Positions 1 through 58,147 of a stretch of 58,147 bases of DNA are shown here, in pieces. This DNA comes from Roseicella frigidaeris (GTDB lineage Bacteria > Pseudomonadota > Alphaproteobacteria > Acetobacterales > Acetobacteraceae). The stretch spans positions 1-58,147 of the forward strand of contig NZ_QLIX01000027.1 in the NCBI RefSeq assembly GCF_003258945.1, read 5' to 3'. The stretch's first letter is position 1, and each line of letters opens with the position of its first letter. The translations under genes and the position numbers were made by a program. The notes under the pieces were generated by a model. That model ran no database searches, was not told the origin of the DNA, and saw only the letters and a program-made list of their open reading frames with translations.

Positions 1-99
1 CACAACTCACCTGACCAGACCGAAAACCCCGCTCCTCCATCCACAACCCGGGTCAATTCCTCATGGCAATCCCGGGTCAGCTCTCACTGGCATTCAACA
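1..99. mobile_element. IS21-type terminal repeat, outer part only (left edge)
   Basis: Two tandem copies of a GGGTCA...TGGCA unit lie at 50-69 and 74-92, and the segment ends in TCAACA at 94-99. The right window edge carries the same kind of units in inverted orientation, ending TGTTGA. Multiple short repeats of this type at both termini are typical of IS21-family elements. The element body would extend leftward out of the window, and no istA/istB is visible. It lies 24 bp past the stop of eexN, where virB6 would be expected. Family assignment is inference from the repeats alone. Confidence 0.6.
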
Positions 100-122
100 G
101 CGGGTGAAGATGTCCCAGCCGT

Positions 123-680
123 TCACGAGCGCGGCCTCCGCGCCTCGGCCTCGGCGGCGCGCGCGGCGTCGCAGTAGAAGCGGGCCTGCTGCTCGGCCGT
201 CATGCGGCCGCAGTAGCTGAGCTGGCGCGCCCGCTCGACCGGCCGGGTAGCCCAGTAGCGCGGGCTCGTCGGCGAGGTGAGGTCGCCCTGGTTGCGGCGG
301 GCCTCGGCCTCCGCTCGGCGCGTCCGCTCCGCGTCGGGCGTGGCCGCAGGCGCCTCGGGCCGCATCCCGGCGCGGGCCCGCGCCTCGCGCTCGGCGACGA
401 CGATCCGGGCCTGGTCGGCGTTCACGCAGTCCGGGGTGCCGCGCAGCCGGCCTGGATCGTCCCGGCAGGCACGCGTGACGGCCTCCAGCGCCCAGGGGTT
501 GGCGACGTACCAGGAGACCGTCCGCCGCTCCTGCGGCGGCAGCGGCTGCGCCACCCCGAGCGCCGAGCTCAGCGCCAGGAAGGCGAGCGTCCACAGCAGC
601 AGCCCCAGCCCCCCGAGCAGGTCAGGGTCGAGCAGCCGCGGTGCCTGGCACCGCGGCACGAAGCACCCGCGCCGGATCAT
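123..680 (-). CDS. eexN: EexN-family entry-exclusion protein
   Basis: This 185-residue protein probably sits in the inner membrane and blocks redundant conjugative entry. One hydrophobic segment spans about residues 20-45. It is followed by the EexN signature: a V-x-W-Y stretch, then a Cys near 72, a DPGRLRGTPDCVNA motif around 75-88 and a charged helical tail. Most EexN proteins are lipoproteins, but no clear lipobox Cys is visible here, so it may be anchored by its helix. The ATG at 680 overlaps the virB5 stop (ATGA), and position after virB5 is the usual eex slot in VirB operons. The next gene, virB6, is missing because the IS21-like end begins 24 bp downstream. Confidence 0.75.
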   Translation of the reverse strand: MIRRGCFVPRCQAPRLLDPDLLGGLGLLLWTLAFLALSSALGVAQPLPPQERRTVSWYVANPWALEAVTRACRDDPGRLRGTPDCVNADQARIVVAEREARARAGMRPEAPAATPDAERTRRAEAEARRNQGDLTSPTSPRYWATRPVERARQLSYCGRMTAEQQARFYCDAARAAEAEARRPRS

Positions 681-1432
681 CGCCACCACCCCCGGCCGCG
701 CGCCTCCTCGAGGATCTCGTCGATGCTCTGCTGGAGGCGCTCCTCGCGCTGCTGCTCGCGCACCTGCGTCTGCGCGATGAGGTAGGTCTGGATGTTCTGC
801 GCCTGGACCTGCTGGTTCTGGATGTAGGCCTGCTCGACGCCGAGCCGGGCGATCAGCGCCTCGCGCTCCGACGGGTCCGGCGCGCCGTCGATGCGGCCTT
901 GCAACTCCGCGAGGCCGGCGACGCGCTCCGCCGCCGACTGGTAGAGCTGGAGGGCGAGCGCCTGCGCGCCGGCCAAGCCGCCGCCGTTGGCGGCGATCTG
1001 GCGCGTGGTCCAGGTGTCGTCGCGCGGCGCGTAGACGGTGTTGCCGTTCAGCGTGCCCGTGTAGAGGCCAGACAGCGAGTTCAGCATGCCGCCCGCGCCG
1101 CCCGTGCCGTTCATCAGGCTCTGCGCGGCGTAGGGGTTGATCGGCAGCGGGTTGCGGATGCCGAGCATGTTCAGCGCCGAGACGGCGCTGCCGAGGTCTG
1201 TGACCCGCGTGATGGCCTGGTAGGTCATCACGAGCTGGTCGTACTGCTGCTTCATCTGCTGAAGCTGGCGGACCATGTCGGCCGCCTGCTGCGCCCAGGC
1301 GAGATTGTCGGTCAGCTCCTGCCGGCAGGTCGGGCAGACGACGGTCCACTGCGCGCGGGCCGGCGGGGCTGCCGCGGCGGAGAGGACAGCGAGCGCGGCG
1401 GCCACGGCCGCCCTGGTGGGGACGCGCGTCAT
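677..1432 (-). CDS. virB5: VirB5-like minor pilin / pilus-tip protein
   Basis: The product is a 251-residue secreted T4SS component. An N-terminal signal peptide (basic start, Ala-rich core, AQA-type cleavage near residue 27) is followed by CPTC and a long Gln-rich helical region (AWAQQAADMVRQLQQMKQQYDQL) typical of VirB5/TrbJ. The C-terminal half is again helical and Gln/Glu-rich, predicted to form the antiparallel bundle of VirB5 proteins at the pilus tip. The ATG at 1432 was chosen because it begins the signal peptide and overlaps the virB4 stop by 4 bp; longer upstream extensions are antisense-like GC-rich frame. Confidence 0.85.
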   Translation of the reverse strand: MTRVPTRAAVAAALAVLSAAAAPPARAQWTVVCPTCRQELTDNLAWAQQAADMVRQLQQMKQQYDQLVMTYQAITRVTDLGSAVSALNMLGIRNPLPINPYAAQSLMNGTGGAGGMLNSLSGLYTGTLNGNTVYAPRDDTWTTRQIAANGGGLAGAQALALQLYQSAAERVAGLAELQGRIDGAPDPSEREALIARLGVEQAYIQNQQVQAQNIQTYLIAQTQVREQQREERLQQSIDEILEEARGRGWWR

Positions 1433-3945
1433 GCGGGGACCTCCTCCTCCGTGGCGGCACGGCGCCGCCGGAACTCGTGCTCGAGCCGGCGCGGGTCGGC
1501 CCGCACCTCCTCGGGGAGCGCCTCGTAGGCGCGAAGCGCGGCCTCGCCGGCCGAGAGCGCGGCGAGCTGCGGCAGGCCGCGCAGGCGCAGCTCCGCGACG
1601 AGGCTCTCGCGCCCCTTGCACACGAGGAACTGGCCGGAGCCCTTCCCGAGCGCCCGCAGCGCGGCGAACTCACCCGGCGTGCGCTTCAGCCGGCCGACGT
1701 AGTCCTCCTCCGAGGCGCGCGGGTTCGGCAGGTGGATCTGGTTCGGGCACTGCTCCAGCAGCTCGGCGGCGATCGCGCTGTTCGCCGCGTCCGAGGGCGA
1801 CTGCGTGATGAACACGACGACGCCGTTCTTCGAGCGGATGGTGCGCAGCTGCGCCGCGATCGGCCGGTAGAAGGCCGGGTCCTCCAGCACCCGCCAGCCC
1901 TCGTCCACGGGCAGCAGCAGGCGCCGGCGGCCGTCGAGGTGCAGGCCGATGCGGTGGAAGAGGTAGAGCAGGGTGGGCGCCGCCGCGCGGCCGTTCTTCA
2001 GGACGTCGGTGGCGTCGAGGCCGACCGTGCCACCCGAGAGGTCGAGCGCGTCGCGCGGCGCGTCCAGCACCCAGCCGAGCTCGCCGCCCCAGCACCACTT
2101 CAGGAGGCGCGCCCCGGCGCCGTCCACGTCCACGTCGGGGGCGAGGAAGGCCGCCACCTCCGCGAGCCGCCGGTGCTCGGGCGGGTTCTCCATGACGGTG
2201 CGGATGCCGAGCGCCAGCAGCCGCTCCTCCTCCGGCGTCAGGTCGCGCCAGCCGCCCTGGAGGATGCAGCCGCGCAGGAGGTCGAGGAGGAAGTCGAGGT
2301 TCGCCGGGGTCGGCTCCAGCCCCTTGAGCGGCGCGAACATCGGGTTGCCGCCGCCCATCACCGCGTAGGGCGCGCCGAGGTGCCCGAACAGCACCCGCCA
2401 ACCCTGCTTGTGGTCGAGCCCGACGACGTCCGCCCGCCCCGCCGTGCAGGCGATGAGCGCGCCGACGAGCGTCGTCTTGCCAGAGCCGGTCTCCCCGGTG
2501 ATGAGGGTGTTGCCGACGGCGTCGTCGCCCTCCCCGTCGTGCCAGTGGAAGGGGTAGGCCGTGCCGGCCGTGGTGCGAAGGGTGAGGATCGGCGCGCCCC
2601 AGCGCGAGCGCGGCACGCCGCGCGCCGGCCCGTGCAGCGGCGCCATGGCGGCGAGGTTGCGGGTGGACAGCGCCCCGGGCCGGGCGCGCAGGCGGTGGTT
2701 GCCCGCGAGCTGCGACAGCCAAGCCGCCATCAGCGCCTTGTTCTCGCGCGCGACCGCCGCCCCGCAGTTGGCGAGCGTCTTCCAGGCCGCGTTCACCACG
2801 TCGTCGAGCGGGTTCCGGCCTGGCCCGCCGGTCGCGTCGTCCAGCGCCGCCTCGACCCGAGCCGCGGCGACGGAGCCGAGGCCGGCGCCCCGCAGCGCCG
2901 CCGCGAAGCGCCGGTACCACGGCAGCGCGCCGCCGGCGCGGTCCGAGAAGACGGCGAGCGAGACGCTGTGCGCCCCCATGGCCATCCGCCCGGAGGCGAC
3001 GCGGTCCGCGGCCTCGTCGAGCTCGGCGATCTGGCTGCGCGCCTTGTCGCCGGCCCAGACCATCTTGTTCTGCTGGCGGGTGAGCAGGCCGATCCCGCCC
3101 GAGCGGGTCAGCGGCTCGAAGTGGTGGAGGAGGGTGCAGCGGAACGGGGCCCGCTCGACCTCACCGAGCATCCCGGGGAAGGTGAGCGAGGGGTAGCCCT
3201 TGAAGGTGAGGATAGCGGCGAACTGGGTGTAGCCGGGGCCGCGCAGTTCCACCGTCTCGTAGTGGAACGCCACCTCCTCGGCGAACATTGCCTCGGCGAG
3301 CCGGCCCGTGGTGAGCGGGACGGGGCGCCAGACGCCGGTCGCCGCGAAGGCGAGGGCCTCCCCGATCTCGCTGAAGACCTGCCGGCCCCGCTCCGCCAGG
3401 CCGAGCGGCCGGGGGCCGTAGTCGGCCAGTTCCGAGAGGAGCCAGTCGCAGACCCGCTCAAGGTGGCGGGCGCGGTCGATCGCCCGCTCGCCGGCGGCGT
3501 CCGCGCCGCGCTTCCGTGCCCTGCGCCGCGCCCACCACTCCGCTCCGGCGCCGGCGGCGGGCCGCAGGTGGAGCCCGAGGAAGAGCCGGTTCTCGTAGAG
3601 GAGGCCGTCCAGCAGGCGTTCGCGGTAGCCGGCGGCGAAGGCCCGCGCGAAGGGGGTGAGCCGCGGGTCGGGCTCCGGGACGGTGTCGGGATCGGCGAGG
3701 CTGCGGCAGAGGTAGACCGAGACCACGAGCCGGTCGCCGGCGGGCACGTTGAGCAGGGTGCCGTTGAGGCGCTCCACCCGCTCGAGCAGGTCGGCGTCGC
3801 TCGCCGTCTCGGCCGACAGGCCATCGAGCGCGAGCATGGCGTAGGCGCCGTCGTCGGAGAGCCGCAGCACGCGGTCGGTGAGGTGGCCCTCGATCGGGAC
3901 GTGCTCGCCGAGCGTCGGCGCACGGGGCGCGAAGCGGCTAGACAC
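1429..3945 (-). CDS. virB4: VirB4 ATPase of the type IV secretion system
   Basis: This cytoplasmic/inner-membrane AAA+ ATPase powers pilus biogenesis and substrate transfer. From the GTG at 3945 it is 838 residues. The N-terminal CagE/TrbE/VirB4 domain covers roughly residues 1-430. The ATPase domain shows Walker A GETGSGKTT near 482-490, Walker B with LLPVDEGW near 680, and a downstream FITQSPSD segment. The GTG start overlaps the virB3 stop and has an AAGGA-like ribosome site about 13 bases upstream; an in-frame ATG at 3993 would overlap virB3 by 56 bp and is less likely. Length matches the family, and all key motifs are intact. Confidence 0.95.
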   Translation of the reverse strand: MSSRFAPRAPTLGEHVPIEGHLTDRVLRLSDDGAYAMLALDGLSAETASDADLLERVERLNGTLLNVPAGDRLVVSVYLCRSLADPDTVPEPDPRLTPFARAFAAGYRERLLDGLLYENRLFLGLHLRPAAGAGAEWWARRRARKRGADAAGERAIDRARHLERVCDWLLSELADYGPRPLGLAERGRQVFSEIGEALAFAATGVWRPVPLTTGRLAEAMFAEEVAFHYETVELRGPGYTQFAAILTFKGYPSLTFPGMLGEVERAPFRCTLLHHFEPLTRSGGIGLLTRQQNKMVWAGDKARSQIAELDEAADRVASGRMAMGAHSVSLAVFSDRAGGALPWYRRFAAALRGAGLGSVAAARVEAALDDATGGPGRNPLDDVVNAAWKTLANCGAAVARENKALMAAWLSQLAGNHRLRARPGALSTRNLAAMAPLHGPARGVPRSRWGAPILTLRTTAGTAYPFHWHDGEGDDAVGNTLITGETGSGKTTLVGALIACTAGRADVVGLDHKQGWRVLFGHLGAPYAVMGGGNPMFAPLKGLEPTPANLDFLLDLLRGCILQGGWRDLTPEEERLLALGIRTVMENPPEHRRLAEVAAFLAPDVDVDGAGARLLKWCWGGELGWVLDAPRDALDLSGGTVGLDATDVLKNGRAAAPTLLYLFHRIGLHLDGRRRLLLPVDEGWRVLEDPAFYRPIAAQLRTIRSKNGVVVFITQSPSDAANSAIAAELLEQCPNQIHLPNPRASEEDYVGRLKRTPGEFAALRALGKGSGQFLVCKGRESLVAELRLRGLPQLAALSAGEAALRAYEALPEEVRADPRRLEHEFRRRRAATEEEVPA

Positions 3946-4255
3946 CGGACACCAGGTCCTTCGCGCGCCGCGGCGCGCGGTCCGGCAGGGCACGCAGCAC
4001 GCCGCCGATCGTCTGGCCGCGCGTGACGTACCACATGCGCAGCTCGTGGAAGAAGTGCGGGTTGCGGTTCGTCAGCGCCACCATCGGCAGGTGCCAGACG
4101 AAGAAGGTGGCCCACCAGAGCGGGCTGCCGAGCACCATGCCGAGGAGCCAGGTGCCGAAGAGGTTGAGGTAGTAGCCCTCCATCGGCACGCCCCACCGCA
4201 TCGCCGGGCGCGTCGCGGCGAGGAACAGCGTGTCGCGGCTGGCGGCGGGGGACAT
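3938..4255 (-). CDS. virB3: VirB3 inner-membrane T4SS protein
   Basis: A 105-residue protein with the VirB3 pattern: a short N-terminus containing DTLFLAATRPAM, a long hydrophobic stretch at about 28-62 that can form one or two membrane helices, and a polar C-terminus beginning near TNRNPHFFHEL. VirB3 works with VirB4 in pilus assembly. It sits between virB2 (4 bp gap) and virB4 (overlapping), the standard order. The ATG at 4255 gives the expected family length. Confidence 0.9.
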   Translation of the reverse strand: MSPAASRDTLFLAATRPAMRWGVPMEGYYLNLFGTWLLGMVLGSPLWWATFFVWHLPMVALTNRNPHFFHELRMWYVTRGQTIGGVLRALPDRAPRRAKDLVSGV

Positions 4256-4258
4256 CGC

Positions 4259-4474
4259 TCAGCTGCCGATGAAGGTGTTGACGAAATAGGCGCCGGTGAA
4301 GGCGGCGGCGCCGAAGAACATCGCGACGAAGCCGGCCGAGGGCGGCGCCATGCGCGCAGCGGCGGCGAGGAAGGCGATGACGACGCAGGCGATGATGAAG
4401 GCGATCCCGAAGGGACCGACGAGGAACTGCGCGAGGGCCGTCAGCGCGCGGGTCAGGACGTCTCCGCCACCCAT
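4259..4474 (-). CDS. virB2: VirB2-like major pilin
   Basis: A 71-residue, two-helix membrane protein: hydrophobic segments near 22-40 and 45-66 joined by a short RMAPPS loop, matching the mature VirB2/TrbC pilin fold. It is shorter than many VirB2 preproteins and lacks an obvious long cleavable signal peptide, so either the first helix serves as export signal or processing is limited. Its place between virB1 and virB3 is canonical, and the ORF starts 10 bp after the virB1 stop. Confidence 0.85.
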   Translation of the reverse strand: MGGGDVLTRALTALAQFLVGPFGIAFIIACVVIAFLAAAARMAPPSAGFVAMFFGAAAFTGAYFVNTFIGS

Positions 4475-4484
4475 GGGCGATCTC

Positions 4485-5060
4485 CTACCGGCCGGTCACG
4501 AGGTCCCGTCCCGGGCGGCCGCGACCCAGGTCGGGGAGGAGGGGAGGGGGGACCGGCGCCTGGCTGGCGCCGGCGAGCCCGTCGGGGCCGGCGGCGAGCG
4601 CCGCCGCGTGCTGCCCGACGCGGCGGGCGACCGCGGCGGCGTAGCCCGGCGCGCCGCCGACGCGGCCGCTGTTGTAGAGTTGGAAGGCGGCGTCCCGCAG
4701 GTTGCCGGCCAGGTGCGCCGCGCCCGCGCGCATGTTCTCGCAGGGGTCCAGCGCCGTCTCGACGGTGAGGCCGTGGCGGCGCCAGTTGGCGCGGTGCGTG
4801 ATCTGGAACCAGCCGAGCCCGAGCGTGCTGCCCGCCGCGTCGCGCGCGGCGGCGACCGCCACGGCCTCGGCCCGCGTGGTCGGGAACAGGCTCTCGCCCG
4901 TCGCCTCGTCGCGGATGGCGAAGGGGCGAAAGCCGGATTCCCGCTCGGCGACGGCCGCGAGCTCGGGCAACAGACGCCGGTGCTCCTCGGGCAGGCAGCG
5001 CGGGTCGCGCGCGACGCACAGGAACAGCGCCAGGCCGGCGAGCGCCTCGCAGCCGGTCAC
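4485..5060 (-). CDS. virB1: VirB1-like lytic transglycosylase
   Basis: This 191-residue periplasmic muramidase locally opens peptidoglycan for the T4SS. The SLT-fold motifs are present: catalytic Glu in AERESGFRPFAI (about residues 38-49), GLGWFQIT (about 80-87), and AFQLYNSG (about 124-131). The GTG start at 5060 precedes a hydrophobic Cys-containing N-terminus (residues 5-17) that may act as an export signal. The C-terminal ~45 residues are Pro/Gly-rich, as in many VirB1 proteins. It is the first recognised gene of the minus-strand virB operon. Confidence 0.9.
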   Translation of the reverse strand: MTGCEALAGLALFLCVARDPRCLPEEHRRLLPELAAVAERESGFRPFAIRDEATGESLFPTTRAEAVAVAAARDAAGSTLGLGWFQITHRANWRRHGLTVETALDPCENMRAGAAHLAGNLRDAAFQLYNSGRVGGAPGYAAAVARRVGQHAAALAAGPDGLAGASQAPVPPPLLPDLGRGRPGRDLVTGR

Positions 5061-5087
5061 CGCGCACCGCCGGCGCGGCGCGGGTCG

Positions 5088-5477
5088 CTACTCGGGCGGC
5101 GGCGGGTCGGGGACGTCCACGCCGGCCGGCAACGGGCTGTCGTTGGCCTTGACGTGTTTCGTGGTGGCGCCGCGCGGCAGGACCGAGCGCAGCCGCGCGA
5201 GGCGGGGGCAGTCCTCCTCGTGGAGCGAGACGGGCAGCTTGTAGGACATGTCGTCGCGGAGGAAGCGCAGGAGCCGGTCGAGGTCGCGCCAGCCGCGCAC
5301 GCCGGGGCCGCGGAAGAGCGCGATGGCGACGTAGCCGCGCCGCCAGGAGGGCAGGAGGTAGGGCACGTGGTCCACGCCGCCGTCCGGGTCGCGGCGCGCG
5401 ACCACGACGGCGGCCTCGATCCGGCCGCCGCGGAGCAATCCCTCGCGCAGATCCGCTTCGCCGAGCGTGTCGCCCAA
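5088..5477 (-). CDS. Hypothetical protein upstream of virB1
   Basis: I do not recognise this 129-residue protein. It starts with TTG at 5477 and is mixed alpha/beta in appearance, with a central hydrophobic stretch (HVPYLLPSWRRGYVAIALF), an Arg/Leu-rich helix, and a Pro/Asp-rich end (PDPPPPE). No signal peptide or long membrane helix is obvious. It precedes virB1 by 27 bp on the same strand, so it is likely co-transcribed with the transfer operon. Possible roles are a transfer-operon regulator or accessory factor; this is inference from position only. Confidence 0.5.
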   Translation of the reverse strand: MGDTLGEADLREGLLRGGRIEAAVVVARRDPDGGVDHVPYLLPSWRRGYVAIALFRGPGVRGWRDLDRLLRFLRDDMSYKLPVSLHEEDCPRLARLRSVLPRGATTKHVKANDSPLPAGVDVPDPPPPE

Positions 5478-5632
5478 CCCCCGACCGCTCCTCCGATTCG
5501 TGCCGGCGGGAGGCTAGCGAATTCCGCAATCCGGGCGAGGCCCTGGCTGGGCGGGGAGAGGGACGCGGCGGGGGCGCAAACTACCGAAAGCTGCACTGTG
5601 GTCCGGCTCCGAAGGGGCGGAGACGGGCGATG

Positions 5633-5648
5633 CTACCGATGGTGGTAG
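5633..5648. promoter_or_regulatory. CTACC/GGTAG palindrome upstream of transfer operon
   Basis: A perfect CTACC-6 nt-GGTAG inverted repeat lies in the 287-bp gap between the hypothetical genes at 5477 and 5765. A second CTACCGA half-site occurs at 5581. The surrounding 100 bp is less GC-rich than its neighbours. Position suggests an operator controlling the minus-strand virB operon; there is no direct evidence of a binding protein. Confidence 0.3.
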
Positions 5649-5764
5649 AGCGCATACAAGATGCAATCCGATCCAAGTTCGGCCCGAGAGGTAGGACTTT
5701 TCTTCACTCTGCCGTGAAGAACAAAACTGGACTCGAAAGAACGGTCAGAAAGTCGAGACGGGAC

Positions 5765-6379
5765 TCAGCCGCCGCGCCGGGTCAGTGCAGCAGCCAGTGG
5801 GGGTGCCAGTCCAGCCCCGGCGTTCCGTCGGGCTGGAGATGACAAGTCCGCGTTATCGAGCGGGACCGGCCAGAAACACTCCACCTGGCCCTCCTCGCCG
5901 CGGAGCGCGAGGAAGACGACCCGCGTCACCTCGCCGTCCTCGCCCGTCTCGACGGCGAGGCGGAACATCAGCCCCTCCGACCCGCCCGCGTCGCCGAGGG
6001 CCAGCGCCAGTTGCTGCGCCTCGCTCTCCTGCTGGCGGAGCGTGCGCTTCGAGGGCTCCTCCGCGTCGCCGCGGAAGAAGCGCACCGGCACGCCGTCGAT
6101 GAGGAAGACGAAGTGGTGCGTGTGATCCAGCACGCCGAGCCAGCGGTAGCGCCCGCCCTCGGCCGCCTGGCGCAGCCGGTTGCGTGAGAAGGAGTAGGCT
6201 CGGCAGCCGATGGACCAGGCGTCGTCGCCGGCCCAGGGATCGGCCATGGCGACGGCGTCGGCGCGACCGCGGGCCAGCAGGCGCGCGCAGGCCGAGAGGC
6301 GCTCCTCGGTCAGCGCCGGGTGCAGGTCCCAGGGCGTCCGCTGCCCACCTCCTGTCGTGGCGTCCTCTGGCTTGTCCAT
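5765..6379 (-). CDS. Hypothetical plasmid protein
   Basis: A 204-residue soluble protein with no family I can name. It has an N-terminal polar region with WDLHPALTEERL, an Ala/Arg-rich helix, then a beta-rich core (YRWLGVLDHTHHFVFLIDGVPVRFFRG), a Gln/Glu helix, and a second beta-rich part (VTRVVFLALRGEEG). There is no signal peptide or membrane helix. The ATG at 6379 faces away from leader repeat copy 1. Base composition and codon use look native to the plasmid backbone. It could be an early-transfer or maintenance gene, but that is speculation. Confidence 0.55.
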   Translation of the reverse strand: MDKPEDATTGGGQRTPWDLHPALTEERLSACARLLARGRADAVAMADPWAGDDAWSIGCRAYSFSRNRLRQAAEGGRYRWLGVLDHTHHFVFLIDGVPVRFFRGDAEEPSKRTLRQQESEAQQLALALGDAGGSEGLMFRLAVETGEDGEVTRVVFLALRGEEGQVECFWPVPLDNADLSSPARRNAGAGLAPPLAAALTRRGG

Positions 6380-6555
6380 GCCCGCGCAGTATCGGCTCCG
6401 TCGGCCCTGCGTCCAAGCGGCCTTTGGGCGTCTCCCCCGCTTCCGGGGGCCGCACCCTACTCGCAGCCGCCGGCCGCTCCCGGAGCCATGCCGGGCATGT
6501 CTCCGCCCTCCGGGTCACGGCCGCTGACGCAGGACATTGGCCGCGGACGCGGCCC

Positions 6556-6752
6556 GCGCGGGGCACCACGGGGCGCCGCCCCAAGGTGCCCCTCGGCACG
6601 CGGTCTACGGCGCGGCAGGACCCCTCGCTCGCATGGCCCAAAGGGCCACGCTCCCTCCGGGGCCCGGCCGCGCCCGCCCGCATGCCACCCCTCCTTCCCC
6701 GGTCTCGGCGACGCCAGGGAAGCAGCGGGGCTGCTTCCCGCTGCGCAGGAAG
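6556..6752 (+). repeat. Hairpin-rich leader repeat, copy 1 (upstream of DUF932 gene)
   Basis: This ~197-bp element recurs at 40951-41167 and 44268-44493 with roughly 90% identity by eye. It contains a GGGGCG/CGCCCC hairpin near 6570, TGGCCC/GGGCCA around 6634-6648 (loop AAA here), and a perfect 10-bp stem with GGG loop at 6717-6739 just before the ribosome site. Indels between copies shift any reading frame, so it is noncoding. It ends about 18 bp before the ATG at 6770. Copies 2 and 3 extend ~40 bp further upstream than this one. Function unknown; see findings. Confidence 0.85.
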
Positions 6753-6769
6753 AGAAAGGGTTGGCACCA

Positions 6770-7147
6770 ATGTCTTTCATCGGTCGCACCACGATCCTCC
6801 GCCCGAACGGCGTCACCCCGCTGTCGGACGAGGACATCCGCAAGCTCGCGCCCTCCGCCTTTGCCACGGAGGCGCACGAGAGCCGCAGCGCGCGCTACGC
6901 CTACATCCCGACCTCCGAGGTCATCCGCGGCATGCGCGAGGGCGGTTTCCTGCCGATGGCCGCCGGGCATCCTGAAGGCGCTCGGGGTGGTGTTGGTGAT
7001 CGCCGGCGTGAAGCTGATCGGCGTCTATTGACCGGCCCGACGGTGCAACAGGCCGACCCGTGCGGCGGCGCCTTGACCTTCCCCCCATGGAAAGGGCCAG
7101 GCTTGCGCTATGGCAGCGCCGCAACCCAAAGGACCGATAACGGCTGA
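6770..7147 (+). pseudogene. Truncated DUF932-type (phage/plasmid-like) gene
   Basis: The first ~65 codons match the N-terminus of DUF932 proteins: GRTTILRPNGVTPLSDEDIR and later YAYIPTSEVIRGMREGGFLPMAA. Intact members are roughly 250-400 residues. Here the match ends abruptly at about 6963 and the frame runs out into unrelated sequence to a stop at 7147. At the break a different frame (about 6963-7031) encodes a hydrophobic tail, ILKALGVVLVIAGVKLIGVY, which looks like the last helix of some other membrane protein. This is therefore a recombination junction where the metal-resistance cargo joins the backbone. The ATG at 6770 follows leader copy 1. Confidence 0.75.
7073..7103 (+). promoter_or_regulatory. 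CueR/MerR-type promoter-operator
   Basis: TTGACC at 7073-7078 is followed, with the long 19-20 bp spacing typical of MerR-family promoters, by a weak -10 (CAGGCT/AGGCTT around 7098-7104). Within the spacer is an imperfect dyad, ACCTTCC...GGAAAGG, close to known CueR-class operators. The ATG of the ABC permease is at 7110, about where transcription would begin, suggesting a leaderless mRNA. No merR/cueR gene is nearby, so the activator must be encoded elsewhere. Confidence 0.55.
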
Positions 7148-7919
7148 AGGGATCAACTGGATCGGCCTCTGGACCCTCTATCGCCGCGAGGTGCGCCGCT
7201 TCCTGGCGGTAGCGGCGCAAACGGTGGCCGGGCCGGTGGTGACCACGCTCCTCTTTCTCGCCGTCTTTGCCGTTGTCATGAGCCGGCGCGGTCCGCCGCA
7301 GCCGATCGGGGATGTATCCTATCTGGAGTTCCTGGCAGCGGGGTTGGTCGTCATGACCATGGCGCAGAATGCGTTCGCCAACACCTCCTCCTCGCTCCTG
7401 ATCGCCAAGGTCCAGGGCAACATCGTCGATCTTCTGGTGGCGCCCCTCTCGCCGATGGAGCTCGTCGCCGGCTTCGCCCTGGGCGCGGTGACGCGTGGCC
7501 TGCTGGTCGGTGCGGCCGTCGCCCTCGCCATGGGGCCGTTCGTCTCTTTCCGTGTCGCGCACCCGGGCTTCGTCGTTTTCCACGCGTTGGCGGCCTGCCT
7601 GCTGCTCGGGCTGCTCGGCATCCTCGGCGGGCTGTGGGCACAGAAGATGGACCACCTTGGCGCGGTGACCAGCTTCGTCGTGACGCCGCTTACCTTCCTG
7701 TCCGGCACCTTCTACTCGGTCGCCGACCTGCCACCGTCCTTCCAGGCGGTGGCGCATGCCAATCCGTTCTTCTACATGATCGACGGCTTCCGCTACGGCA
7801 TCACCGGCCATGCTGATGGCTCGCTGGCCGTCGGGCTGGCGGTCATGGCCGGCGCCAATCTTCTCCTGGCCGTGGTGAGCTGGCGGCTCATGACGGCCGG
7901 TTGGCGGCTGACCGCCTGA
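7110..7919 (+). CDS. ABC-2 type transporter permease
   Basis: A 269-residue integral membrane protein with six predicted helices in the ABC-2 (NodJ/YadH-like) arrangement: a cytoplasmic N-terminus, TM1 near 38-58, a loop with LIAKVQGNIVDLLVAPLSPMEL between early helices, and the C-terminal SGTFYSVADLPPSFQ segment that precedes the last helices and is diagnostic for these exporters. It overlaps the next gene by 1 bp and pairs with the ATPase at 8570. The CueR-like promoter points to a copper-, silver- or gold-induced export or envelope-repair role; the substrate is not evident from sequence. Confidence 0.85.
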   Translation: MAAPQPKGPITAEGINWIGLWTLYRREVRRFLAVAAQTVAGPVVTTLLFLAVFAVVMSRRGPPQPIGDVSYLEFLAAGLVVMTMAQNAFANTSSSLLIAKVQGNIVDLLVAPLSPMELVAGFALGAVTRGLLVGAAVALAMGPFVSFRVAHPGFVVFHALAACLLLGLLGILGGLWAQKMDHLGAVTSFVVTPLTFLSGTFYSVADLPPSFQAVAHANPFFYMIDGFRYGITGHADGSLAVGLAVMAGANLLLAVVSWRLMTAGWRLTA

Positions 7920-8566
7920 TGGACGGAATCTCCGGCGTCCTCTTGCCCCTGGGCCTGGGGCTGCTCGGCTTCATCGAGCCCTGCTCCATCGGCTCCAGCC
8001 TGCTGTTCCTGCAGCTGGTGGAGGGCCGCCCGGCTGCCACGAAGGTGATGCAGGCGGTGGTGTTCACGCTCACCCGCGCCGTCATGGTTGGCCTGCTCGG
8101 CGCAGCGGCCGCGCTCGTCGGCACTGCGTTCCTCGGCTTCCAGCGGGCTGCCTGGGTGGGGCTGGGCGCGCTCTATGTCGTGCTCGGCCTGGTCTATCTC
8201 ACCGGCCATGCCGGGCGGCTCATGCGCCCCCTCGGGCCAAGTCTGGGACGCCTGTCGGGCACCGGCGGGGCGGCGGCGCTGGCGGTGCTGTTCGGCCTGA
8301 ACATCCCGGCCTGCGCCGCGCCCCTGCTGGCTGTGGTGCTCGGATCGGCGGCAGTCGGTGGGTCGGCGCAGGTGGCCCAGGGATTCTTCATGCTGGCGCT
8401 GTTCGGCCTGGCGCTGTCGCTGCCGCTGACCCTGGCGCTGCTCTGGGCACCCGCGCGCCGCGCGATCGACCAGCTGATGGGGCTGTCCGCCCGCGTGCCG
8501 GTCGCCATCGGCCTTCTGCTCGCCCTGTTCGGCGCCTGGTCGATCTATCTCGGCCTGAAAGGCTGA
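7919..8566 (+). CDS. CcdA/DsbD-like transmembrane protein
   Basis: A 215-residue protein with about six helices. Two paired Cys-Pro-type motifs, LGFIEPCSIGSS near the start and LNIPACAAPL in the middle, match the two-fold symmetric CcdA/DsbD transmembrane electron carriers, in which two membrane cysteines shuttle electrons from cytoplasmic thioredoxin to the periplasm. The ATG at 7919 overlaps the permease stop (TGATG) and is preferred over an upstream ATG at 7901 inside the permease. Encoded between ABC permease and ATPase, it may keep metal-binding or thiol targets reduced. Metal link is inference from the promoter. Confidence 0.75.
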   Translation: MDGISGVLLPLGLGLLGFIEPCSIGSSLLFLQLVEGRPAATKVMQAVVFTLTRAVMVGLLGAAAALVGTAFLGFQRAAWVGLGALYVVLGLVYLTGHAGRLMRPLGPSLGRLSGTGGAAALAVLFGLNIPACAAPLLAVVLGSAAVGGSAQVAQGFFMLALFGLALSLPLTLALLWAPARRAIDQLMGLSARVPVAIGLLLALFGAWSIYLGLKG

Positions 8567-8569
8567 CCG

Positions 8570-9514
8570 ATGGGGGAAGGCGCACCGGCCGCCGCCATCG
8601 AGATCGCAGGCCTCGAAAAAGTCTATTCCGGGAGTGGTGGACGGGCCGGCAAGCACGCCCTGAAGGGCGTGAGCCTGACCATCCCACGGGGCAGCATCTT
8701 CGGCCTGCTCGGGCCGAATGGGGCCGGCAAATCGACCCTCATCAACATCCTGGCCGGGCTGGTCCGCAAATCGAGCGGCCAGGTGCGGGTCTGGGACATT
8801 GATCCCGACGTGGCGCCCCGAGCAGTGCGCGCATCCATTGGCGTCGTGCCCCAGGAACTGACCCTCGATCCGTACTTCCCGGCGCGCGCGGCGCTCGAAC
8901 TGCAGGCCGGCCTCTTCGGCATCCCCAAGTTGGCGCGACGCACCGACGAGCTACTCGCAGCGCTCGGCCTGGCGGACAAGGCAGACGCGCCCGCCCGCAG
9001 CCTGTCCGGGGGCATGCGCCGGCGGCTCATGGTCGCCAAGGCGCTGGTCCACCATCCGCCGGTTCTCGTGCTCGACGAGCCGACCGCCGGCGTCGATGTC
9101 GCGCTGCGCCAGCAGCTCTGGGCCTATGTCCAGGACCTCAACCGCGCCGGCACGACCGTGCTGCTGACAACGCACTACCTCCACGAAGCCGAAGCCTTGT
9201 GCGACCGCATCGCGGTGCTGGCCGATGGCGAGATTCGGGCGAACGACACGACCGACGCCCTGCTGCGGCGGGTGGAGGACAAGGCACTGACCATCGAGCT
9301 GGCCGTCCCCCTGGCGGAGGTGCCCGAGGCGCTTTGCCGCTTCCATCCGGTACTGGCGGGGCCGCAGGCGCTGGTCTTCCGCTACGGGCGAAGCAGCGGC
9401 GCGGCGGACGAAATCCTTGCGGCCGTCCAGTCCGCCGGACTGGTCGTGCGCGACCTCACGACCAGCCAGGCGGACCTGGAGCAGGTCTTCCTCGATCTCT
9501 TTCGCCGGAGCTGA
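8570..9514 (+). CDS. ABC transporter ATP-binding protein
   Basis: A 314-residue cytoplasmic ATPase partner of the permease at 7110. All motifs are intact: Walker A GPNGAGKST (about 50-58), Q-loop VVPQELTLD, signature LSGGMRRRL (about 143-151), Walker B VLVLDEPTAGVD, and H-loop TTHYLHEAE. The ~90-residue C-terminal extension is typical of drug/lipid/Nod-type ABC exporters. It starts 3 bp after the CcdA-like gene, so the three genes form one operon. No substrate can be deduced. Confidence 0.93.
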   Translation: MGEGAPAAAIEIAGLEKVYSGSGGRAGKHALKGVSLTIPRGSIFGLLGPNGAGKSTLINILAGLVRKSSGQVRVWDIDPDVAPRAVRASIGVVPQELTLDPYFPARAALELQAGLFGIPKLARRTDELLAALGLADKADAPARSLSGGMRRRLMVAKALVHHPPVLVLDEPTAGVDVALRQQLWAYVQDLNRAGTTVLLTTHYLHEAEALCDRIAVLADGEIRANDTTDALLRRVEDKALTIELAVPLAEVPEALCRFHPVLAGPQALVFRYGRSSGAADEILAAVQSAGLVVRDLTTSQADLEQVFLDLFRRS

Positions 9515-9516
9515 TG

Positions 9517-9694
9517 GGCTTCCGAGCGCAACGGAATTCGAGGAAAAGCCTATGATTTCCTACAGTTAGCCGAGGATTTGGTGTATAATCAGCTCCAGGA
9601 TCAACCCCTTCAGGAGCTCTCCGATGAAGCCGAAGAAAAATTTTCGTACCCGCAACCAAAACAAGGCTTTGCCAAACGGCAAAAAAGCCTTTAA
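9517..9694 (+). pseudogene. Low-GC gene 3' remnant
   Basis: Directly after the ABC ATPase stop, the same frame stays open for 59 codons and reads like a real protein end (AYDFLQLAEDLVYNQLQDQ, then Glu/Lys/Pro-rich to a TAA at 9692). GC content falls sharply compared with the flanks and codon use differs, marking foreign DNA. No start codon with a ribosome site is evident, so it is most likely the C-terminal scrap of a transposase or other gene from a lower-GC donor. Family not identified. Confidence 0.35.
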
Positions 9695-9779
9695 GATCAG
9701 TGGTTTGCGTCGCTTTTTCCTGGCACTGCCCTTCAGTGCAGCGGGAAAGGCCGCTGCACTGAAGGGCAGTGCCATATAG
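9624..9779 (+). CDS. Possible small basic 51-residue ORF
   Basis: An ATG at 9624 with AGGAG 7 bp upstream and TATAAT at 9584-9589 opens a 51-codon frame, rich in Lys/Arg (MKPKKNFRTRNQNK...). Its 3' third is the perfect hairpin at 9721-9774. It overlaps the remnant at 9517-9694 in another frame, and the opposite strand is also open here, so coding status is uncertain. The promoter-like and ribosome-site signals are the only positive evidence. Confidence 0.22.
   Translation: MKPKKNFRTRNQNKALPNGKKAFKISGLRRFFLALPFSAAGKAAALKGSAI
9721..9774. repeat. Perfect 24-bp inverted repeat (hairpin/cruciform)
   Basis: Bases 9721-9744 and 9751-9774 are exact reverse complements separated by a 6-nt GAAAGG loop. 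Each arm is itself palindromic (GCACTG-5 nt-CAGTGC), so the region can form one long or two short hairpins. No U-run follows on either strand, so it is not a standard terminator. A degenerate third copy of the arm (CTGCACT...GCAGT) occurs near 9829-9847. It lies in the AT-richer foreign patch. Confidence 0.8.
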
Positions 9780-9893
9780 CACATTTTGCGGCAAAAGTCA
9801 ATCTTGAATACCACATATTGTGTCGATATGCTGCACTCCAGCGCAGTAGGGCATAGCCCGCTTTCCCATAAAATCTGATACTGGCGTCTGGCC

Positions 9894-10409
9894 TCAGACC
9901 GTTCGCTCAGTGACGGAGGGGCGAACAGGCCGAAGCGCCATCAAGGCGATGAAGGCACTCAAGCAGCACGCGGCCGAGACGGCGACCGACGCCGCGCCGT
10001 ACCAGTCGATCAGCAGCCCCAACAGGAACGGCGCACAAGCCTGGATGAAGCGCGACGGCGCGCCGAGCAGCCCCTGGCGCAGGCCGTAGCCCTCCGGGCC
10101 GAAGATGGCGAGCGGCAGCGTGCCCTTCACGATGGTCAGCACGCCGTTGCCGGCACCGTGCAGCAGCACGAACGCTGCCGCCGCCGGCGCGCCGATGAAG
10201 AACAGGGCCGCCGCGCCGATCGGATGCGCGATGCAGGCCAGGCGCGCTGAGATCAGCGGATGCGCCTTTCGCAGCAGGCCGAACTCTGCCACGTGCGCAT
10301 CGCCCGGCGGACCCGGGGCTGGTATGAGGCCGGGATGTCCCAATAGCGCTCGAGACCGTAAGGCCATCATTTCGCCGTTGCTGTCGGCCAATGGCGAAGT
10401 GTGTGCCAT
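9894..10409 (-). pseudogene. MFS transporter remnant (C-terminal half)
   Basis: About 125 residues match the second half of a major facilitator: a cytoplasmic segment ending LLRKAHPLISARL, then helices through GAGNGVLTIVKGTLPLAIFG, GLRQGLLGAPSRFIQ and ACAPFLLGLLIDWYGA. A complete MFS protein has ~400 residues and twelve helices; only about five are present. The first ~45 codons are not obviously MFS-like. It sits between the low-GC patch and chrB, consistent with deletion when the copper-type module and chromate island came together. Confidence 0.7.
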
Positions 10410-10436
10410 GGGCGTAGTCTTCGGCAGCGCAGGGAG

Positions 10437-11486
10437 CTAACGGCCTCTCGGCGGTCGGTCAAAGTAGCGGTGCAGGTCGTCAAAGATCTCCGCGCCACGC
10501 CGCAGCCGCTCCTCGTCGTCCGAGGTCGCGGCGCAGAGGCCCCCAATCAGGGTGCGGACGCCGTCGGCCTCAGGCCGGCCGAACTTGCCGTCTTTGAGAT
10601 CGATGTCGTGCACGATCTCCGCCACTGCCGCGAGCGCCCGGTCGCCTGAAAGGCCAGCACGGCCGAGCAGCACCTCAAAGGTGCAGCGGTCGCCCTCGTG
10701 GGTGACCTCAGCCTCCGCCATGTCGAAGCGGACCTCGCCCGGGCCTAGCTCGGCGGCCTTGCCGGGGACGAAGCGGAAGCGCGCTTCTGGGTCGATGAAG
10801 CGACGCACCAGCCAGGCCGAGGCGATGCGGTCCACGTGCACGCCGGCACGGGTGACCCATATCAGGCCTCTCAAGGCTTCGGCCGGCGCCGCCGTCGCCT
10901 GCGGGGGAGGGGCCGCCTGGGCCTCGTCCTGCGCGGCCAAGCGCGCCGTCAAGCTGGCGAGCAAGCCCTCGACCGCCTGCCGCCCGTGCGCGCCGAAGAA
11001 GTCGATGGCCGCGACCTGGTCCAGCCGCGAGCGGAGCCGGCTGAGCCGGGAGCGGGCATCGCTGCCGGGAGCCTCCCCGGCCTTGCCCGCCTCCTCGGCC
11101 TCGGCGGCGAGCTGGCGGGCCTCCTCGGCCAGCGCCTCGTAGTCGGCGTCGCGGGCACGGTCGAAGAGGGCACGCACGTCGGCATCAGTCATGCCCTCCA
11201 CCAGCCGCGCCTCGCAGACCAGCGGCTCGCCGCCGGCCTCGGTGATCTCCTTGGCCAGCCAGCCGAAATCCTCCTGCGCCTCGGCGGTGGCGGGCAGGGC
11301 GTAGGCCGCGTTCTTCACCGCCACCGCGCCCAGCGCCTGCAGGCGGCGCCAGACCTTGACCCGCAGGTAGGCCGGCTTGGCCGGCAGCTGGAACACCAGC
11401 AGGAGCCAGCGTTCGCCCGTCCCGCTCTCGGCGGAGATCGCCGCGGCAGGGTCGGGCGGTCGCGGGGCCTTGGACTTGGAGCTCAT
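10437..11486 (-). CDS. chrB: ChrB chromate-resistance regulator
   Basis: A 349-residue two-domain ChrB. The N-terminal domain (about 20-190) carries RWLLLVFQLPAKPAYLRVKVWRRL, typical of ChrB sensors/regulators. The C-terminal ChrB domain (about 210-345) has WVTRAGVHVDRIASAWLVRRF, FDMAEAEVTHEGDRCTFE and IVHDIDLKDG, a fold shared with the shorter protein at 13908. In known systems ChrB is a chromate-responsive regulator of chr genes. It overlaps the MFS gene (ATGA), so the two form one minus-strand operon divergent from the SOD-rhodanese gene. Confidence 0.9.
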   Translation of the reverse strand: MSSKSKAPRPPDPAAAISAESGTGERWLLLVFQLPAKPAYLRVKVWRRLQALGAVAVKNAAYALPATAEAQEDFGWLAKEITEAGGEPLVCEARLVEGMTDADVRALFDRARDADYEALAEEARQLAAEAEEAGKAGEAPGSDARSRLSRLRSRLDQVAAIDFFGAHGRQAVEGLLASLTARLAAQDEAQAAPPPQATAAPAEALRGLIWVTRAGVHVDRIASAWLVRRFIDPEARFRFVPGKAAELGPGEVRFDMAEAEVTHEGDRCTFEVLLGRAGLSGDRALAAVAEIVHDIDLKDGKFGRPEADGVRTLIGGLCAATSDDEERLRRGAEIFDDLHRYFDRPPRGR

Positions 11487-12766
11487 CCCGACCGAGTATC
11501 CTCCATCCGCGCCGGGACGGCACCCGGTGGCGGCGTGACGCTGCTCCCGCGCAGCCTGGCTGTGGCCCGGGCGGTCTCCTCGGGCGGCCTCACCCGCGCA
11601 AAGGCCCGCAGCAGCAGCAGGTCGTAGGTGATCTTCACGGCTCCGGCGAGGACGAGCGGCCAGCCGAAGGCGCTCAGCCCCATCAGCCAGCCCGACAGGA
11701 GGGGGGAGGCGGCGGAGGCGAGCCCCCGCGGCACGGCGGTGACACTGGCCGCCGCCGGCCGCTCATGCGGCTCGACCACCGCCATCACGTAGGAGGAGCG
11801 GGTCGGCACGTCCATCTGCGACAGCAGCGCGCGCAGGACCAGCAGGGCGAAGGCCAGGAACGCCGTCGGCGCGAAGGCGGTGGCGATCAGGAACACGCTC
11901 GAGGGCAGGTGGGTGAAGACCATGGTGTTCACCAGGCCGAAGCGGCGGGCGAGTGGCACGGCGGCGAAGTAGGACACGGCCGAGCAGAGCCCCGTGGCGA
12001 AGAAGACCGCGCCCACGGTCGCGACCTCAAGACCGAAGCGCTCGGAGAGCCACAGGGCGAGCAGGGAGTTGACGACGAAGCCGCCGCCGAAGCTGTCCAG
12101 CGCGAAGAGGGCCGCCAAGCCGTAGACGCGGCGGCGCGACGGCCCGAGGGGCGCCGGCGGCGCCTCGCCCGTGGCCTCGGCGCGCGGAGACAAGCCGCGG
12201 TAGAGGAGGAAGCTCACCAAGCCCAGCACGCCGTAGAAGGCGAAGAGGGCATCGGTGACGGCGGCCGGGCCCAACCACGGGCCCAGCCAGTCCACCAGCC
12301 CGGCCGCGAGGGCGCCGGCGGCCCCGACGACGGAGCCCACGAAGGCGTAGCGCGCGAAGGCCGCCGTCCGGTCGGCCTCGGCCACGGACTGGGCGAGCAC
12401 CGTGTGCTCGAGCGGCAGGAAGACGCCGGTATCCCCGCCGGTCGGGCTGATCGTGCCGACGAAGGCGATCAGCAGCAGCGGCCAGAAGCCCTCCACCCCA
12501 GCGAAGGCGAGGCCGGTGGCGGCCATCAGCAGGCTGGCGGCGAGCAAGGCGGGACGCCGGCGGATGCGGTGGCCCACCGCCCCGAGCGCCAGCGTCAGCA
12601 GCGACGAGCCCAGCAGGGTGGCGGTGGAGATCGCCCCGACCGCGAGCGCGTCCAGCCCGAGCGCGGCTAGGTGGACCGGCAGCAGGATGGCGACGTAGCC
12701 GTCGCCGAAGGCGCGCAGCGCCCGGGCCCACAGGATGCGGCGGATATCGCCCGTGGCGGCGTCCAT
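11483..12766 (-). CDS. MFS transporter of the chromate cluster
   Basis: A 427-residue, twelve-helix major facilitator with an N-terminal helix bundle (ARALRAFGDGYVAILLPVHL), a central loop around residue 205 and a second bundle starting ALFALDSFGGGFVVNSLLAL. MFS genes are often next to chrB in alphaproteobacterial chromate clusters and presumably contribute to efflux, but the substrate cannot be read from sequence. The ATG at 12766 has a GGGAGG site about 12 bases upstream and faces the divergent promoter region at 12767-12934. Confidence 0.85.
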   Translation of the reverse strand: MDAATGDIRRILWARALRAFGDGYVAILLPVHLAALGLDALAVGAISTATLLGSSLLTLALGAVGHRIRRRPALLAASLLMAATGLAFAGVEGFWPLLLIAFVGTISPTGGDTGVFLPLEHTVLAQSVAEADRTAAFARYAFVGSVVGAAGALAAGLVDWLGPWLGPAAVTDALFAFYGVLGLVSFLLYRGLSPRAEATGEAPPAPLGPSRRRVYGLAALFALDSFGGGFVVNSLLALWLSERFGLEVATVGAVFFATGLCSAVSYFAAVPLARRFGLVNTMVFTHLPSSVFLIATAFAPTAFLAFALLVLRALLSQMDVPTRSSYVMAVVEPHERPAAASVTAVPRGLASAASPLLSGWLMGLSAFGWPLVLAGAVKITYDLLLLRAFARVRPPEETARATARLRGSSVTPPPGAVPARMEDTRSG

Positions 12767-12934
12767 GCCGTGGTGTTCCTCCCTGCGACGTCCGGGCGGG
12801 CCTGCCCGGTGCGGTCACTTCGCAACCGATATGGCATATGTATCTCATATCAGTAAACATGAAACACTTGTATCTTGATCAATTTTCTGCCTACCCTCCG
12901 CGGCAACCGACCGATCACCCCGGAGGAAGCGCCC
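12767..12934. promoter_or_regulatory. Divergent promoter/operator region of the chr cluster
   Basis: This gap between the MFS and SOD-rhodanese genes is unusually AT-rich at 12825-12892. It holds a GATATG...CATATC inverted repeat (12828-12851), and GATATGGCATATGTATC (12828-12844) resembles a site at 17446-17462 before the second chrA (13 of 17 positions). A further TGTATC occurs near 12870. These are plausible operators for ChrB. A GGAGGA ribosome site at 12922-12927 sets the GTG start at 12935. Confidence 0.5.
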
Positions 12935-13903
12935 GTGCCGCACACCGTGACGCCGCTGCCGTTCAAGCCCCCGCGGCTGCAGGGCCTCTCCGAGCGGCTG
13001 CTCGCCAGCCACTACGAGAACAACTACGGCGGGGCGCTGCGACGGCTGAACGCGATCGAGCGGCGCCTGGGCGAACTCGACTGGGGATCGGCGCCCGTCT
13101 TCGAGATCAATGGACTGAAACGCGAAGAACTGATCGCCGCCGGCTCCGTCATCCTGCACGAGGTCTACTTCGACGGCCTCGGCGGCGAGGGCGGCGACCC
13201 CGCCGGGGACCTCGCCGCGGCACTCGAGCGCGATTTCGGTTCAGTCGGGCGATGGCGGACGGAGTTCACCGCTATGAGCAAGGCGCTCGCCGGCGGCTCG
13301 GGCTGGGTGGTGCTGGCCTGGTCGCCGCGCCTGGGCCGGCTGGTGAACCATTGGGCGGCCGACCACGCGCACGGCCTGGCCGGCGGCGTGCCGGTCCTCG
13401 CGCTCGACATGTACGAGCACTCCTACCACCTCGACTTCGGCGCCCGCGCCGGCGACTACGTGGACGCGGTGATGCGCAACCTGCACTGGGAGCGCTTAGG
13501 CCGGCGCCACCAGGCCGCCGTGAGCACCCCTGCCGCCTCGGGCGAGAACCACGGCGGCAGCGATGCCATCGCACCCGAGCGTGTGCGCGACATGCTGGCG
13601 AGCGGCGAGCCCGTGACGGTGCTCGACGTGCGCAAGCCGGAGGATCTGACCCGCGCCGCCGACCGGATCGCCGGGTCCAGCTGGCGCGATCCCGAGGCCA
13701 TCGCATCCTGGGCGGAGGCCCTGCCGCACGACCGGCCTATCGTCGCCTACTGCGTCTACGGCTTTCAGGTCAGCGGCGATGTGGCCGCCGCGCTGCGCCG
13801 GCGCGGCCTCAACGCCCGCGTCCTCGCCGGGGGCATCGCCGCTTGGCACGCCATCGGGGCGCCGGCCGCGCCTCTGCCCCCCAACGTCACACAGGGAGCC
13901 TGA
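12935..13903 (+). CDS. chrC: Fe/Mn superoxide dismutase fused to rhodanese domain
   Basis: A 322-residue fusion. Residues 1-195 are a Fe/Mn-SOD with ligands His26 (SHYENNYGG), His75 (LHE), Asp158 and His162 (LDMYEHSYH). Residues ~212-310 are a rhodanese domain with a candidate active-site Cys273 in YCVYGFQVS and a preceding DVRKPEDL strand. SODs occur in chr operons as chrC; fusion to a sulfurtransferase domain suggests coupling of superoxide removal with thiol/sulfane-sulfur chemistry during chromate reduction stress (inference). The GTG at 12935 is preferred over 12875 because of GGAGGA 7 bp upstream. It starts a plus-strand operon running to 16949. Confidence 0.88.
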   Translation: MPHTVTPLPFKPPRLQGLSERLLASHYENNYGGALRRLNAIERRLGELDWGSAPVFEINGLKREELIAAGSVILHEVYFDGLGGEGGDPAGDLAAALERDFGSVGRWRTEFTAMSKALAGGSGWVVLAWSPRLGRLVNHWAADHAHGLAGGVPVLALDMYEHSYHLDFGARAGDYVDAVMRNLHWERLGRRHQAAVSTPAASGENHGGSDAIAPERVRDMLASGEPVTVLDVRKPEDLTRAADRIAGSSWRDPEAIASWAEALPHDRPIVAYCVYGFQVSGDVAAALRRRGLNARVLAGGIAAWHAIGAPAAPLPPNVTQGA

Positions 13904-13907
13904 CGCC

Positions 13908-14501
13908 ATGGCCACGTGGATCACCCGCGAGCGCCCGAAGATCGACCGCATCGCCTGCCCCTGGCTGATTCGGCGCTTCGTCGACCCGGCCGCCGAGTTC
14001 CTCTACGTACCGACCGACCGAGTCTTTGCCGTGGCGAAGGAGACCGGCGCGACGCCGTACGACATTCCGGGCGCCGATCCCTTCTCGCACGACGGCGAGC
14101 TCTGCACCTTCGATGCCTTCCTGCAGCACTACCGGCTGGACGACCCGGCGCTGCATCGGCTGGCGGTGATCGTGCGCGGCGCCGACACGGCGCGGCACGA
14201 CCTCGCCCCGGAGGCCTCCGGCCTGCATGCGATCTCGATGGGCCTGTCGGCGATCATCCCCGATGACCACGCCATGCTGGAGCAGGGCATGGTGATCTAC
14301 GACGCCCTCTACGCCTGGTGCCGCGGCGACGCCGGCGAGGTGCACAATTGGACGCCGCCGAAGGCCGCCGCATCCGCCGAAGGGCCGGTGAACGCAGTGG
14401 GCCAGGACGTCGTCGAGGAGGCGTCGGAGGAGTCCTTTCCGGCGAGCGATCCGCCCTCCCACACGCCGATAGCCAGGCCCGGCGCGCCCAAGAGCCGGTG
14501 A
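13908..14501 (+). CDS. Stand-alone ChrB C-terminal domain protein
   Basis: A 197-residue protein equivalent to the C-terminal half of ChrB: WITRERPKIDRIACPWLIRRF, IPGADPFSHDGELCTFDAF and IVRGADTAR align with the matching blocks of ChrB at 10437. Unlike ChrB it lacks the N-terminal regulator domain, so it may have an enzymatic or redox role rather than a regulatory one. The tail carries EEASEESFPASDPP, a short motif I recall at the ends of various proteobacterial stress proteins. It begins 4 bp after the SOD-rhodanese stop. Confidence 0.82.
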   Translation: MATWITRERPKIDRIACPWLIRRFVDPAAEFLYVPTDRVFAVAKETGATPYDIPGADPFSHDGELCTFDAFLQHYRLDDPALHRLAVIVRGADTARHDLAPEASGLHAISMGLSAIIPDDHAMLEQGMVIYDALYAWCRGDAGEVHNWTPPKAAASAEGPVNAVGQDVVEEASEESFPASDPPSHTPIARPGAPKSR

Positions 14502-14571
14502 AGCCAAGGCAGATGGGGCACCTGCGTTCGCAGAACGAGAATCCGGTAGCACGACAGCGGCGGACCCACAG

Positions 14572-15828
14572 ATGAAGACCGACGCGTCCGCGTCCACCGC
14601 CGAGGGCGGGGCGGAGGCCGCTCCCCCGCGGCTCTCGCAGGCGCAGATCTTCTGGCGCTTCCTGCACTTCGGTTTCCTCGCCTGGGGAGGACCGGTGGCG
14701 CAGATCGCGATGATCCGGCGCGAGCTCGTCGAGGAGGAGCGGTGGGTCTCGAGCCCGAGGTTCAACCGGCTGCTCGCGGTCTACCAGGTCCTCCCGGGCC
14801 CGGAGGCGCACGAGCTGTGCGTCTTCCTCGGGACGCTCCCGGGCGGGCGGCTGGGCGGCTTCCTCGCGGGCCTCGGCTTCATGCTGCCGGGCTTCGTGCT
14901 GATGTTCGCCCTCTCCTGGCTCTACTTCTCGACCGACCTCGCCCGGACGGCACTCGGCGCCGCCTTCCTGGGCGTGCAGCCGGCGGTGATCGCGCTGATC
15001 GTGGCGGCCGTGCACAGAATTGGCAGCCACATCGTCGTCGACGGATGGCTGTGGGGGATTGCGATCGCCACGGGACTCGCCGCCTTCGGCGGCACGCCGT
15101 TCTGGATCGCGCTGCCCGCCGCCGGCCTGTTCTACGTCCTGGCGGCTAGCGGCCGGCGCGCCCTGGCCGTTCTTCTGGCCGTGGCGTTCGCCGCCGTGGC
15201 GCTGTACTACGCCTGGCTCCTGCTGGGTGCCCCGGCGCAGCCTGCCGGAGGCACGGCCGCGCCGGCCGAGTCTGTTGGCCAGGGCGCATCGCTCATCGGC
15301 CTGTTCCTCTCTGGTCTGAAGGCGGGCCTGCTGACCTTCGGCGGTGCCTATACCGTCATTCCGTTCCTGCGCGACGACGCGGTCGGCAACGGCTGGATGA
15401 CCGACGCGCAGTTCCTCGACGGCCTCGCGCTCTCGGGCATCCTGCCGGCGCCGCTGATCATCTTCTCCACCTTCGTCGGCTACTTCGGCGGAGGGCCGCT
15501 CGGCGCCGTCGCGATGACGGTCGGCATCTTCCTGCCGGCCTTCAGCTTCTCGCTCCTCTTCCATGACCAGCTCGAGCGGCTCGTCGAGAACAAGGCGATG
15601 CGGACCTTCCTGGAGGGGGTGTCGGCGGGCGTGGTGGGCCTCATCGCGGCCACGACGGTCGAGCTCGCCCACAAGACGCTCGGGAACGTGCCGGGCGTGC
15701 TGCCCGCCGTCGCGATCTTCGGCGCGGCGCTGGCCGTCCTCTATCTCTGGAAGGCGAAGACGAACGTGGTCTTCGTCGTCCTCAGCGCCGGCCTCGCCGG
15801 GTGGCTGCTGTTCGGGGGCCAGGGATGA
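14572..15828 (+). CDS. chrA: Chromate transporter ChrA (first copy)
   Basis: A 418-residue long-chain (two-domain) CHR-family membrane protein that exports chromate. Each half shows the CHR signature: FLAWGGPVAQIAMIRRELVEE with LPGPEAHE in the N-half, and LLTFGGAYTVIPFLRDDAV with SGILPAPLIIFSTFVGY in the C-half. About ten to twelve helices are predicted. A ~25-residue polar N-terminus precedes the first helix. It is in the same plus-strand run as SOD-rhodanese and the ChrB-domain protein, 70 bp downstream. Confidence 0.94.
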   Translation: MKTDASASTAEGGAEAAPPRLSQAQIFWRFLHFGFLAWGGPVAQIAMIRRELVEEERWVSSPRFNRLLAVYQVLPGPEAHELCVFLGTLPGGRLGGFLAGLGFMLPGFVLMFALSWLYFSTDLARTALGAAFLGVQPAVIALIVAAVHRIGSHIVVDGWLWGIAIATGLAAFGGTPFWIALPAAGLFYVLAASGRRALAVLLAVAFAAVALYYAWLLLGAPAQPAGGTAAPAESVGQGASLIGLFLSGLKAGLLTFGGAYTVIPFLRDDAVGNGWMTDAQFLDGLALSGILPAPLIIFSTFVGYFGGGPLGAVAMTVGIFLPAFSFSLLFHDQLERLVENKAMRTFLEGVSAGVVGLIAATTVELAHKTLGNVPGVLPAVAIFGAALAVLYLWKAKTNVVFVVLSAGLAGWLLFGGQG

Positions 15829-15963
15829 GCGAGGGAGGTCCGCGATGAACAGAAGGCCCGCCGGATCCCACGCGTGTCGCCGGGGGTGGATCGGGGCGGG
15901 CGGCGGCGCGGCGCGGTTCGGCCGCCTCGAGATCAGGACCCTGCAGCGAAACGGGAGGCCCGA

Positions 15964-16557
15964 ATGCTCTACGCCATGAAGCCGCTCGCCTGCGATCCCG
16001 CACGGATCAAGGGCATGTCGGAGCGGCTCATCGTCAGCCACTACGAGAACAACTACGGCGGCGCGGTGAAGCGCCTCAATTCGATCGCCGACCAGCTCGC
16101 CTCGCTGGACTTCGACGGCGCGCCGGGCTTCGTGGTCAACGGGCTCAAGCGCGAGCAGCTGATCGCGATGAACTCCATGATCCTGCACGAGGTGTTCTTC
16201 GCCTCGCTCGGGGAGGAGAGCGGGCCGGACGATGTCCTCCAGGAGGCGCTCGCGCGGGACTTCGGCTCCGTCGAGCGCTGGCGGTCCGAGTTCGTGGCCA
16301 TGGGCAAGGCGCAGGCCGGGGGCTCGGGCTGGGTGCTGCTGACCTGGTCGAAGCGCGACCGGCGGCTCGTGAACGCCTGGGCCGCGGACCACACGACGAC
16401 CGTGGCGGACAGCACGCCGGTCCTGGCGCTCGACATGTACGAGCACTCCTACCACATGGACTACGGCGCCAAGGCCGGCGACTACGTCGGTGCCTTCATG
16501 GCCGCGATCAACTGGGGCAGCGTCAGGCGCCTCCTCGACGAGGCGCGCGGGCCATGA
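15964..16557 (+). CDS. Fe/Mn superoxide dismutase (second copy)
   Basis: A 197-residue SOD, closely similar to the SOD half of the fusion at 12935 but without rhodanese. Ligands are His26, His75, Asp157 and His161. The motifs MSERLIVSHYENNYGG, GGSGWVLLTWS and LALDMYEHSYHMDYG are intact. The ATG at 15964 has GGGAGG 7 bp upstream; an in-frame start at 15874 lacks one. The SOD pair in one cluster probably arose by duplication followed by gain or loss of the rhodanese domain. It removes superoxide formed when Cr(VI) is reduced. Confidence 0.93.
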   Translation: MLYAMKPLACDPARIKGMSERLIVSHYENNYGGAVKRLNSIADQLASLDFDGAPGFVVNGLKREQLIAMNSMILHEVFFASLGEESGPDDVLQEALARDFGSVERWRSEFVAMGKAQAGGSGWVLLTWSKRDRRLVNAWAADHTTTVADSTPVLALDMYEHSYHMDYGAKAGDYVGAFMAAINWGSVRRLLDEARGP

Positions 16558-16949
16558 GCCGCGCGGCCCTCAGAGTGCCGAGGAGGGCCGGCACGGTCGC
16601 GCTCCGCGCCGTCCGGGTGGCCATGGGGGTGTTTCTCCTGCTGGCCGGCGGCGGGGCGGCGGCCGCCCGCGCGCCGGACGGCCGCACGACGCTCGCGCTC
16701 GAGCGTGCCTGCCAGGCCGAGAACGGCGAGGCGGGGAGCTGGTGCGCCGCGTACCTGATGGGCGTCGCCGACACGCTCACCGCCTTCGGAAAGGGGGGGC
16801 ACCGGGGCGGATTGTGCAATCCGAACTACGACCCGGAGACCCTCGCGCGCGCCTTCGTCGCGTGGGCCCAGCGGCACTCGGAACTCCGTAACCTCGACAT
16901 GCTGGCCGGCGCCACGGCAGCGCTCCGGGAGCGCTGGCCGTGCGCCTGA
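16554..16949 (+). CDS. Rap1a/Tai-like small exported protein
   Basis: A 131-residue protein with a signal peptide-like hydrophobic stretch (about 21-40) and four cysteines spaced as in the Rap1a/Tai immunity-protein fold: CQAENGEAGSWCAAYLMGVAD, then LCNPNYDPETLA and a terminal WPC. Founding members bind and inhibit T6SS amidases in the periplasm, but the fold is also used in unrelated small exported proteins. Here no T6SS effector is present. It overlaps the SOD stop by 4 bp, so it is the last gene of the chr operon and is probably a periplasmic stress factor. Confidence 0.65.
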   Translation: MSRAALRVPRRAGTVALRAVRVAMGVFLLLAGGGAAAARAPDGRTTLALERACQAENGEAGSWCAAYLMGVADTLTAFGKGGHRGGLCNPNYDPETLARAFVAWAQRHSELRNLDMLAGATAALRERWPCA

Positions 16950-17005
16950 GCCGGCGAACGTGGTGCGGCCCGCATGGGGCCGCACCACGCCCGGTCGGCC
17001 GGGCG

Positions 17006-17329
17006 TCAGCGACGCGGCTCGGTCTCGCGGCGGACGACCGTTCCGTCCGCGGTGACGTAGACCTCGACCTCGCGACCGGAGGCGTCCTTGCCTTCCAGCT
17101 CGTAGAGCTGGCGGCCGTCGACGGTCACCCTCGCCGCTTCGGTGATCTGCACCCCACCGAGCGCCCGCTGCGCCGCCTGCATCGCCGCCTGCGGCACCTC
17201 GGAGAGCTGGATCTCCTGCTCGTTGTGCTCCCTCGCCTCCTGGCCCTGCCGCTGCTGCTGCGCCAGGGCCGGCGCGGCGGCGAGGACCGCCGCGAGCGTC
17301 GCGATCATGCCGAACTTGGTACGTCTCAT
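17006..17329 (-). CDS. Small periplasmic PepSY-like protein
   Basis: A 107-residue secreted protein: signal peptide at 1-23 (MIATLAAVLAAAPALA), a Gln/Glu-rich linker, then a PepSY-like domain (IQLSEVPQAAMQAAQRALGG, VDGRQLYELEGKDASGREVEVYV, ADGTVV). Such proteins are often metal- or stress-induced and periplasmic. The ATG at 17329 has AGGAGG 8 bp upstream. It is divergent from the second chrA and likely shares the regulatory region 17330-17641 with it. Confidence 0.75.
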   Translation of the reverse strand: MRRTKFGMIATLAAVLAAAPALAQQQRQGQEAREHNEQEIQLSEVPQAAMQAAQRALGGVQITEAARVTVDGRQLYELEGKDASGREVEVYVTADGTVVRRETEPRR

Positions 17330-17417
17330 GCTCTGCCTCCTGGGTTTGGGAGTCCTGCCCCGCGCCTGAGGCCGTGGGGTCGGTCCATCGCGCCACCGAG
17401 CGGGGTGGAGGAGAAAC

Positions 17418-17463
17418 TGATACAGGTGAAGCGAGTTTCCAATGTGATAGGCAAGATGTATCA
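17418..17463. promoter_or_regulatory. TGATACA...TGTATCA operator-like pair before second chrA
   Basis: Perfect inverted 7-mers TGATACA (17418-17424) and TGTATCA (17457-17463) bracket 32 bp in the 312-bp gap between the PepSY-like gene and chrA copy 2. Inside, 17446-17462 resembles the chr site at 12828-12844. The rest of the gap shows no gene. Likely regulator-binding sites for the divergent promoters; the protein (ChrB or other) is unknown. Confidence 0.45.
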
Positions 17464-17641
17464 TCGCAACCTTCCACCGCTGGCTCGCCCGGCATCCCTG
17501 CCGGGTCCGGTGGTGGCTTCGCGATGGTTTTTTGCCGAGACCGCCCACCGGCCAGGGCGGGCAAACCGACAGGGGTAAAGGACGCATGACGGCTTCGAAA
17601 ATTACCTGCAGCCACACGCTGCCAGACGCGCGGGTGCCGCA

Positions 17642-19054
17642 ATGACGGCGGCGGATGGCTCGGCAGCAGCGGCCGCGGAACCGGCCTCCGCCGGCACCGC
17701 CTCCGGCGCGCCCGCCACAGCGCCGGCCGAGGTGCCGGGTCTGCCCACCTTCGGCGAAGCCTTGCGAGTGTGGTTGAAGATCGGCCTGCTCTCCTTCGGC
17801 GGTCCGGCCGGACAGATCGCGCTGCTGCACCGCGAGGTGGTGGACGACCGCCGCTGGGTCTCCGACGCGCGTTTCCTGCATGCGCTCAACTTCTGCACCC
17901 TGCTTCCTGGGCCGGAGGCGCAGCAGCTCGCGACCTATCTCGGTTGGCTGTTGCACGGGGTGAAGGGCGGCATCGCCGCCGGCGCGCTGTTCGTGCTGCC
18001 GGGCGTGGCAGTCATGCTGGGGCTGTCCATCCTCTATGCGACGCTGGGCGAGGTGCCGATCGTCGCGGCGCTGTTCTTCGGCCTCAAGGCCGCGGTGCTG
18101 GTGCTGGTGATCGAGGCGCTGCTGCGGGTGGCCAGGCGGGCGCTGAAGACGAACGAGGCATGGGCGCTGGCCGGCGCCGCCTTCCTGGCGCTCTACGCCT
18201 TTTCCGTGCCCTTCCCGGTCGTGGTGCTGATTGCGGCGCTGATCGGCTATCTGGCGCCTGGGCACTTCCGCGCCGGCAGCCATGGCTCGGCGAAGGACGG
18301 TTCCCCGGCCGTGCTGGACGCGGTGCTCGCCGCCGACCCTGGGCGCCCGGCCCGGCTCGCGGCAAGCGCCTGGCGCGCCGGATGGGTCGCGGTCGCGCTC
18401 TGGGTCCTGCCGGTGGCGGCGCTGATGGCCCTCGGCGGCGGGGTCCTCGCCGATGTCGCCTGGTTCTTCTCGAAGATGGCGGTGGTGACCGTCGGCGGCG
18501 CCTACGCCGTGCTCGCCTACGTCGCGCAGGAGGCCGTGCAGGGCTACGGCTGGCTGACCGCGGACCAGATGCTGGTGGGCCTCGGCCTCGCCGAGACCAC
18601 GCCCGGCCCGCTGATCCTCGTCCTCCAGTTCGTCGGCTTCCTGGCCGGGTATGGCGCCGGCGGGCTCGTCTTGGGCGTGCTGGCGTCGTTGCTCACCGTG
18701 TGGGTCACCTTCGCGCCCTGCTTCGCCTTCATCTTCCTCGGCGCCCCCTACGTCGAACGGCTGCACAACAACCGCGCACTGACGGGCGCCCTGGCCGCGG
18801 TGACGGCAGCGGTGGTGGGCGTGATCGCCAACTTGGCGCTCTGGTTCGGTCTGCGCGTGCTGTTCGCAGACGTCCGCCGGGTGGAGATCGGCCCGGCGAC
18901 GCTTGACATGCCGGTCCTCGGCAGCCTGGACCCGCTCGCCCTGGCGCTCGCGGCCCTGGCCGCGGCCTGCCTGTTCGGCTTCAAGATCGGGCTGCTGCGG
19001 ACCCTCGGCGTGACGGCTGCGGCGGGCCTTGTCCTGAGGATGGCGGGCTTGTGA
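17642..19054 (+). CDS. chrA: Chromate transporter ChrA (second copy)
   Basis: A 470-residue long-chain CHR transporter. Signatures: LLSFGGPAGQIALLHREVVDDRRW and LLPGPEAQQLATYLGW in the N-half, VVTVGGAYAVLAYVAQEAV and ETTPGPLILVLQFVGF in the C-half. It is longer than the copy at 14572 because of a bigger central loop (about 215-245) and an extra C-terminal pair of helices, and sequence similarity between the two is modest, so they look separately acquired rather than a recent tandem duplication. A 35-residue Ala/Ser-rich N-terminus precedes TM1. Confidence 0.93.
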   Translation: MTAADGSAAAAAEPASAGTASGAPATAPAEVPGLPTFGEALRVWLKIGLLSFGGPAGQIALLHREVVDDRRWVSDARFLHALNFCTLLPGPEAQQLATYLGWLLHGVKGGIAAGALFVLPGVAVMLGLSILYATLGEVPIVAALFFGLKAAVLVLVIEALLRVARRALKTNEAWALAGAAFLALYAFSVPFPVVVLIAALIGYLAPGHFRAGSHGSAKDGSPAVLDAVLAADPGRPARLAASAWRAGWVAVALWVLPVAALMALGGGVLADVAWFFSKMAVVTVGGAYAVLAYVAQEAVQGYGWLTADQMLVGLGLAETTPGPLILVLQFVGFLAGYGAGGLVLGVLASLLTVWVTFAPCFAFIFLGAPYVERLHNNRALTGALAAVTAAVVGVIANLALWFGLRVLFADVRRVEIGPATLDMPVLGSLDPLALALAALAAACLFGFKIGLLRTLGVTAAAGLVLRMAGL

Positions 19055-19473
19055 CGCGCCGGCTCCGCCTTCCCGCCTTCGGGATCCCCGCTGCTGCGGC
19101 GGCCGGGCTGTTGCTCGGCGCGGCGTGGCTCGGGGCCGTCGCGGCGGCCGAGCCGCAACGGGACGGTTTCCGCCGTCTGTCCGCCACGGAGATCCGCGCG
19201 CGCGTCGTCGGTCGCGAGATCACCGACGACTTCCATTGGGGCGAGTACTACCGCGGCGACGGCGTGCTGGTCCTGACCGACATGGGCCGCCGCAGCTTGG
19301 GCCGGTGGCGGATCGAGCGTGACCGGTTGTGTCGGCGGCGCGACCCGGCCGCCACCGGGTACGAGTGCTTCCAGGTCTGGGTGTCCGGCGACGAGGTCAG
19401 CCTGCGCCAGAGCGAAACGGACCGACCTTTCCCGGTCTTCATCCGGAGGCACGAAGGCGGCGCCGGCGGCTGA
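19051..19473 (+). CDS. Exported hypothetical protein after chrA
   Basis: A 140-residue protein with a signal peptide/anchor (about 12-33, Ala/Leu-rich, AAAEPQ cleavage-like site). The mature part is small and beta-rich with one Cys pair (RLCRRRD and YECFQVW). The pattern (FRRLSATEIRARVVGREITDDFHWGEYYRGDGVL) resembles small periplasmic proteins found beside chromate or oxidoreductase genes, but I cannot name the family. GTG at 19051 overlaps the chrA stop (GTGA), so it is translationally coupled. Confidence 0.65.
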   Translation: MTRRLRLPAFGIPAAAAAGLLLGAAWLGAVAAAEPQRDGFRRLSATEIRARVVGREITDDFHWGEYYRGDGVLVLTDMGRRSLGRWRIERDRLCRRRDPAATGYECFQVWVSGDEVSLRQSETDRPFPVFIRRHEGGAGG

Positions 19474-19521
19474 CCGTCACCGGGCCAAGAGTTTGGGCGA
19501 AAACAACAGAGGAGAACGGCA

Positions 19522-20454
19522 ATGTCATTTAAGCTCATGTTTCACGCCGCGCTGGCCGGGCTCGCCCTCGCGGCGTCGGTCGGCCTGGGCCACGCGCAGC
19601 ACCAGGGTGCCGGTGCCGGCGGCCCACCCGATTGGCAGCGCACCGTCGCGTCCACGCTCGGCAAGCCGGGTACCCAGCAGGATGGCGGCGTCTATCGGGT
19701 GGCGCTGCCGCGCACCGACCTGAAGGTCACGGTGGACGGCGTCGAGATCCGCCCCGGCCTCGCACTCGGCTCCTGGCTCGCCTTCCACCCGCACGGGCAG
19801 GAGCTGATGGTGATGGGTGACCTCGTCCTGCTGCAACGTGAGATCGCACCGGTGATGCGCCGCCTGACCGAGGGCGGGATCGAGGTGACGGCGCTGCACA
19901 ACCATCTGCTGCGTGCCGAGCCCACGACCATGTACCTGCATGTCGCAGGCCAGGGCGATCCAGCGCGGCTCGCCACCGCGCTGCGTGCGGCGCTGCAGGA
20001 GACGGCGACACCGCTGCAGGGTGCAGCCGCGTCGGCTGGCGATGACCGCATTGAGGGGCTCGACACCGCGACCATTGCCCGCGCCCTCGGCCGAGAGGGG
20101 CGCGCCAGCGGCGGGGTGTACCAGGTCAACGTCCCGCGTGCCGAGCGCATCACCGAGCGCGGGATGGAGGTGCCCACCGCCATGGGCATGCCGACCGTGA
20201 TCAACTTCCAGGCCGCCGGCGGGGGTCGTGCCGCGACCACGGGCGACTTCGTGCTGACCGCGAACGAGGTCGTGCCCGTGCAGCGGGCCCTGGTCGAGCA
20301 CGGCATCGAGGTGACCGCGCTGCACAACCACATGCTGCACGAGGAGCCTCGGCTGTTCTTCATGCACTTCTGGGGCGTGGACGACGCGGAGAAGCTCGCC
20401 CGCGGCCTGCGCGCGGCGCTGGAGCGTACGAACTCGGCGCAGGCGTCTCGCTGA
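19522..20454 (+). CDS. DUF1259 (LppY/LpqO-like) periplasmic protein
   Basis: A 310-residue secreted protein: signal peptide to about residue 25 (GLGHA), followed by two tandem DUF1259 halves. The duplicated motif is IEVTALHNHLLRAEPTTMYLH at about 120-140 and IEVTALHNHMLHEEPRLFFMH at about 265-285. Each His-rich repeat could bind a metal. Function of the family is not established; LppY/LpqO homologues are lipoproteins in actinobacteria. It follows the second chrA operon by ~50 bp, with GGAG upstream of the ATG. Confidence 0.85.
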   Translation: MSFKLMFHAALAGLALAASVGLGHAQHQGAGAGGPPDWQRTVASTLGKPGTQQDGGVYRVALPRTDLKVTVDGVEIRPGLALGSWLAFHPHGQELMVMGDLVLLQREIAPVMRRLTEGGIEVTALHNHLLRAEPTTMYLHVAGQGDPARLATALRAALQETATPLQGAAASAGDDRIEGLDTATIARALGREGRASGGVYQVNVPRAERITERGMEVPTAMGMPTVINFQAAGGGRAATTGDFVLTANEVVPVQRALVEHGIEVTALHNHMLHEEPRLFFMHFWGVDDAEKLARGLRAALERTNSAQASR

Positions 20455-20493
20455 GCGAGCGCTGCCGCCGCGGCGCAACAGATTCCGAACGGA

Positions 20494-21492
20494 GTGCCGC
20501 CCTTGTTCCTCGAAGTGAAGATCCCGCTCGGCGAGGTGCGCGGCCGCATCGACCACCTCGCCGCGGACATGGCTCGCCGCCGCCTGTTCGTCGCCGAGCT
20601 CGGCAACGACAGCATGGCCGTGATCGATGTGGATACCTGGGTGGTCGCGCACCGGATCCAGTGCCTGCGGGAGCCGCAGGGTGTGGCCTACGCGCCCGGG
20701 GCGGACATTGTCCTGGTCGCCAACGCCCGCGACGGTACGATCGAGCGCTTCCGGGGCGCCGATCTCGCGCCGCTCGGCCCGACGTCCCTGGACGCCGCCG
20801 CCGACAACCTGCGCCCCGATCCCGCCGGCGGGGGTGTCGTCTGGGTCGGTCACGGCGGCGCCGGGCATGGGGCACCCGGGGGCGGGGGCGGCCTGACGGC
20901 GCTCGATGCGGCGAGCGGGCGGCCCGCCGGCGCGTCGATCCCCCTCGCCGCCCATCCGGAGTCCTTCCAGCTCGAGGCGGGCGGGCCGCGCGCCTTCGTC
21001 AACATCCCGGGCGCGGGCGGCGCCATCGCGGTCCTCGACCGGGCCGCGCGGCGGCACGTCGCCACCTGGTCCGTGCCGGGGCTCGGGGCCAACTTCCCCA
21101 TGGCGCTCGACGAATCCCGCGGGCGCCTGTTCGTGGCCTTCCGTGAACCGGCGGCCCTCGCCGTCCTCGACCTGAAGGACGGCTCGGTGCTCGGCCGGCT
21201 TCCGTTGAGCGGCGACGCGGACGACCTCTTCCTCGATGCGCACCGGTGCCGCCTCTACGCCGTCTGCGGCGAAGGCGCCGTAGACGTGTTCGAGGACCAG
21301 CCGGCACCGGAGACGCCAGGCAGTGGGCGAGGGCCCGCGCCGTCCCCGCACCGGATCGCCCGCGTGCCGACGGCGGTCGGCGCCCGCACCGGGCTGTTCG
21401 TGCCCGAGCTGGACCGGCTGTTCGTTGCAGCGCGCGCCGGCCCACACGGGCCGGCCGCCATCTGGGTGTTCCAGCCCGACCCCCCGCCCTGA
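20494..21492 (+). CDS. YVTN/YncE-like beta-propeller protein
   Basis: A 332-residue repeat protein. Repeating blades of the type RRLFVAELGNDSMAVIDVDTW, GADIVLVANARDGTIERF and RAFVNIPGAGGAIAVLDRA indicate a seven-bladed YVTN/NHL-type propeller. The GTG at 20494 gives a protein without a signal peptide, which is unusual because relatives are mostly exported. It could be a scaffold or lactonase-like enzyme; no catalytic residues are evident. It lies 39 bp after the DUF1259 gene and is likely co-transcribed. Confidence 0.7.
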   Translation: MPPLFLEVKIPLGEVRGRIDHLAADMARRRLFVAELGNDSMAVIDVDTWVVAHRIQCLREPQGVAYAPGADIVLVANARDGTIERFRGADLAPLGPTSLDAAADNLRPDPAGGGVVWVGHGGAGHGAPGGGGGLTALDAASGRPAGASIPLAAHPESFQLEAGGPRAFVNIPGAGGAIAVLDRAARRHVATWSVPGLGANFPMALDESRGRLFVAFREPAALAVLDLKDGSVLGRLPLSGDADDLFLDAHRCRLYAVCGEGAVDVFEDQPAPETPGSGRGPAPSPHRIARVPTAVGARTGLFVPELDRLFVAARAGPHGPAAIWVFQPDPPP

Positions 21493-21511
21493 ACCCAAGG
21501 AGGTACGCACG

Positions 21512-22309
21512 ATGCGCAACCGTCCCCTGCCGGCCGCCACCACCGTTCCCGCCGGCCCGAACGGCCCGGGTGGAATGCCGGCGCCGCGGCACCGGCCAGG
21601 ACGCCGGTCCGGTCGCCAAGCCGAACCCCGCTCGGGACAGCGGACCGCCGCCTTCATGCGCCGGGTCGCACTGCTCGCCCTGGCTCTCCTCACCACCGTG
21701 GGGGGCGCCGCCGTGGCGCAGGGGCAGCAGCAGCCCCGCACCTTCGAGGACGCACCCACAGGGGCGCCGCCGCCCGGCTTCTCCTTCGCGCTGACGGGCC
21801 GAGGCGAGCCGGTGCGCTGGGTGGTGCTGGAAGATCCGTCCGCGCCGGCGGGCGCGAAGGTGGTGGCCGAGACCAGCCAGGATCGCACCAGCGACCGGTT
21901 CCCGCTGGCGATCCTGGACGGCTTCAATGCGCGCGACGTGGCGGTCTCGGTGCGGTTCCGGCCGGTGTCCGGCACGGTGGACCAGGCGGCGGGGCTGGTG
22001 GTGCGGCTGCGCGATCCGCGCAACTACTACATCGCGCGGGCGAACGCGCTCGAGAACAACGTCCGCCTCTACCGCGTCGTGGACGGCCGCCGGACCCAGT
22101 TCGCCGGCGTCGACGTGCCGGTGCCGCGCGATCGGTGGCAGTCCCTTGGGCTGCGGGTCGAGGGCGACCGGCTCGCGGTCTCGCTCGACGGCCGCGAGCT
22201 CTTCACCGCAACCGACCGCACCTTCCGCGAGGCGGGGCGGGTCGGGCTGTGGACCAAGGCCGACAGCCTCACCCACTTCGACGGCCTCGAGGTTCAGATC
22301 CTGCAGTAG
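21512..22309 (+). CDS. Secreted LamG/DUF1080-like beta-sandwich protein
   Basis: The domain at about residues 85-260 (SVRFRPVSGTVDQAAGLVVRLRD, NYYIARANALENNVRLYRV, LGLRVEGDRLAVSLDGRELFTATD) is a concanavalin-like jelly roll as in DUF1080/LamG proteins, probably carbohydrate-binding. Two starts compete: ATG 21512 has a strong AAGGAGG site (21498-21504), but a clean signal peptide (MRRVALLALALLTTVGGAAVA) begins at ATG 21656. Biologically the later start makes better sense; the earlier is reported because of its ribosome site. No catalytic residues were identified. Confidence 0.65.
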   Translation: MRNRPLPAATTVPAGPNGPGGMPAPRHRPGRRSGRQAEPRSGQRTAAFMRRVALLALALLTTVGGAAVAQGQQQPRTFEDAPTGAPPPGFSFALTGRGEPVRWVVLEDPSAPAGAKVVAETSQDRTSDRFPLAILDGFNARDVAVSVRFRPVSGTVDQAAGLVVRLRDPRNYYIARANALENNVRLYRVVDGRRTQFAGVDVPVPRDRWQSLGLRVEGDRLAVSLDGRELFTATDRTFREAGRVGLWTKADSLTHFDGLEVQILQ

Positions 22310-22410
22310 CCGTGCCCCTGGTGGTCCGGAACGCGGCTGAGCCACACCCAGAGCCGACGTCTCGAGCCGGAGTTCGGGACCAGGGACGTGGGGACGACAC
22401 CGAGGCGCGA

Positions 22411-23589
22411 ATGCCCGATCAGAAGCCCACCACGGTCCCCTTGGTCCCGGCGACGACGCCCGGGCGGGAGGAGCCGAGCGGACCGCCCGGGTCGCGTCCA
22501 CCCGACGGCCGGGGCCCGGGCAAAGCGGGGTGGGATTGGCTCGCCACCTTCCCCCCCGGCTACTTCGCCCTGGTCATGGCCACCGGCATCGTCTCGACCG
22601 CGACGCACCTCCTCGGGGTGCCGCTGGTGCCCGGCGCGCTGTTCGCGGTCAATCTCGCCGCCTACCCGGTCCTCTGGGTGATCACCTTGGCGCGCCTGGT
22701 GCGGTTCCCCGCCGCCTTCTTCCGGGACATGGGCGACCACGCGGCGGGTCCTACCTTCCTCGCCAAGGTCGCCGCGACCGGCGTGCTCGGTACCCAATTC
22801 GCCCTCATGACCCCGTACCGGGGCATCGCCCTGGCGTTGTGGGTCCTCGCCGCCCTGCTCTGGCTGGTCCTGACCTACGCGCTCCTCGCGGCCGTGACGC
22901 TGGCCGACCCGAAGCCGCCCATCGAGCGGGCGCTGGGCGGCGCCTGGCTGCTCGTCGTGGTCTCGACCGAGTCGATCTGCGTGCTGGGCACGGCCGTCGC
23001 GGACGTGACGCCCCGACCGGACGTCGTGGCCTTCGCCTGCCTGTGCGCCTTCCTGCTCGGCGGCCTCTCCTACGTGATCCTCATCACGCTGATCGCCTAT
23101 CGCTGGCTCTTCCACCACATGACCGCGGAGGCGCTCGCACCGCCGTACTGGATCAACATGGGCGCGGCGGCGATCACCGCCCTGGCGGGGGCCAGCCTCA
23201 CGCTCTACACGCGCGCCCACGCGGACGGTGCCGTGTCGCCGGAGCTGCTGCAGGTCCTGCCCGTGCTGACGGCGGGGGCCTGGGCCGCTGCCACCTGGTG
23301 GATCCTCCCTCTCGCCGCCGCCGCGGTCTGGCGGCACGCGGTCCGGCGCCTCCCGCTCGCCTACGACCCGCAGCACTGGTCGGTGGTGTTCCCGCTCGGC
23401 ATGTACGCCGCCGCCACGGCGACCTACGCCCAAGCCGCCGGGCACGACTTCCTGATGCCCTTGGCGCGGCTGTTCGCGTGGGCCGCGCTCGCGGCGTGGC
23501 TCGCCGCCGGCGCCGGCCTGCTGCTCCGCTGGGCGCGGCACGCACCCCGGCTCTGCGGTCGGGCACTCGACCGGGCCGACGCGCGGTAG
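22411..23589 (+). CDS. TDT/TehA-SLAC1 family transporter
   Basis: A 392-residue, ten-helix membrane protein of the tellurite-resistance/dicarboxylate transporter (TehA/Mae1/SLAC1) family: FPPGYFALVMATGIVSTATHLLG near the start is the family hallmark, and GTQFALMTPYRG, STESICVLGTAVAD and WSVVFPLGMYAAAT mark later helices. These proteins conduct small anions such as nitrate, chloride, sulfite or malate. About 45 polar residues precede TM1. In this cluster it may export an oxyanion, but substrate is inference. Confidence 0.85.
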   Translation: MPDQKPTTVPLVPATTPGREEPSGPPGSRPPDGRGPGKAGWDWLATFPPGYFALVMATGIVSTATHLLGVPLVPGALFAVNLAAYPVLWVITLARLVRFPAAFFRDMGDHAAGPTFLAKVAATGVLGTQFALMTPYRGIALALWVLAALLWLVLTYALLAAVTLADPKPPIERALGGAWLLVVVSTESICVLGTAVADVTPRPDVVAFACLCAFLLGGLSYVILITLIAYRWLFHHMTAEALAPPYWINMGAAAITALAGASLTLYTRAHADGAVSPELLQVLPVLTAGAWAAATWWILPLAAAAVWRHAVRRLPLAYDPQHWSVVFPLGMYAAATATYAQAAGHDFLMPLARLFAWAALAAWLAAGAGLLLRWARHAPRLCGRALDRADAR

Positions 23590-23928
23590 GGCGACGCCCC
23601 AAGGACTTGGCACGGTTCAGTTGCTCGCGCCGTCAGCGCCCACTCCGGACCGGCGCCGAGCCGCTGCCGGTCGGATGGAGCAGACCGGGCCGGGCACACC
23701 GGCGCGCAAGGCGCCGCCCTCCTCCACCGAGCGGCCGACGACGCCGCGGGCGTGCTGCCGACGCCGACGACAGCCGAAGGGGCGATCTCCTCCTGGAGCT
23801 CCTCGCTGGCGTTTTGCGGGCCGCGGTCGTGCCGGACGGGCAAGTCCCAGGCGTTGCCATCGCCGAACGCGCCGAAAATCGCGCGGCTCCAGCCGCGGCG
23901 GCGTTCCCGCGGAGGCCTCCGGTCGGGA
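23590..23928. other. Gap between TDT gene and GMC-DUF1080 gene, no confident gene
   Basis: This 339-bp convergent intergenic stretch has open GC-rich frames on both strands but no start with a ribosome site or recognisable family. One plus-strand stretch (GDLLLELLAGVLRAAVVPDG) looks protein-like and may be a degraded gene end. No clear terminator hairpin with U-run was found. Confidence 0.5.
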
Positions 23929-26313
23929 TCAGAGGCTGCGGACCTGCAGGTTCCGGAACTGCACCGTCGATCCCGCGCCGTGGTTCTGCAGCCCGATGTG
24001 GCCACGCCGCGGCCGCACGTCGTCGACGATGAAGTCCGTCACCACCTTGGTGCCGTTGAGCGTCACGTTGATCTTGTCGCCGCGCGCCTCGATTTCGTAG
24101 GCGTTCCAGTCGCCGGGTGCCTTCGACGCCAGCGCCGAGGACGGCGCGAAGGAGTAGACCGCGCCGGTGCGGTGCTTCGCGTCGCCCTGCTGCCCGGTGT
24201 CCGGGTTGAAGCCGGTGTCGTCGATCTGGATCTCGTAGCCGCGGTTGACGGCGCGCCGCCAGTCCACGCCCGCGTCGCTGCTGTTGAGCGGCGGGAACCG
24301 GATGAAGACGCCGGAATTGTCCTCCTTCTTGCCGGCGCGCCATTCGAGCCGGAGCAGGAAGTCCCCGAACTGCTCGCGCGTGTACCAGAGCAGGCCGATG
24401 CCGCCGAAGCCCTCCAGCACGCCGCCCGGCAGGACGCGGAAGCCGCCGCTCCCCGCCATCAGCCAGCCCACCAGCGAGCCCCCGGCGGCGAGGGGCTTGA
24501 AGCTCGCATCCGGCTTCGGCAGCAGCGCCTTGGCGGCCGCGCGGGCCGTCTTGCGCGCGAGCGCCAAAGCCGTCAGCGAGGGATTCGCCGAGCCGACGGT
24601 CGGGAACAGGGCCGGGCCAGCGACGTAGGCGTTCCCAACGTGGTGGAAACGCCCGTCGGCGTCGGTGAGCCCCGCGCCGGGCGGGCCCATCCAGAGCGTG
24701 CCGGCCTCGTGGTGGGTGGAGCCGATGTTGTCGCGGACCTTCCCGTCGGGCGGGGGCTCATCCCCGGACTTCCAGCCGCCGTCGTAGAACCACTGGAGGT
24801 CCTCGGGCTTGTTCTTCGCCAGGGCCCTCGCCGTGTCGGCCGCGGCCTTGTCCATGGCCTGCCACACCTGGCGGTCGCCGGGCGTGTCGACCAGGTTCAC
24901 CCAGGCGCGGGGCATGCCGAACTGGTCGCGCTGGTCGGCATCCTTGGCGAGGTTCATCCAGCTCCTGGCCAGGTCCTTCGGCCCGTCAGGCGGCGCGATC
25001 GTCCGGTCGCCCTCCATCTCGCCGATGCCCCGCAGGATGACGACGACCCAATTGGGGTTCTGGCTCGCCTTGAGGTCCTGCAGGTGGTCCAGGTCGGGGA
25101 TGGCGGTGAAGAGGTTGCCCTCGGCGTCGGTGCCCTCCGACGGCGCGCAGGTGACCTGGATGTGGAACTGCCGCGGCTCGCCGCCGACCTTGACCGAGCC
25201 ACGCAGCAGGAAGGCCGCGGTCTCGAGCTCGGCAGGCTTGGGCGGGAGGCCCAGCGCGGAGCGCCGGACGCGCACGACGGTGTTGCTGCGAAGGTGCGCC
25301 ATCAGGTTGGCGCCCATGCCGTCCGCCGGGAAGGAGGCGAGTGCGAGGCGGGTGGTCTCGATCGTGCCGGCGGCGAGGACGACGACGGGGTCCTCGACGA
25401 GCTCCTGGCCCGCCCGTAGGAAGCGCTGGACCCCGTTCTCGCGGACCTCGATCCGACGGACCCGGCCCGTGCCGTCGGTCTGCAGCCCGGTGACCTGCGT
25501 GCGCGGCACGAGCATGATCCGGCGCCGCGAATTGTCGTTCAGCGTCCAGCGGCGGGCGACGTCGTCGCGCAGGGCGTCGATCAGCAGGTTGGCGCTGCTG
25601 TACTTGTCGAAGCTGAAGAGGGCGCCGTCCGGGGCCTGCCCTTGGATCGCGAGGGGCGTGTTGTCCTCGAGGGCGAGCTTCAGGCCCGGGATCGCGGCGG
25701 CGAAGGCCGCTCGGACGACCTTGCTGAAGTCGGTCTCGAGGTAGTCCGTCGGCTCGGCGACACCGATCTCCTGCTCCACGAAGACGTAGTTCTCGGCCGC
25801 GTCGTCCAGGAGGTGCTTGCGCACCTCATCGGGCCAACGCTTGAGGTCGTCCGCGACGAGCCGCGGCGCCCAGCCGCCCCAGAAGACCGAGCGCCCGCCG
25901 ACGCAATAGGCCAGGCCGGGGAAGGCGCGGTCGCTGTGCCAGGGGAAGCCCCAGACGACGTTCTGCGTCCCGGGGTCCTCGGCGTTGGTCCGCACCACCC
26001 GCGCGCCCGGCGCGTTGAGTCCGATCTTCGGCAGGTTCTGCAGGTGGGTGGTGACGAGGAGTGCGCCGGCGTCCAGCACAAGGATGCGCAGGTTTCCTTC
26101 GTCGCCGAAGCGGTAGAGCTTGTCGGCGCAGTAGCCGCCGAACATGCCGGCGCCGACGACGACCGCGTCGAACGGCGCGCCGCCGTTGCCGGTGACCGCC
26201 TCGTCCCAGGTGCTGCAGACGTAGCGCCCGACGAGGTCGTGCGCGAAGGCGGTCTGCTGGAAGTCCTGGGGGATGCTCGGATTCGGCACCAGCAGCGGCA
26301 GTTGTTGCGGCAT
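23929..26313 (-). CDS. GMC-type oxidoreductase fused to DUF1080 domain
   Basis: A 794-residue fusion. The first ~600 residues are a GMC-like FAD enzyme: FAD dinucleotide motif VVVGAGMFGG near 52-61, a long substrate domain, and C-terminal STHHEAGTLWMGP and NAYVAGPALFPTVGSANPSLT that match the GMC His-x-Asn end. The last ~190 residues are DUF1080 (3-keto-disaccharide hydrolase-like jelly roll: LLWYTREQFGDFLLRLEWR, NSGVFIRFP, YEIQIDDTG, GHIGLQNHG). GMC enzymes oxidise sugars to 3-keto forms and DUF1080 enzymes cleave 3-keto glycosides, so the fusion could perform both steps (inference). ATG 26313 has GGAGGAGG upstream; 26337 is a less likely start. There is no signal peptide. Confidence 0.82.
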   Translation of the reverse strand: MPQQLPLLVPNPSIPQDFQQTAFAHDLVGRYVCSTWDEAVTGNGGAPFDAVVVGAGMFGGYCADKLYRFGDEGNLRILVLDAGALLVTTHLQNLPKIGLNAPGARVVRTNAEDPGTQNVVWGFPWHSDRAFPGLAYCVGGRSVFWGGWAPRLVADDLKRWPDEVRKHLLDDAAENYVFVEQEIGVAEPTDYLETDFSKVVRAAFAAAIPGLKLALEDNTPLAIQGQAPDGALFSFDKYSSANLLIDALRDDVARRWTLNDNSRRRIMLVPRTQVTGLQTDGTGRVRRIEVRENGVQRFLRAGQELVEDPVVVLAAGTIETTRLALASFPADGMGANLMAHLRSNTVVRVRRSALGLPPKPAELETAAFLLRGSVKVGGEPRQFHIQVTCAPSEGTDAEGNLFTAIPDLDHLQDLKASQNPNWVVVILRGIGEMEGDRTIAPPDGPKDLARSWMNLAKDADQRDQFGMPRAWVNLVDTPGDRQVWQAMDKAAADTARALAKNKPEDLQWFYDGGWKSGDEPPPDGKVRDNIGSTHHEAGTLWMGPPGAGLTDADGRFHHVGNAYVAGPALFPTVGSANPSLTALALARKTARAAAKALLPKPDASFKPLAAGGSLVGWLMAGSGGFRVLPGGVLEGFGGIGLLWYTREQFGDFLLRLEWRAGKKEDNSGVFIRFPPLNSSDAGVDWRRAVNRGYEIQIDDTGFNPDTGQQGDAKHRTGAVYSFAPSSALASKAPGDWNAYEIEARGDKINVTLNGTKVVTDFIVDDVRPRRGHIGLQNHGAGSTVQFRNLQVRSL

Positions 26314-26560
26314 CGAAGCGGCCCTCCTCCGGCTCACGCTATGCCACTCGGCACCCGGCGGTCACGAACCGTCTGTGACCAGGCGCACGTCGCGCCACCG
26401 TGCGGCCAGGCGACGGACGGCGGGCCGAGAGGCTGGCTCCGTCGCGCCCTCCCCAGGTGCGCCGCACCCGCGCAAGGGCGACCCCAGACGCGACCAGAGC
26501 CGCTCTTGGGCCGAGTGCCGCTCAAAACGAGCTTGAGCCTATGCTCTCCCCTGGGATAGG

Positions 26561-26848
26561 ATGAAAGACATGACCGAGCCTCATGTCCACCGTAGCCACC
26601 CCGATGTGGTGAAGCGCCTTAGGCGCGCCGCCGGACACCTGCAGGGCGTGATCGAGATGATCGAGGCCGGGCGCTCCTGCCTCGACCTCGCCCAGCAGCT
26701 GCATGCGGTCGAGGCGGCCATCGCCAACGCCAAGCGGACGCTGATCCACGACCACCTCGACCACTGCCTCGACCACGTCGTCGGCGCCGTGCCGCGCGCC
26801 GAGCGCGGGCCGATCGACGAATTCAAGGCCATCACGAAATACCTCTGA
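26561..26848 (+). CDS. CsoR/RcnR-family metal-responsive repressor (InrS-like)
   Basis: A 95-residue all-helical repressor. Counting from the ATG at 26561, His8, Cys40, His65 and Cys69 have exactly the spacings of the W-X-Y-Z fingerprint, giving H-C-H-C as in the nickel sensor InrS. RcnR has H-C-H-H and copper CsoR x-C-H-C. The core VVKRLRRAAGHLQGV is the DNA-binding helix start. It lies immediately before the RND efflux genes and NreB-like gene and presumably represses them until Ni/Co binds. An alternative ATG at 26570 exists. Confidence 0.88.
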   Translation: MKDMTEPHVHRSHPDVVKRLRRAAGHLQGVIEMIEAGRSCLDLAQQLHAVEAAIANAKRTLIHDHLDHCLDHVVGAVPRAERGPIDEFKAITKYL

Positions 26849-26873
26849 CCCGCCCGGCGATCCGACGCACCCC

Positions 26874-28628
26874 ATGCCGAGCCCGCTGCAGCCTCACCGT
26901 GCCCGCTCGCCCCTGTTGAGGGCGATCGCGCTCGCCGCCATGCTCGTCCTGCCCGCGGCGGCACCGCCTGCCCGCGCGGGCGGCGGGGACGACCACACCC
27001 ACGGCCCGGCGGAGCACGAGACGGTCACCGCTGCCGCCGCCCGGACCCGGCTCGCCGTGCAGTCCGAGACCTACGAGCTCGTCGCCATCCGCACCGGCCC
27101 GGAGACCCTGACCCTCTACCTGGACCGCACCGCCGACAACGCGCCCGTCGCCGACGCGGCGATCGAGGCGACGCTGGGAGAGGAGACGCTGCGCGCCGAA
27201 CCGCAGCCTGACGGCACCTTCCTGCTGCGCTCGCCGCGCCTGCTTGCCCCGCCGGCATCCCTGGAGATGGTCTTCTCCATCACGGCGCCGGGCGGCGATG
27301 ACCTGCTCATCGGCGAATGGCCGGCGGAGCCCGTCCCGCCCCCCGCGGCGAGCCTCGCCCACGTCCACGAAGGCCTGATCGACGACCTGCTGCACCATCC
27401 CTGGCTGGCGCTGGGCGGCATCTTCGGGCTCGGTCTGCTGTTCGGTATCCTGCTGCGGGGGGGTGGACGCCCGTCGGGCGGACGCCGCCTGCCCCGGGAA
27501 GTCCTCTCCGCCCTCCTGGCGTTCGGCCTCGGCGCCGCGCCCGGTGCCGCGCGCGCCGGCGACGGCGACCATAGCCATGGTCCCTCGGCGCCGGCGGCAG
27601 CGGCGGGCCAGCGCCCCACGGTGGACACGCCGCGCCGCCTGCCGGACGGCACCGTCTTCCTGCCGAAGCCGAGCCAGCGCCTGCTGGAGATCCGCACCGC
27701 CATCGCGGCGCCGGAGACGGCGCACCGCACCATCACGCTGATCGGCCGGGTCGTGACCGACCCCAACCGCGGGGGGCTGGCGCAGAGCGCGGTTGGCGGC
27801 CGGGTCATCCCGCCCGAGAGCGGCCTGCCGCGGCTGGGCCAGGCGGTCAGGCGGGGCGAGGTGCTGGCCCTGGTGGAGCCGCCGCTCCCCGCCGCGGACC
27901 GCACCACCATCGCCGAGCGCCTCGGCGAGATCGACCAGCTCATCGCCGCGGCCGAGGCGCGGCTGCAGCGCGCCCGCAGCCTCGCCGCGACCGGCGCCGG
28001 CACCCGCGTGCAGGTGGTGGACACCGAGATCGAGCTCGAGGGGCTGCGCCGCCGGCGGGCCATGGTGCGGGAGAACCGCGTGGCGCCCGAGGAGCTGCGC
28101 GCGCCCTCGGACGGCGTCATCGCCAGCGCCCGCGTCGTCGCCGGCCAGGTCGTGCAGGCGCAGGACGTGCTGTTCCAGGTCGTCGACCCCAAGGGGCTCT
28201 GGGTCGAGGCGCTGGCGCACGGCGCCGATGCCGCGGCCCTGAACATCCAGGGCGCGACCGCCTCGGCCGCCGGCGGCGCGCCGATGCGCCTCGCCCTGCA
28301 GGGCTTCGGGCGGGCGCTGCAGCAGCAGGCGACGCTGGTGCAGTTCGCCATCCTCGACCCGCCGCCGGGGCTGAGCGTCGGCCAGCCCGTCACCGTCTCG
28401 GCCCAGCTCGGCGCGCCGGTGGAGGGGATCGTGGTGCCGCGCTCGGCGCTGGTGCGCGGCGGCAACGGCGAGGCGATGGTCTGGCGCCACACCGCCCCGG
28501 AGGTGTTCGAACCCGCGCCGGTCCGCACGGAGCCGCTGGACGCCGGCCGCGTGCTGCTGGCGGCCGGGGTGCCGGCCGGCTCACGCGTGGTGGTGCGTGG
28601 CGCCGACCTGATCAACCAAGTGCGCTGA
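26874..28628 (+). CDS. RND metal efflux periplasmic adaptor (CzcB-like) with His-rich extension
   Basis: A 584-residue membrane-fusion protein. It has a signal peptide (to ~35), a His-rich [11 protein letters not shown] segment, an N-terminal beta domain (to ~150), a membrane helix near 182-200 and a second signal-like stretch with another GDGDHSHGP at ~230. The HlyD/CzcB core (about 265-580) follows, with barrel-sandwich, helical hairpin ([19 protein letters not shown]) and beta-barrel. Typical adaptors are ~400 residues; the first ~230 look like a fused separate exported module, possibly two genes merged. It bridges the RND pump to an outer-membrane channel; no TolC-type gene is present nearby. 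Confidence 0.85.
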
Positions 28629-28632
28629 GCCG

Positions 28633-31600
28633 ATGTTCAACCTGCTGGTCAGCGCGTCGCTCCGCAACCGGCTGCTCGTGCTGGCCGCCGCCGCCGTCCT
28701 CGTCGTCTACGGCGCGCTGACCCTGCCGCGCGTCCCGGTCGACGTCTTCCCCGACCTCAACCGCCCGACCGTCACCCTGCTGACCGAGGCCGAGGGTCTC
28801 GCCCCGCAGGAGGTCGAGCAGCTCGTCACCTTCCCCATCGAGACCGCGATGAACGGCATGCCGGGCGCGGTGCGGGTGCGCTCGGTCTCCGGCGTCGGGC
28901 TGTCGGTGGTCTACGTCGAGTTCGACTGGAGCGCCGAGATCTACCGCGCCCGCCAGCTCGTGGCCGAGCGCCTCGCCCTGGTGCGGGAGACGCTGCCGCG
29001 CGGCGCCAACCCCATCATGGGCCCGGTCACCTCCATCATGGGCGAGATCATGCTGCTCGCCGTGACCGGCGAGGGGGTGGGCCCGATGGAGGTGCGCGAG
29101 GTCGCGGACTTCGTCCTCCGCCCGCAGCTTCTGGCGATCCCCGGCGTCGCGCAGGTCATCCCGATCGGCGGCGAGGTCCGGCAGTACCGCGTCACCCCGG
29201 ACCCGGCGGCGATGCTGGCGCTGGACGTGACGCCCGAGCAGGTGGAGGCCGCGGCGCGCCGCTTCGGCACCAACACCGGCGGCGGCTTCATCGACCAGCA
29301 CGGCCGGGAATACCTGATCCGCAACGTCGGGCTGACCCGCCGGCTCGAGGACCTGCGCGACATTCCGGTGGCGCAGCGCCCGGGCGAGGCGCACCCGATC
29401 CTGCTGCGCCAGGTGGCGCAGGTGGAATTCGCGGCGCGGCCGAAGCGCGGGGACGCCGGCTACCGGGGCGCGCCCGCCGTCGTCGTCAGCATCCAGAAGC
29501 AGCCGGCGGCCGACACGCTGGCGGTGACCGCGCGCATCGAGGCTGCGCTGGCCGAGATCCAGCGCAGTCTCCCGCCCGGCATCACCGCGACCAACGTGAA
29601 GTTCCGCCAGGCGAGCTTCATCGAGGCGTCGATCGACAACCTCCGTGCCGTCTTGGCCGAGGCGACGGTCGTCGTCGCCGTCATCCTGATCCTCTTCCTG
29701 ATGGACGTACGGGCGACCGCCATCTCGCTGGCGGCGATCCCGATCTCCATCCTGGTCACCGTGCTGGTCTTCCAGGCAATAGGCCTGACCATCAACACGA
29801 TGACCCTCGGCGGGCTCGCCATCGCCATCGGTGAGCTGGTGGACGACGCGGTGGTGGACGTCGAGAACATCCTCCGGCGCCTGCGCGAGAACGCCGCGCT
29901 CGCCGCGCCGCGCCCGGTGCTGGAGGTGGTGGCGACGGCAAGCCAGGAGGTGCGATCCGGCATTGTCTACGCGACCATGATCGTGGTGCTGGTCTTCGTC
30001 CCCCTCTTCGCGCTGCCCGGGATCGAGGGGCGGCTCTTCGTACCGCTCGGCATCGCCTACATCGTGGCGATCCTGGCGAGCCTCCTCGTCTCCATCACCG
30101 TCACCCCGGTGCTGTCCTACTTCCTGCTGGCGCAGCGGCGGGAGGCGGCGCATCGCGGTGACGGCGTCGTGCTGCGCAGCCTGAAGCGCGGCAACGAGGC
30201 ACTGCTGCGCTGGGCGATGGGGCGCCCGCGTGCGATCTTCCTTGCCGCGGGGCTGCTCGCCGCCGGCGCGGCCGTGGCCGCGACGCAGCTGCCGCGCGCC
30301 TTCCTGCCGCCCTTCAACGAGGGCACCGCGCTGGTGGCGCTGACCTTCCGGCCCGGCATCTCCCTCGCCGAATCGAGCCGGCTCGGGGCGGTCGCGGAAC
30401 GGCTGGTGGCGGAAGTGCCTGAGGTCGCCTCGGTCGGGCGCCGCACCGGGCGGGCGGAGCTCGACGAGCACGCCGAGGGCGTGCATTTCAGCGAACTCGA
30501 CGTCGCGCTGCGCCGATCCGGCCGGCCGCGCGCTGAGGTGCTGGCCGACATCCGCGCCCGACTCGCCGTCCTGCCCGGGGCGGTCAGCCTCGGCCAGCCG
30601 ATCCAGCACCGGCTCGACCACATGCTCTCCGGCGTGCGGGCGGAGATCGCGGTCAAGCTCTTTGGCCCGGATTTCGACGCGCTCGGCACGCTCGCCGAGG
30701 GGCTGCGCGCCCGCTTCGCCCGCATCCCCGGCGCGGTGGACGTGCAGGTCGAGCGCCAGGTGCGCATCCCGCAAGTGCGCATCCTGCCCGACTACGCCCG
30801 CGCCGCGCTCTACGGCATATCCCCCGCCGTGCTGACCGAGGCGCTGGAGGGGCTCGCGAACGGGCGGACCGTGTCGCAGATCGTCGAGGGTAACCGGCGC
30901 TTCGACGTGGTGGTCCGCCTCGCCGACCGCGACCGATCGACTTCTGGTCTCGGCGACCTGCTGCTGCCGACACCGACCGGCCATGTCCCACTGCGCCTCG
31001 TCGCCGACATCGAGGAGACGGACGGCCCGAACCAGGTCCTGCGCGAGGGCGGGCAGCGCAGGATCGTCATCTCCGCCAACACCGACGGACGGCGCGACGC
31101 CGCCTCGATCGTCGCCGAGATGCGCCAGGCGATCGCGGAGGCGCGCCTGCCCGAGGGGTACTCGGCGCGCATCGAGGGGCAGTTCCAGGCGCAGGAGGAG
31201 GCGACGCGCATCATCGCGCTGCTTTCCCTCGTCTCCCTCGCCCTGGTCTTCATCGTGCTCTACAGCCGCTACCGCTCGACAGCGCTGGCGCTGATCGTCA
31301 TGGGCAACATCCCGCTGGCGCTGATCGGCAGCGTCGCCGCGCTCTGGATCGCGGGGCTCTCGCTCTCGGTCGCCTCCATGGTGGGCTTCATCACGCTGGC
31401 CGGCATCAGCGCCCGCAACGGCATCCTGAAGATCAGCCACTACATCAACCTGGCCCTGCTGGAGGGCGAGCGCTTCGGCCCGGCGCTGGTGCTGCGCGGC
31501 AGCCGGGAGCGCCTGGCGCCCGTGCTCATGACCGCGCTCTCGGCCGGGCTGGCGCTGATCCCCCTGCTCTTCGGGGCGGGGGAGCCGGGGCGCGAGATCC

Positions 31601-31767
31601 TCCACCCGGTGGCGGTGACCATCTTCGGCGGGCTGGTCAGCGCGACGCTCCTGGACGCGCTGCTGACGCCGCTGCTCTTCCTCGCCTTCGGCCGCAAGCC
31701 TCTGGAACGCCTCGCCTTGGCTCGGAAGGCGGACCGCACCGCGCCGTCCGCCGTCGAGGCCTACTGA
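28633..31767 (+). CDS. czcA: Heavy-metal RND efflux pump (CzcA/CnrA-like)
   Basis: A 1044-residue inner-membrane pump with two sets of helices and two large periplasmic loops. Landmarks: [17 protein letters not shown] near the N-terminus, TM4 motif [14 protein letters not shown] (about 398-411), and a C-terminal [20 protein letters not shown]4 carries acidic residues like metal-transporting RND proteins, but the pattern is neither CzcA (DFGxxxDGA) nor CusA (AMVDAA), so metal range is uncertain. The InrS-type sensor and NreB neighbour favour Ni/Co. It begins 4 bp after the adaptor stop. Confidence 0.93.
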
Positions 31768-31791
31768 ACCAACCTGGAAGGAAACCACGGC

Positions 31792-32166
31792 ATGATCCGG
31801 CGCACCCTGATCCTTGGCCTGACGCTCGCTATGCCCCTGGCGGCAATCGCTCAGGAGCAGCGCGGGCCGAATGGCGGTCGCGTCGTCGTCGCCGACGGCC
31901 ACCCGGTGGAGTTCGTGCCGAACGGCGCCGAGCTCGTCTTCTACCTTCGGGACGACGACCGCGCGGGCAGCCCAATGCGCACGCGCGGCCTGACCGGGCG
32001 CGCGGTGGTGCAGCAGGGCGGGCAGACGATCACCGTGCAGCTTGCCGGCGCCGAGCCCAACCGGATGGTGGGCCAGATGGATCAGCCGCTCGCGCCAGGT
32101 GCGCGGGTGGTCTTCTCGGCCTCGGCCGGTGGCCACAGGCTGCAGGCGCGGTTCACCAACGACTGA
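31792..32166 (+). CDS. Small exported protein of the RND operon
   Basis: A 124-residue protein with a signal peptide (ILGLTLAMPLAAIAQ, cleavage near 21) and a compact beta-rich mature domain (NGGRVVVADGHPVEFVPNGAELVFYLRDDD). Such short periplasmic proteins often follow CzcA/CnrA-type pumps and may carry metal, but no Cys or His cluster is present. GGAAGG lies upstream of the ATG, and the gene is 24 bp after the pump, hence same operon. Confidence 0.75.
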   Translation: MIRRTLILGLTLAMPLAAIAQEQRGPNGGRVVVADGHPVEFVPNGAELVFYLRDDDRAGSPMRTRGLTGRAVVQQGGQTITVQLAGAEPNRMVGQMDQPLAPGARVVFSASAGGHRLQARFTND

Positions 32167-32175
32167 GGCAGGGCA

Positions 32176-33498
32176 GTGCTGTCGCCCCTCGCCCACCGCA
32201 CCTACCGCCACCTGTTCCTGGCGCAGGTGCTCTCACTGCTCGGCACCGGGCTGGCGACGGTGGCGCTCGGACTGCTCGCCTACGAGGTCGCGGGCGCCGA
32301 CGCGGGCGCGGTGCTGGGAACGGCGCTGACGCTGAAGATGGTGGCCTATGTGGGGCTGGCGCCCGTCGCCGGCGCCTTCGTCGGCCTGGTGCCACGCCGC
32401 GCCCTGCTGGTTGCGCTCGACCTGCTGCGCGCCGGCATCGCCCTGCTGCTGCCCTTCGTCACCGAGGTCTGGCAGGTCTACGTGCTGGTCTTCGTGCTGC
32501 AGGCCGGCTCGGCCGCCTTCACGCCGACCTTCCAGGCGACCATCCCGGACGTGCTGCCCGACGAGGCCGAGTACACCAGGGCGCTCTCGCTCTCCCGCCT
32601 CGCCTATGACCTGGAGGCGCTGGCAAGCCCGGCGATCGCCGCCGGGCTGCTGGGCCTGGTCGGCTTCCACTGGCTGTTCGCGGGCAACGCCCTCGGCTTC
32701 CTCGCCTCGGCGGCGCTAGTGTTGTCCGTGCAGCTGCCCTCGCCGAAGCCGCCCGAGGCAGCAGAGGGCGCCTGGGCGCGCATCACGCGGGGCAGTCGCA
32801 TCTATCTCGCCACGCCCCGGCTGCGCGGCCTGCTGGCATTGAACCTGACCGTGGCGGGGGCGGGGGCCATGGTCATCGTCAACACCGTGGTGCTGGTGCG
32901 CGGCGAATTCGGGCTCGGCCAGAGTGAGGTGGCCTGGACGCTCGCCGCCTACGGGTTCGGCTCGATGCTGGCGGCGCTGGCGCTGCCGCGCCTGCTGGAC
33001 CGGGCGGCGTCGGACCGCACCGCCATGCTCGTGGGCGCGGCGCTGCTGGTGGCGGGCCTGCTGCTCGGCACCACGGTGCCGTCATGGCCGGTGCTGCTGC
33101 CGCTCTGGGCGCTGCTCGGGCTCGGCAACGGACTGGTCCTGACCCCGGCCGGCCGGCTCCTGCGGCGCTCCGCCGCCGCGGGCGACCGGCCCGCGCTGTT
33201 CGCCGCGCAGTTCGCGCTGAGCCACGCCTGCTGGCTCGTCGCCTACCCGCTGGCCGGGCACATGGGCGCGGCGGCAGGGCTCGACGCGACCTTCCTCGCC
33301 CTCGCCGCCCTGGCGGGGCTGGGCTGCGCCGGCGCGGCGGTGCTGTGGCCGCGCGGCGACGGCGCGGCGGTCGAGCACGTCCACCGGGACCTGCCGGACG
33401 AGGACGCGCACATCGCTGAAGCCGAGTCGGTTCCGGGCGGCGGCTTCCGCCACCGGCACGCCATGGTCTTCGACGCGCGGCATCCTGACTGGCCGTGA
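32176..33498 (+). CDS. nreB: NreB-like MFS nickel exporter
   Basis: A 440-residue MFS protein with twelve helices (AHRTYRHLFLAQVLSLLGTGLATVAL at the start). Its cytoplasmic C-terminal tail is His-rich (EHVHRDLPDEDAHIAE, then GFRHRHAMVFDARHPDWP), as in the nickel-resistance protein NreB. It is the last gene of the 26.5-33.5 kb cluster, 9 bp after the small exported protein. GTG at 32176 is the start; the SD is weak and translation is probably coupled. Confidence 0.8.
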   Translation: MLSPLAHRTYRHLFLAQVLSLLGTGLATVALGLLAYEVAGADAGAVLGTALTLKMVAYVGLAPVAGAFVGLVPRRALLVALDLLRAGIALLLPFVTEVWQVYVLVFVLQAGSAAFTPTFQATIPDVLPDEAEYTRALSLSRLAYDLEALASPAIAAGLLGLVGFHWLFAGNALGFLASAALVLSVQLPSPKPPEAAEGAWARITRGSRIYLATPRLRGLLALNLTVAGAGAMVIVNTVVLVRGEFGLGQSEVAWTLAAYGFGSMLAALALPRLLDRAASDRTAMLVGAALLVAGLLLGTTVPSWPVLLPLWALLGLGNGLVLTPAGRLLRRSAAAGDRPALFAAQFALSHACWLVAYPLAGHMGAAAGLDATFLALAALAGLGCAGAAVLWPRGDGAAVEHVHRDLPDEDAHIAEAESVPGGGFRHRHAMVFDARHPDWP

Positions 33499-33628
33499 TC
33501 ACCGATGCGCGTTTGGATTCGCTGCGCTGCGGGCGAGTCCAGCCTTCGTCCTATGGCGTGTCGCCGCTTGTTCGTGTTAACGCCCACCGCGAGCGTGTCG
33601 CGGCAGGAATGCGACACTGGCCCCGTCC

Positions 33629-34324
33629 TCACCTTGCCACCCGGTCCAGTACGCGCCTCACCTGCTGAGGCATCCAACGCTCGCCACCACGCGGCGTGCG
33701 CACGCCGCGCGCGGTGAGCGCGTCGGCGAGCTGCTGCAGCGTCGTGGCCCCTGCCCTGCGCGCCGCGTCGAGGTAGGGCGCGACCTCGGCCGCGCGCCGC
33801 GCCGCGCCCGCCGACCAGGCCGCGCGCGCGTCCGCCGCAGTGGTAGCATCGCCTGGCCTGAGGCGCGGGTTGCCGAGCCGCACGCCGCGTGCCCGTGCCG
33901 CCGCGAGCGCGGCCTTCGTGCGCGCGCTCGTCATGCGCGCCTCCTCCTCGGCGACGAGGGCCATGACGCCGACGGTGAGGCGGTTGGCGTGCGGCATGTC
34001 GGCGGCGACGAACTCGACGCCGGCCTTCTCGAGGCCGAGCAGGAAGTGGGCGTCGCGGGCGAGGCGGTCGAGCTTGGCGATCAGCAGCACGGCGCGCCGC
34101 GCCCGGCACTCGGCGAGGGCCAGGGCGAGCTGGGGCCGGTCGCCGCGGCGGCCACTCTCCACCTCCTCGAAGGCAGCGGCCACCGTCCCGCCGCGGCCGG
34201 CGGCGTGCCGGGCGACGGCCTCGCGCTGCGCCTCCAGCCCGAGGCCGGAGCGGCCCTGCTTGTCGGTGCTCACCCGGTAGTAGGCGACGAAGCGGGGCCC
34301 GGCAGGGGCGGGGGTAGGGTCCAT
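33629..34324 (-). CDS. Serine recombinase (resolvase family)
   Basis: A 231-residue site-specific recombinase. The resolvase domain (about 10-145) contains YYRVSTDKQ with nucleophile Ser19, IAKLDRLARD and a D/E-rich helix. The C-terminal ~75 residues (AAEVAPYLDAARRAGATTLQQLADAL and TPRGGERWMPQQVRRVL) are a short recombinase/HTH part. It may act as a plasmid multimer resolvase or be the scar of an integrated unit, standing exactly between the metal cluster and the defence genes. No clear res site was identified in the 153 bp upstream. Confidence 0.88.
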   Translation of the reverse strand: MDPTPAPAGPRFVAYYRVSTDKQGRSGLGLEAQREAVARHAAGRGGTVAAAFEEVESGRRGDRPQLALALAECRARRAVLLIAKLDRLARDAHFLLGLEKAGVEFVAADMPHANRLTVGVMALVAEEEARMTSARTKAALAAARARGVRLGNPRLRPGDATTAADARAAWSAGAARRAAEVAPYLDAARRAGATTLQQLADALTARGVRTPRGGERWMPQQVRRVLDRVAR

Positions 34325-34477
34325 CGGCTGTCAAGCTGCCCCATCCGGCACGTTTTCACAATCTGAAAGGAGCGTTTGAAGGAATGTGAATTACGCCATC
34401 AGGGTCGGTTTGCTGCGAAACTCGTATTTCATGGCTAACCGAGCTATATCAGCCAAAACGGCTTTCAGGTGCTCCGC

Positions 34478-34741
34478 ATGGAAGACCCCATCCCCGTGCC
34501 CGCGGGCGAGGTGCAGCGGCACTTCGCCCTCTGGCAGGACCGGGCGCTCACGCGCCCCGTCGCCGTCACCAGCCGCGGCCGCCCGCGCGTGGTGATGCTC
34601 TCCGTCGAGGAGTACGAGCGCCTCCGCCGACGCGACCGCCGGGCACTCCGCGTCGAGGACCTCCCCGACGAGCTGGTGGACGCGATCGCGGCGAGCGAGC
34701 CGCCGGAGGAGGCGCGCCGCTTCGACGGCGAGGTTGGCTGA
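34478..34741 (+). CDS. Phd/YefM-type antitoxin
   Basis: An 87-residue antitoxin: N-terminal DNA-binding part with VPAGEVQRHFALWQDRALTRPVAVTSRGRPRVVMLSVEEYERL, the standard Phd/YefM layout, and an acidic C-terminus that would clamp the toxin. The ATG at 34478 is favoured over an upstream GTG (34469). It overlaps the toxin start. An AGCC-aaaac-GGCT hairpin 25 bp upstream could be an autoregulatory operator. Confidence 0.82.
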   Translation: MEDPIPVPAGEVQRHFALWQDRALTRPVAVTSRGRPRVVMLSVEEYERLRRRDRRALRVEDLPDELVDAIAASEPPEEARRFDGEVG

Positions 34742-35192
34742 GCCGGCGCGGCGCCGCGGACCGCCGCCGCCGCGGCCGGGCGAGGTGATCCGCTACGCCT
34801 ACCTCTGGACGCACGAGGCCGACGCTGGCGCGGAGGAGGGCCGCAAGGACCGGCCCTGCGCAGTGGTGCTGGCGCTCGCCCGCGCCGCAGGCGTCGTGGA
34901 AGTGGTGGTTGCGCCGATCACCTCCAGCGCGCCGGCACGCGACACCGATGGTGTCGAGCTGCCGGCCGAGACGCGGCGGCGCCTCGGGCTGCAGGACGCG
35001 CCGTGCTGGGTGGTGCTGACGGAGGTGAACCGCTTCGCGTGGCCAGGTCCCGACCTCCGCCCCGTCGAGACCGCCGACGGCCCGGCGTGGAGCCATGGCC
35101 TGCTGCCGGCGCGGATCTTCGAGCGCGTCCGCGACGCGGTCGTGGCCCGCGCGAGGGCGCGCAGGCTGCGCGCGGTGCCGCGATCGGAGTAG
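34734..35192 (+). CDS. PemK/MazF-like toxin
   Basis: A 152-residue protein beginning PGEVIRYAYLWTHEADAGAEEGRKDRPCAVVLAL, with VVVAPITSSAP in the core, matching PemK/MazF-like growth inhibitors (mRNA endonucleases) with a long beta1-beta2 loop. A TTG start at 34734 overlaps the antitoxin stop (34739-34741), typical of TA pairs. Catalytic residues of MazF are not certain here. Role: plasmid maintenance or defence; post-segregational killing when the antitoxin decays. Confidence 0.7.
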   Translation: MAEPARRRGPPPPRPGEVIRYAYLWTHEADAGAEEGRKDRPCAVVLALARAAGVVEVVVAPITSSAPARDTDGVELPAETRRRLGLQDAPCWVVLTEVNRFAWPGPDLRPVETADGPAWSHGLLPARIFERVRDAVVARARARRLRAVPRSE

Positions 35193-35280
35193 CACCGCCA
35201 CAGCGAGGGAGCGCGCCGGCGCGATCTACGCGGCGCCGGTGCGGAAACTGCGGCGGGCCAGCGCAGCTCGGCTGCTATGG

Positions 35281-36402
35281 TCACGGTGCCGCTGTCACCT
35301 CGCATGGAAGGGTGGGGCAGTAGGCCGGCTCGGGCGCCCCATGGCAGGGCATCATGATGCTCCATGGGAAGACGATCGGGTCGGAACGCTCGTGCTGATA
35401 GACCTGCACCGTCGGCATGTTGCGGATGTCAATGCACCTGCCCAAACGAAACACCACGCTGTTCGGCGCGGCGAGGAAGAGGTGAACAGTGCGTACCCCG
35501 CGGTTCGCCAGCTGGCTCAAGGTGCGGACGAAGGTCTCCGCCATGGCGCACTGCTTGTCCTCCGACCAGTGATTCCCGACGAACACCTTGCCCATCCGCA
35601 GCGCGAGCATGGGCCGGGAGGGATCCAGGCGGCGGGCGGCTTCCACGTCCACCTCGTAGGAGACGGAGATTGCGATGCTGACCTCGTCTGTGCCGTCGGA
35701 TACGGAGGACAAGTCGGGCTCGGAGAGGCGATCGCCATCGTCCACCCCGTCCAGCGTGCGCCACCCCTCGGCCGTCCGGTCCCAGTCCATCACGACCACG
35801 CGGCTCTCGTCGTCGAAGAACGTGCCGGCCAGGAACGTCAGCGGGACGGGCGACACGCCTCCGTACACCACGGTCACATCGGCAGGCTGGGCATCGCCCA
35901 GGCCCTGGCGCAGCACGGCCCGCGCGTCCCGGACGTGCATGAACGCCGCCGCCTGCTCGGCGAGCACGCCGTCGCGGAAGTAGGGCGTGACGTCGATCAC
36001 CTTCTCAACGATTTGCCCGACGAGGGCGCGGGGCAGGGCTTCCCGCAGCGCCGTGCTGAACCTGCGCTGCAAGCCCCTCTGCTCGACCACGAGGACGCGC
36101 TTCCGCTCGCGAGCCTCCCGCTCTTCGCGCCTGTCCTGGAGAAGGAGCCAAGTGCCCAGGCCGACGAGCGCCGCTCCCACGGCAAGGCCGACAGCCGACA
36201 GGGCGAACGAGGCCCCGCCGCCGAATTCGAACTCGGTGTCCCCCGACCTGAACCGCACGGCGAGCCCGCCGAGCGCCGCCACGAGGATCGACACACCGAG
36301 CCCGATGAGCGCCAGACTGGCCGAACGCTTCCGGAACCGCCACTCGATGAACGCCGCGACGGCCCTCCGCAGCAGCTGGTTCCACTCCGTGATGCTCGAC
36401 AT
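35281..36402 (-). CDS. cap14: Cap14-type 2TM-SAVED CBASS effector
   Basis: A 373-residue effector. Two membrane helices (about 28-48 and 66-90) are followed by a SAVED domain (about 150-365) with LAGTFFDDESRVVVMDWDR, IAISVSYEVD, KQCAMAETFVRTLSQLANRGV, VHLFLAAPNSVVFRLGR and a VQVYQHER end. SAVED binds cyclic oligonucleotides made by CD-NTases; with the TM pair it is predicted to depolarise or perforate the membrane on phage infection. It is last in the minus-strand CBASS operon, 12 bp after the E2-like gene. Confidence 0.85.
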   Translation of the reverse strand: MSSITEWNQLLRRAVAAFIEWRFRKRSASLALIGLGVSILVAALGGLAVRFRSGDTEFEFGGGASFALSAVGLAVGAALVGLGTWLLLQDRREEREARERKRVLVVEQRGLQRRFSTALREALPRALVGQIVEKVIDVTPYFRDGVLAEQAAAFMHVRDARAVLRQGLGDAQPADVTVVYGGVSPVPLTFLAGTFFDDESRVVVMDWDRTAEGWRTLDGVDDGDRLSEPDLSSVSDGTDEVSIAISVSYEVDVEAARRLDPSRPMLALRMGKVFVGNHWSEDKQCAMAETFVRTLSQLANRGVRTVHLFLAAPNSVVFRLGRCIDIRNMPTVQVYQHERSDPIVFPWSIMMPCHGAPEPAYCPTLPCEVTAAP

Positions 36403-36414
36403 CCAGAACTCCCG

Positions 36415-37023
36415 CTATCTCCAGTCCAGCAGCAGGGACGGCACGCGCCTACCTGCCGACGCGCGGAGGAGAGGCTCACTCGCCTCCGTTCCAGCCTCAC
36501 GCGCCACGCGGCGCACCTGCGCCGGCGTCGGCACCGCCGGCGCGCGGCTCTCCATGGCCGCGCCCGGCGCGGGGCCCTTCGCTGGCTCGGGGTGGCGCTC
36601 GGGACCGGTCCACTGACCCGTGACGCGCCAGAGCTCGTAGAAGGCGAGCCACTGCGCGGCCCAGGGCACATAACTCTCCGCCAACAGCATGTCCGACCTC
36701 CACTCCCCCGCGTCGGGATCGAAGAGGCACAGGTCAGGGTGCGGGTGCGCCCCATACAGGTGCGGCGGCCACCCGTCGCACTCGGCGAGAAGGTCCGGCG
36801 CGAGCACCTGCGCGCGCGGCAGCATGCCCCGCCACGTCAGGTCGCAGCCCCCGAGGGTGGGCATGTCAACGTGCGTGATCCGCACCTGATAGGGCCGGTC
36901 GAAGCCCCGGAGCGGCCCTACCCAGATGCAGCCCCACCGCCCCACGGCGGTCAGGCGCATGAGCGGATAGGCCGCCTGCATGGCGGCGATCTGCTGGTCC
37001 AAGGTCGCCGCCGTGGCCCTCAC
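36415..37023 (-). CDS. E2-like conjugation protein of short type II CBASS
   Basis: A 202-residue ubiquitin-conjugating-enzyme-like protein. The diagnostic segment is PHPDLCLFDP with putative catalytic Cys99 followed by YVPWAAQWLAFYELWRVTGQW, characteristic of prokaryotic E2s associated with CD-NTases. Such E2s ligate or prime the CD-NTase. There is no E1 or JAB gene here, so this is the short (E2-only) type II architecture. It overlaps the CD-NTase stop by 4 bp. The final ~50 residues are Pro/Arg-rich and unmatched. Confidence 0.85.
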   Translation of the reverse strand: MRATAATLDQQIAAMQAAYPLMRLTAVGRWGCIWVGPLRGFDRPYQVRITHVDMPTLGGCDLTWRGMLPRAQVLAPDLLAECDGWPPHLYGAHPHPDLCLFDPDAGEWRSDMLLAESYVPWAAQWLAFYELWRVTGQWTGPERHPEPAKGPAPGAAMESRAPAVPTPAQVRRVAREAGTEASEPLLRASAGRRVPSLLLDWR

Positions 37024-38276
37024 CGGCGCGGGGCCCCGTAGAATTTGTGCGCCGGAGCCTGCTGCACGTTACCAGGGGACGGCCGTGGCGTGGCGCCCGT
37101 CGCGATCACAGGGGCCGCGAGGATGCTGCCCGTGCCGGCCCGCTGTAGCAGCCCGCCGCTGCTCGCCCGCTCGTGCAGCCGCTTGCGGAACTCCTCCATG
37201 GCGAGACGCGTGGCCCGCTCGCCGAACATGTCGCTGAGAAGCCTGTCCCGCGCGGGCAGGTCCAGGTCGGGCGCACCCAGGGCTGAGAGCTTGGCGCGGA
37301 AGTCGTCGAGATCGACGATGAACTGGTCCTGGTCCGCCGGGGAAGCAGGCCAACGGTCGGTCAGCACCTCGTCGCGCGGGCAGGCTGGGTTGGCGCGGTG
37401 GATGAGGGCCCTCATCACGCGCGCCTTCTCGAACTCGCCCCTGGCGTAGGCGATGAGATCCACAAGCACCGCGTGGAGGGACGATTGGGTCCGGCCTGCG
37501 CGGAGGAGCGCTCCGGACCGCTCGCCGACGAGGCAGGCGAGGAGGACGGAGGGCGGGCAGCGACCCGGCCGCCGGTCGTACTTCTTATTCCGCCACCGCT
37601 TGATGAGCTGGAGCGCGATCAGGGGAGGGCTGCGCTCGAAGAGCTTCGGCTGCTCGTCCACAGGCACCGCGTCGGCGCGCTTAGCGAGGACCGAGAGGCT
37701 CACGAGGCTGCCCGGCGCGTCGGGAAGCTGGTCCTTGAACCACTCCGCGAAGCCCCAAGGGTTGGCCACGATGCGCCGGTCCTCGGCGCGCGGCCGCTCC
37801 AGCTTGCTATGGAAGATATTGCTCACGCGCTCCACGCGGCCTGGGATCAGGACGGACGGCGTGACGTCCAAGTGCATACCCGCGTACTGCACGGTGACGC
37901 AGCGCGTGTGGCGCGCCACCTTGCCGTGGTACCGCGACCCCTCCTCGCCGTTCAGCGTCAGGAAGTGCAGGTCGAGGATGTCGCGCGGGTGCCACGCGGC
38001 AAACTCCGGGACGAGCTCAGACATGATGTCGATGTCGAACTCGTCATTCTCCAGGCTGGACGAGATGGTGCAGCCCATCGCCATGGACCCCTGCGGGTAC
38101 ATCAGGGCAACCTTGCCGCGCAGGGGGCTGCCCTCGCGGTCAAGCCAGTCGTTGATGGCCCGGTACCGCTCGACGGCCTGGTCGTACTCCGTCGGCGTGA
38201 GCTGGATCTTCCGGGCCACGTCCAGGAGCAGGACGTCCGTCACGCTCGGCTGCCCCCCGATCCCCATGTAAGTCAA
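37020..38276 (-). CDS. CD-NTase (cGAS-like nucleotidyltransferase) of CBASS
   Basis: A 418-residue enzyme predicted to make a cyclic oligonucleotide after phage sensing. GS motif PQGSMAMG (Gly63/Ser64) and three active-site aspartates are intact: Asp81 and Asp83 (EFDIDIM) and Asp137 (HLDVTP). The product and clade cannot be fixed from sequence. The TTG at 38276 is preferred because AAAGGAGT (38282-38289) is well placed; an ATG at 38267 is an alternative. First gene of the minus-strand operon, divergent from CapH-like gene. C-terminal ~45 residues are disordered, the likely E2 conjugation tail. Confidence 0.92.
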   Translation of the reverse strand: MTYMGIGGQPSVTDVLLLDVARKIQLTPTEYDQAVERYRAINDWLDREGSPLRGKVALMYPQGSMAMGCTISSSLENDEFDIDIMSELVPEFAAWHPRDILDLHFLTLNGEEGSRYHGKVARHTRCVTVQYAGMHLDVTPSVLIPGRVERVSNIFHSKLERPRAEDRRIVANPWGFAEWFKDQLPDAPGSLVSLSVLAKRADAVPVDEQPKLFERSPPLIALQLIKRWRNKKYDRRPGRCPPSVLLACLVGERSGALLRAGRTQSSLHAVLVDLIAYARGEFEKARVMRALIHRANPACPRDEVLTDRWPASPADQDQFIVDLDDFRAKLSALGAPDLDLPARDRLLSDMFGERATRLAMEEFRKRLHERASSGGLLQRAGTGSILAAPVIATGATPRPSPGNVQQAPAHKFYGAPRR

Positions 38277-38457
38277 GCCCGACTCCTTTCATCGATTCGG
38301 CTCCGGTAGAGAACCATACACGCGAAAGTCTTTCAACAACAGTTGGGCTGTTTGTTTAAGAAACGCATACGAAGGTTGTCCTGCGTTGCTGTTTCCCTGG
38401 TTGACGCCAAATGCGGATACGGACAGTGTTCCCTCAGGCGGACGGGAGAATCGAGCC
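38277..38457. promoter_or_regulatory. Divergent promoter region between CBASS and CapH-like gene
   Basis: This 181-bp gap is AT-richer than the flanks (38305-38400). A TTGACG -35-like box is at 38400-38405, facing the CapH-like gene, with GGGAG before its ATG. Several short GTTT/AAAC half-sites (38359-38375) could be operator elements. As in other CapH-controlled systems the HTH protein would repress both directions; binding site not proven. Confidence 0.45.
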
Positions 38458-38787
38458 ATGGCGATCAGACGAACGGGGAGGGCAGGGGCGCTCTACGCGG
38501 CCGTGGGCCGGGAGCTGAAGGAACGCAGGGAAAGCCAGCGCATGGGGCAGGAGGAGTTGGCCGCACGCGTGGCCCTCTCGCGGTCCTCCATCGCCAATGC
38601 CGAGGCCGGGCGCCAAGCCATCCCCCTGCACCACCTCGTCGAACTTGCCGAGGCCCTCGGCACGACCGCGTCCGCAGTGCTTGAAGCGGCAGAGCGCCGG
38701 AACGCGCAGATGGCGTCCCTGCCCAAGGGCGACCTCCCCCGGTCGGTGGTGGCCTTCCTGGCCGCGAACGCGAGGATGGGACGGTGA
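38458..38787 (+). CDS. capH: XRE-family HTH regulator, CapH-like
   Basis: A 109-residue regulator with an XRE helix-turn-helix (about 15-70: VGRELKERRESQRMGQEELAARVALSRSSIANAEAG, split across the fold) and a short helical tail that could dimerise or be cut. The ATG at 38458 has GGGAG 10 bp upstream. It overlaps the following Zn-peptidase gene (GTGA) and is divergent from the CBASS operon. This is the same gene pairing as CapH-CapP, which keep CBASS silent until peptidase cleavage of the repressor after DNA damage or infection. Confidence 0.8.
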   Translation: MAIRRTGRAGALYAAVGRELKERRESQRMGQEELAARVALSRSSIANAEAGRQAIPLHHLVELAEALGTTASAVLEAAERRNAQMASLPKGDLPRSVVAFLAANARMGR

Positions 38788-39317
38788 CCCCGCGCCGCCC
38801 ACGGTACACCTACATCGAGAAGCTGGCTGACCGCCTCCTCGACGAGGCCGGGGTGACGAAGGCACCTGTGCCGGTCGAGCGCCTCGCGCGGCTCAAGGGC
38901 TGCCGGGTCGTCAAATCGAATCTCAAAGAGGTTTCGGGAATCCTGTTCCGCTCGGACGAGGGCGCCATCATCGGGGTCAACGACGGGCACGCCCCGACCC
39001 GGCAGAGATTCACCATTGCCCACGAGCTGGGTCACCTCCTCCTGCACGCGGGCCAAGAGGTCCACTACGATAAAGACTATCGCGTCAGTTTGCGGACCGA
39101 GGAGTCGTCCACCGGGACGAACCTGGAGGAGGTGGAGGCGAACTTCTTCGCCGCATCCCTGCTGATGCCGGATCGGCTTCTCCGGTCCGACCCGCGCGCC
39201 TCCCAAATGGATATTGAGAACGAGGAGATCATCCTGGCGCTGTCGCGGGCCTACGGGGTCAGCGCCCAGGCCATGACGCACCGGCTGTTGAGGATGGCAC
39301 GCCGCAGCGGGTTATGA
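38784..39317 (+). CDS. capP: ImmA/IrrE-type zinc peptidase, CapP-like
   Basis: A 177-residue metallopeptidase with HELGH (His80, Glu81, His84) inside RFTIAHELGHLLLH and a third ligand Glu118 in EEVEANFFAASLLMPD. Domain order and length fit ImmA/IrrE and CapP proteins. In described CBASS loci CapP is activated by single-stranded DNA and cleaves CapH, raising expression. The GTG start overlaps the capH-like stop. Active site looks complete. A plain anti-repressor role unrelated to CBASS is possible but divergence from the CBASS operon argues against it. Confidence 0.8.
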   Translation: MTPRRPRYTYIEKLADRLLDEAGVTKAPVPVERLARLKGCRVVKSNLKEVSGILFRSDEGAIIGVNDGHAPTRQRFTIAHELGHLLLHAGQEVHYDKDYRVSLRTEESSTGTNLEEVEANFFAASLLMPDRLLRSDPRASQMDIENEEIILALSRAYGVSAQAMTHRLLRMARRSGL

Positions 39318-39348
39318 GTAGGCGTGGTAGGCGCGTTCGCGCAGCCTA

Positions 39349-39430
39349 GGCCAGAGGTAACGGAATGCGCGGCCGCGTAGCATAGCGGGACGGAGCGGGA
39401 ACGCGGCGGCGCGTTCCGTTATCTCTGGCC
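39349..39430. repeat. Inverted repeat formed by two facing copies of an ORF start
   Basis: Arms 39349-39370 and 39409-39430 are reverse complements at 20 of 22 positions around a 38-bp centre. Each arm translates outward into AFRYLWP: on the minus strand as part of a 22-codon frame starting ATG near 39388, and on the plus strand as part of the degraded gene at 39411-39572. So the repeat looks like two divergent fragments of one gene family rather than a terminator. Confidence 0.6.
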
Positions 39431-39572
39431 CACCCTGGAGCGCGCCGAGGAATAGGCCCGGCACCTGGCGCTGAAGCATCCCGGCCACAAGATTTTCGTG
39501 CTCGCGCCTTGCAGCGCGACCGTGAAGACGGACGTGCAGGTCCGGCGCTTCGACACTCAGATCGCGCCGTAG
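39411..39572 (+). pseudogene. Degraded plasmid ORF with internal stop
   Basis: The frame AFRYLWPTLERAEE-stop-ARHLALKHPGHKIFVLAP...DTQIAP reads as one small protein (~55 residues) interrupted by a TAG at 39453-39455. Helix-rich start and KHPGHKIFVL strand resemble small hypothetical proteins common on alphaproteobacterial plasmids. No start codon is clear. It is wedged between CapP-like and the reverse transcriptase gene, whose 3' end overlaps it on the other strand. Confidence 0.4.
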
Positions 39573-40324
39573 ATCGTCTTCAGCTCCTCCGCCTGGTCCG
39601 GGTTGATGCCCTCGACGTAATGCACGATCGCCGCTTCCCGCAGCCCCGTCTTGGTCCGCTCCACCGCCGCGAACTGATCCATCCGCGCGTCGGTGACCCT
39701 CGCCTCCCCGGTGGTCAGCCGCAGGTTAAATGCCTCGACCACGGTGCCGAGCTGACGCTTGTGCGGATGCAGCTCGAAGCCGGCTTCCTCTGCCGCCGCG
39801 TCGAGGGTGACGACATGCCGTGCCAGCGCCTCCTCGCCGTCGGCCGACATCAAGACATCGTCCATGTAGACCGCCAAGCGGATCTCGCCCGCCGCGGCGC
39901 TGAGCGCCTTGCCGAGCGCAGATTGGTCCAGGGCGATCGAGGCCAGGACGGGCGACTGCACGAAGCCGAACGGCAGGCTGAACCCCGTCGCGCCTGGCTT
40001 GCGCACGGTGCTGACCTGCGCGGTCTCCCAGGCCGACTTCTGTGAAAAGCCCACCTTGCGGAGCGCGCGGTGGATCTTCGGCCGGGTGACGCTATCGAAG
40101 AACGATCTAATGTCGAGGCGCGCGAACTCGGGGTTCGAGAGGTGAACCAAGCTCGCCGCGACGTGCCCGCCCTTCTGGAAATGGAAAAAATAGTCGGGCG
40201 GCGACCAATGCTTGAGTACGGCCTTGATGATCCGTCTGCCGTCCTCCTGGCCCTTTTTGGTCGGGACGAAGATCAGCAAGCCTCGGTCGGTCGTGAACTT
40301 ATGGGTGAATGCGTCGTAGTTCAT
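39557..40324 (-). CDS. Compact reverse transcriptase (DRT/unknown-group type)
   Basis: A 255-residue RNA-dependent DNA polymerase. RT motifs: FARLDIRSFFDSV (Asp71), FSLPFGFVQSPVLASIAL, and catalytic YMDD at 153-156. It has no maturase, endonuclease or DGR-type accessory domain, and FGFVQSP replaces the QG seen in retron and group II enzymes. This fits the Abi/UG 'defence-associated RT' groups, though I cannot assign the subgroup. At 255 residues it is shorter than most. A 44-codon ORF overlaps its start and a hairpin-rich stretch lies upstream. Location beside CBASS supports a defence role. Confidence 0.85.
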   Translation of the reverse strand: MNYDAFTHKFTTDRGLLIFVPTKKGQEDGRRIIKAVLKHWSPPDYFFHFQKGGHVAASLVHLSNPEFARLDIRSFFDSVTRPKIHRALRKVGFSQKSAWETAQVSTVRKPGATGFSLPFGFVQSPVLASIALDQSALGKALSAAAGEIRLAVYMDDVLMSADGEEALARHVVTLDAAAEEAGFELHPHKRQLGTVVEAFNLRLTTGEARVTDARMDQFAAVERTKTGLREAAIVHYVEGINPDQAEELKTIYGAI

Positions 40325-40433
40325 AGTTAGTGGCCCCGCCCATCAGCTTCATCACGGCATCAACCAGCTTTACCAGCCAGTATGACACCTTGATCCACAT
40401 CAGAGCGAGGCCAAGCCTGCGTTCAGTTTTCAT
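40299..40433 (-). CDS. Small ORF overlapping the reverse transcriptase start
   Basis: ATG at 40433 opens a 44-codon frame (MKTERRLGLALMWIKVSYWL..., rich in Leu/Val/Met/Lys) that ends 26 bp inside the RT gene in another frame. The peptide is amphipathic or membrane-seeking (about residues 8-32) and could be a leader or partner. The ribosome site (AGGG about 12 bases upstream) is weak. The overlap suggests translational coupling with RT. Coding status moderately supported by hydrophobic pattern and position only. Confidence 0.4.
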   Translation of the reverse strand: MKTERRLGLALMWIKVSYWLVKLVDAVMKLMGGATNYELRRIHP

Positions 40434-40700
40434 GAACAGGGGACCCTACTTGCCCCAGCGGCCATGCCATGGCTGCGTAGCCACTAACCAAGTCGTAACG
40501 ACCTTCCTAGAGTGATCCTCCGGGTCGGCCGTGACGGTCCATGCCTCCTCATGGGTGAGCCATGAAGACGCGCGAGAGTCCCCCCGTAATGCTGGGGTGG
40601 TAGCGACATAGCACGGTCATTGACCGGATTGGAATGAAAAACTGGAAAGTCCCCGAGAGTCGATCGCCTTACAGGGGATCGCCGGGCGCCCACGATATCA
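40434..40700 (-). ncRNA. Candidate structured RNA upstream of the reverse transcriptase
   Basis: On the minus strand this 267-nt stretch has no good ORF but many stem-loops: GTCGT/ACGAC at 40492-40502, GGCT/AGCC at 40471-40482, GGCCGT/ACGGTC (wobble) at 40527-40540, TCATGG/CCATGA at 40549-40565, CCCC/GGGG near 40582-40597, and CGGTCA/TGACCG at 40614-40626. Retrons and several DRTs use an upstream ncRNA as template, so this is a plausible template or cofactor RNA. No expression or conservation evidence is available. Confidence 0.4.
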
Positions 40701-40950
40701 CAACGCCCCGCCGCCTCAGTCGGCCTCTCCGACCGCCACCGGGCGCTTCCTGACCGGAGGCTCGGAATGGTGGAGCGTCATGCCGGCGCCGTCGACCTCG
40801 AAGTGTGCCTCCGGATACGCGGAAAGCTGCCGGCGCTTGGTCGCCTGCCTGCGCAACAGAACAATTGCGAACCAGCAGCGAAGCGCTTCCTAAGCGATAT
40901 AAAGGCGCAATCAATCGCACATCTCTGCACCGTGGGCCTATGCTGATTTC

Positions 40951-41167
40951 CCGTTGATCGTCGCCTCCGGCGCCGCCGGCGCGGGGCACCACGGGGCGCC
41001 GCCCCGAGGTTCCCCCGGCACGCGGCCTACGGCGCGGCAGGACCCCTCGCTCGCATGGCCCGCGGGGCCACGCTCCCCCCGGGGCCCGGCCGCGCCCGCC
41101 CGCATGCCACCCCTCCTTCCCCGGTCTCGCCGACGGGCAGGGAAGCAGCGGGGCTGCTTCCCGCTGC
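40951..41167 (+). repeat. Hairpin-rich leader repeat, copy 2 (upstream of parB-like gene)
   Basis: Same element as 6556-6752 and 44268-44493, here with the extra 5' part starting CCGTTGATCGTCGCC shared with copy 3. The TGGCCC/GGGCCA stem has loop GCG (AAA and AG in the others), so the stem is kept while the loop varies. The 10-bp GGGAAGCAGC stem with GGG loop is at 41140-41162. A GAAGGAGG ribosome site and ATG (41187) follow. The upstream part of the gap (40701-40950) has a possible minus-strand small ORF (ending near 40717) but nothing firm. Confidence 0.88.
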
Positions 41168-41186
41168 CACGAAGGAGGATCACCAC

Positions 41187-43145
41187 ATGACCGACACCAT
41201 CGTCCGCGCCACGGCCGAGATCGTGCTCGGCAGGCTCGACCCCTCCCCCGCCAACGTGCGCCGCACCGGCGCCGGGCAGGGCGTCGAGGCCCTCGCCGCC
41301 TCCATCGCCGCCCACGGGCTGCTGCAATCCCTCGTCGTGCGCCCGAAGGGCGGGGGCCGCTACGAGGTGGTCGCCGGCGGGCGGCGGCTCGCGGCGCTCC
41401 GGCTGCTGGCGAAGGCGAAGCGGCTGCCGAAGGGCGCCGCCGTGCCCTGCCATGTGCTCGACGGCGACGCCGGGGAGGATGCGGCAGAGGCGAGCCTTGC
41501 GGAGAACGTGGTTCGGCAGGACATGCACCCGGCCGACCAGTTCGAGGCCTTCGCCGCGCTGCACCGGGGCGGCGAGGGCCTGGGCGTGGAGGAGATCGCC
41601 GCCCGCTTCGGCGTCTCCGCCCACACCGTGCGCCAGCGGCTCCGCCTCGCCGCCGTCTCGCCCGCCATCGTCGCGGCCTACCGCGAGGGCGCCCTCACCC
41701 TGGACCACGTCACCGCCTTCGCCGTGACCGACGACCGGGAGGCGCAGGAGCGCGTCTTCGCGGGCCTCGCGGATTGGCAGCGCACGCCGGCGACCATCCG
41801 CCGGCTGCTGACCGACGCGCTGCTGCCCACCACGGACCGGCGCGTGGCGCTCGTCGGGCTGGACGCCTACGAGGCGGCCGGCGGGCGCGTGCAGCGCGAC
41901 CTGTTCTCGGAGGACGGCGGCGGCTGGATCGCCGACCCCGCCCTCCTCGAGGAGCTCGTCGGCCGGCGGATGGAGGCCGAGGCCGAGGCGGTGCGCGCGG
42001 AGGGCTGGCGGTGGGTGGCGGTCGGGGCGGAGGCGTCGGACGCCCTCTGGCGCTGCCGCCGCATCTGGCCGGCCAGGGCGCCGCTGACCGAGGCGGAGGA
42101 GGCCCGCCGCGACGCGCTCTCGGCCCGCTACGACGAGCTCGCGGAGGGGCACGGCGGCACCGACGACGACCTGCCGGAGGCGGTCGCCGCCGAGCTCGAT
42201 GCCATCGAGGCGGAGGTCGACGCCCTCGAGGTCCGGGAGGCGGCGTGGCGGCCGGAGGACCTCGCCCTCGCGGGCGCGCTCGTCACCCTCGCCGGCGACG
42301 GCCGGCTGGCCGTGACGCGCGGCCTCGTGCGGCCGGAGGACGAGCCGAAGCCGGCGGCCCCGCATGGCGCCGGGCGGGACGAGGAGGACGGCGACGCCCT
42401 GGACTCTCCCGGCACGGAGGGGGCCGAGGCCCCGGCCGCCGAGGAGGACGCGGAGGACAAGGCCCCTGCCCTCTCCGCCGCGCTCGTCGCCGAGCTCCGG
42501 GCGCACCGCACCCTCGGGCTCCAGGCCGAGCTCGCGGGCCGGCCGGACCTGGCGCTGCGGGTGCTGCTGCATGCCCTGGCGGGCGACGCCTTCTACGGCC
42601 GCTACGGCGACGCGGTGGCGAGCTTCCCGGCCTACCCGCCGGCCTTCGCCGGCGTGGCCGGCCTCGCCGACAGCCCGGCCCGGCGGCGCGTGGAGGAGGC
42701 CGAGGCCGCGCAGCGCGCGCGCCTGCCCGCCGACCGGCGCGGCCTCTGGGCATGGCTGGCCGGGCAGGACGAGGCGGCGCTGCTGCGGCTGCTGGCCGTC
42801 CTCGTGGCCCGCGTGGCGGACGCCGGCGCCGGGGACTGGACGGCGCCCGGGGACACCGTGGCGGCCAGGGTCGCCGCGGCGGCGGGGCTGGACATGCGGC
42901 GGTGGTGGTCGGCGACGCCGGCGAGCTACCTCGCCCGGGTGCCGAAGGCCGCGATCCTCGCCGCGGTGCGCGAGGGCGCCGGCGAGGACGCCGCGCGCCG
43001 CCTCGCCGGCATGAAGAAGGAGCCGATGGCGGAGGCGGCGGCCGCCGCCCTGGACGGCCGGGGCTGGCTGCCCGCCGCGCTGCGCGTGCCCGGCGCGGTG
43101 GCCGCGAACGACGCCGCCGCGCCCCCTGCCCTCGCCGCCGAGTAG
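41187..43145 (+). CDS. ParB/RepB/Spo0J-type nuclease-domain protein
   Basis: A 652-residue protein. The ParB N-terminal domain (about 10-100) shows LDPSPANVRRT, VEALAASIAAHGLLQSLVVRP, YEVVAGGRRLAALRLL and EASLAENVVRQDMHPADQFEAF. An HTH follows (GVEEIAARFGVSAHTVRQRLRLAAVSPAIV). The C-terminal ~450 residues are Ala/Glu-rich with an acidic linker and no known domain, far longer than classical ParB (~300). Such large ParB-like proteins are common on plasmids and are not necessarily the segregation ParB. ATG 41187 has a strong ribosome site after leader copy 2. Confidence 0.87.
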   Translation: MTDTIVRATAEIVLGRLDPSPANVRRTGAGQGVEALAASIAAHGLLQSLVVRPKGGGRYEVVAGGRRLAALRLLAKAKRLPKGAAVPCHVLDGDAGEDAAEASLAENVVRQDMHPADQFEAFAALHRGGEGLGVEEIAARFGVSAHTVRQRLRLAAVSPAIVAAYREGALTLDHVTAFAVTDDREAQERVFAGLADWQRTPATIRRLLTDALLPTTDRRVALVGLDAYEAAGGRVQRDLFSEDGGGWIADPALLEELVGRRMEAEAEAVRAEGWRWVAVGAEASDALWRCRRIWPARAPLTEAEEARRDALSARYDELAEGHGGTDDDLPEAVAAELDAIEAEVDALEVREAAWRPEDLALAGALVTLAGDGRLAVTRGLVRPEDEPKPAAPHGAGRDEEDGDALDSPGTEGAEAPAAEEDAEDKAPALSAALVAELRAHRTLGLQAELAGRPDLALRVLLHALAGDAFYGRYGDAVASFPAYPPAFAGVAGLADSPARRRVEEAEAAQRARLPADRRGLWAWLAGQDEAALLRLLAVLVARVADAGAGDWTAPGDTVAARVAAAAGLDMRRWWSATPASYLARVPKAAILAAVREGAGEDAARRLAGMKKEPMAEAAAAALDGRGWLPAALRVPGAVAANDAAAPPALAAE

Positions 43146-43155
43146 GGGCACGACC

Positions 43156-43178
43156 GGGCCGCCCCGACCGGGCGGCCC
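43156..43178 (+). terminator. Hairpin after parB-like gene
   Basis: A perfect 9-bp stem, GGGCCGCCC (43156-43164) and GGGCGGCCC (43170-43178), with a 5-nt loop, starts 10 bp after the stop codon. No U-run follows, but in such GC-rich plasmids strong hairpins alone often mark transcript ends. Confidence 0.5.
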
Positions 43179-43285
43179 TCCCTTCCCCGCACCCATGCGC
43201 GCGGGCCGGCACCGCCGGCCCGCGCGGCTCCGCTTCCCCGGCGGCGCGACCCCGCCGCCACCGGCCGCTGTCGTCCCGCATACGC

Positions 43286-43305
43286 TTGTATATCGTCCCG
43301 AATGC
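43286..43305. promoter_or_regulatory. TGTATATCG motif, site 1
   Basis: TTGTATATCGTCCCGAATGC lies 140 bp after the parB-like gene, an AT-rich island in GC-rich DNA. Near-identical sequences occur at 44061-44080 and 45531-45550. Probably a shared promoter/operator element for the maintenance genes. Confidence 0.45.
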
Positions 43306-43349
43306 CAACCGATTCTGCTACGCCAGCGAAGCGGCTGCGCGGTGCATCC

Positions 43350-43765
43350 TCAGCACTCCACCGCTTCGAGGTAGTCGGGCGCCGACACGGCCAGCGCCAG
43401 CATGCGGCCGTCCCGCGTGACGACGGGCAGCCGGCGCACCCGCGCCGTCGCGATGATGAAGCAGTCGCCGGGGTCGCCGCTGCCGTAGACGGCGGGCACC
43501 GCGGAGGCCTCCGCCGCCACCGCGACGCTCACCGTCGCGAGCCGGGCCCCGGTCAGCGCCAGGGCTGCCGGAACCACCGCGCCGCCGGCATGCCGAGTTC
43601 CGGCCGGTCGCGCCGCTTCAGCTCCGCCACCCCGAGCTCCCAGGCCGAGACCGCGGAGACGTAGAGCCGCCCCTCGTCCTGCGCCGCACGCACCGCGGCG
43701 ATCGCCGCCTCCGTCCGGAACTCGCCCCGCACCAGCCAGAGCAGCGCGTGGGTGTCGAGCAGCAC
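43350..43765 (-). pseudogene. vapC: VapC-type PIN toxin with frameshift
   Basis: The first part (43553-43765) reads MLLDTHALLWLVRGE... YVSAVSAWELGVAELKRRD and the second (43350-43577, shifted frame) ...ALALTGARLATVSVAVAAEASAVPAVYGSGDPGDCFIIATA, ending in VEC. Joined, they make a normal ~135-residue PIN-domain ribonuclease with Asp4, Glu near 43 and Asp of DPGDCFI. A single-base deletion near 43560 breaks it (FRQPWR-stop instead of FRQALAL). Unless sequencing error or programmed shifting, the toxin is dead. The antitoxin gene follows upstream at 43779. Confidence 0.8.
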
Positions 43766-43778
43766 CAGGCGCCGGCGT

Positions 43779-43988
43779 CTAGCGCGGCTTCCCTGGGCGC
43801 TTCGGCGCTGCCTTCCGGAGCGCCGCGGCCTGTTCGTAGATCGGCTTCGTCAGGTCGATGCGCGGGTCGAGTTCCAGCGGCACGTCCCGCATCGCGCCGT
43901 AGCCGCGCGGCAGGCCCGCGCGTGCCGGCGCCGCCGCGCGCGGGCGCGCGGCCCTCGTCTTCCCCGTGGCGTGCGGCTTCGTGGGCAT
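43779..43988 (-). CDS. Antitoxin partner of the VapC-like gene
   Basis: A 69-residue basic, Ala/Arg/Pro-rich protein (MPTKPHATGKTRAARPRAAA...), with a C-terminal segment DPRIDLTKPIYEQAAALRK that likely docks on the PIN toxin. The N-terminal half has no recognisable DNA-binding fold. It starts 13 bp upstream of vapC on the same strand. Assignment rests on position and the docking-like tail, not on a named family. Confidence 0.6.
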   Translation of the reverse strand: MPTKPHATGKTRAARPRAAAPARAGLPRGYGAMRDVPLELDPRIDLTKPIYEQAAALRKAAPKRPGKPR

Positions 43989-44060
43989 CGAGACCTCCGG
44001 CCACTGACATGATGGGCGGCGCGCGGCGTTTCAACGCGGCGCCGGCCCGGACGCCTGCAC

Positions 44061-44080
44061 TTGTATATCGGTCCGCATGC
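44061..44080. promoter_or_regulatory. TGTATATCG motif, site 2
   Basis: TTGTATATCGGTCCGCATGC, 73 bp upstream of the minus-strand antitoxin start at 43988. It matches site 1 (43286) and site 3 (45531). Confidence 0.45.
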
Positions 44081-44267
44081 GTCACGCCAGCCCCCAGGCG
44101 TCCGGTGCCCACCGGGTGCGCGGCGTCGGGAGGCCGGCACCAGGGCAGCCGCAGCGCTGTGCAATGGCAGCGCATTGCGGGCGATCCGATAGCGCTCCGC
44201 TTTACACAATCAATCGTTACGCTGTGCCCCTGCCCCGCGGCTCGCGGGCGGCTGCGCGGTGCCTTCC

Positions 44268-44493
44268 CCGTTGATCGTCGCCTCCGGCGCCGCCGGCGCG
44301 GGGCACCACGGGGCGCCGCCCCGAGGTTCCCCTCGGCACGCGGCCTACCGCGCGGCAGGACCCCTCGCTCGCATGGCCCAGGGGCCACGCTCCCTCCGGG
44401 GTCCGGCCGCGTCCGCCCGCATGCCACCCCTCCTTCCCCGGTCTCGCCGACGGGCAGGGAAGCAGCGGGGCTGCTTCCCGCTGCGCAGGAAGA
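44268..44493 (+). repeat. Hairpin-rich leader repeat, copy 3 (upstream of ardC)
   Basis: Third copy of the element at 6556 and 40951. It begins with CCGTTGATCGTCGCC as in copy 2 and ends with the 10-bp GGGAAGCAGC hairpin at 44457-44479, then GCGCAGGAAG and the ArdC ATG at 44506. The TGGCCC/GGGCCA stem here has loop AG. A one-base length difference relative to copy 2 shifts frame, confirming it is noncoding. The other part of the 517-bp gap (43989-44267) holds TGTATATCG site 2 and nothing else recognised. Confidence 0.88.
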
Positions 44494-44505
44494 AGGAAGC
44501 GGAAC

Positions 44506-45441
44506 ATGGCGGATCGGACGGCGCGCGGGGCCGGCGGCGAGGACGCGGAGGCGCGGGGCGACATCTACGCGCGCGTCACGGAGCGCATCGCGGCGGCGGT
44601 CGAGGCGAGCACGGACGACTGGCGCATGCCGTGGCACGGTGGGGCGGACGGGCGCGCCTCGGCCCTGCCGGCGAACGCCGCGACCGGGCGGCCCTACCGG
44701 GGCGTGAACGTGCTGGTGCTCTGGGCGGCGGCGCAGGCCGAGGGCTACGCGGGCGGCGCTTGGGCGACCTACCGGCAGTGGCGCGAGCTCGGCGCGCAAG
44801 TGCGCCAGGGCGAGCGCGCCTGCCCCGTCGTGTTCTGGAAGGCGCTGGACGGCCGCGGCGACGAGGACGAGGCCGGTGACGAGGCGGAGGGGCGCGGCCG
44901 GCCCCGTCTCCTCGCGCGCGGCTACAGCGTGTTCAACGCCTCCCAGGTGGACGGCTACGACGCCCCTGCCCTCCCCGCGCTGCCCGAGGCCGAGCGGATC
45001 GCCCACGCGGACGCCTTCTTCGCCGGGCTCGGCATGGCGGTCCGGCACGGCGGCGCCCGCGCCTGCTACGCGCCGGCGGCCGACGAGGTCCGGATGCCGC
45101 CCTTCCAGGCCTTCCGGGACGCCGTCGCCTACTACGCCACGCTCGCCCACGAGGCGACGCACTGGACCGGGCACGCCTCCCGTCTCGCCCGCGACCTGCG
45201 GGGCCGCTTCGGCGAGGAGGCCTATGCGGTGGAGGAGCTGGTGGCGGAGCTCGGCGCGGCCTTCCTCTGCGCCGACCTGCGCCTCGTCCCCGAGCCCCGG
45301 CCGGACCACGCCGCCTACGTGGCGTCCTGGCTGAAGGTGCTGCGGTCGGACAAGCGGGCGATCTTCGTGGCGGCCGCCAAGGCCCAGGCGGCGGCCGACT
45401 GGATGCATGCGCGCCGGGCATCGGCGGACGCCGCGGCGTAG
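44506..45441 (+). CDS. ardC: ArdC-like antirestriction protein
   Basis: A 311-residue protein: N-terminal ArdC ssDNA-binding domain (ARVTERIAAAVEASTDDWRMPWH, RPYRGVNVLVLWAAAQAEGY, WATYRQWRELGAQVRQGE) and C-terminal zincin-like peptidase with ATLAHEATHWTGH (HEATH, about 205-215) and a downstream Glu (VEELVAELGAAFLC). It protects incoming single-stranded plasmid DNA from restriction. It is a typical leading-region gene. The ATG at 44506 follows leader copy 3 with GAAGGA-type ribosome site. Confidence 0.9.
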   Translation: MADRTARGAGGEDAEARGDIYARVTERIAAAVEASTDDWRMPWHGGADGRASALPANAATGRPYRGVNVLVLWAAAQAEGYAGGAWATYRQWRELGAQVRQGERACPVVFWKALDGRGDEDEAGDEAEGRGRPRLLARGYSVFNASQVDGYDAPALPALPEAERIAHADAFFAGLGMAVRHGGARACYAPAADEVRMPPFQAFRDAVAYYATLAHEATHWTGHASRLARDLRGRFGEEAYAVEELVAELGAAFLCADLRLVPEPRPDHAAYVASWLKVLRSDKRAIFVAAAKAQAAADWMHARRASADAAA

Positions 45442-45451
45442 CGGCGGGGCA

Positions 45452-45478
45452 GGGCAGAGGGGGCGCTGCCCCCTGCCC
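45452..45478 (+). terminator. Hairpin after ardC
   Basis: An interrupted stem, GGGCA + GGGGGC (45452-45464) with GCCCCC + TGCCC (45468-45478), begins 11 bp after the ardC stop. Loop of three bases. No U-run follows, but the strength and position suit a terminator before parA. Confidence 0.5.
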
Positions 45479-45530
45479 GGTCTGAAAACTCGCGCCGGCC
45501 GTCCCGGCCGGCGCTTTGCGATGTATATCG

Positions 45531-45550
45531 CCCCGATGGCGAATCGCCCC
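45531..45550. promoter_or_regulatory. TGTATATCG motif, site 3 (before parA)
   Basis: ATGTATATCGCCCCGATGGC, 54 bp upstream of the parA ATG. A TATAGT -10-like box follows at 45551-45556. Likely operator for autoregulation by ParA/RHH proteins. Confidence 0.5.
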
Positions 45551-45584
45551 TATAGTGCGTGCGGGGCGGCATCGGAGCGGGATC

Positions 45585-46220
45585 ATGATACTCGTGGTCG
45601 GGAACACCAAGGGCGGGGTCGGGAAGACTACCCTCGCGGTCAACCTGGCGATCGCGCGCGCCCTCGACGGCCGGGACGTGCTGCTGGTGGACGGCGACGA
45701 GCAGGCCACCGCCATCGGCTTCACCGAACTGCGCACTGAGCAGCTCGGCCAGCCCGGCTACACCGCCGTCTCGCTGCACGGCGCGGCCATCCGCACCCAG
45801 ACCCGCCAGCTCGCCCCGAAGTACGCCGACGTGGTGATCGACGTCGGCGGGCGGGACACCGGCAGCCTGCGCGCCGCCCTCACCGTCGCCGACACGGTGC
45901 TGATCCCGGTGCAGCCGCGGAGCTTCGACCTCTGGGCGATCGACAACATCGCCGCCCTCGTGCGCGAGGCCCGGGAGATCAACGACCGGCTCCGCGCCGT
46001 CGTCGTGCTCAACGCCGCCGACGCGCAGGGGGCGGACAACGACGCCGCGGCCGAGGCGCTCGGCGAGGCGGACGGGCTCGAATACCTCCCGACGCCGATC
46101 GGCCGGCGCAAGGCTTTCCCGAACGCCGCCGCCGCCGGCCGCTCGGTCCTCGAGCTGACGCCCCGCGACCCAAAAGCCGCGCAGGAGCTTGCGGCGATGG
46201 TCAAGGCAGTGTTTGTATAG
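45585..46220 (+). CDS. parA: ParA-type partition ATPase
   Basis: A 211-residue deviant Walker ATPase without an N-terminal HTH (small type Ib ParA). Motifs: MILVVGNTKGGVGKTTLAVNLA (Walker A at about 9-16), VLLVDGDEQATA, and VVIDVGGRDTG. The small size and pairing with a downstream RHH gene fit type Ib partition. ATG 45585 follows GGGA; an in-frame start at 45516 is less likely. Followed by an RHH gene after 25 bp. Confidence 0.92.
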   Translation: MILVVGNTKGGVGKTTLAVNLAIARALDGRDVLLVDGDEQATAIGFTELRTEQLGQPGYTAVSLHGAAIRTQTRQLAPKYADVVIDVGGRDTGSLRAALTVADTVLIPVQPRSFDLWAIDNIAALVREAREINDRLRAVVVLNAADAQGADNDAAAEALGEADGLEYLPTPIGRRKAFPNAAAAGRSVLELTPRDPKAAQELAAMVKAVFV

Positions 46221-46245
46221 CACAGCGAGATCGGAGCGACATCGT

Positions 46246-46512
46246 ATGGCCATCGCACGTAGGCCGAACGGCAATCGCACCACCAGCCCGCCGGCGGCGC
46301 AGGAGCGCGCCGCCGAGGCGTTCATTCAGGGCGCCGCGAAGTCCGCCGTGGCCGAGCCGGAGGCGGGCGGCGGGCGCAAGACGCCCATCATGCTCCGCTT
46401 CGACGCCGCGCTGCTGCGCCGCGTCGACAGCGCCGCCCGGCGCCGGGGCATCAGCCGCAGCGCCTGGATCGCCTTCAAGGTGAGCGAGGCGCTCGACGCC
46501 GAGGAGGCATAG
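46246..46512 (+). CDS. Ribbon-helix-helix partition/regulatory protein
   Basis: An 88-residue protein: flexible N-terminal ~45 residues, then PIMLRFDAALLRRVDSAARRRGISRSAWIAFKVSEAL, the classic RHH (ParG/CopG-like) fold. As the gene after parA it is the likely centromere-binding partner and repressor. It overlaps no neighbour; repA starts 1 bp after its stop. TGTATATCG elements are candidate binding sites. Confidence 0.75.
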   Translation: MAIARRPNGNRTTSPPAAQERAAEAFIQGAAKSAVAEPEAGGGRKTPIMLRFDAALLRRVDSAARRRGISRSAWIAFKVSEALDAEEA

Positions 46513-46513
46513 G

Positions 46514-47461
46514 GTGGCGACGCCGGGGAAGGCTCCCGCGAAGGCCGCCCGCGCCCCGCGCGGCGAGGGCCAGTTCGACCTTTTCGCGGCGCTGCCCGGC
46601 GACCTGCCGACCCACGACCAGATGGAGATGATGGAGCGGCCCTTCTTCAGCCTCTCCAAGGGCAAGCGCACCGAGCCGATCGACTACCGCGTCCGCAACG
46701 GCACCACGGAGGTCCGCGTCCGGGTCACGGCCAACTCCGAGACGGGCATGGCCACCATCTGGGACGCCGACATCCTCATCTGGGCGGCGAGCCAGATCCG
46801 GGAGGCCATGACCCGCGGCGTGCCGACTTCGCGGCGCTTCCGCGTCAGCCTCTACGAGCTGCTCCGCGCCATCGGCCGGCCGACCGGCGGGGCCGAGTAC
46901 GGCCGCATCGTCGAGGCGCTGCGGCGCCTCAAGGGCACGGTCATCGAGACGACGATCCGCCAGAAGGGCACCAGGCCCCAGGGCTTCGGCTGGATCGAGG
47001 AGTGGTCCGCCCCGACCGACGAGGAGGGGCGGTCGCTCGGCATCGAGTTCACCATCGCCGACTGGCTCTACCAGGGCGTGCTCGAGGACAAGCTCGTGCT
47101 GTCCATCGACCGCGAGTACTTCGCGCTCACCGGCGGCATCGAGCGGTGGCTCTACCGCGTCGTGCGCAAGCACGGCGGCCACCAGGGCGGCGGCTGGGGC
47201 TTCACCATGGCGCAGCTCCACCACAAGTCGGGCTCGACGCGCCGGCTCGCCGACTTCGCGAAGGACGTGCGCAAGGTCGTCGAGCGGCAGCGCCTCCCGG
47301 GCTATTGGCTGGAGCTCTACCGCACCGAGGGCGGTGAGGAGGCCCTGCGCTTCTCGGCCCGCGCGATGCTGCCGACCAACCACCCCGGCTACGCGCCGAA
47401 GCGCCTACCGCGGCTGCGCGTGGCGGCGCGGCGAGAGCCCGGGGCGGCGGTGCCGGAGTGA
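46514..47461 (+). CDS. repA: RepA-type plasmid replication initiator (RPA family)
   Basis: A 315-residue initiator. Diagnostic features: FFSLSKGKRTEPIDYRVRNGTTEVRVRV, TIWDADILIWAASQIREAM, SRRFRVSLYELLRAIGR, YGRIVEALRRLKGT and FALTGGIERWLYRVVRKHGG, the winged-helix repeats of RPA-family RepA. It binds iterons and recruits DnaA/helicase. The GTG start at 46514 lies 1 bp after the RHH stop, so parA-RHH-repA form an operon. The iteron origin begins 17 bp after its stop. Confidence 0.92.
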   Translation: MATPGKAPAKAARAPRGEGQFDLFAALPGDLPTHDQMEMMERPFFSLSKGKRTEPIDYRVRNGTTEVRVRVTANSETGMATIWDADILIWAASQIREAMTRGVPTSRRFRVSLYELLRAIGRPTGGAEYGRIVEALRRLKGTVIETTIRQKGTRPQGFGWIEEWSAPTDEEGRSLGIEFTIADWLYQGVLEDKLVLSIDREYFALTGGIERWLYRVVRKHGGHQGGGWGFTMAQLHHKSGSTRRLADFAKDVRKVVERQRLPGYWLELYRTEGGEEALRFSARAMLPTNHPGYAPKRLPRLRVAARREPGAAVPE

Positions 47462-47477
47462 CGGCGGCGTCGGTGCA

Positions 47478-47945
47478 GGGCGCGATAGCCCGATAATCCG
47501 GGCAGGCGGCGACGCTCCCGCCGCCAGGGGGCACCCGCCAGGGCGTGATAGCCCGATAAAGCGGCCCCCGGACGTCCGCTGCTGTTGCTCGCCGCGCTTG
47601 AAAGCACTCCGGTATCGGGCGATCACGCCCTGACGCCCGGGTTCAGGCCGCGTCGTAGGCCGATCCCGGCCCGCCGGACGGCGACGGACACTTGTGCATC
47701 GGGCGATCACGCCCCGGAACGGGGTGCGGGCGGGTCCGGGCCGGTTGTGGACAGCGGCCGCCGCCCCTGTGAATCCTGTCGGGCGATCACGCCCCCACGA
47801 CCACGGGCTATCGCGCCCGCCGAACCCGGGCTTTCACGCCCCGAGTCTCGTCGGAAAATCGAGCCGAAACAGCAGCGTCGAGAGTCCGTAATATCCTTAA
47901 CCCTACTTACGTAGACTCTCCTTAAGGAAAACCGCCTGTGGATAA
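47478..47945. other. Iteron-type replication origin with DnaA box
   Basis: Seven copies of a 15-mer close to CGGGCGATCACGCCC: reverse orientation at 47478 and 47541, forward at 47616, 47700, 47780, 47804 and 47827. The last three are ~23 bp apart (two helical turns), the others 63-84 bp. An AT-rich stretch (47888-47935) and a perfect DnaA box, TGTGGATAA at 47937-47945, follow. This is a textbook RepA-iteron oriV. Beyond it (47946-48050) there is nothing notable. Confidence 0.88.
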
Positions 47946-48050
47946 GCCGCACCGCTCCTCCACGGCGCGAGAAGAAGAGGCTCATGAAGGGGAGCCGGCT
48001 GAGAACGCAACTCCGAACGGCAGGGGAAGATAGGCGGGAGAGGGACACGG

Positions 48051-48566
48051 CTACCGGCTTCCAGGACCCACCCAGACGGGCGGCAGGGTGCAGGCACGAC
48101 GGCCGCCGTGGTCGTAGGCGGTGCGCTCGCAGTGGCGGCGGAGGGCCGCGGCGTCGTTCAGCTCGGCCACTGCGGCGAAGAAGGAGGCGCCGCCCGGCGC
48201 GGCCGCCCGCGCCCCACCGTCCCACCGGCCCAGGGCGTAGCCCCCGCCGAGCAGCAGCAGGCCGGCGGCGGCAAGGAGGGCGGAGGTCCGCAGGTCCACC
48301 CGCCGGGCCAGGGAGGCCACCTCCCGCTCGGCACCAGCCGCCGCGGCCTCGGCGGCACGCCGCACCAGGTCGCGCTCGCCTTCCAGCGTCAGGCCCCGCA
48401 CGCCCCCGGCCGCCTCCCGCGCTGCGGTGGCCGCTTCGAAGGTCGCCAGCAGGGCGGCACGCAGGGGGCTGTCGGCACGCATCCCGGCGCGCTCGCACCA
48501 GCCCCGCACGTCCTCCGGCGTCGGTGCTCCCGCCGGGACAGGGGAGGGGGCCGCGCCCGTCATCAC
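48051..48566 (-). CDS. TraM-like membrane protein (hypothetical)
   Basis: A 171-residue protein with helical N-terminus (GWCERAGMRADSPLRAALLATFEAATAAREAAGG), one membrane helix near 96-113 (LLAAAGLLLLGGGYALG), and a short C-terminal region with two Cys (HCERT, RRACTLPPVW). It overlaps the ParA-like gene by 4 bp and is the third gene in a minus-strand trio matching the IncP traK-traL-traM order. Function inferred from order only. Confidence 0.6.
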   Translation of the reverse strand: MMTGAAPSPVPAGAPTPEDVRGWCERAGMRADSPLRAALLATFEAATAAREAAGGVRGLTLEGERDLVRRAAEAAAAGAEREVASLARRVDLRTSALLAAAGLLLLGGGYALGRWDGGARAAAPGGASFFAAVAELNDAAALRRHCERTAYDHGGRRACTLPPVWVGPGSR

Positions 48567-49348
48567 GGCAGCCAGGCCGCGGCGCCGGCCTTGGCGCGCT
48601 TGCCCTCCAGGTCGGCGAGCCAGTCCTCCACCATGAACTGCTCCACCGGGTCGAGCGGGGCCTCGCCGTCGCCGGCCGCCGCCGCGTAGAGGCCCAGGCC
48701 CCGCCGGCGCACCAGGTCCATGCAGGCGAGGCGGGTCATGAGGACGGGCGCCGCGCCCTCGCGCACCATCCGCTCGAAGCCCGGGTCGGCCAGGGTGCGC
48801 TCGAAGGCGCCGGCGACCGTGCGGCCCTCGCGGATCACCCCCTCGTTCAGCACGAGCAGCGTCCGCTTCGGCCGGAAGTAGCCGGCCTCCCAGATCGACA
48901 GCACGTGCCGCAGGTCCTCGTCCTCCGGGCCGAGGAAGTAGAGCGCCAGCGGCTCGATCCCCCGCCGGGCGCAGAACTCCACCAGCCGGAGGTCGCGCCC
49001 GTACTCCTGTAGCACCCGGTCGCCACCGCCGAGGTCGAGCACCGCCGACCGACGCTCCTTCACCATCCGGTTCAGCACGCCCGTCAGCCAGGCCTTCACG
49101 TCGGGCAGCTCCTCGGTCGGCGGCTGCATCGCCTCCGGGAAGATGCCGGCGAGCGTGCGGCTCCGCGGGTCGCCGTCGGCGACGATCACCTCGCGCCCCC
49201 CATTGCGCGCCCGCCAGACGAGCTCGGCGAGGCCGGTGGACTTGCCCCCGAAGCCGCGCCCGAGCCCGACCGCCAGCACCACCTCGCCCGCCGCGGCGGG
49301 GGCGGCCTCCGCCCCGAGGGTCGCCGCCTGTCCGTTGCCCCTAGCCAT
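48563..49348 (-). CDS. TraL-like P-loop ATPase of the transfer region
   Basis: A 261-residue deviant Walker protein: GLGRGFGGKSTGLAELV (P-loop at about 28-40), then EVIVADGDPRSRTLAGIF and SAVLDLGGGDRVL. This resembles TraL/MobD-type ATPases rather than partition ParA. It overlaps both neighbours (49341-49348 and 48563-48566). Likely role: delivering or organising transfer proteins at the oriT or pole. Confidence 0.75.
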   Translation of the reverse strand: MARGNGQAATLGAEAAPAAAGEVVLAVGLGRGFGGKSTGLAELVWRARNGGREVIVADGDPRSRTLAGIFPEAMQPPTEELPDVKAWLTGVLNRMVKERRSAVLDLGGGDRVLQEYGRDLRLVEFCARRGIEPLALYFLGPEDEDLRHVLSIWEAGYFRPKRTLLVLNEGVIREGRTVAGAFERTLADPGFERMVREGAAPVLMTRLACMDLVRRRGLGLYAAAAGDGEAPLDPVEQFMVEDWLADLEGKRAKAGAAAWLP

Positions 49349-49781
49349 GCCGCTTCCTTCCGCTGCGCTCGTCGATTTCGGCCCGCAGCCGCGCGAGGGC
49401 GTCCGCGCCGTCGGAGGCAGGGGACGTCGGCGCCGCAGTCGGGGCGGGTGGGGGAGGGGCCCGCGTCGCCGTCGGCGGGGGCGCCGGCACGGCCGCGGGC
49501 GGATGGGGAGGTTTCGCGCGCCGCGCCCGGGCGGCGGCCACGTCGCGCCGCACGCTCCACCAGGTCCGCCGCACGGTGGGGGCGGTGAGCGGCCGGCCGT
49601 CGGCGCCCGTCAGGCCGAGCCCGGCGAAGCCCTCGGCGAGGGCGCGCCAGTTCGGGCGGTTTTCCTCGACCAACTCGGCGAAGGCGTCGTGGCGGGCCCG
49701 GAGCCAGCGGTAGAGGGGCGAGCGCCCGGATCCCCCGCGGGCGACCTTGGCGATCCTGCGCAGCTCGGCGTCGGGCTTCAT
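49341..49781 (-). CDS. TraK-like oriT-accessory protein
   Basis: A 146-residue protein. The N-terminal domain (MKPDAELRRIAKVARGG...PLYRWLRARHDAFAELVE, then PNWRALAEGFAGLGLTGADG and PTVRRTWWSVRRDV) is a compact HTH-like module seen in mobilisation proteins. The C-terminal half is Pro/Ala-rich and disordered with a short helix (DALARLRAEIDERSG). First gene of the trio, reading away from the putative oriT. DNA-binding at oriT is inference. Confidence 0.7.
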   Translation of the reverse strand: MKPDAELRRIAKVARGGSGRSPLYRWLRARHDAFAELVEENRPNWRALAEGFAGLGLTGADGRPLTAPTVRRTWWSVRRDVAAARARRAKPPHPPAAVPAPPPTATRAPPPPAPTAAPTSPASDGADALARLRAEIDERSGRKRHG

Positions 49782-49964
49782 GGGGAGGAGTCTGCCCGAG
49801 GCGGCGTCCGCTGGCGTGAAGGCAAGCGTGTGCCGCGCGTGAAGTTTACCCGCTACGGTTGTGAAGAACGTGGTCGCCGCCCGTGAAAGGCAACAAGCTG
49901 CACAGACCAAGGCATTGGCCAATGCGGTCCGTGCCTGCGGCACGTGAGCGGAACGGGAGGCCCC
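49782..49964. other. Putative oriT region
   Basis: This 183-bp gap lies between the divergent traK-like and relaxase-side genes, the standard oriT position. It contains a 14-bp perfect palindrome GCATTGGCCAATGC (49912-49925) flanked by GACC/GGTC arms, a GTGCC-TGC-GGCAC hairpin (49931-49943), and repeated GTGAAG/GTGAAA units (49816, 49840, 49861, 49882). The nic site itself cannot be identified. Confidence 0.5.
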
Positions 49965-50255
49965 ATGGCAGCCACGGCGCGCGACGACGACCGGCTGACC
50001 CGGATCGAGGAGCGGCAGGACGCGCTCATCCGCGGCGTGGCCCAGATGAACGAGACGCTCGCGGCGCACACGGCGATGCTGGAGCGGATCCTGCTGGCCG
50101 CGGCCGAGGAGCCCCCGGCCGGCGGCGACCTGGCCGAGGCGCTGCGCGACATGGCGAACGCCCTCTCGGCCCAGGAGGCGGTCATGGCGCGGCTGGAGGC
50201 CCGCCTCGCGGCGCTGCCCGGCAAGATCGCCGAGGCCCTCGTGCCCGGGGCCTGA
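49965..50255 (+). CDS. Small coiled-coil accessory protein before the relaxase
   Basis: A 96-residue, mostly helical protein (DDDRLTRIEERQDALIRGVAQMNETLAAHTAMLERILLAA and a second helix) likely forming a coiled coil. ATG 49965 has GGGAGG upstream. It is 6 bp ahead of the relaxase, so it is probably a relaxosome accessory factor; no DNA-binding fold is visible. Confidence 0.6.
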   Translation: MAATARDDDRLTRIEERQDALIRGVAQMNETLAAHTAMLERILLAAAEEPPAGGDLAEALRDMANALSAQEAVMARLEARLAALPGKIAEALVPGA

Positions 50256-50261
50256 CGGGCC

Positions 50262-53200
50262 ATGCTGACCTACTCCACGATCGCCGCGGGCGAGCCGGCC
50301 TCTGCGACGGCGATGACGGACCACCTGCTGACGCGGACCCTGCCCCGCGAGGTCGCCGACCTCGCCCGCTACTACACGGGGGGCAGGGACGCCGCCGCCT
50401 CGGCCGAGGACCGGACGGTAGCCGAGCTGGCCGGGGAGATGGACAAGGGCAATCTCTCGTATAGCGAAGCGATATCGGAATTGATGCTCCGGCACGCCGA
50501 CCGTGGGGCCGACCCCGACGATGAAGAGGCGCGCCTCGGCGAGCGGCTGGCACAGACCTTGGAGCGGCGCGACTTCGAGGCGGCCTACGGCCCGCCCGTG
50601 GCGGAGCCGCGGCGCGACATGCACCCGCTCGTCGCGCGCGGCCTCGGGCTCGACCCGGACCGGGGCGTGACGCGCGACGAGATCAATGCGCTGCTGGCCG
50701 GGCGCCGGGCCGACGGCGCGCGGATCGAGGGCAAGCGCTACGCCGTCGCCCGCCAGGTCACCGACCGGCGCACGGGCGAGGTGAAGGACCTTACCCCGAT
50801 CGGCTCCGTCGATTTTTGCCTCACCCCCGACAAGTCCGTCTCGGTGGCCTGGGCCTTCGCCCGGCCGGCCGAGCAGGCCTCGATCTACGCCGCGCACCGC
50901 GACGCCGCGGCCGAGGCGATGGCCGCCATCGAGGGCCGCATCGGGCAGGCCCGGAAGGGCGACGGCGGGCGCGACGGCGCCGACCCTGGCCACGTCGCCT
51001 GGATCGCCTTCGACCACTACACCTCCCGCCCCACCCTCTGGACCGCGCGCCAGGAGGACGGGCGGACCGTCACCGAGAGCGTCTCCGTGCAGGTCCCCGG
51101 CGACCCGGACCTGCACACCCACTTCACCGTGCCGAACGCGGTGTTCTGCGAAAACGGCCGGGTCGGCTCGCTCGACCTCGACCGGCTCGACGGGCTGATC
51201 AAGGAGGCCGGCGCGCTCTACCAGGCGCACCTCGCCGCGAACCTCCGCCGGCTCGGCGCGGAGGTGGTGCTCGACGACCGCACCGGCATGGCCCGGCTCG
51301 CCGCGATCCCGGACCACGTGCGGGACCACTTCTCGAAGCGCACCCTCGGCGGCGAGGAGGCGGCGCGGGCCTACGCCCGGACGCTCGGCCTCGACTGGGA
51401 CGCCTTGCCGCCCGAGCGCCGCTCCGGCCTGCTGAAGGCCGGCGTGCAGGGCACGCCGGCCGGGATCGACGCGGAGGCACGGGAGAAGCTCCGGAAGGAC
51501 GACGTGGCCGACTTCGCCGACTGGCGCCGCCAGGCGCGCGAGCTCGGCTGGCGGTACGAGGGCATCGAGGGGCCGCGGCGGGCCGGGCCAGGGCCGACGC
51601 GGGAGGAGCGGATCGCCCGGGCCTACGAGGCGGCGCTGCCCTGGCTGGAGAAGGAGCTGGACCGCCGCGCGGTGGTGAGCGGCGCCGACGCGCGGACCGC
51701 CGCGCTGCGCGGCCTCATCGCCGCCGGCATCGAGGAGACGGCCGACGTCGGACGTGTGACCGCGCTCTTCCGGAGCGAGGGCGTGCGCCAGTACGGCGAG
51801 GCGACGGCGCTCGTCTGGGGCCGGGCCGGGGAGCGGGGCGAGGTCGGCATCACCACGGCGCTGCACGCCGCCGACGAGGCGGAGTTCATGCGGCTGGCCC
51901 GCGCCGCCGCCGCGGACCGCACGGGCGCGCTCCGGGCTGGCGAGATCGCCGCCGCGGCCGGGCGCATCGGCCTCGCCTTCGAGGGCGAGCACGGCGAGGC
52001 GCAGCGGCGCGCCATGCACCGCCTCGGCGAGGGCGGCCGGCTCGGCGTCGTGGTGGGTGCCGCCGGCAGCGGCAAGACCACGCTGCTCCAGCCCCTCGTG
52101 GCGGCCTGGACGGGGCAGGGGAGGGCGGTGCACGGCGTGGCGCTCGCCTGGCGGCAGGCCGACGACCTGGCCGACGCCGGGATCGCCAAGGAGAACGTTC
52201 GCGCGCTCAGCGTCTTCCTGGAGGGCGCGAAGGCGGGCGCCTTCGTACTCGACCGACGCTCCGTCGTGGTGGTGGACGAGCTCGGCCTGCTCGGCACCCG
52301 GCAGGGCCTCGAGCTGCTGCGCCTCCAGGAGGCCCGCAGCTTTCGCCTCGCCATGCTCGGCGACGACCGGCAGTGCCAGGCGATCGAGGCGGGGCCGATC
52401 GTGGACCTCGTCCGCCGCGCGCTCGGCTCGGACCAGGTGCCGGAGATCCTCACCACGGTCCGCCAGCGGGCGGAGCGGGAGCGCGAGATCGCCGGCCACT
52501 GGCGCGAGGGCCGCGCGGCCGAGGCCCTCGCCATGAAGCGCGAGGACGGCACCGCCGAGCTGGTGCCCGGCGGCACCCGCGAGGCGGTGGAGCGCGTCGC
52601 GGCCCTCGTCGGCGAGCGGCTGCGGGCGAACGCCGGCGACCCGTCCTACACCCTCACCGTCTCCGCGCCGACCAACATGGACGCGCACCGGCTGGGCGTC
52701 GCCATCCGGGAGGTGCGGCGGGGGCTGGGGCAGGTCGGGGAGGATCAGGTCCGGGTGCGCGCGGCCGACCGCGACGGGAACGCCTACGAGATGGCGCTCG
52801 CGCCCGGCGACCGGGTGCGTCTCTTCGCCAGCACGCGCGCGGAGGGAGAGGGTGGCAGCATCGGGCGCAACGGCTCGGTGCTCACCGTGCTCTCGGCCGA
52901 CGCGAAGGGCATGCGCGTGCGCAACGCCTCGGGCCGGGAGGGACGGGTGGCCTGGTCCACCCTCGCCGACCGCACCACGGGCCGGGTGCGACTGGCCTAC
53001 GGCGAGGTCATGACCACCCACACCGCGCAGGGATCCACGGCGACCGAGCACGTGCACGCCCTGCCGGCCGGAACGAAGGCGGTGACGGGCTTCGCGGCCT
53101 ATGCCTCGGGCACGCGGCACCGCCGGGTCTCCTGGCTGCTGATCTCGGCTGGCGCAGAGCACGCCGAGGTGGTGCGGCGCCGGCCGCTGAACGACGTCCG

Positions 53201-53600
53201 GCCCGTGACGGAGACGGACGCCTGGGCGAACGCTGCGCGCAACCTCGGGCGGCAGCCGCGGCAGGAGGGCGCGCTGGAGTTCCTCGCCCGGGCCGGCGAG
53301 GTCCGGCGCGGGGCCACGCGGGCGCTCCGCCACGGGGTGCGGCCGGCGGAAAGGCGGGAGGAGAGGGGCCTCGCTCCGACCGTTCTGGAGAGGCGGCTAG
53401 CAGATAGCCGCGAGCGCCTAGCGGCTGCCCCGGTCGTCGCGCGCCTCGCCGAGGCGGTGCGCGCCCGCGGGGCGCTCGCCGATCGGCTCTCGCGCCTCGG
53501 CGCCGAGCTGGCGGGGGCGGTGCGGGAGCGGCTGGCGCGCCTGCGCGGGCCGGTGGCCGAGCGGGGACGCGAGGGCCCTTCCATGTCACTGCACCGCTGA
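50262..53600 (+). CDS. MobF-family relaxase/helicase (TraA/TrwC-like)
   Basis: A 1112-residue relaxase-helicase. The N-terminal relaxase domain (to ~330) has candidate active-site Tyr pair in ARYYTGG (about 37-38), SVDFCLTPDKSVSVAWAFA, and a metal-binding His triad in DLHTHFTVPN (about 284-292). The helicase half has Walker A VGAAGSGKTTLL (about 597-606), VVVVDELGLLG, and a C-terminal UvrD-like motif THTAQGSTATEHVHAL. It nicks oriT and unwinds the transferred strand. The last 15 bp overlap the convergent virD4. Confidence 0.93.
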   Translation: MLTYSTIAAGEPASATAMTDHLLTRTLPREVADLARYYTGGRDAAASAEDRTVAELAGEMDKGNLSYSEAISELMLRHADRGADPDDEEARLGERLAQTLERRDFEAAYGPPVAEPRRDMHPLVARGLGLDPDRGVTRDEINALLAGRRADGARIEGKRYAVARQVTDRRTGEVKDLTPIGSVDFCLTPDKSVSVAWAFARPAEQASIYAAHRDAAAEAMAAIEGRIGQARKGDGGRDGADPGHVAWIAFDHYTSRPTLWTARQEDGRTVTESVSVQVPGDPDLHTHFTVPNAVFCENGRVGSLDLDRLDGLIKEAGALYQAHLAANLRRLGAEVVLDDRTGMARLAAIPDHVRDHFSKRTLGGEEAARAYARTLGLDWDALPPERRSGLLKAGVQGTPAGIDAEAREKLRKDDVADFADWRRQARELGWRYEGIEGPRRAGPGPTREERIARAYEAALPWLEKELDRRAVVSGADARTAALRGLIAAGIEETADVGRVTALFRSEGVRQYGEATALVWGRAGERGEVGITTALHAADEAEFMRLARAAAADRTGALRAGEIAAAAGRIGLAFEGEHGEAQRRAMHRLGEGGRLGVVVGAAGSGKTTLLQPLVAAWTGQGRAVHGVALAWRQADDLADAGIAKENVRALSVFLEGAKAGAFVLDRRSVVVVDELGLLGTRQGLELLRLQEARSFRLAMLGDDRQCQAIEAGPIVDLVRRALGSDQVPEILTTVRQRAEREREIAGHWREGRAAEALAMKREDGTAELVPGGTREAVERVAALVGERLRANAGDPSYTLTVSAPTNMDAHRLGVAIREVRRGLGQVGEDQVRVRAADRDGNAYEMALAPGDRVRLFASTRAEGEGGSIGRNGSVLTVLSADAKGMRVRNASGREGRVAWSTLADRTTGRVRLAYGEVMTTHTAQGSTATEHVHALPAGTKAVTGFAAYASGTRHRRVSWLLISAGAEHAEVVRRRPLNDVRPVTETDAWANAARNLGRQPRQEGALEFLARAGEVRRGATRALRHGVRPAERREERGLAPTVLERRLADSRERLAAAPVVARLAEAVRARGALADRLSRLGAELAGAVRERLARLRGPVAERGREGPSMSLHR

Positions 53601-55379
53601 GCCGCCGGTGGCCGCGGGAACGGCCGCCGGGCCGGCCTCTCCCGGCAGCGCCGCGTCGCGCTCCACCCGCACGGCGAGCGTCGGGACGGCCGGGGGCTCG
53701 GCGGCCAGCTTCCGGAACCACGGGTCCCGGTACCAGACGAGGCGGTCGAGCATGAGCAGCGCGAGCCGGCGGCGCAGCACGAGCAGCTTGTCCGCCGGCA
53801 AGCGTTGCACCTCCTGCGCCAGCATCAGCGCGCGCCGCCTCACCGTCTCGCTCTCGCTCTGGCGCGACGGGCTGAGCCAGCCGAAGAAGCGCGGCCGGCT
53901 CTGCGTCGTCTCCACGACCGTGTCGCTGCCGCCGCGCTGGCTCACCTCCTCCGCTTGGCGCTGGTCGAGGCCGCCGAGCGCGACCTCGGCGCCCATGTTG
54001 GCGTAGATGTTGCGCGAACCGTCCTCGCCGAAGGCGAGCCGGGTCTGGTCCTTCGACTGCACGACGATCGCCATCCGCAGGCCCGAGGAGCGGATGAAGG
54101 CTGTGGCGTCGGCCAGCACCCGGTGCTCGCCGAGCGCCCAGAACTCGTCGAGCAGGGCGAGGACGCGGTGCCGGTGCTCCCGCTTCTCCCCGAACTCCTC
54201 GCGCGCCATGGCGTCGATCAGCTGCTGGAAGAAGATTGCGTAGATCGGCCGCATGCGGCGCAGGTCGGAGGGCTGGGCGCAGAGATAGACCGACATCCGG
54301 CGCGACCGCAGCTCCCGCACGTCGAAGTCGCTCGCCGCCGTGGCGGCGGCGATGCGCGGCACCTCCCAGAGCGAGAGGGCGGTCAGGATCGTCTGGCGCA
54401 CGCCGCGCGCCTCCTCGCTGCCCTTCTCGAGGCCGTCGGCCCAGCCGAGCGCCGTCTCGACGGCGGCGCGCGGGTAGGGGCGCCCCTCCCTTCTGGCATC
54501 CGCCACCAGGGTACGGAGGTGGGTCACGCAATCCCCACGGCGGGCGAGGCCGGCCACTGCGGCGACCGTCAGCGGCGCGCCGGGCGTCTCGGACTGGATC
54601 ACGGCGAGGGCGGTGGCGACGCGGCGGCCGGCGTTGTCCCAATAAGGATTGTTGGCGCGCGTCTCCGGCACGAGGGCGAACATCGCCTTCTGGAGGTCGT
54701 CGGTGGCGTCCGGCGTGCCCCGGCGCACCAGGCCGAGGGGGTTCCAGCGGTGCGTGCGACCCTCCGGGTCGCCGAAGTCGAGCACGAACACCGCGTCGCC
54801 CTTCCGCGCCCGCTCGGCGGCTGTCCACCGCACCAGGTCGCGCTTCACCGAGAAGGCGACGAGCGCGCCGCCCCAGTTCATCGCGTTCGGCACGACGAAG
54901 GAGACGCCCTTGCCCTCCTCGGTCGGGGCGTAGACCGCGACGTGCTGCTGCCCGGGTAGGCAGGCGTAGCGCGCGAAGGGCCCCCGGCCCCACTTGCCGA
55001 GGATGATGCCGTCGGGGACCGGCCGCGAGGCGAAGACGATGCCGCTCCCCTCCGCCTCGCTCCGGGTGGCGAAGTGGGATTCGCCGTGCAGGGGCCGCCC
55101 GCCGCGGCGCCGCACCGCGACGGCAGCGGTCCCCGCCAGCAGCAGCGGCGCGAGGCCGAGGAAGCCCGACAGGCCAACCGTGACAGCCGCCCACCAGTTC
55201 GCCCCCGCCTGCGGCGCGTAGAGCGTCCAGGCGGTCGCCTTCGTCCAGAGGCCCGCGGCGGCGAAGTAGGGATGCGCGCCGAGGCCGGTGATCGAGAGGT
55301 AGGTGGCCGAGGCGACCGGCACCGCGGCGAGCGCCGCCGCGCCGAGGACACCGGCCAGCAGCGCCCCCCGCCGCGTCAC
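53586..55379 (-). CDS. virD4: VirD4/TraG-type coupling protein
   Basis: A 597-residue inner-membrane ATPase that feeds relaxosome substrates to the channel. Two N-terminal helices (about 5-25 and 60-80), then the TraG/VirD4 core: Walker A-like APTEEGKGVSF (about 128-138; canonical form is GPxxSGKG), KRDLVRWTAAER, MSVYLCAQPSDL, LALLDEFWALGE (Walker B) and VVQSKDQTR. GTG 55379 overlaps the virB11 stop (GTGA). Confidence 0.92.
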   Translation of the reverse strand: MTRRGALLAGVLGAAALAAVPVASATYLSITGLGAHPYFAAAGLWTKATAWTLYAPQAGANWWAAVTVGLSGFLGLAPLLLAGTAAVAVRRRGGRPLHGESHFATRSEAEGSGIVFASRPVPDGIILGKWGRGPFARYACLPGQQHVAVYAPTEEGKGVSFVVPNAMNWGGALVAFSVKRDLVRWTAAERARKGDAVFVLDFGDPEGRTHRWNPLGLVRRGTPDATDDLQKAMFALVPETRANNPYWDNAGRRVATALAVIQSETPGAPLTVAAVAGLARRGDCVTHLRTLVADARREGRPYPRAAVETALGWADGLEKGSEEARGVRQTILTALSLWEVPRIAAATAASDFDVRELRSRRMSVYLCAQPSDLRRMRPIYAIFFQQLIDAMAREEFGEKREHRHRVLALLDEFWALGEHRVLADATAFIRSSGLRMAIVVQSKDQTRLAFGEDGSRNIYANMGAEVALGGLDQRQAEEVSQRGGSDTVVETTQSRPRFFGWLSPSRQSESETVRRRALMLAQEVQRLPADKLLVLRRRLALLMLDRLVWYRDPWFRKLAAEPPAVPTLAVRVERDAALPGEAGPAAVPAATGGSAVQ

Positions 55380-56287
55380 GGCCGCACCTCCATCACCGCC
55401 GTCAGGCGGTACGGATCGCGCGCGCAGTGCGCGACGAGGTCCACGTGCTGGCGCAGCAGGCCGTGCACCGTCGCCGCCTCCAGCGCGCGGCCTTCCGGGC
55501 TCTGGCGCACCATCAGCGCCGCCGCCTCGATCGCGGCCTCGGGGTCGGCGCCGTGGATCGTGGTGACCGAGGGGTGCCCGACGACGCGGGCGCGCAGGAA
55601 GGCCCAGGCCTCGCCGCCGCGCAGCTCCTGGAAGGGCAGCCAGTCCGGCCGCAGCCGCATCGCGTCCTGGAGGCAGTCGGTGGCGGTGCGCCGCTCGCCG
55701 TCGAAGTACAGCGGCGACCAGTTCTCGTGCGGCAGGTCCATCCACTCCGGCGTGTCCTCGATCGTCACGAGGCGCCGGTCGGCGGGCACGGCGCGGATGA
55801 GGGCCTCGGCGAAGGTGGTCTTGGAACTGCCGATGGCGCCGGCGACGAGGATCGTCCGCCCCGCCTCGACCGCCGCCCGCCACCAGGCCGCGCCGCGGCC
55901 GGGCACGGCGGCGAAGTAGCCGCGCTCTTCCAGCCACTCGAGGGTCGGCGTGAAGTCCTTCGCCCGGCGCCGGATGGCCAGCGTGATCGTGCCCGGTGGC
56001 GCGGCCGGCGGCCGCGCGCCCATGATGCGCTCCCCGCCGGGCAGGACGGAGGAGGCCGAGGGGCGATCGGGGCCGACGCGCTTCGAGGTGCGCGAGGCGG
56101 CGAGGGTGAGGATCGCATCGAGCCGCGCGAAGGTCAGTTCCGGCGCGTCGTGCCAGGTCCAGCCGTCCTCGCCCTCCACTCCGAAGCGGCCGGGGCGGTT
56201 CACCACGATCTCCCGCGTGCCGGGCCGCGCCAGCGCCGCCGCGAAGGGCTCCAGCAGCCGCAGCAGCGTCGCCTCGCCGGCCAGCAT
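55376..56287 (-). CDS. virB11: VirB11 ATPase
   Basis: A 303-residue hexameric traffic ATPase. N-terminal domain (to ~130), then Walker A AGAIGSSKTT (about 148-157), Asp box TIEDTPEWMDLP, RLRPDWLPFQELRGGEAW and HPSVTTIHGADPEAA. The P-loop has Ser where Gly normally precedes Lys (GSSKTT), a known but less usual variation. ATG 56287 overlaps the virB10 stop. Otherwise complete. Confidence 0.92.
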   Translation of the reverse strand: MLAGEATLLRLLEPFAAALARPGTREIVVNRPGRFGVEGEDGWTWHDAPELTFARLDAILTLAASRTSKRVGPDRPSASSVLPGGERIMGARPPAAPPGTITLAIRRRAKDFTPTLEWLEERGYFAAVPGRGAAWWRAAVEAGRTILVAGAIGSSKTTFAEALIRAVPADRRLVTIEDTPEWMDLPHENWSPLYFDGERRTATDCLQDAMRLRPDWLPFQELRGGEAWAFLRARVVGHPSVTTIHGADPEAAIEAAALMVRQSPEGRALEAATVHGLLRQHVDLVAHCARDPYRLTAVMEVRP

Positions 56288-57354
56288 CAGCGGAGCCTCA
56301 ACCGGTAGGCGTCGGAGAAGTCGACGGGCTGCGTGAGGAGGATCGCGATCTCCTCCCCCTGGTTCTTCGTGACCGTGTTCGGGATGTTGATGCTGTCGCG
56401 CAGCACCGAGGCGACGGCGCCCTGCACGCCCCCGGTCTGGAGGTTGAGGTAGGTGTTGTTGTCGCCGCGCGCGAGCGCGGCCTGCACCGCGCCCTGCGCC
56501 GCGCTGATGGCGCTGCCGGAGAGCATGAGGAAGACGGCGCCGCCGAAGCGCTCCCAGAAGTGGCGGTCCACGGCGCCGTCCATGCCGACGCGGCCGAGCG
56601 CGTCGCCGACGGGCGCGCCGAGGGGCACGGGCACACCTTGCGGCGTCCAGCCCGTCGCGGCGAGGGAGAGGATCCGGCTCTGGCCGACGGCGACGTGGCT
56701 CTCGTAGCTGCCCTGGATGCGGGTGCCGGCCTCCATCAGCCGCACGCCCGCCGGCGAGAGCCAGTCCTGCGTGACGTGGCAGAAGAACGGCCCCGGCCGC
56801 TCGCTGCTGACCGCGGTGTCCAGCGTGCAGCGGTAGACGCCGGGCATGAGCACGAGCGTGGTGTCGAGCGGCGCACCCGCACGGGCGCCCGCGATCGCCG
56901 TGCCGCGGAAGGCCACGGACGTCCCGCGCCGTGCCGGATCCGCATCCGTGCCGCCCGCCGCCGGCCGGGGGCCGCCGCCCTCGGCGCCGGATCGGTCGTC
57001 GGACCGGGGAGGGGGCGTGACGGCGTAGGACATCATGCGCGGCGCCCGGGGCCCGGTCGCCGCCTGCGCCTGCGCCGGCGCCGCCGCCAACTGGGGCGGC
57101 GGGGGCGGGGGAGGGAGCGCAAAGGCGACCGGCTCGGCCGGCGGCGTCGCCGGTGGCGGCTGGGGGGCGTCGAAGGTGACGCGCCGGCCGATCCCGCCCG
57201 CCGGCTGGGGCGGCTCCGGCGGCTCGTTCCCCGGGTGGCGCCAGAAGACGAAGGCGATGAGCGCGCCGGCCCCGAGGATCGACACCGCGTAGGTCTGCTT
57301 CTGGGTGAGCAGCCGCCGGCCGGTGGTGTCGGGGGCGCCGCGGTCCTCGGTCAT
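56287..57354 (-). CDS. virB10: VirB10 T4SS core-complex protein
   Basis: A 355-residue protein spanning both membranes. One membrane helix at about 24-40 (AVSILGAGALIAFVFW), a Pro-rich periplasmic stretch (about 45-95), and the TrbI-like beta-barrel from ~150 (GTAIAGARAGAPLDTTLVLMPGVYRCTLDTAV, FCHVTQDWLSPAG, DGAVDRHFWERFGGAVFLML) with the antenna region SGSAISAAQGAVQ. The ATG at 57354 overlaps the virB9 stop. Length slightly short but within family range. Confidence 0.92.
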   Translation of the reverse strand: MTEDRGAPDTTGRRLLTQKQTYAVSILGAGALIAFVFWRHPGNEPPEPPQPAGGIGRRVTFDAPQPPPATPPAEPVAFALPPPPPPPQLAAAPAQAQAATGPRAPRMMSYAVTPPPRSDDRSGAEGGGPRPAAGGTDADPARRGTSVAFRGTAIAGARAGAPLDTTLVLMPGVYRCTLDTAVSSERPGPFFCHVTQDWLSPAGVRLMEAGTRIQGSYESHVAVGQSRILSLAATGWTPQGVPVPLGAPVGDALGRVGMDGAVDRHFWERFGGAVFLMLSGSAISAAQGAVQAALARGDNNTYLNLQTGGVQGAVASVLRDSINIPNTVTKNQGEEIAILLTQPVDFSDAYRLRLR

Positions 57355-58048
57355 CGGCGCGCCTGCCCCGCCAGCTCGCGCACCACGTCGGGGTGCATCG
57401 TGCCGGTCCCCGGGTTGCGGCCGACCGGGTCGTAGGCGCGGTTGTAGACCGCCAGCACCGCGCCGCCGGGCAGCCGCAAGCGGAGCTCGCGGTGGACGCC
57501 CGGGACGATCCACCAGATCCCCCGCAGTCCCGGCTCGTTGGCGGGGCGGGCGAACGCCTGGACGGATTGCTCGGCACCGGAGGCGTCCACCGCGAAGACG
57601 CTCGGCACCTGGCGGTTGCCGAGGTAGCGGAAGGCGGTGCGCTGCCCGTCGTCGCAGGTCTCGTCCGGCACCAGGTCGGCCGAGCCGCGGCCCTCGAAGG
57701 TCCAGTTGCGGCAGGCGAAGTCCACGGCCAGGCGGTCGCGCGCGACCTCCGCCTCCCGACGGGCGCGGGAGGCGGTCGCCCGCTCCGCCGCCTGGCGGCG
57801 GGCCTCGGCCGCCTCCGCCTCGCGCCGCGCCCGCTCGTCCGCGGGGTAGGTGAAGGCGAGGCCGTAGGTGGCCGCCGGGTCGTCGGGGCACTCGGCCCGG
57901 CCGTCGGGGCCGCAGGTGCGCGGCAGCGGCCGGACTTCGGCGGCGAACTGGTAGACGCGGTCCGGCGCGCCGTGCCGGGCGGTGACGACCTGCAGCGTCG
58001 TCCGCCCAGGCGCCACGGCCCAGAGCGGCAGGACGTTGTTCAGCGGCT
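57351..58048 (-). pseudogene. virB9: VirB9, 5'-truncated by IS21-like end
   Basis: The remaining ~230 residues hold VirB9's middle and C-terminal domains: PLNNVLPLWAVAPGRTTLQVVTA near the break, a helical linker, and WTFEGRGSADLVPDETCDDGQRTAFRYLGNRQVPSVF and LRLPGGAVLAVYNRAYDPVGR. The N-terminal signal peptide and about 80-100 residues are missing; frame upstream of 58048 runs into the IS21-like repeat. If the element was simply inserted, the N-terminus would lie on its other side, but virB5-eexN is there instead, so virB6, virB8 and the virB9 start may be deleted. Confidence 0.85.
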
Positions 58049-58147
58049 GTTGATTGCCACTGAGATCTGACCTGGTTTGGGGTGAAGTTGCCACTGAGAG
58101 TTGACCCATGTTCGGACGCTAGCCTCGGCTTTCTGGGCGGAGGCGGC
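58049..58147. mobile_element. IS21-type terminal repeat (right edge)
   Basis: Starts TGTTGA at 58049, followed by two TTGCCACTGAGA-type units at 58053-58071 and 58088-58107, inverted relative to those at 50-92. The element body would extend rightward out of the window. The two edges are consistent with opposite ends of one IS21-family element. Flanking bases GCGGC (58044-58048) and GCGGG (100-104) are similar but do not give a clean target duplication. Confidence 0.6.

Follow-up and report, generated by a model that had tools for sequence, protein, structure and literature searches.

Results

A repeated leader in front of three genes

The window, by which we mean the whole 58,147-nucleotide stretch of Roseicella frigidaeris DNA analysed here, carries genes for a relaxase and a type IV coupling protein and, to their left, three copies of a noncoding leader (6556-6752, 40951-41167 and 44268-44493). 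The earlier note had described such a three-copy leader, and the repeat was borne out, with all copies on the plus strand. The genes and features are as follows; no strand is given where none applies.

6560..6592, minus strand: copy 1, hairpin 1 (small, upstream; from the repeat and the fold of the homologous copy 3)
6594..6719, minus strand: copy 1, main hairpin and linker (covariance-model match, cmsearch E 1.5e-22, to a model that copy 1 itself had helped to build)
6717..6739: copy 1, hairpin 3, the 10-bp perfect stem before the ribosome site (from sequence)
6770..6967, plus strand: truncated DUF932 gene, ~66 codons left (BLASTP to the L048 protein and Pfam of the latter)
40983..41015, minus strand: copy 2, hairpin 1 (from the repeat)
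41016..41142, minus strand: copy 2, main hairpin and linker (cmsearch)
41140..41162: copy 2, hairpin 3 (from sequence)
41187..43145, plus strand: ParB-like protein, 652 aa (ParB_N and HTH_ParB by Pfam)
44300..44332, minus strand: copy 3, hairpin 1 (from the repeat)
44334..44459, minus strand: copy 3, main hairpin and linker (cmsearch)
44457..44479: copy 3, hairpin 3 (from sequence)
44506..45441, plus strand: ArdC antirestriction protein, 311 aa (ArdcN and MPTase-PolyVal, zincin-like metallopeptidase)
46514..47461, plus strand: replication initiator protein A (context)
49782..49964: presumed oriT region, flanked by what look like two divergent gene starts, 5′ of the relaxase gene
50262..53600, plus strand: MobF/TrwC relaxase, 1112 aa
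53586..55385, minus strand: type IV coupling protein (T4SS-DNA_transf)

Identity to copy 3 was 93% for copy 1 and 95% for copy 2. As had been claimed, one loop varies among the copies (AAA, GCG or AG), a perfect 10-bp stem (GGGAAGCAGC/GCTGCTTCCC) immediately precedes the ribosome site, and the leader is close to the gene starts, with 24-30 nt between the end of this stem and the ATG in all three. In the organism's own genome (5.82 Mb, 87 contigs), BLAST returned the three copies and, besides them, two stretches of only 28-31 bases; the covariance model matched the same three copies. Rfam gave no match in the window; for the copy 3 stretch it gave four, all below the gathering score (best E 0.45).

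The gene behind copy 1, which the earlier note had listed as a DUF932 gene, is indeed of DUF932 origin but is a truncated remnant. Its residues 1-66 closely match an intact 288-aa DUF932 protein of L048 by BLASTP, the cut at residue 66 being our reading of that alignment. The frame then runs on to 7147 in unrelated DNA, ahead of an ABC-2 transporter gene (7110-7919).

A structured family in alphaproteobacteria

Of 299 genomes sampled from the family to which the window belongs, 24 contained a covariance-model match to this structured element. Members also occurred in other alphaproteobacterial families, and we found the element only in alphaproteobacteria. Up to six copies were present within 15 kb (L052), and GC content was 65-84% in most copies (55% in L141). 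Seven genome-contig matches to a pattern that was one base out of register were excluded from the distribution, except L086 (identical to G445:C111), and the copy on G091:C996 was outside all analyses. Komagataeibacter BLAST matches (L089, L090) were dropped because neither covariance model matched them. Phage records gave no blastn match to copy 3. Of three pattern scans of viral contigs, one gave a single contig, L011, in which a ParB-like gene follows a match that is weak by the model (E 0.001 and 0.004 in two runs); it was not matched by model R2 up to E 0.05, and the other two scans, one of them with the corrected pattern, gave none. A literature search that covered few subscription papers and no bioRxiv preprints returned nothing on the element.

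Each copy is predicted to form a nested hairpin of ~85-100 nt on the minus strand. Compensatory changes in the stems, the lack of which the earlier note had named beforehand as evidence against its proposal, were abundant: 25 of the 29 pairs of the main hairpin showed two-sided changes. Cells with two-sided changes numbered 234; the figure for shuffles was 71.5, with 234 reached in 0 of 500, and for slid pairings 12-49. Further pair types were not in excess over shuffles (51 versus 48.4; 117/500).

Position relative to genes and to the relaxase

We surveyed ORFs behind 59 matches, a set that includes L011 and near-identical copies (the window and G112; two in G112:C67); 54 had any ORF and 46 a called ATG. 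The ATG lay 30-72 nt 3′ of a copy in 40 of these 46 cases and outside this range in six. Among copies found later, an ssb start was 94 nt from the element, and within 300 nt of one L091 copy no gene start is annotated. The gene families behind copies were ArdC, ParB, DUF932, DUF4326, DUF3991-TOPRIM, N6/N4 methylase, ArdA and SSB. The element thus lies directly upstream of leading-region genes and in the same orientation, and the earlier description of the downstream genes as typical of leading regions holds for most of those identified. A Pfam scan of 25 downstream proteins left 12 without a match; the downstream proteins formed 8 clusters of at least two and 14 singletons, some from doubtful ORF calls.

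Of the 25 contigs or records in which element and relaxase were both located, 23 had the element on the strand of the nearest relaxase. The sample is not independent (G000 and G112 have contigs in common that are nearly identical, and G287 contributes three), and four of its relaxase assignments are tblastn matches to a relaxase-like protein only. These 25 come from 48 contigs or records with the element (L011 excluded), the nearest relaxase being taken where there were several (G214:C1). In the two exceptions (G507:C17, G543:C48) the relaxase was on the opposite strand, and in three same-strand contigs (G172:C72, G266:C28, G445:C4) the element lay beyond the 3′ end of the relaxase gene when the contig is read as linear. 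G325:C1 and G153:C18, with a relaxase more than 600 kb distant, were left out of the tally, and the PLSDB-typed relaxases on the R. mucosa AD1, Azospirillum p5 and M. populi plasmids are outside the located set.

The fold is maintained on the template strand

A plus-strand A.C at a paired position is a G.T on the minus strand, so that the two mismatches report on the strand that folds. Our main count used 58 of 62 rows (53 distinct), three antisense self-matches and L011 having been removed. At paired positions of the alignment built from the plus-strand model R1, we found 155 plus-strand A.C cells and 15 G.T cells. In a structure-blind MAFFT alignment, even the pairs predicted for the plus strand in at least half of 52 copies carried 101 A.C and 10 G.T, and the plus-strand structure of copy 3, placed on that alignment, gave 167 and 17. 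Column-corrected observed/expected ratios were 0.80 for A.C, 0.22 for G.T and 0.24 for other mismatches; plus-strand G.T is depleted like true mismatches, whereas A.C is tolerated. After 70% clustering, 16 pairs had more A.C and one had more G.T, and ten copies absent from both models (aligned with R2) gave 33 A.C versus 1 G.T.

Folding energies pointed the same way. With DNA parameters, all 53 copies were more stable as the minus strand, which had the lower shuffle z in 48 of them; for copy 3 (44278-44500), z was -2.80 for the minus strand as DNA and -1.41 for the plus strand as RNA. RNAalifold on the structure-blind alignment of 52 copies gave -46.21 kcal/mol for the minus strand versus -4.98 for the plus strand, whose consensus amounted to five pairs. 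TPP riboswitches, used as a control (25 of 30 loci, five below the gathering score being omitted, oriented by a TPP motif), favoured the plus strand (-23.05 versus -15.01). Frpo, represented by F and relatives only, favoured the minus (template) strand (-175.96 versus -149.26), as does our element in the same test.

The tolerance of plus-strand A.C, the depletion of G.T, the RNAalifold energies and the controls together show that selection maintains the fold in the strand complementary to the mRNA. Wobble and covariation together place the conserved secondary structure on the template strand, and the mRNA-strand pairing with tolerated G.U that marks an RNA leader or riboswitch was not found. 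The strand of the fold is the new result. The earlier note had offered either a single-stranded-DNA promoter or an RNA leader; the first branch stands in so far as the fold belongs to the strand complementary to the mRNA, while the wobble test rejects the second.

Promoter-like sequences

Read as duplex, the three copies showed no TTGACA/TATAAT-like promoter in scans that ended near the start codons. This absence is weak evidence, since none would be expected by chance and alphaproteobacterial promoters may differ from the sigma-70 consensus. In 33 of 51 copies the hairpin arm motif TGCG...GTAG keeps a spacing of 25-27 nt (a count made with no chance control), and nothing but this spacing hints at -35/-10 boxes on the arm. 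An ordinary promoter may also lie upstream of the hairpins, where copies 2 and 3 have AATCAATCG in common, 5′ of hairpin 1.

Discussion

The above results make it probable that the leader represents a family of putative single-stranded-DNA promoters, Frpo-like and of unrelated sequence. During conjugation, the relaxase-bound strand would enter the recipient with the leading region first. If oriT is just left of the relaxase operon (~49.8-49.96 kb), the entering strand would be the minus strand, the template of the plus-strand genes. The minus-strand copy would fold into the nested hairpin, the paired arms of which could mimic duplex DNA near the starts of leading genes, so that, we propose, RNA polymerase could load and transcribe from the hairpin base into the gene; at copy 1, with the minus strand folded, transcription would run rightward. 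Several unlinked genes (ArdC, ParB-like and DUF932; in relatives ArdA, SSB, methylase and TOPRIM) would be expressed at once, ahead of second-strand synthesis, and the element would fall silent once the plasmid is double-stranded. A fold kept on the template strand is what is expected if the element activates genes while the incoming plasmid is single-stranded.

The same strand and the same level of fold would also be seen if the T-strand hairpin were an ssi site, loading primase or RNA polymerase for second-strand priming only and not acting as a gene promoter. A TOPRIM primase-like gene behind four copies (one scanned, three assigned through a BLASTP cluster) would suit such a site, and Frpo was reportedly described by Masai and Arai in 1997 as making primer RNA too. 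We consider priming alone unlikely, however: one site per plasmid would be enough, yet several copies can crowd into one short region, as in L052, and priming needs no coupling to start codons such as that seen in the ORF survey. G4-type and primosome-assembly ssi sites are folded single-strand plasmid sites that load replication proteins. Unlike our element, they are not known to be tied to gene starts.

A structured 5′ mRNA leader (an attenuator, a riboswitch-like element or a translational control) that coordinates the genes would explain why the element is directly 5′ of the ribosome site in three of three copies, and a fold of the plus strand is possible too. It is nevertheless very improbable, given that G.T is depleted and A.C tolerated even at pairs predicted for the plus strand itself, that the plus-strand consensus all but disappears and that no Rfam family reaches its gathering score. 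If the opposite strand of the leader were transcribed into an antisense RNA whose own fold is conserved, the same minus-strand wobble signature would result. Such an RNA would, however, require a promoter of its own in or next to the 5′ end of each of many unrelated genes, and the preference for establishment genes on transferable contigs would be left unexplained; we regard it as no less improbable than the mRNA leader. Hardly credible is a double-stranded-DNA binding site (operator or partition site) or a REP-like repeat, dispersed and without any role specific to one strand, since, although inverted repeats are common as operators and one downstream gene is ParB-like, selection on the duplex predicts no A.C/G.T asymmetry (found to be about tenfold), the copies keep a single orientation and spacing to start codons, and searches of the own genome returned no further full copy.

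A promoter acting on the incoming single strand would have precedents. Single-strand promoters are shown for F and ColIb-P9 (PMC9849209, PMC8708921). Like our element, Frpo1 and Frpo2 of F and the ssi promoters of ColIb-P9 are long hairpins 5′ of leading-region operons, in several copies per plasmid. The F leading region has gene families similar to those behind the element (SSB, a 652-aa ParB and a DUF932 gene); from gene order and PMC9849209, we infer that this ParB is yfjB behind Frpo2 and the DUF932 gene is ygeB behind Frpo1. Model R2, however, had no match in the F leading region (L124) up to E 0.01, and thus revealed no sequence homology to Frpo. Folding of Frpo is said in that paper to reconstitute -35/-10 boxes, whereas most copies of our element are 65-84% GC and have no recognisable boxes.

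Elsewhere, single-strand promoters have been sought through Frpo similarity or promoter boxes (PMC11541004, PMC12826799). Samuel et al. 2024 (PMC11541004) identified candidates by BLAST to known Frpo or by a -35/-10/UP consensus, and their Frpo-like candidates, as here, have the leading genes on one strand. By such criteria the present family would probably be missed; the words alphaproteobacteria, ArdC and DUF932 are absent from the main text of that paper. The EGeRS of pLS20-family plasmids are likewise conserved noncoding sequences before several establishment operons. Their authors consider a single-stranded-DNA promoter unlikely, one reason being that it is the non-template strand that is nicked (PMC8708921); for our element, in contrast, the evidence points to the template strand.

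We lean towards the view that alphaproteobacterial plasmids and integrated elements have their own single-strand promoter family, independent of Frpo and without recognisable -35/-10 boxes, which in up to six copies per locus drives a dispersed 'entry regulon' (ArdA, ArdC, SSB, ParB, DUF932, methylase and TOPRIM) from the T-strand. A structurally conserved family in another bacterial class, with no detected sequence relation to Frpo, would suggest that early expression from the incoming strand is commoner than known so far and had more than one origin; if this is true, single-strand expression would be a convergent, general solution. The element also marks small unknown genes that may belong to the entry programme. 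Comparison of A.C with G.T at covarying pairs separates single-stranded-DNA elements from RNA leaders by alignment alone, and the test sorted its one control of each kind correctly, making a systematic promoter search possible. If our reading is true, wobble asymmetry would offer an alignment-only route to such promoters anywhere.

A recurrent leader in the window

The window is contig C20 of a 5.82-Mb genome and carries, all on the + strand, three copies of a leader of ~190 bases; by BLAST, copies 1 and 2 share 93% and 95% identity with copy 3. Each copy has three structures: a small hairpin, then a longer, nested one with its conserved linker, and, ahead of the ribosome site, a perfect stem of 10 bp; in all three the leader ends 24-30 bases before an ATG. 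BLAST and a covariance model search of the genome found no further full copy. An earlier note had placed this three-copy leader before ArdC, ParB-like and DUF932 genes, and this arrangement is borne out, except that the DUF932 gene is not intact, being cut after ~66 codons.

Leader copies and associated genes in the window
6556-6752, + strand: leader copy 1
40951-41167, + strand: leader copy 2
44268-44493, + strand: leader copy 3
Behind one copy: ArdC gene (Pfam)
Behind one copy: gene for a ParB-like protein of 652 aa (Pfam)
Behind one copy: first ~66 codons of a DUF932 gene, then unrelated DNA
Right of the copies: replication initiator (RPA)
Right of the copies, + strand: MobF/TrwC relaxase
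Right of the copies: coupling protein
Right of the copies: CagX-type transfer protein

The DUF932 frame is broken at 6950-7147 (also retrieved as locus L081) and joined to unrelated DNA, with an ABC transporter gene beyond. In the related genome G112, contig C38 has a frame that matches that of the window in start and length (125 aa), and contig C67 carries a DUF932 gene of full length (288 aa) behind another copy of the element. Just upstream of copy 2, a 255-aa frame on the minus strand (39557-40324) has an RVT_1 reverse-transcriptase domain, and may be what remains of a group II intron or a retron. The sequence AATCAATCG, common to copies 2 and 3, lies ahead of hairpin 1 in a region of lower GC content (~40905-40925 and 44200-44220) and might be an ordinary promoter or operator. 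Direct repeats at 12925-16500, ~3.03 kb apart and 72-75% identical, suggest tandem paralogous genes.

A wider family before genes of leading-region type

Searches with two covariance models, R1 (built from nine copies) and R2 (built from 51), confirmed a wider family. In samples that were scored under strict filters, which are not a census and which each include the window's own genome, R1 matched 24 of 299 genomes of the window's family, with up to six matches per genome, and 3 of 385 drawn from its class, while R2 matched 5 of 385 class genomes and 5 of 349 from the phylum. The class and phylum R2 samples share the own genome and one other matched genome, and all R2 matches in the phylum sample belong to the window's class. 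Named relatives were drawn from five plasmid records, which belong to Roseomonas mucosa, Methylorubrum and Azospirillum.

Plasmid p2 of R. mucosa GlSt084 has three R2 matches on the same strand as mobF, the first preceding ssb. The element before ssb is enclosed by a perfect 22-bp inverted repeat (L091, 17880-17901 and 18111-18132), an outer stem that was not observed in the window copies. At another locus (L052 884-14967, contig G153:C6) a stretch of less than 15 kb has six copies in a single orientation, all preceding different genes; for five of these genes Pfam gave no match, and the copies at 884 and 4468 are nearly identical.

An open frame of at least 60 aa lies near 54 of the 59 model hits examined, and the start is 30-72 nt after the model end in 40 of the 46 copies with a called ATG. 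Clustered, the frames give eight groups with at least two members and 14 singletons, and among the singletons are some doubtful calls. Their proteins match ArdC, ParB-like, DUF932, DUF4326, DUF3991-TOPRIM and N6/N4 methylase families in Pfam, joined by ArdA and SSB behind copies found later; 12 of the 25 proteins scanned had no Pfam match. This set resembles that of the leading region of the F plasmid, which carries SSB, a 652-aa ParB and a DUF932 gene. Passages of Couturier et al. (PMC9849209) place ssb, yfjA, yfjB, psiA and psiB behind Frpo2, and ygeA and ygeB behind Frpo1, the single-stranded-DNA promoters of F; from the gene order we infer that yfjB is the ParB gene and ygeB the DUF932 gene. 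In R. mucosa p3-AD3 (L006 17022-18242) a ParB-like frame follows the second copy; in the public record this stretch is instead annotated on the opposite strand as a hypothetical protein, which may be a misannotation.

The fold is real and is kept on the template strand

Compensatory changes are present in the stems that the earlier note had read as conserved. In an alignment of 49 distinct rows, which was made with a model of the same structure and so leans towards it, two-sided changes occur at 25 of 29 pairs. They fill 234 cells versus 71.5 in shuffles (none of 500 reached 234), and shifting the partner by one to three columns left only 12-49. Further pair types gave no excess (51 versus 48.4 in shuffles). 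A structure-blind MAFFT alignment of 52 copies likewise yielded a nested hairpin of this type for the minus strand.

In RNA, G.U is a cheap substitute for G-C on the RNA strand itself; were the complementary strand to fold, its G.T pairs would show up as A.C when the coding strand is read. Aligned with the plus-strand model, the copies had 155 A.C versus 15 G.T cells. The strictest test, which favours G.T, combined the structure-blind alignment with only those pairs predicted on the plus strand of single sequences: with pairs required in half or more of the sequences it gave 101 A.C and 10 G.T, with a 30% cut-off 162 and 31, and with 20% 221 and 40. With the plus structure of copy 3 the same alignment gave 167 and 17. 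Unpaired positions of the coding strand are rich in C (936 C, 456 G), and base composition matters but does not account for the difference: corrected for column composition, observed/expected was 0.80 for A.C, 0.22 for G.T and 0.24 for other mismatches, so that coding-strand G.T is treated as a mismatch and A.C nearly as a pair. The earlier note had offered a single-stranded-DNA promoter or an RNA leader; these ratios speak against the RNA leader, and the fold kept on the minus strand agrees with the former.

The A.C excess persisted among 16 representatives after clustering to 70% identity (16 pairs versus 1) and in ten copies outside both models, aligned with R2 (33 A.C versus 1 G.T). The RNAalifold energy on the structure-blind alignment was -46.21 kcal/mol (minus strand) versus -4.98 (plus strand). 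Folding with DNA parameters made the minus strand the more stable one in 53 of 53 copies; its z had a median of -2.90, against -1.20 for the plus strand, and was the lower of the two in 48 of 53.

TPP riboswitches from the same genomes, a true RNA leader (25 of 30 loci used), favoured the plus strand (-23.05 versus -15.01). Their plus structure had 10 G.T and no A.C, pairs common to both strands' structures 2 G.T and no A.C, and the predicted minus structure 21 A.C and 2 G.T. Because choosing the structure on one strand biases the counts towards that strand, it is the plus-chosen counts that carry the weight for the element. Nine Frpo-family sequences favoured the minus strand (-175.96 versus -149.26), with 61 G.T and 15 A.C in the plus structure, 115 A.C and 8 G.T in the minus structure, and 15 A.C and 6 G.T in common pairs, a modest control because the nine are closely related.

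Orientation to the relaxase

On 25 contigs or records a relaxase was located within reach of the element, by TrwC (12 contigs), PF03432 (6 contigs), annotation (3 plasmids) or tblastn using a 739-aa relaxase-like protein from L061 (4 further contigs). Element and relaxase share a strand in 23 of the 25, a tally that is consistency rather than independent proof, since a common strand is usual for leading genes and several of the contigs are closely related. The element is 5' of the relaxase in 20 of these 23 (p1META1 counted round the circle) and 3' of it on the linear contigs G172:C72, G266:C28 and G445:C4. In R388-like plasmids oriT lies 5' of the relaxase; if so here, the shared strand and 5' position would make the folded strand the transferred one. 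On G507:C17 and G543:C48 element and relaxase lie on opposite strands; the copy on the former (L141 9860-9985) precedes a weakly NikA-like gene, below the Pfam cut-off, and that on the latter (L142 248-380) precedes ArdA.

A candidate single-stranded-DNA promoter

We propose that the hairpins would form once the transferred strand has entered the recipient, that RNA polymerase would load on the duplex-like arm and exit via the hairpin base into the gene, and that second-strand synthesis would dissolve the hairpin and so end expression. Passages of Couturier et al. (PMC9849209) give a scheme of the same kind for Frpo, and it is by this analogy that polymerase loading, start site and timing are predicted from the observed fold, strand and position. 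The weak point of the mechanism is that no recognisable -35/-10 boxes were found in the element. An ordinary promoter upstream of the hairpins may also be used at other times. The nearest alternative to a single-stranded-DNA promoter, that the element is a priming site only, is improbable, as copies are coupled to start codons and number up to six within 15 kb.

A literature search found no published description of the element, and R2 found no match in the F leading region; by sequence, the element is not a member of the Frpo family. In earlier studies, single-stranded-DNA promoters were sought by BLAST to known Frpo plus a box consensus (Samuel et al., PMC11541004) and later by BLAST with those Frpo-type sequences (PMC12826799), and the present family would probably escape both strategies. 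The evidence says that the element, a candidate by its fold, strand and position, would work like a single-stranded-DNA promoter. The two copies opposite in strand to the relaxase could tell an oriT located elsewhere from use of the element outside leading regions.
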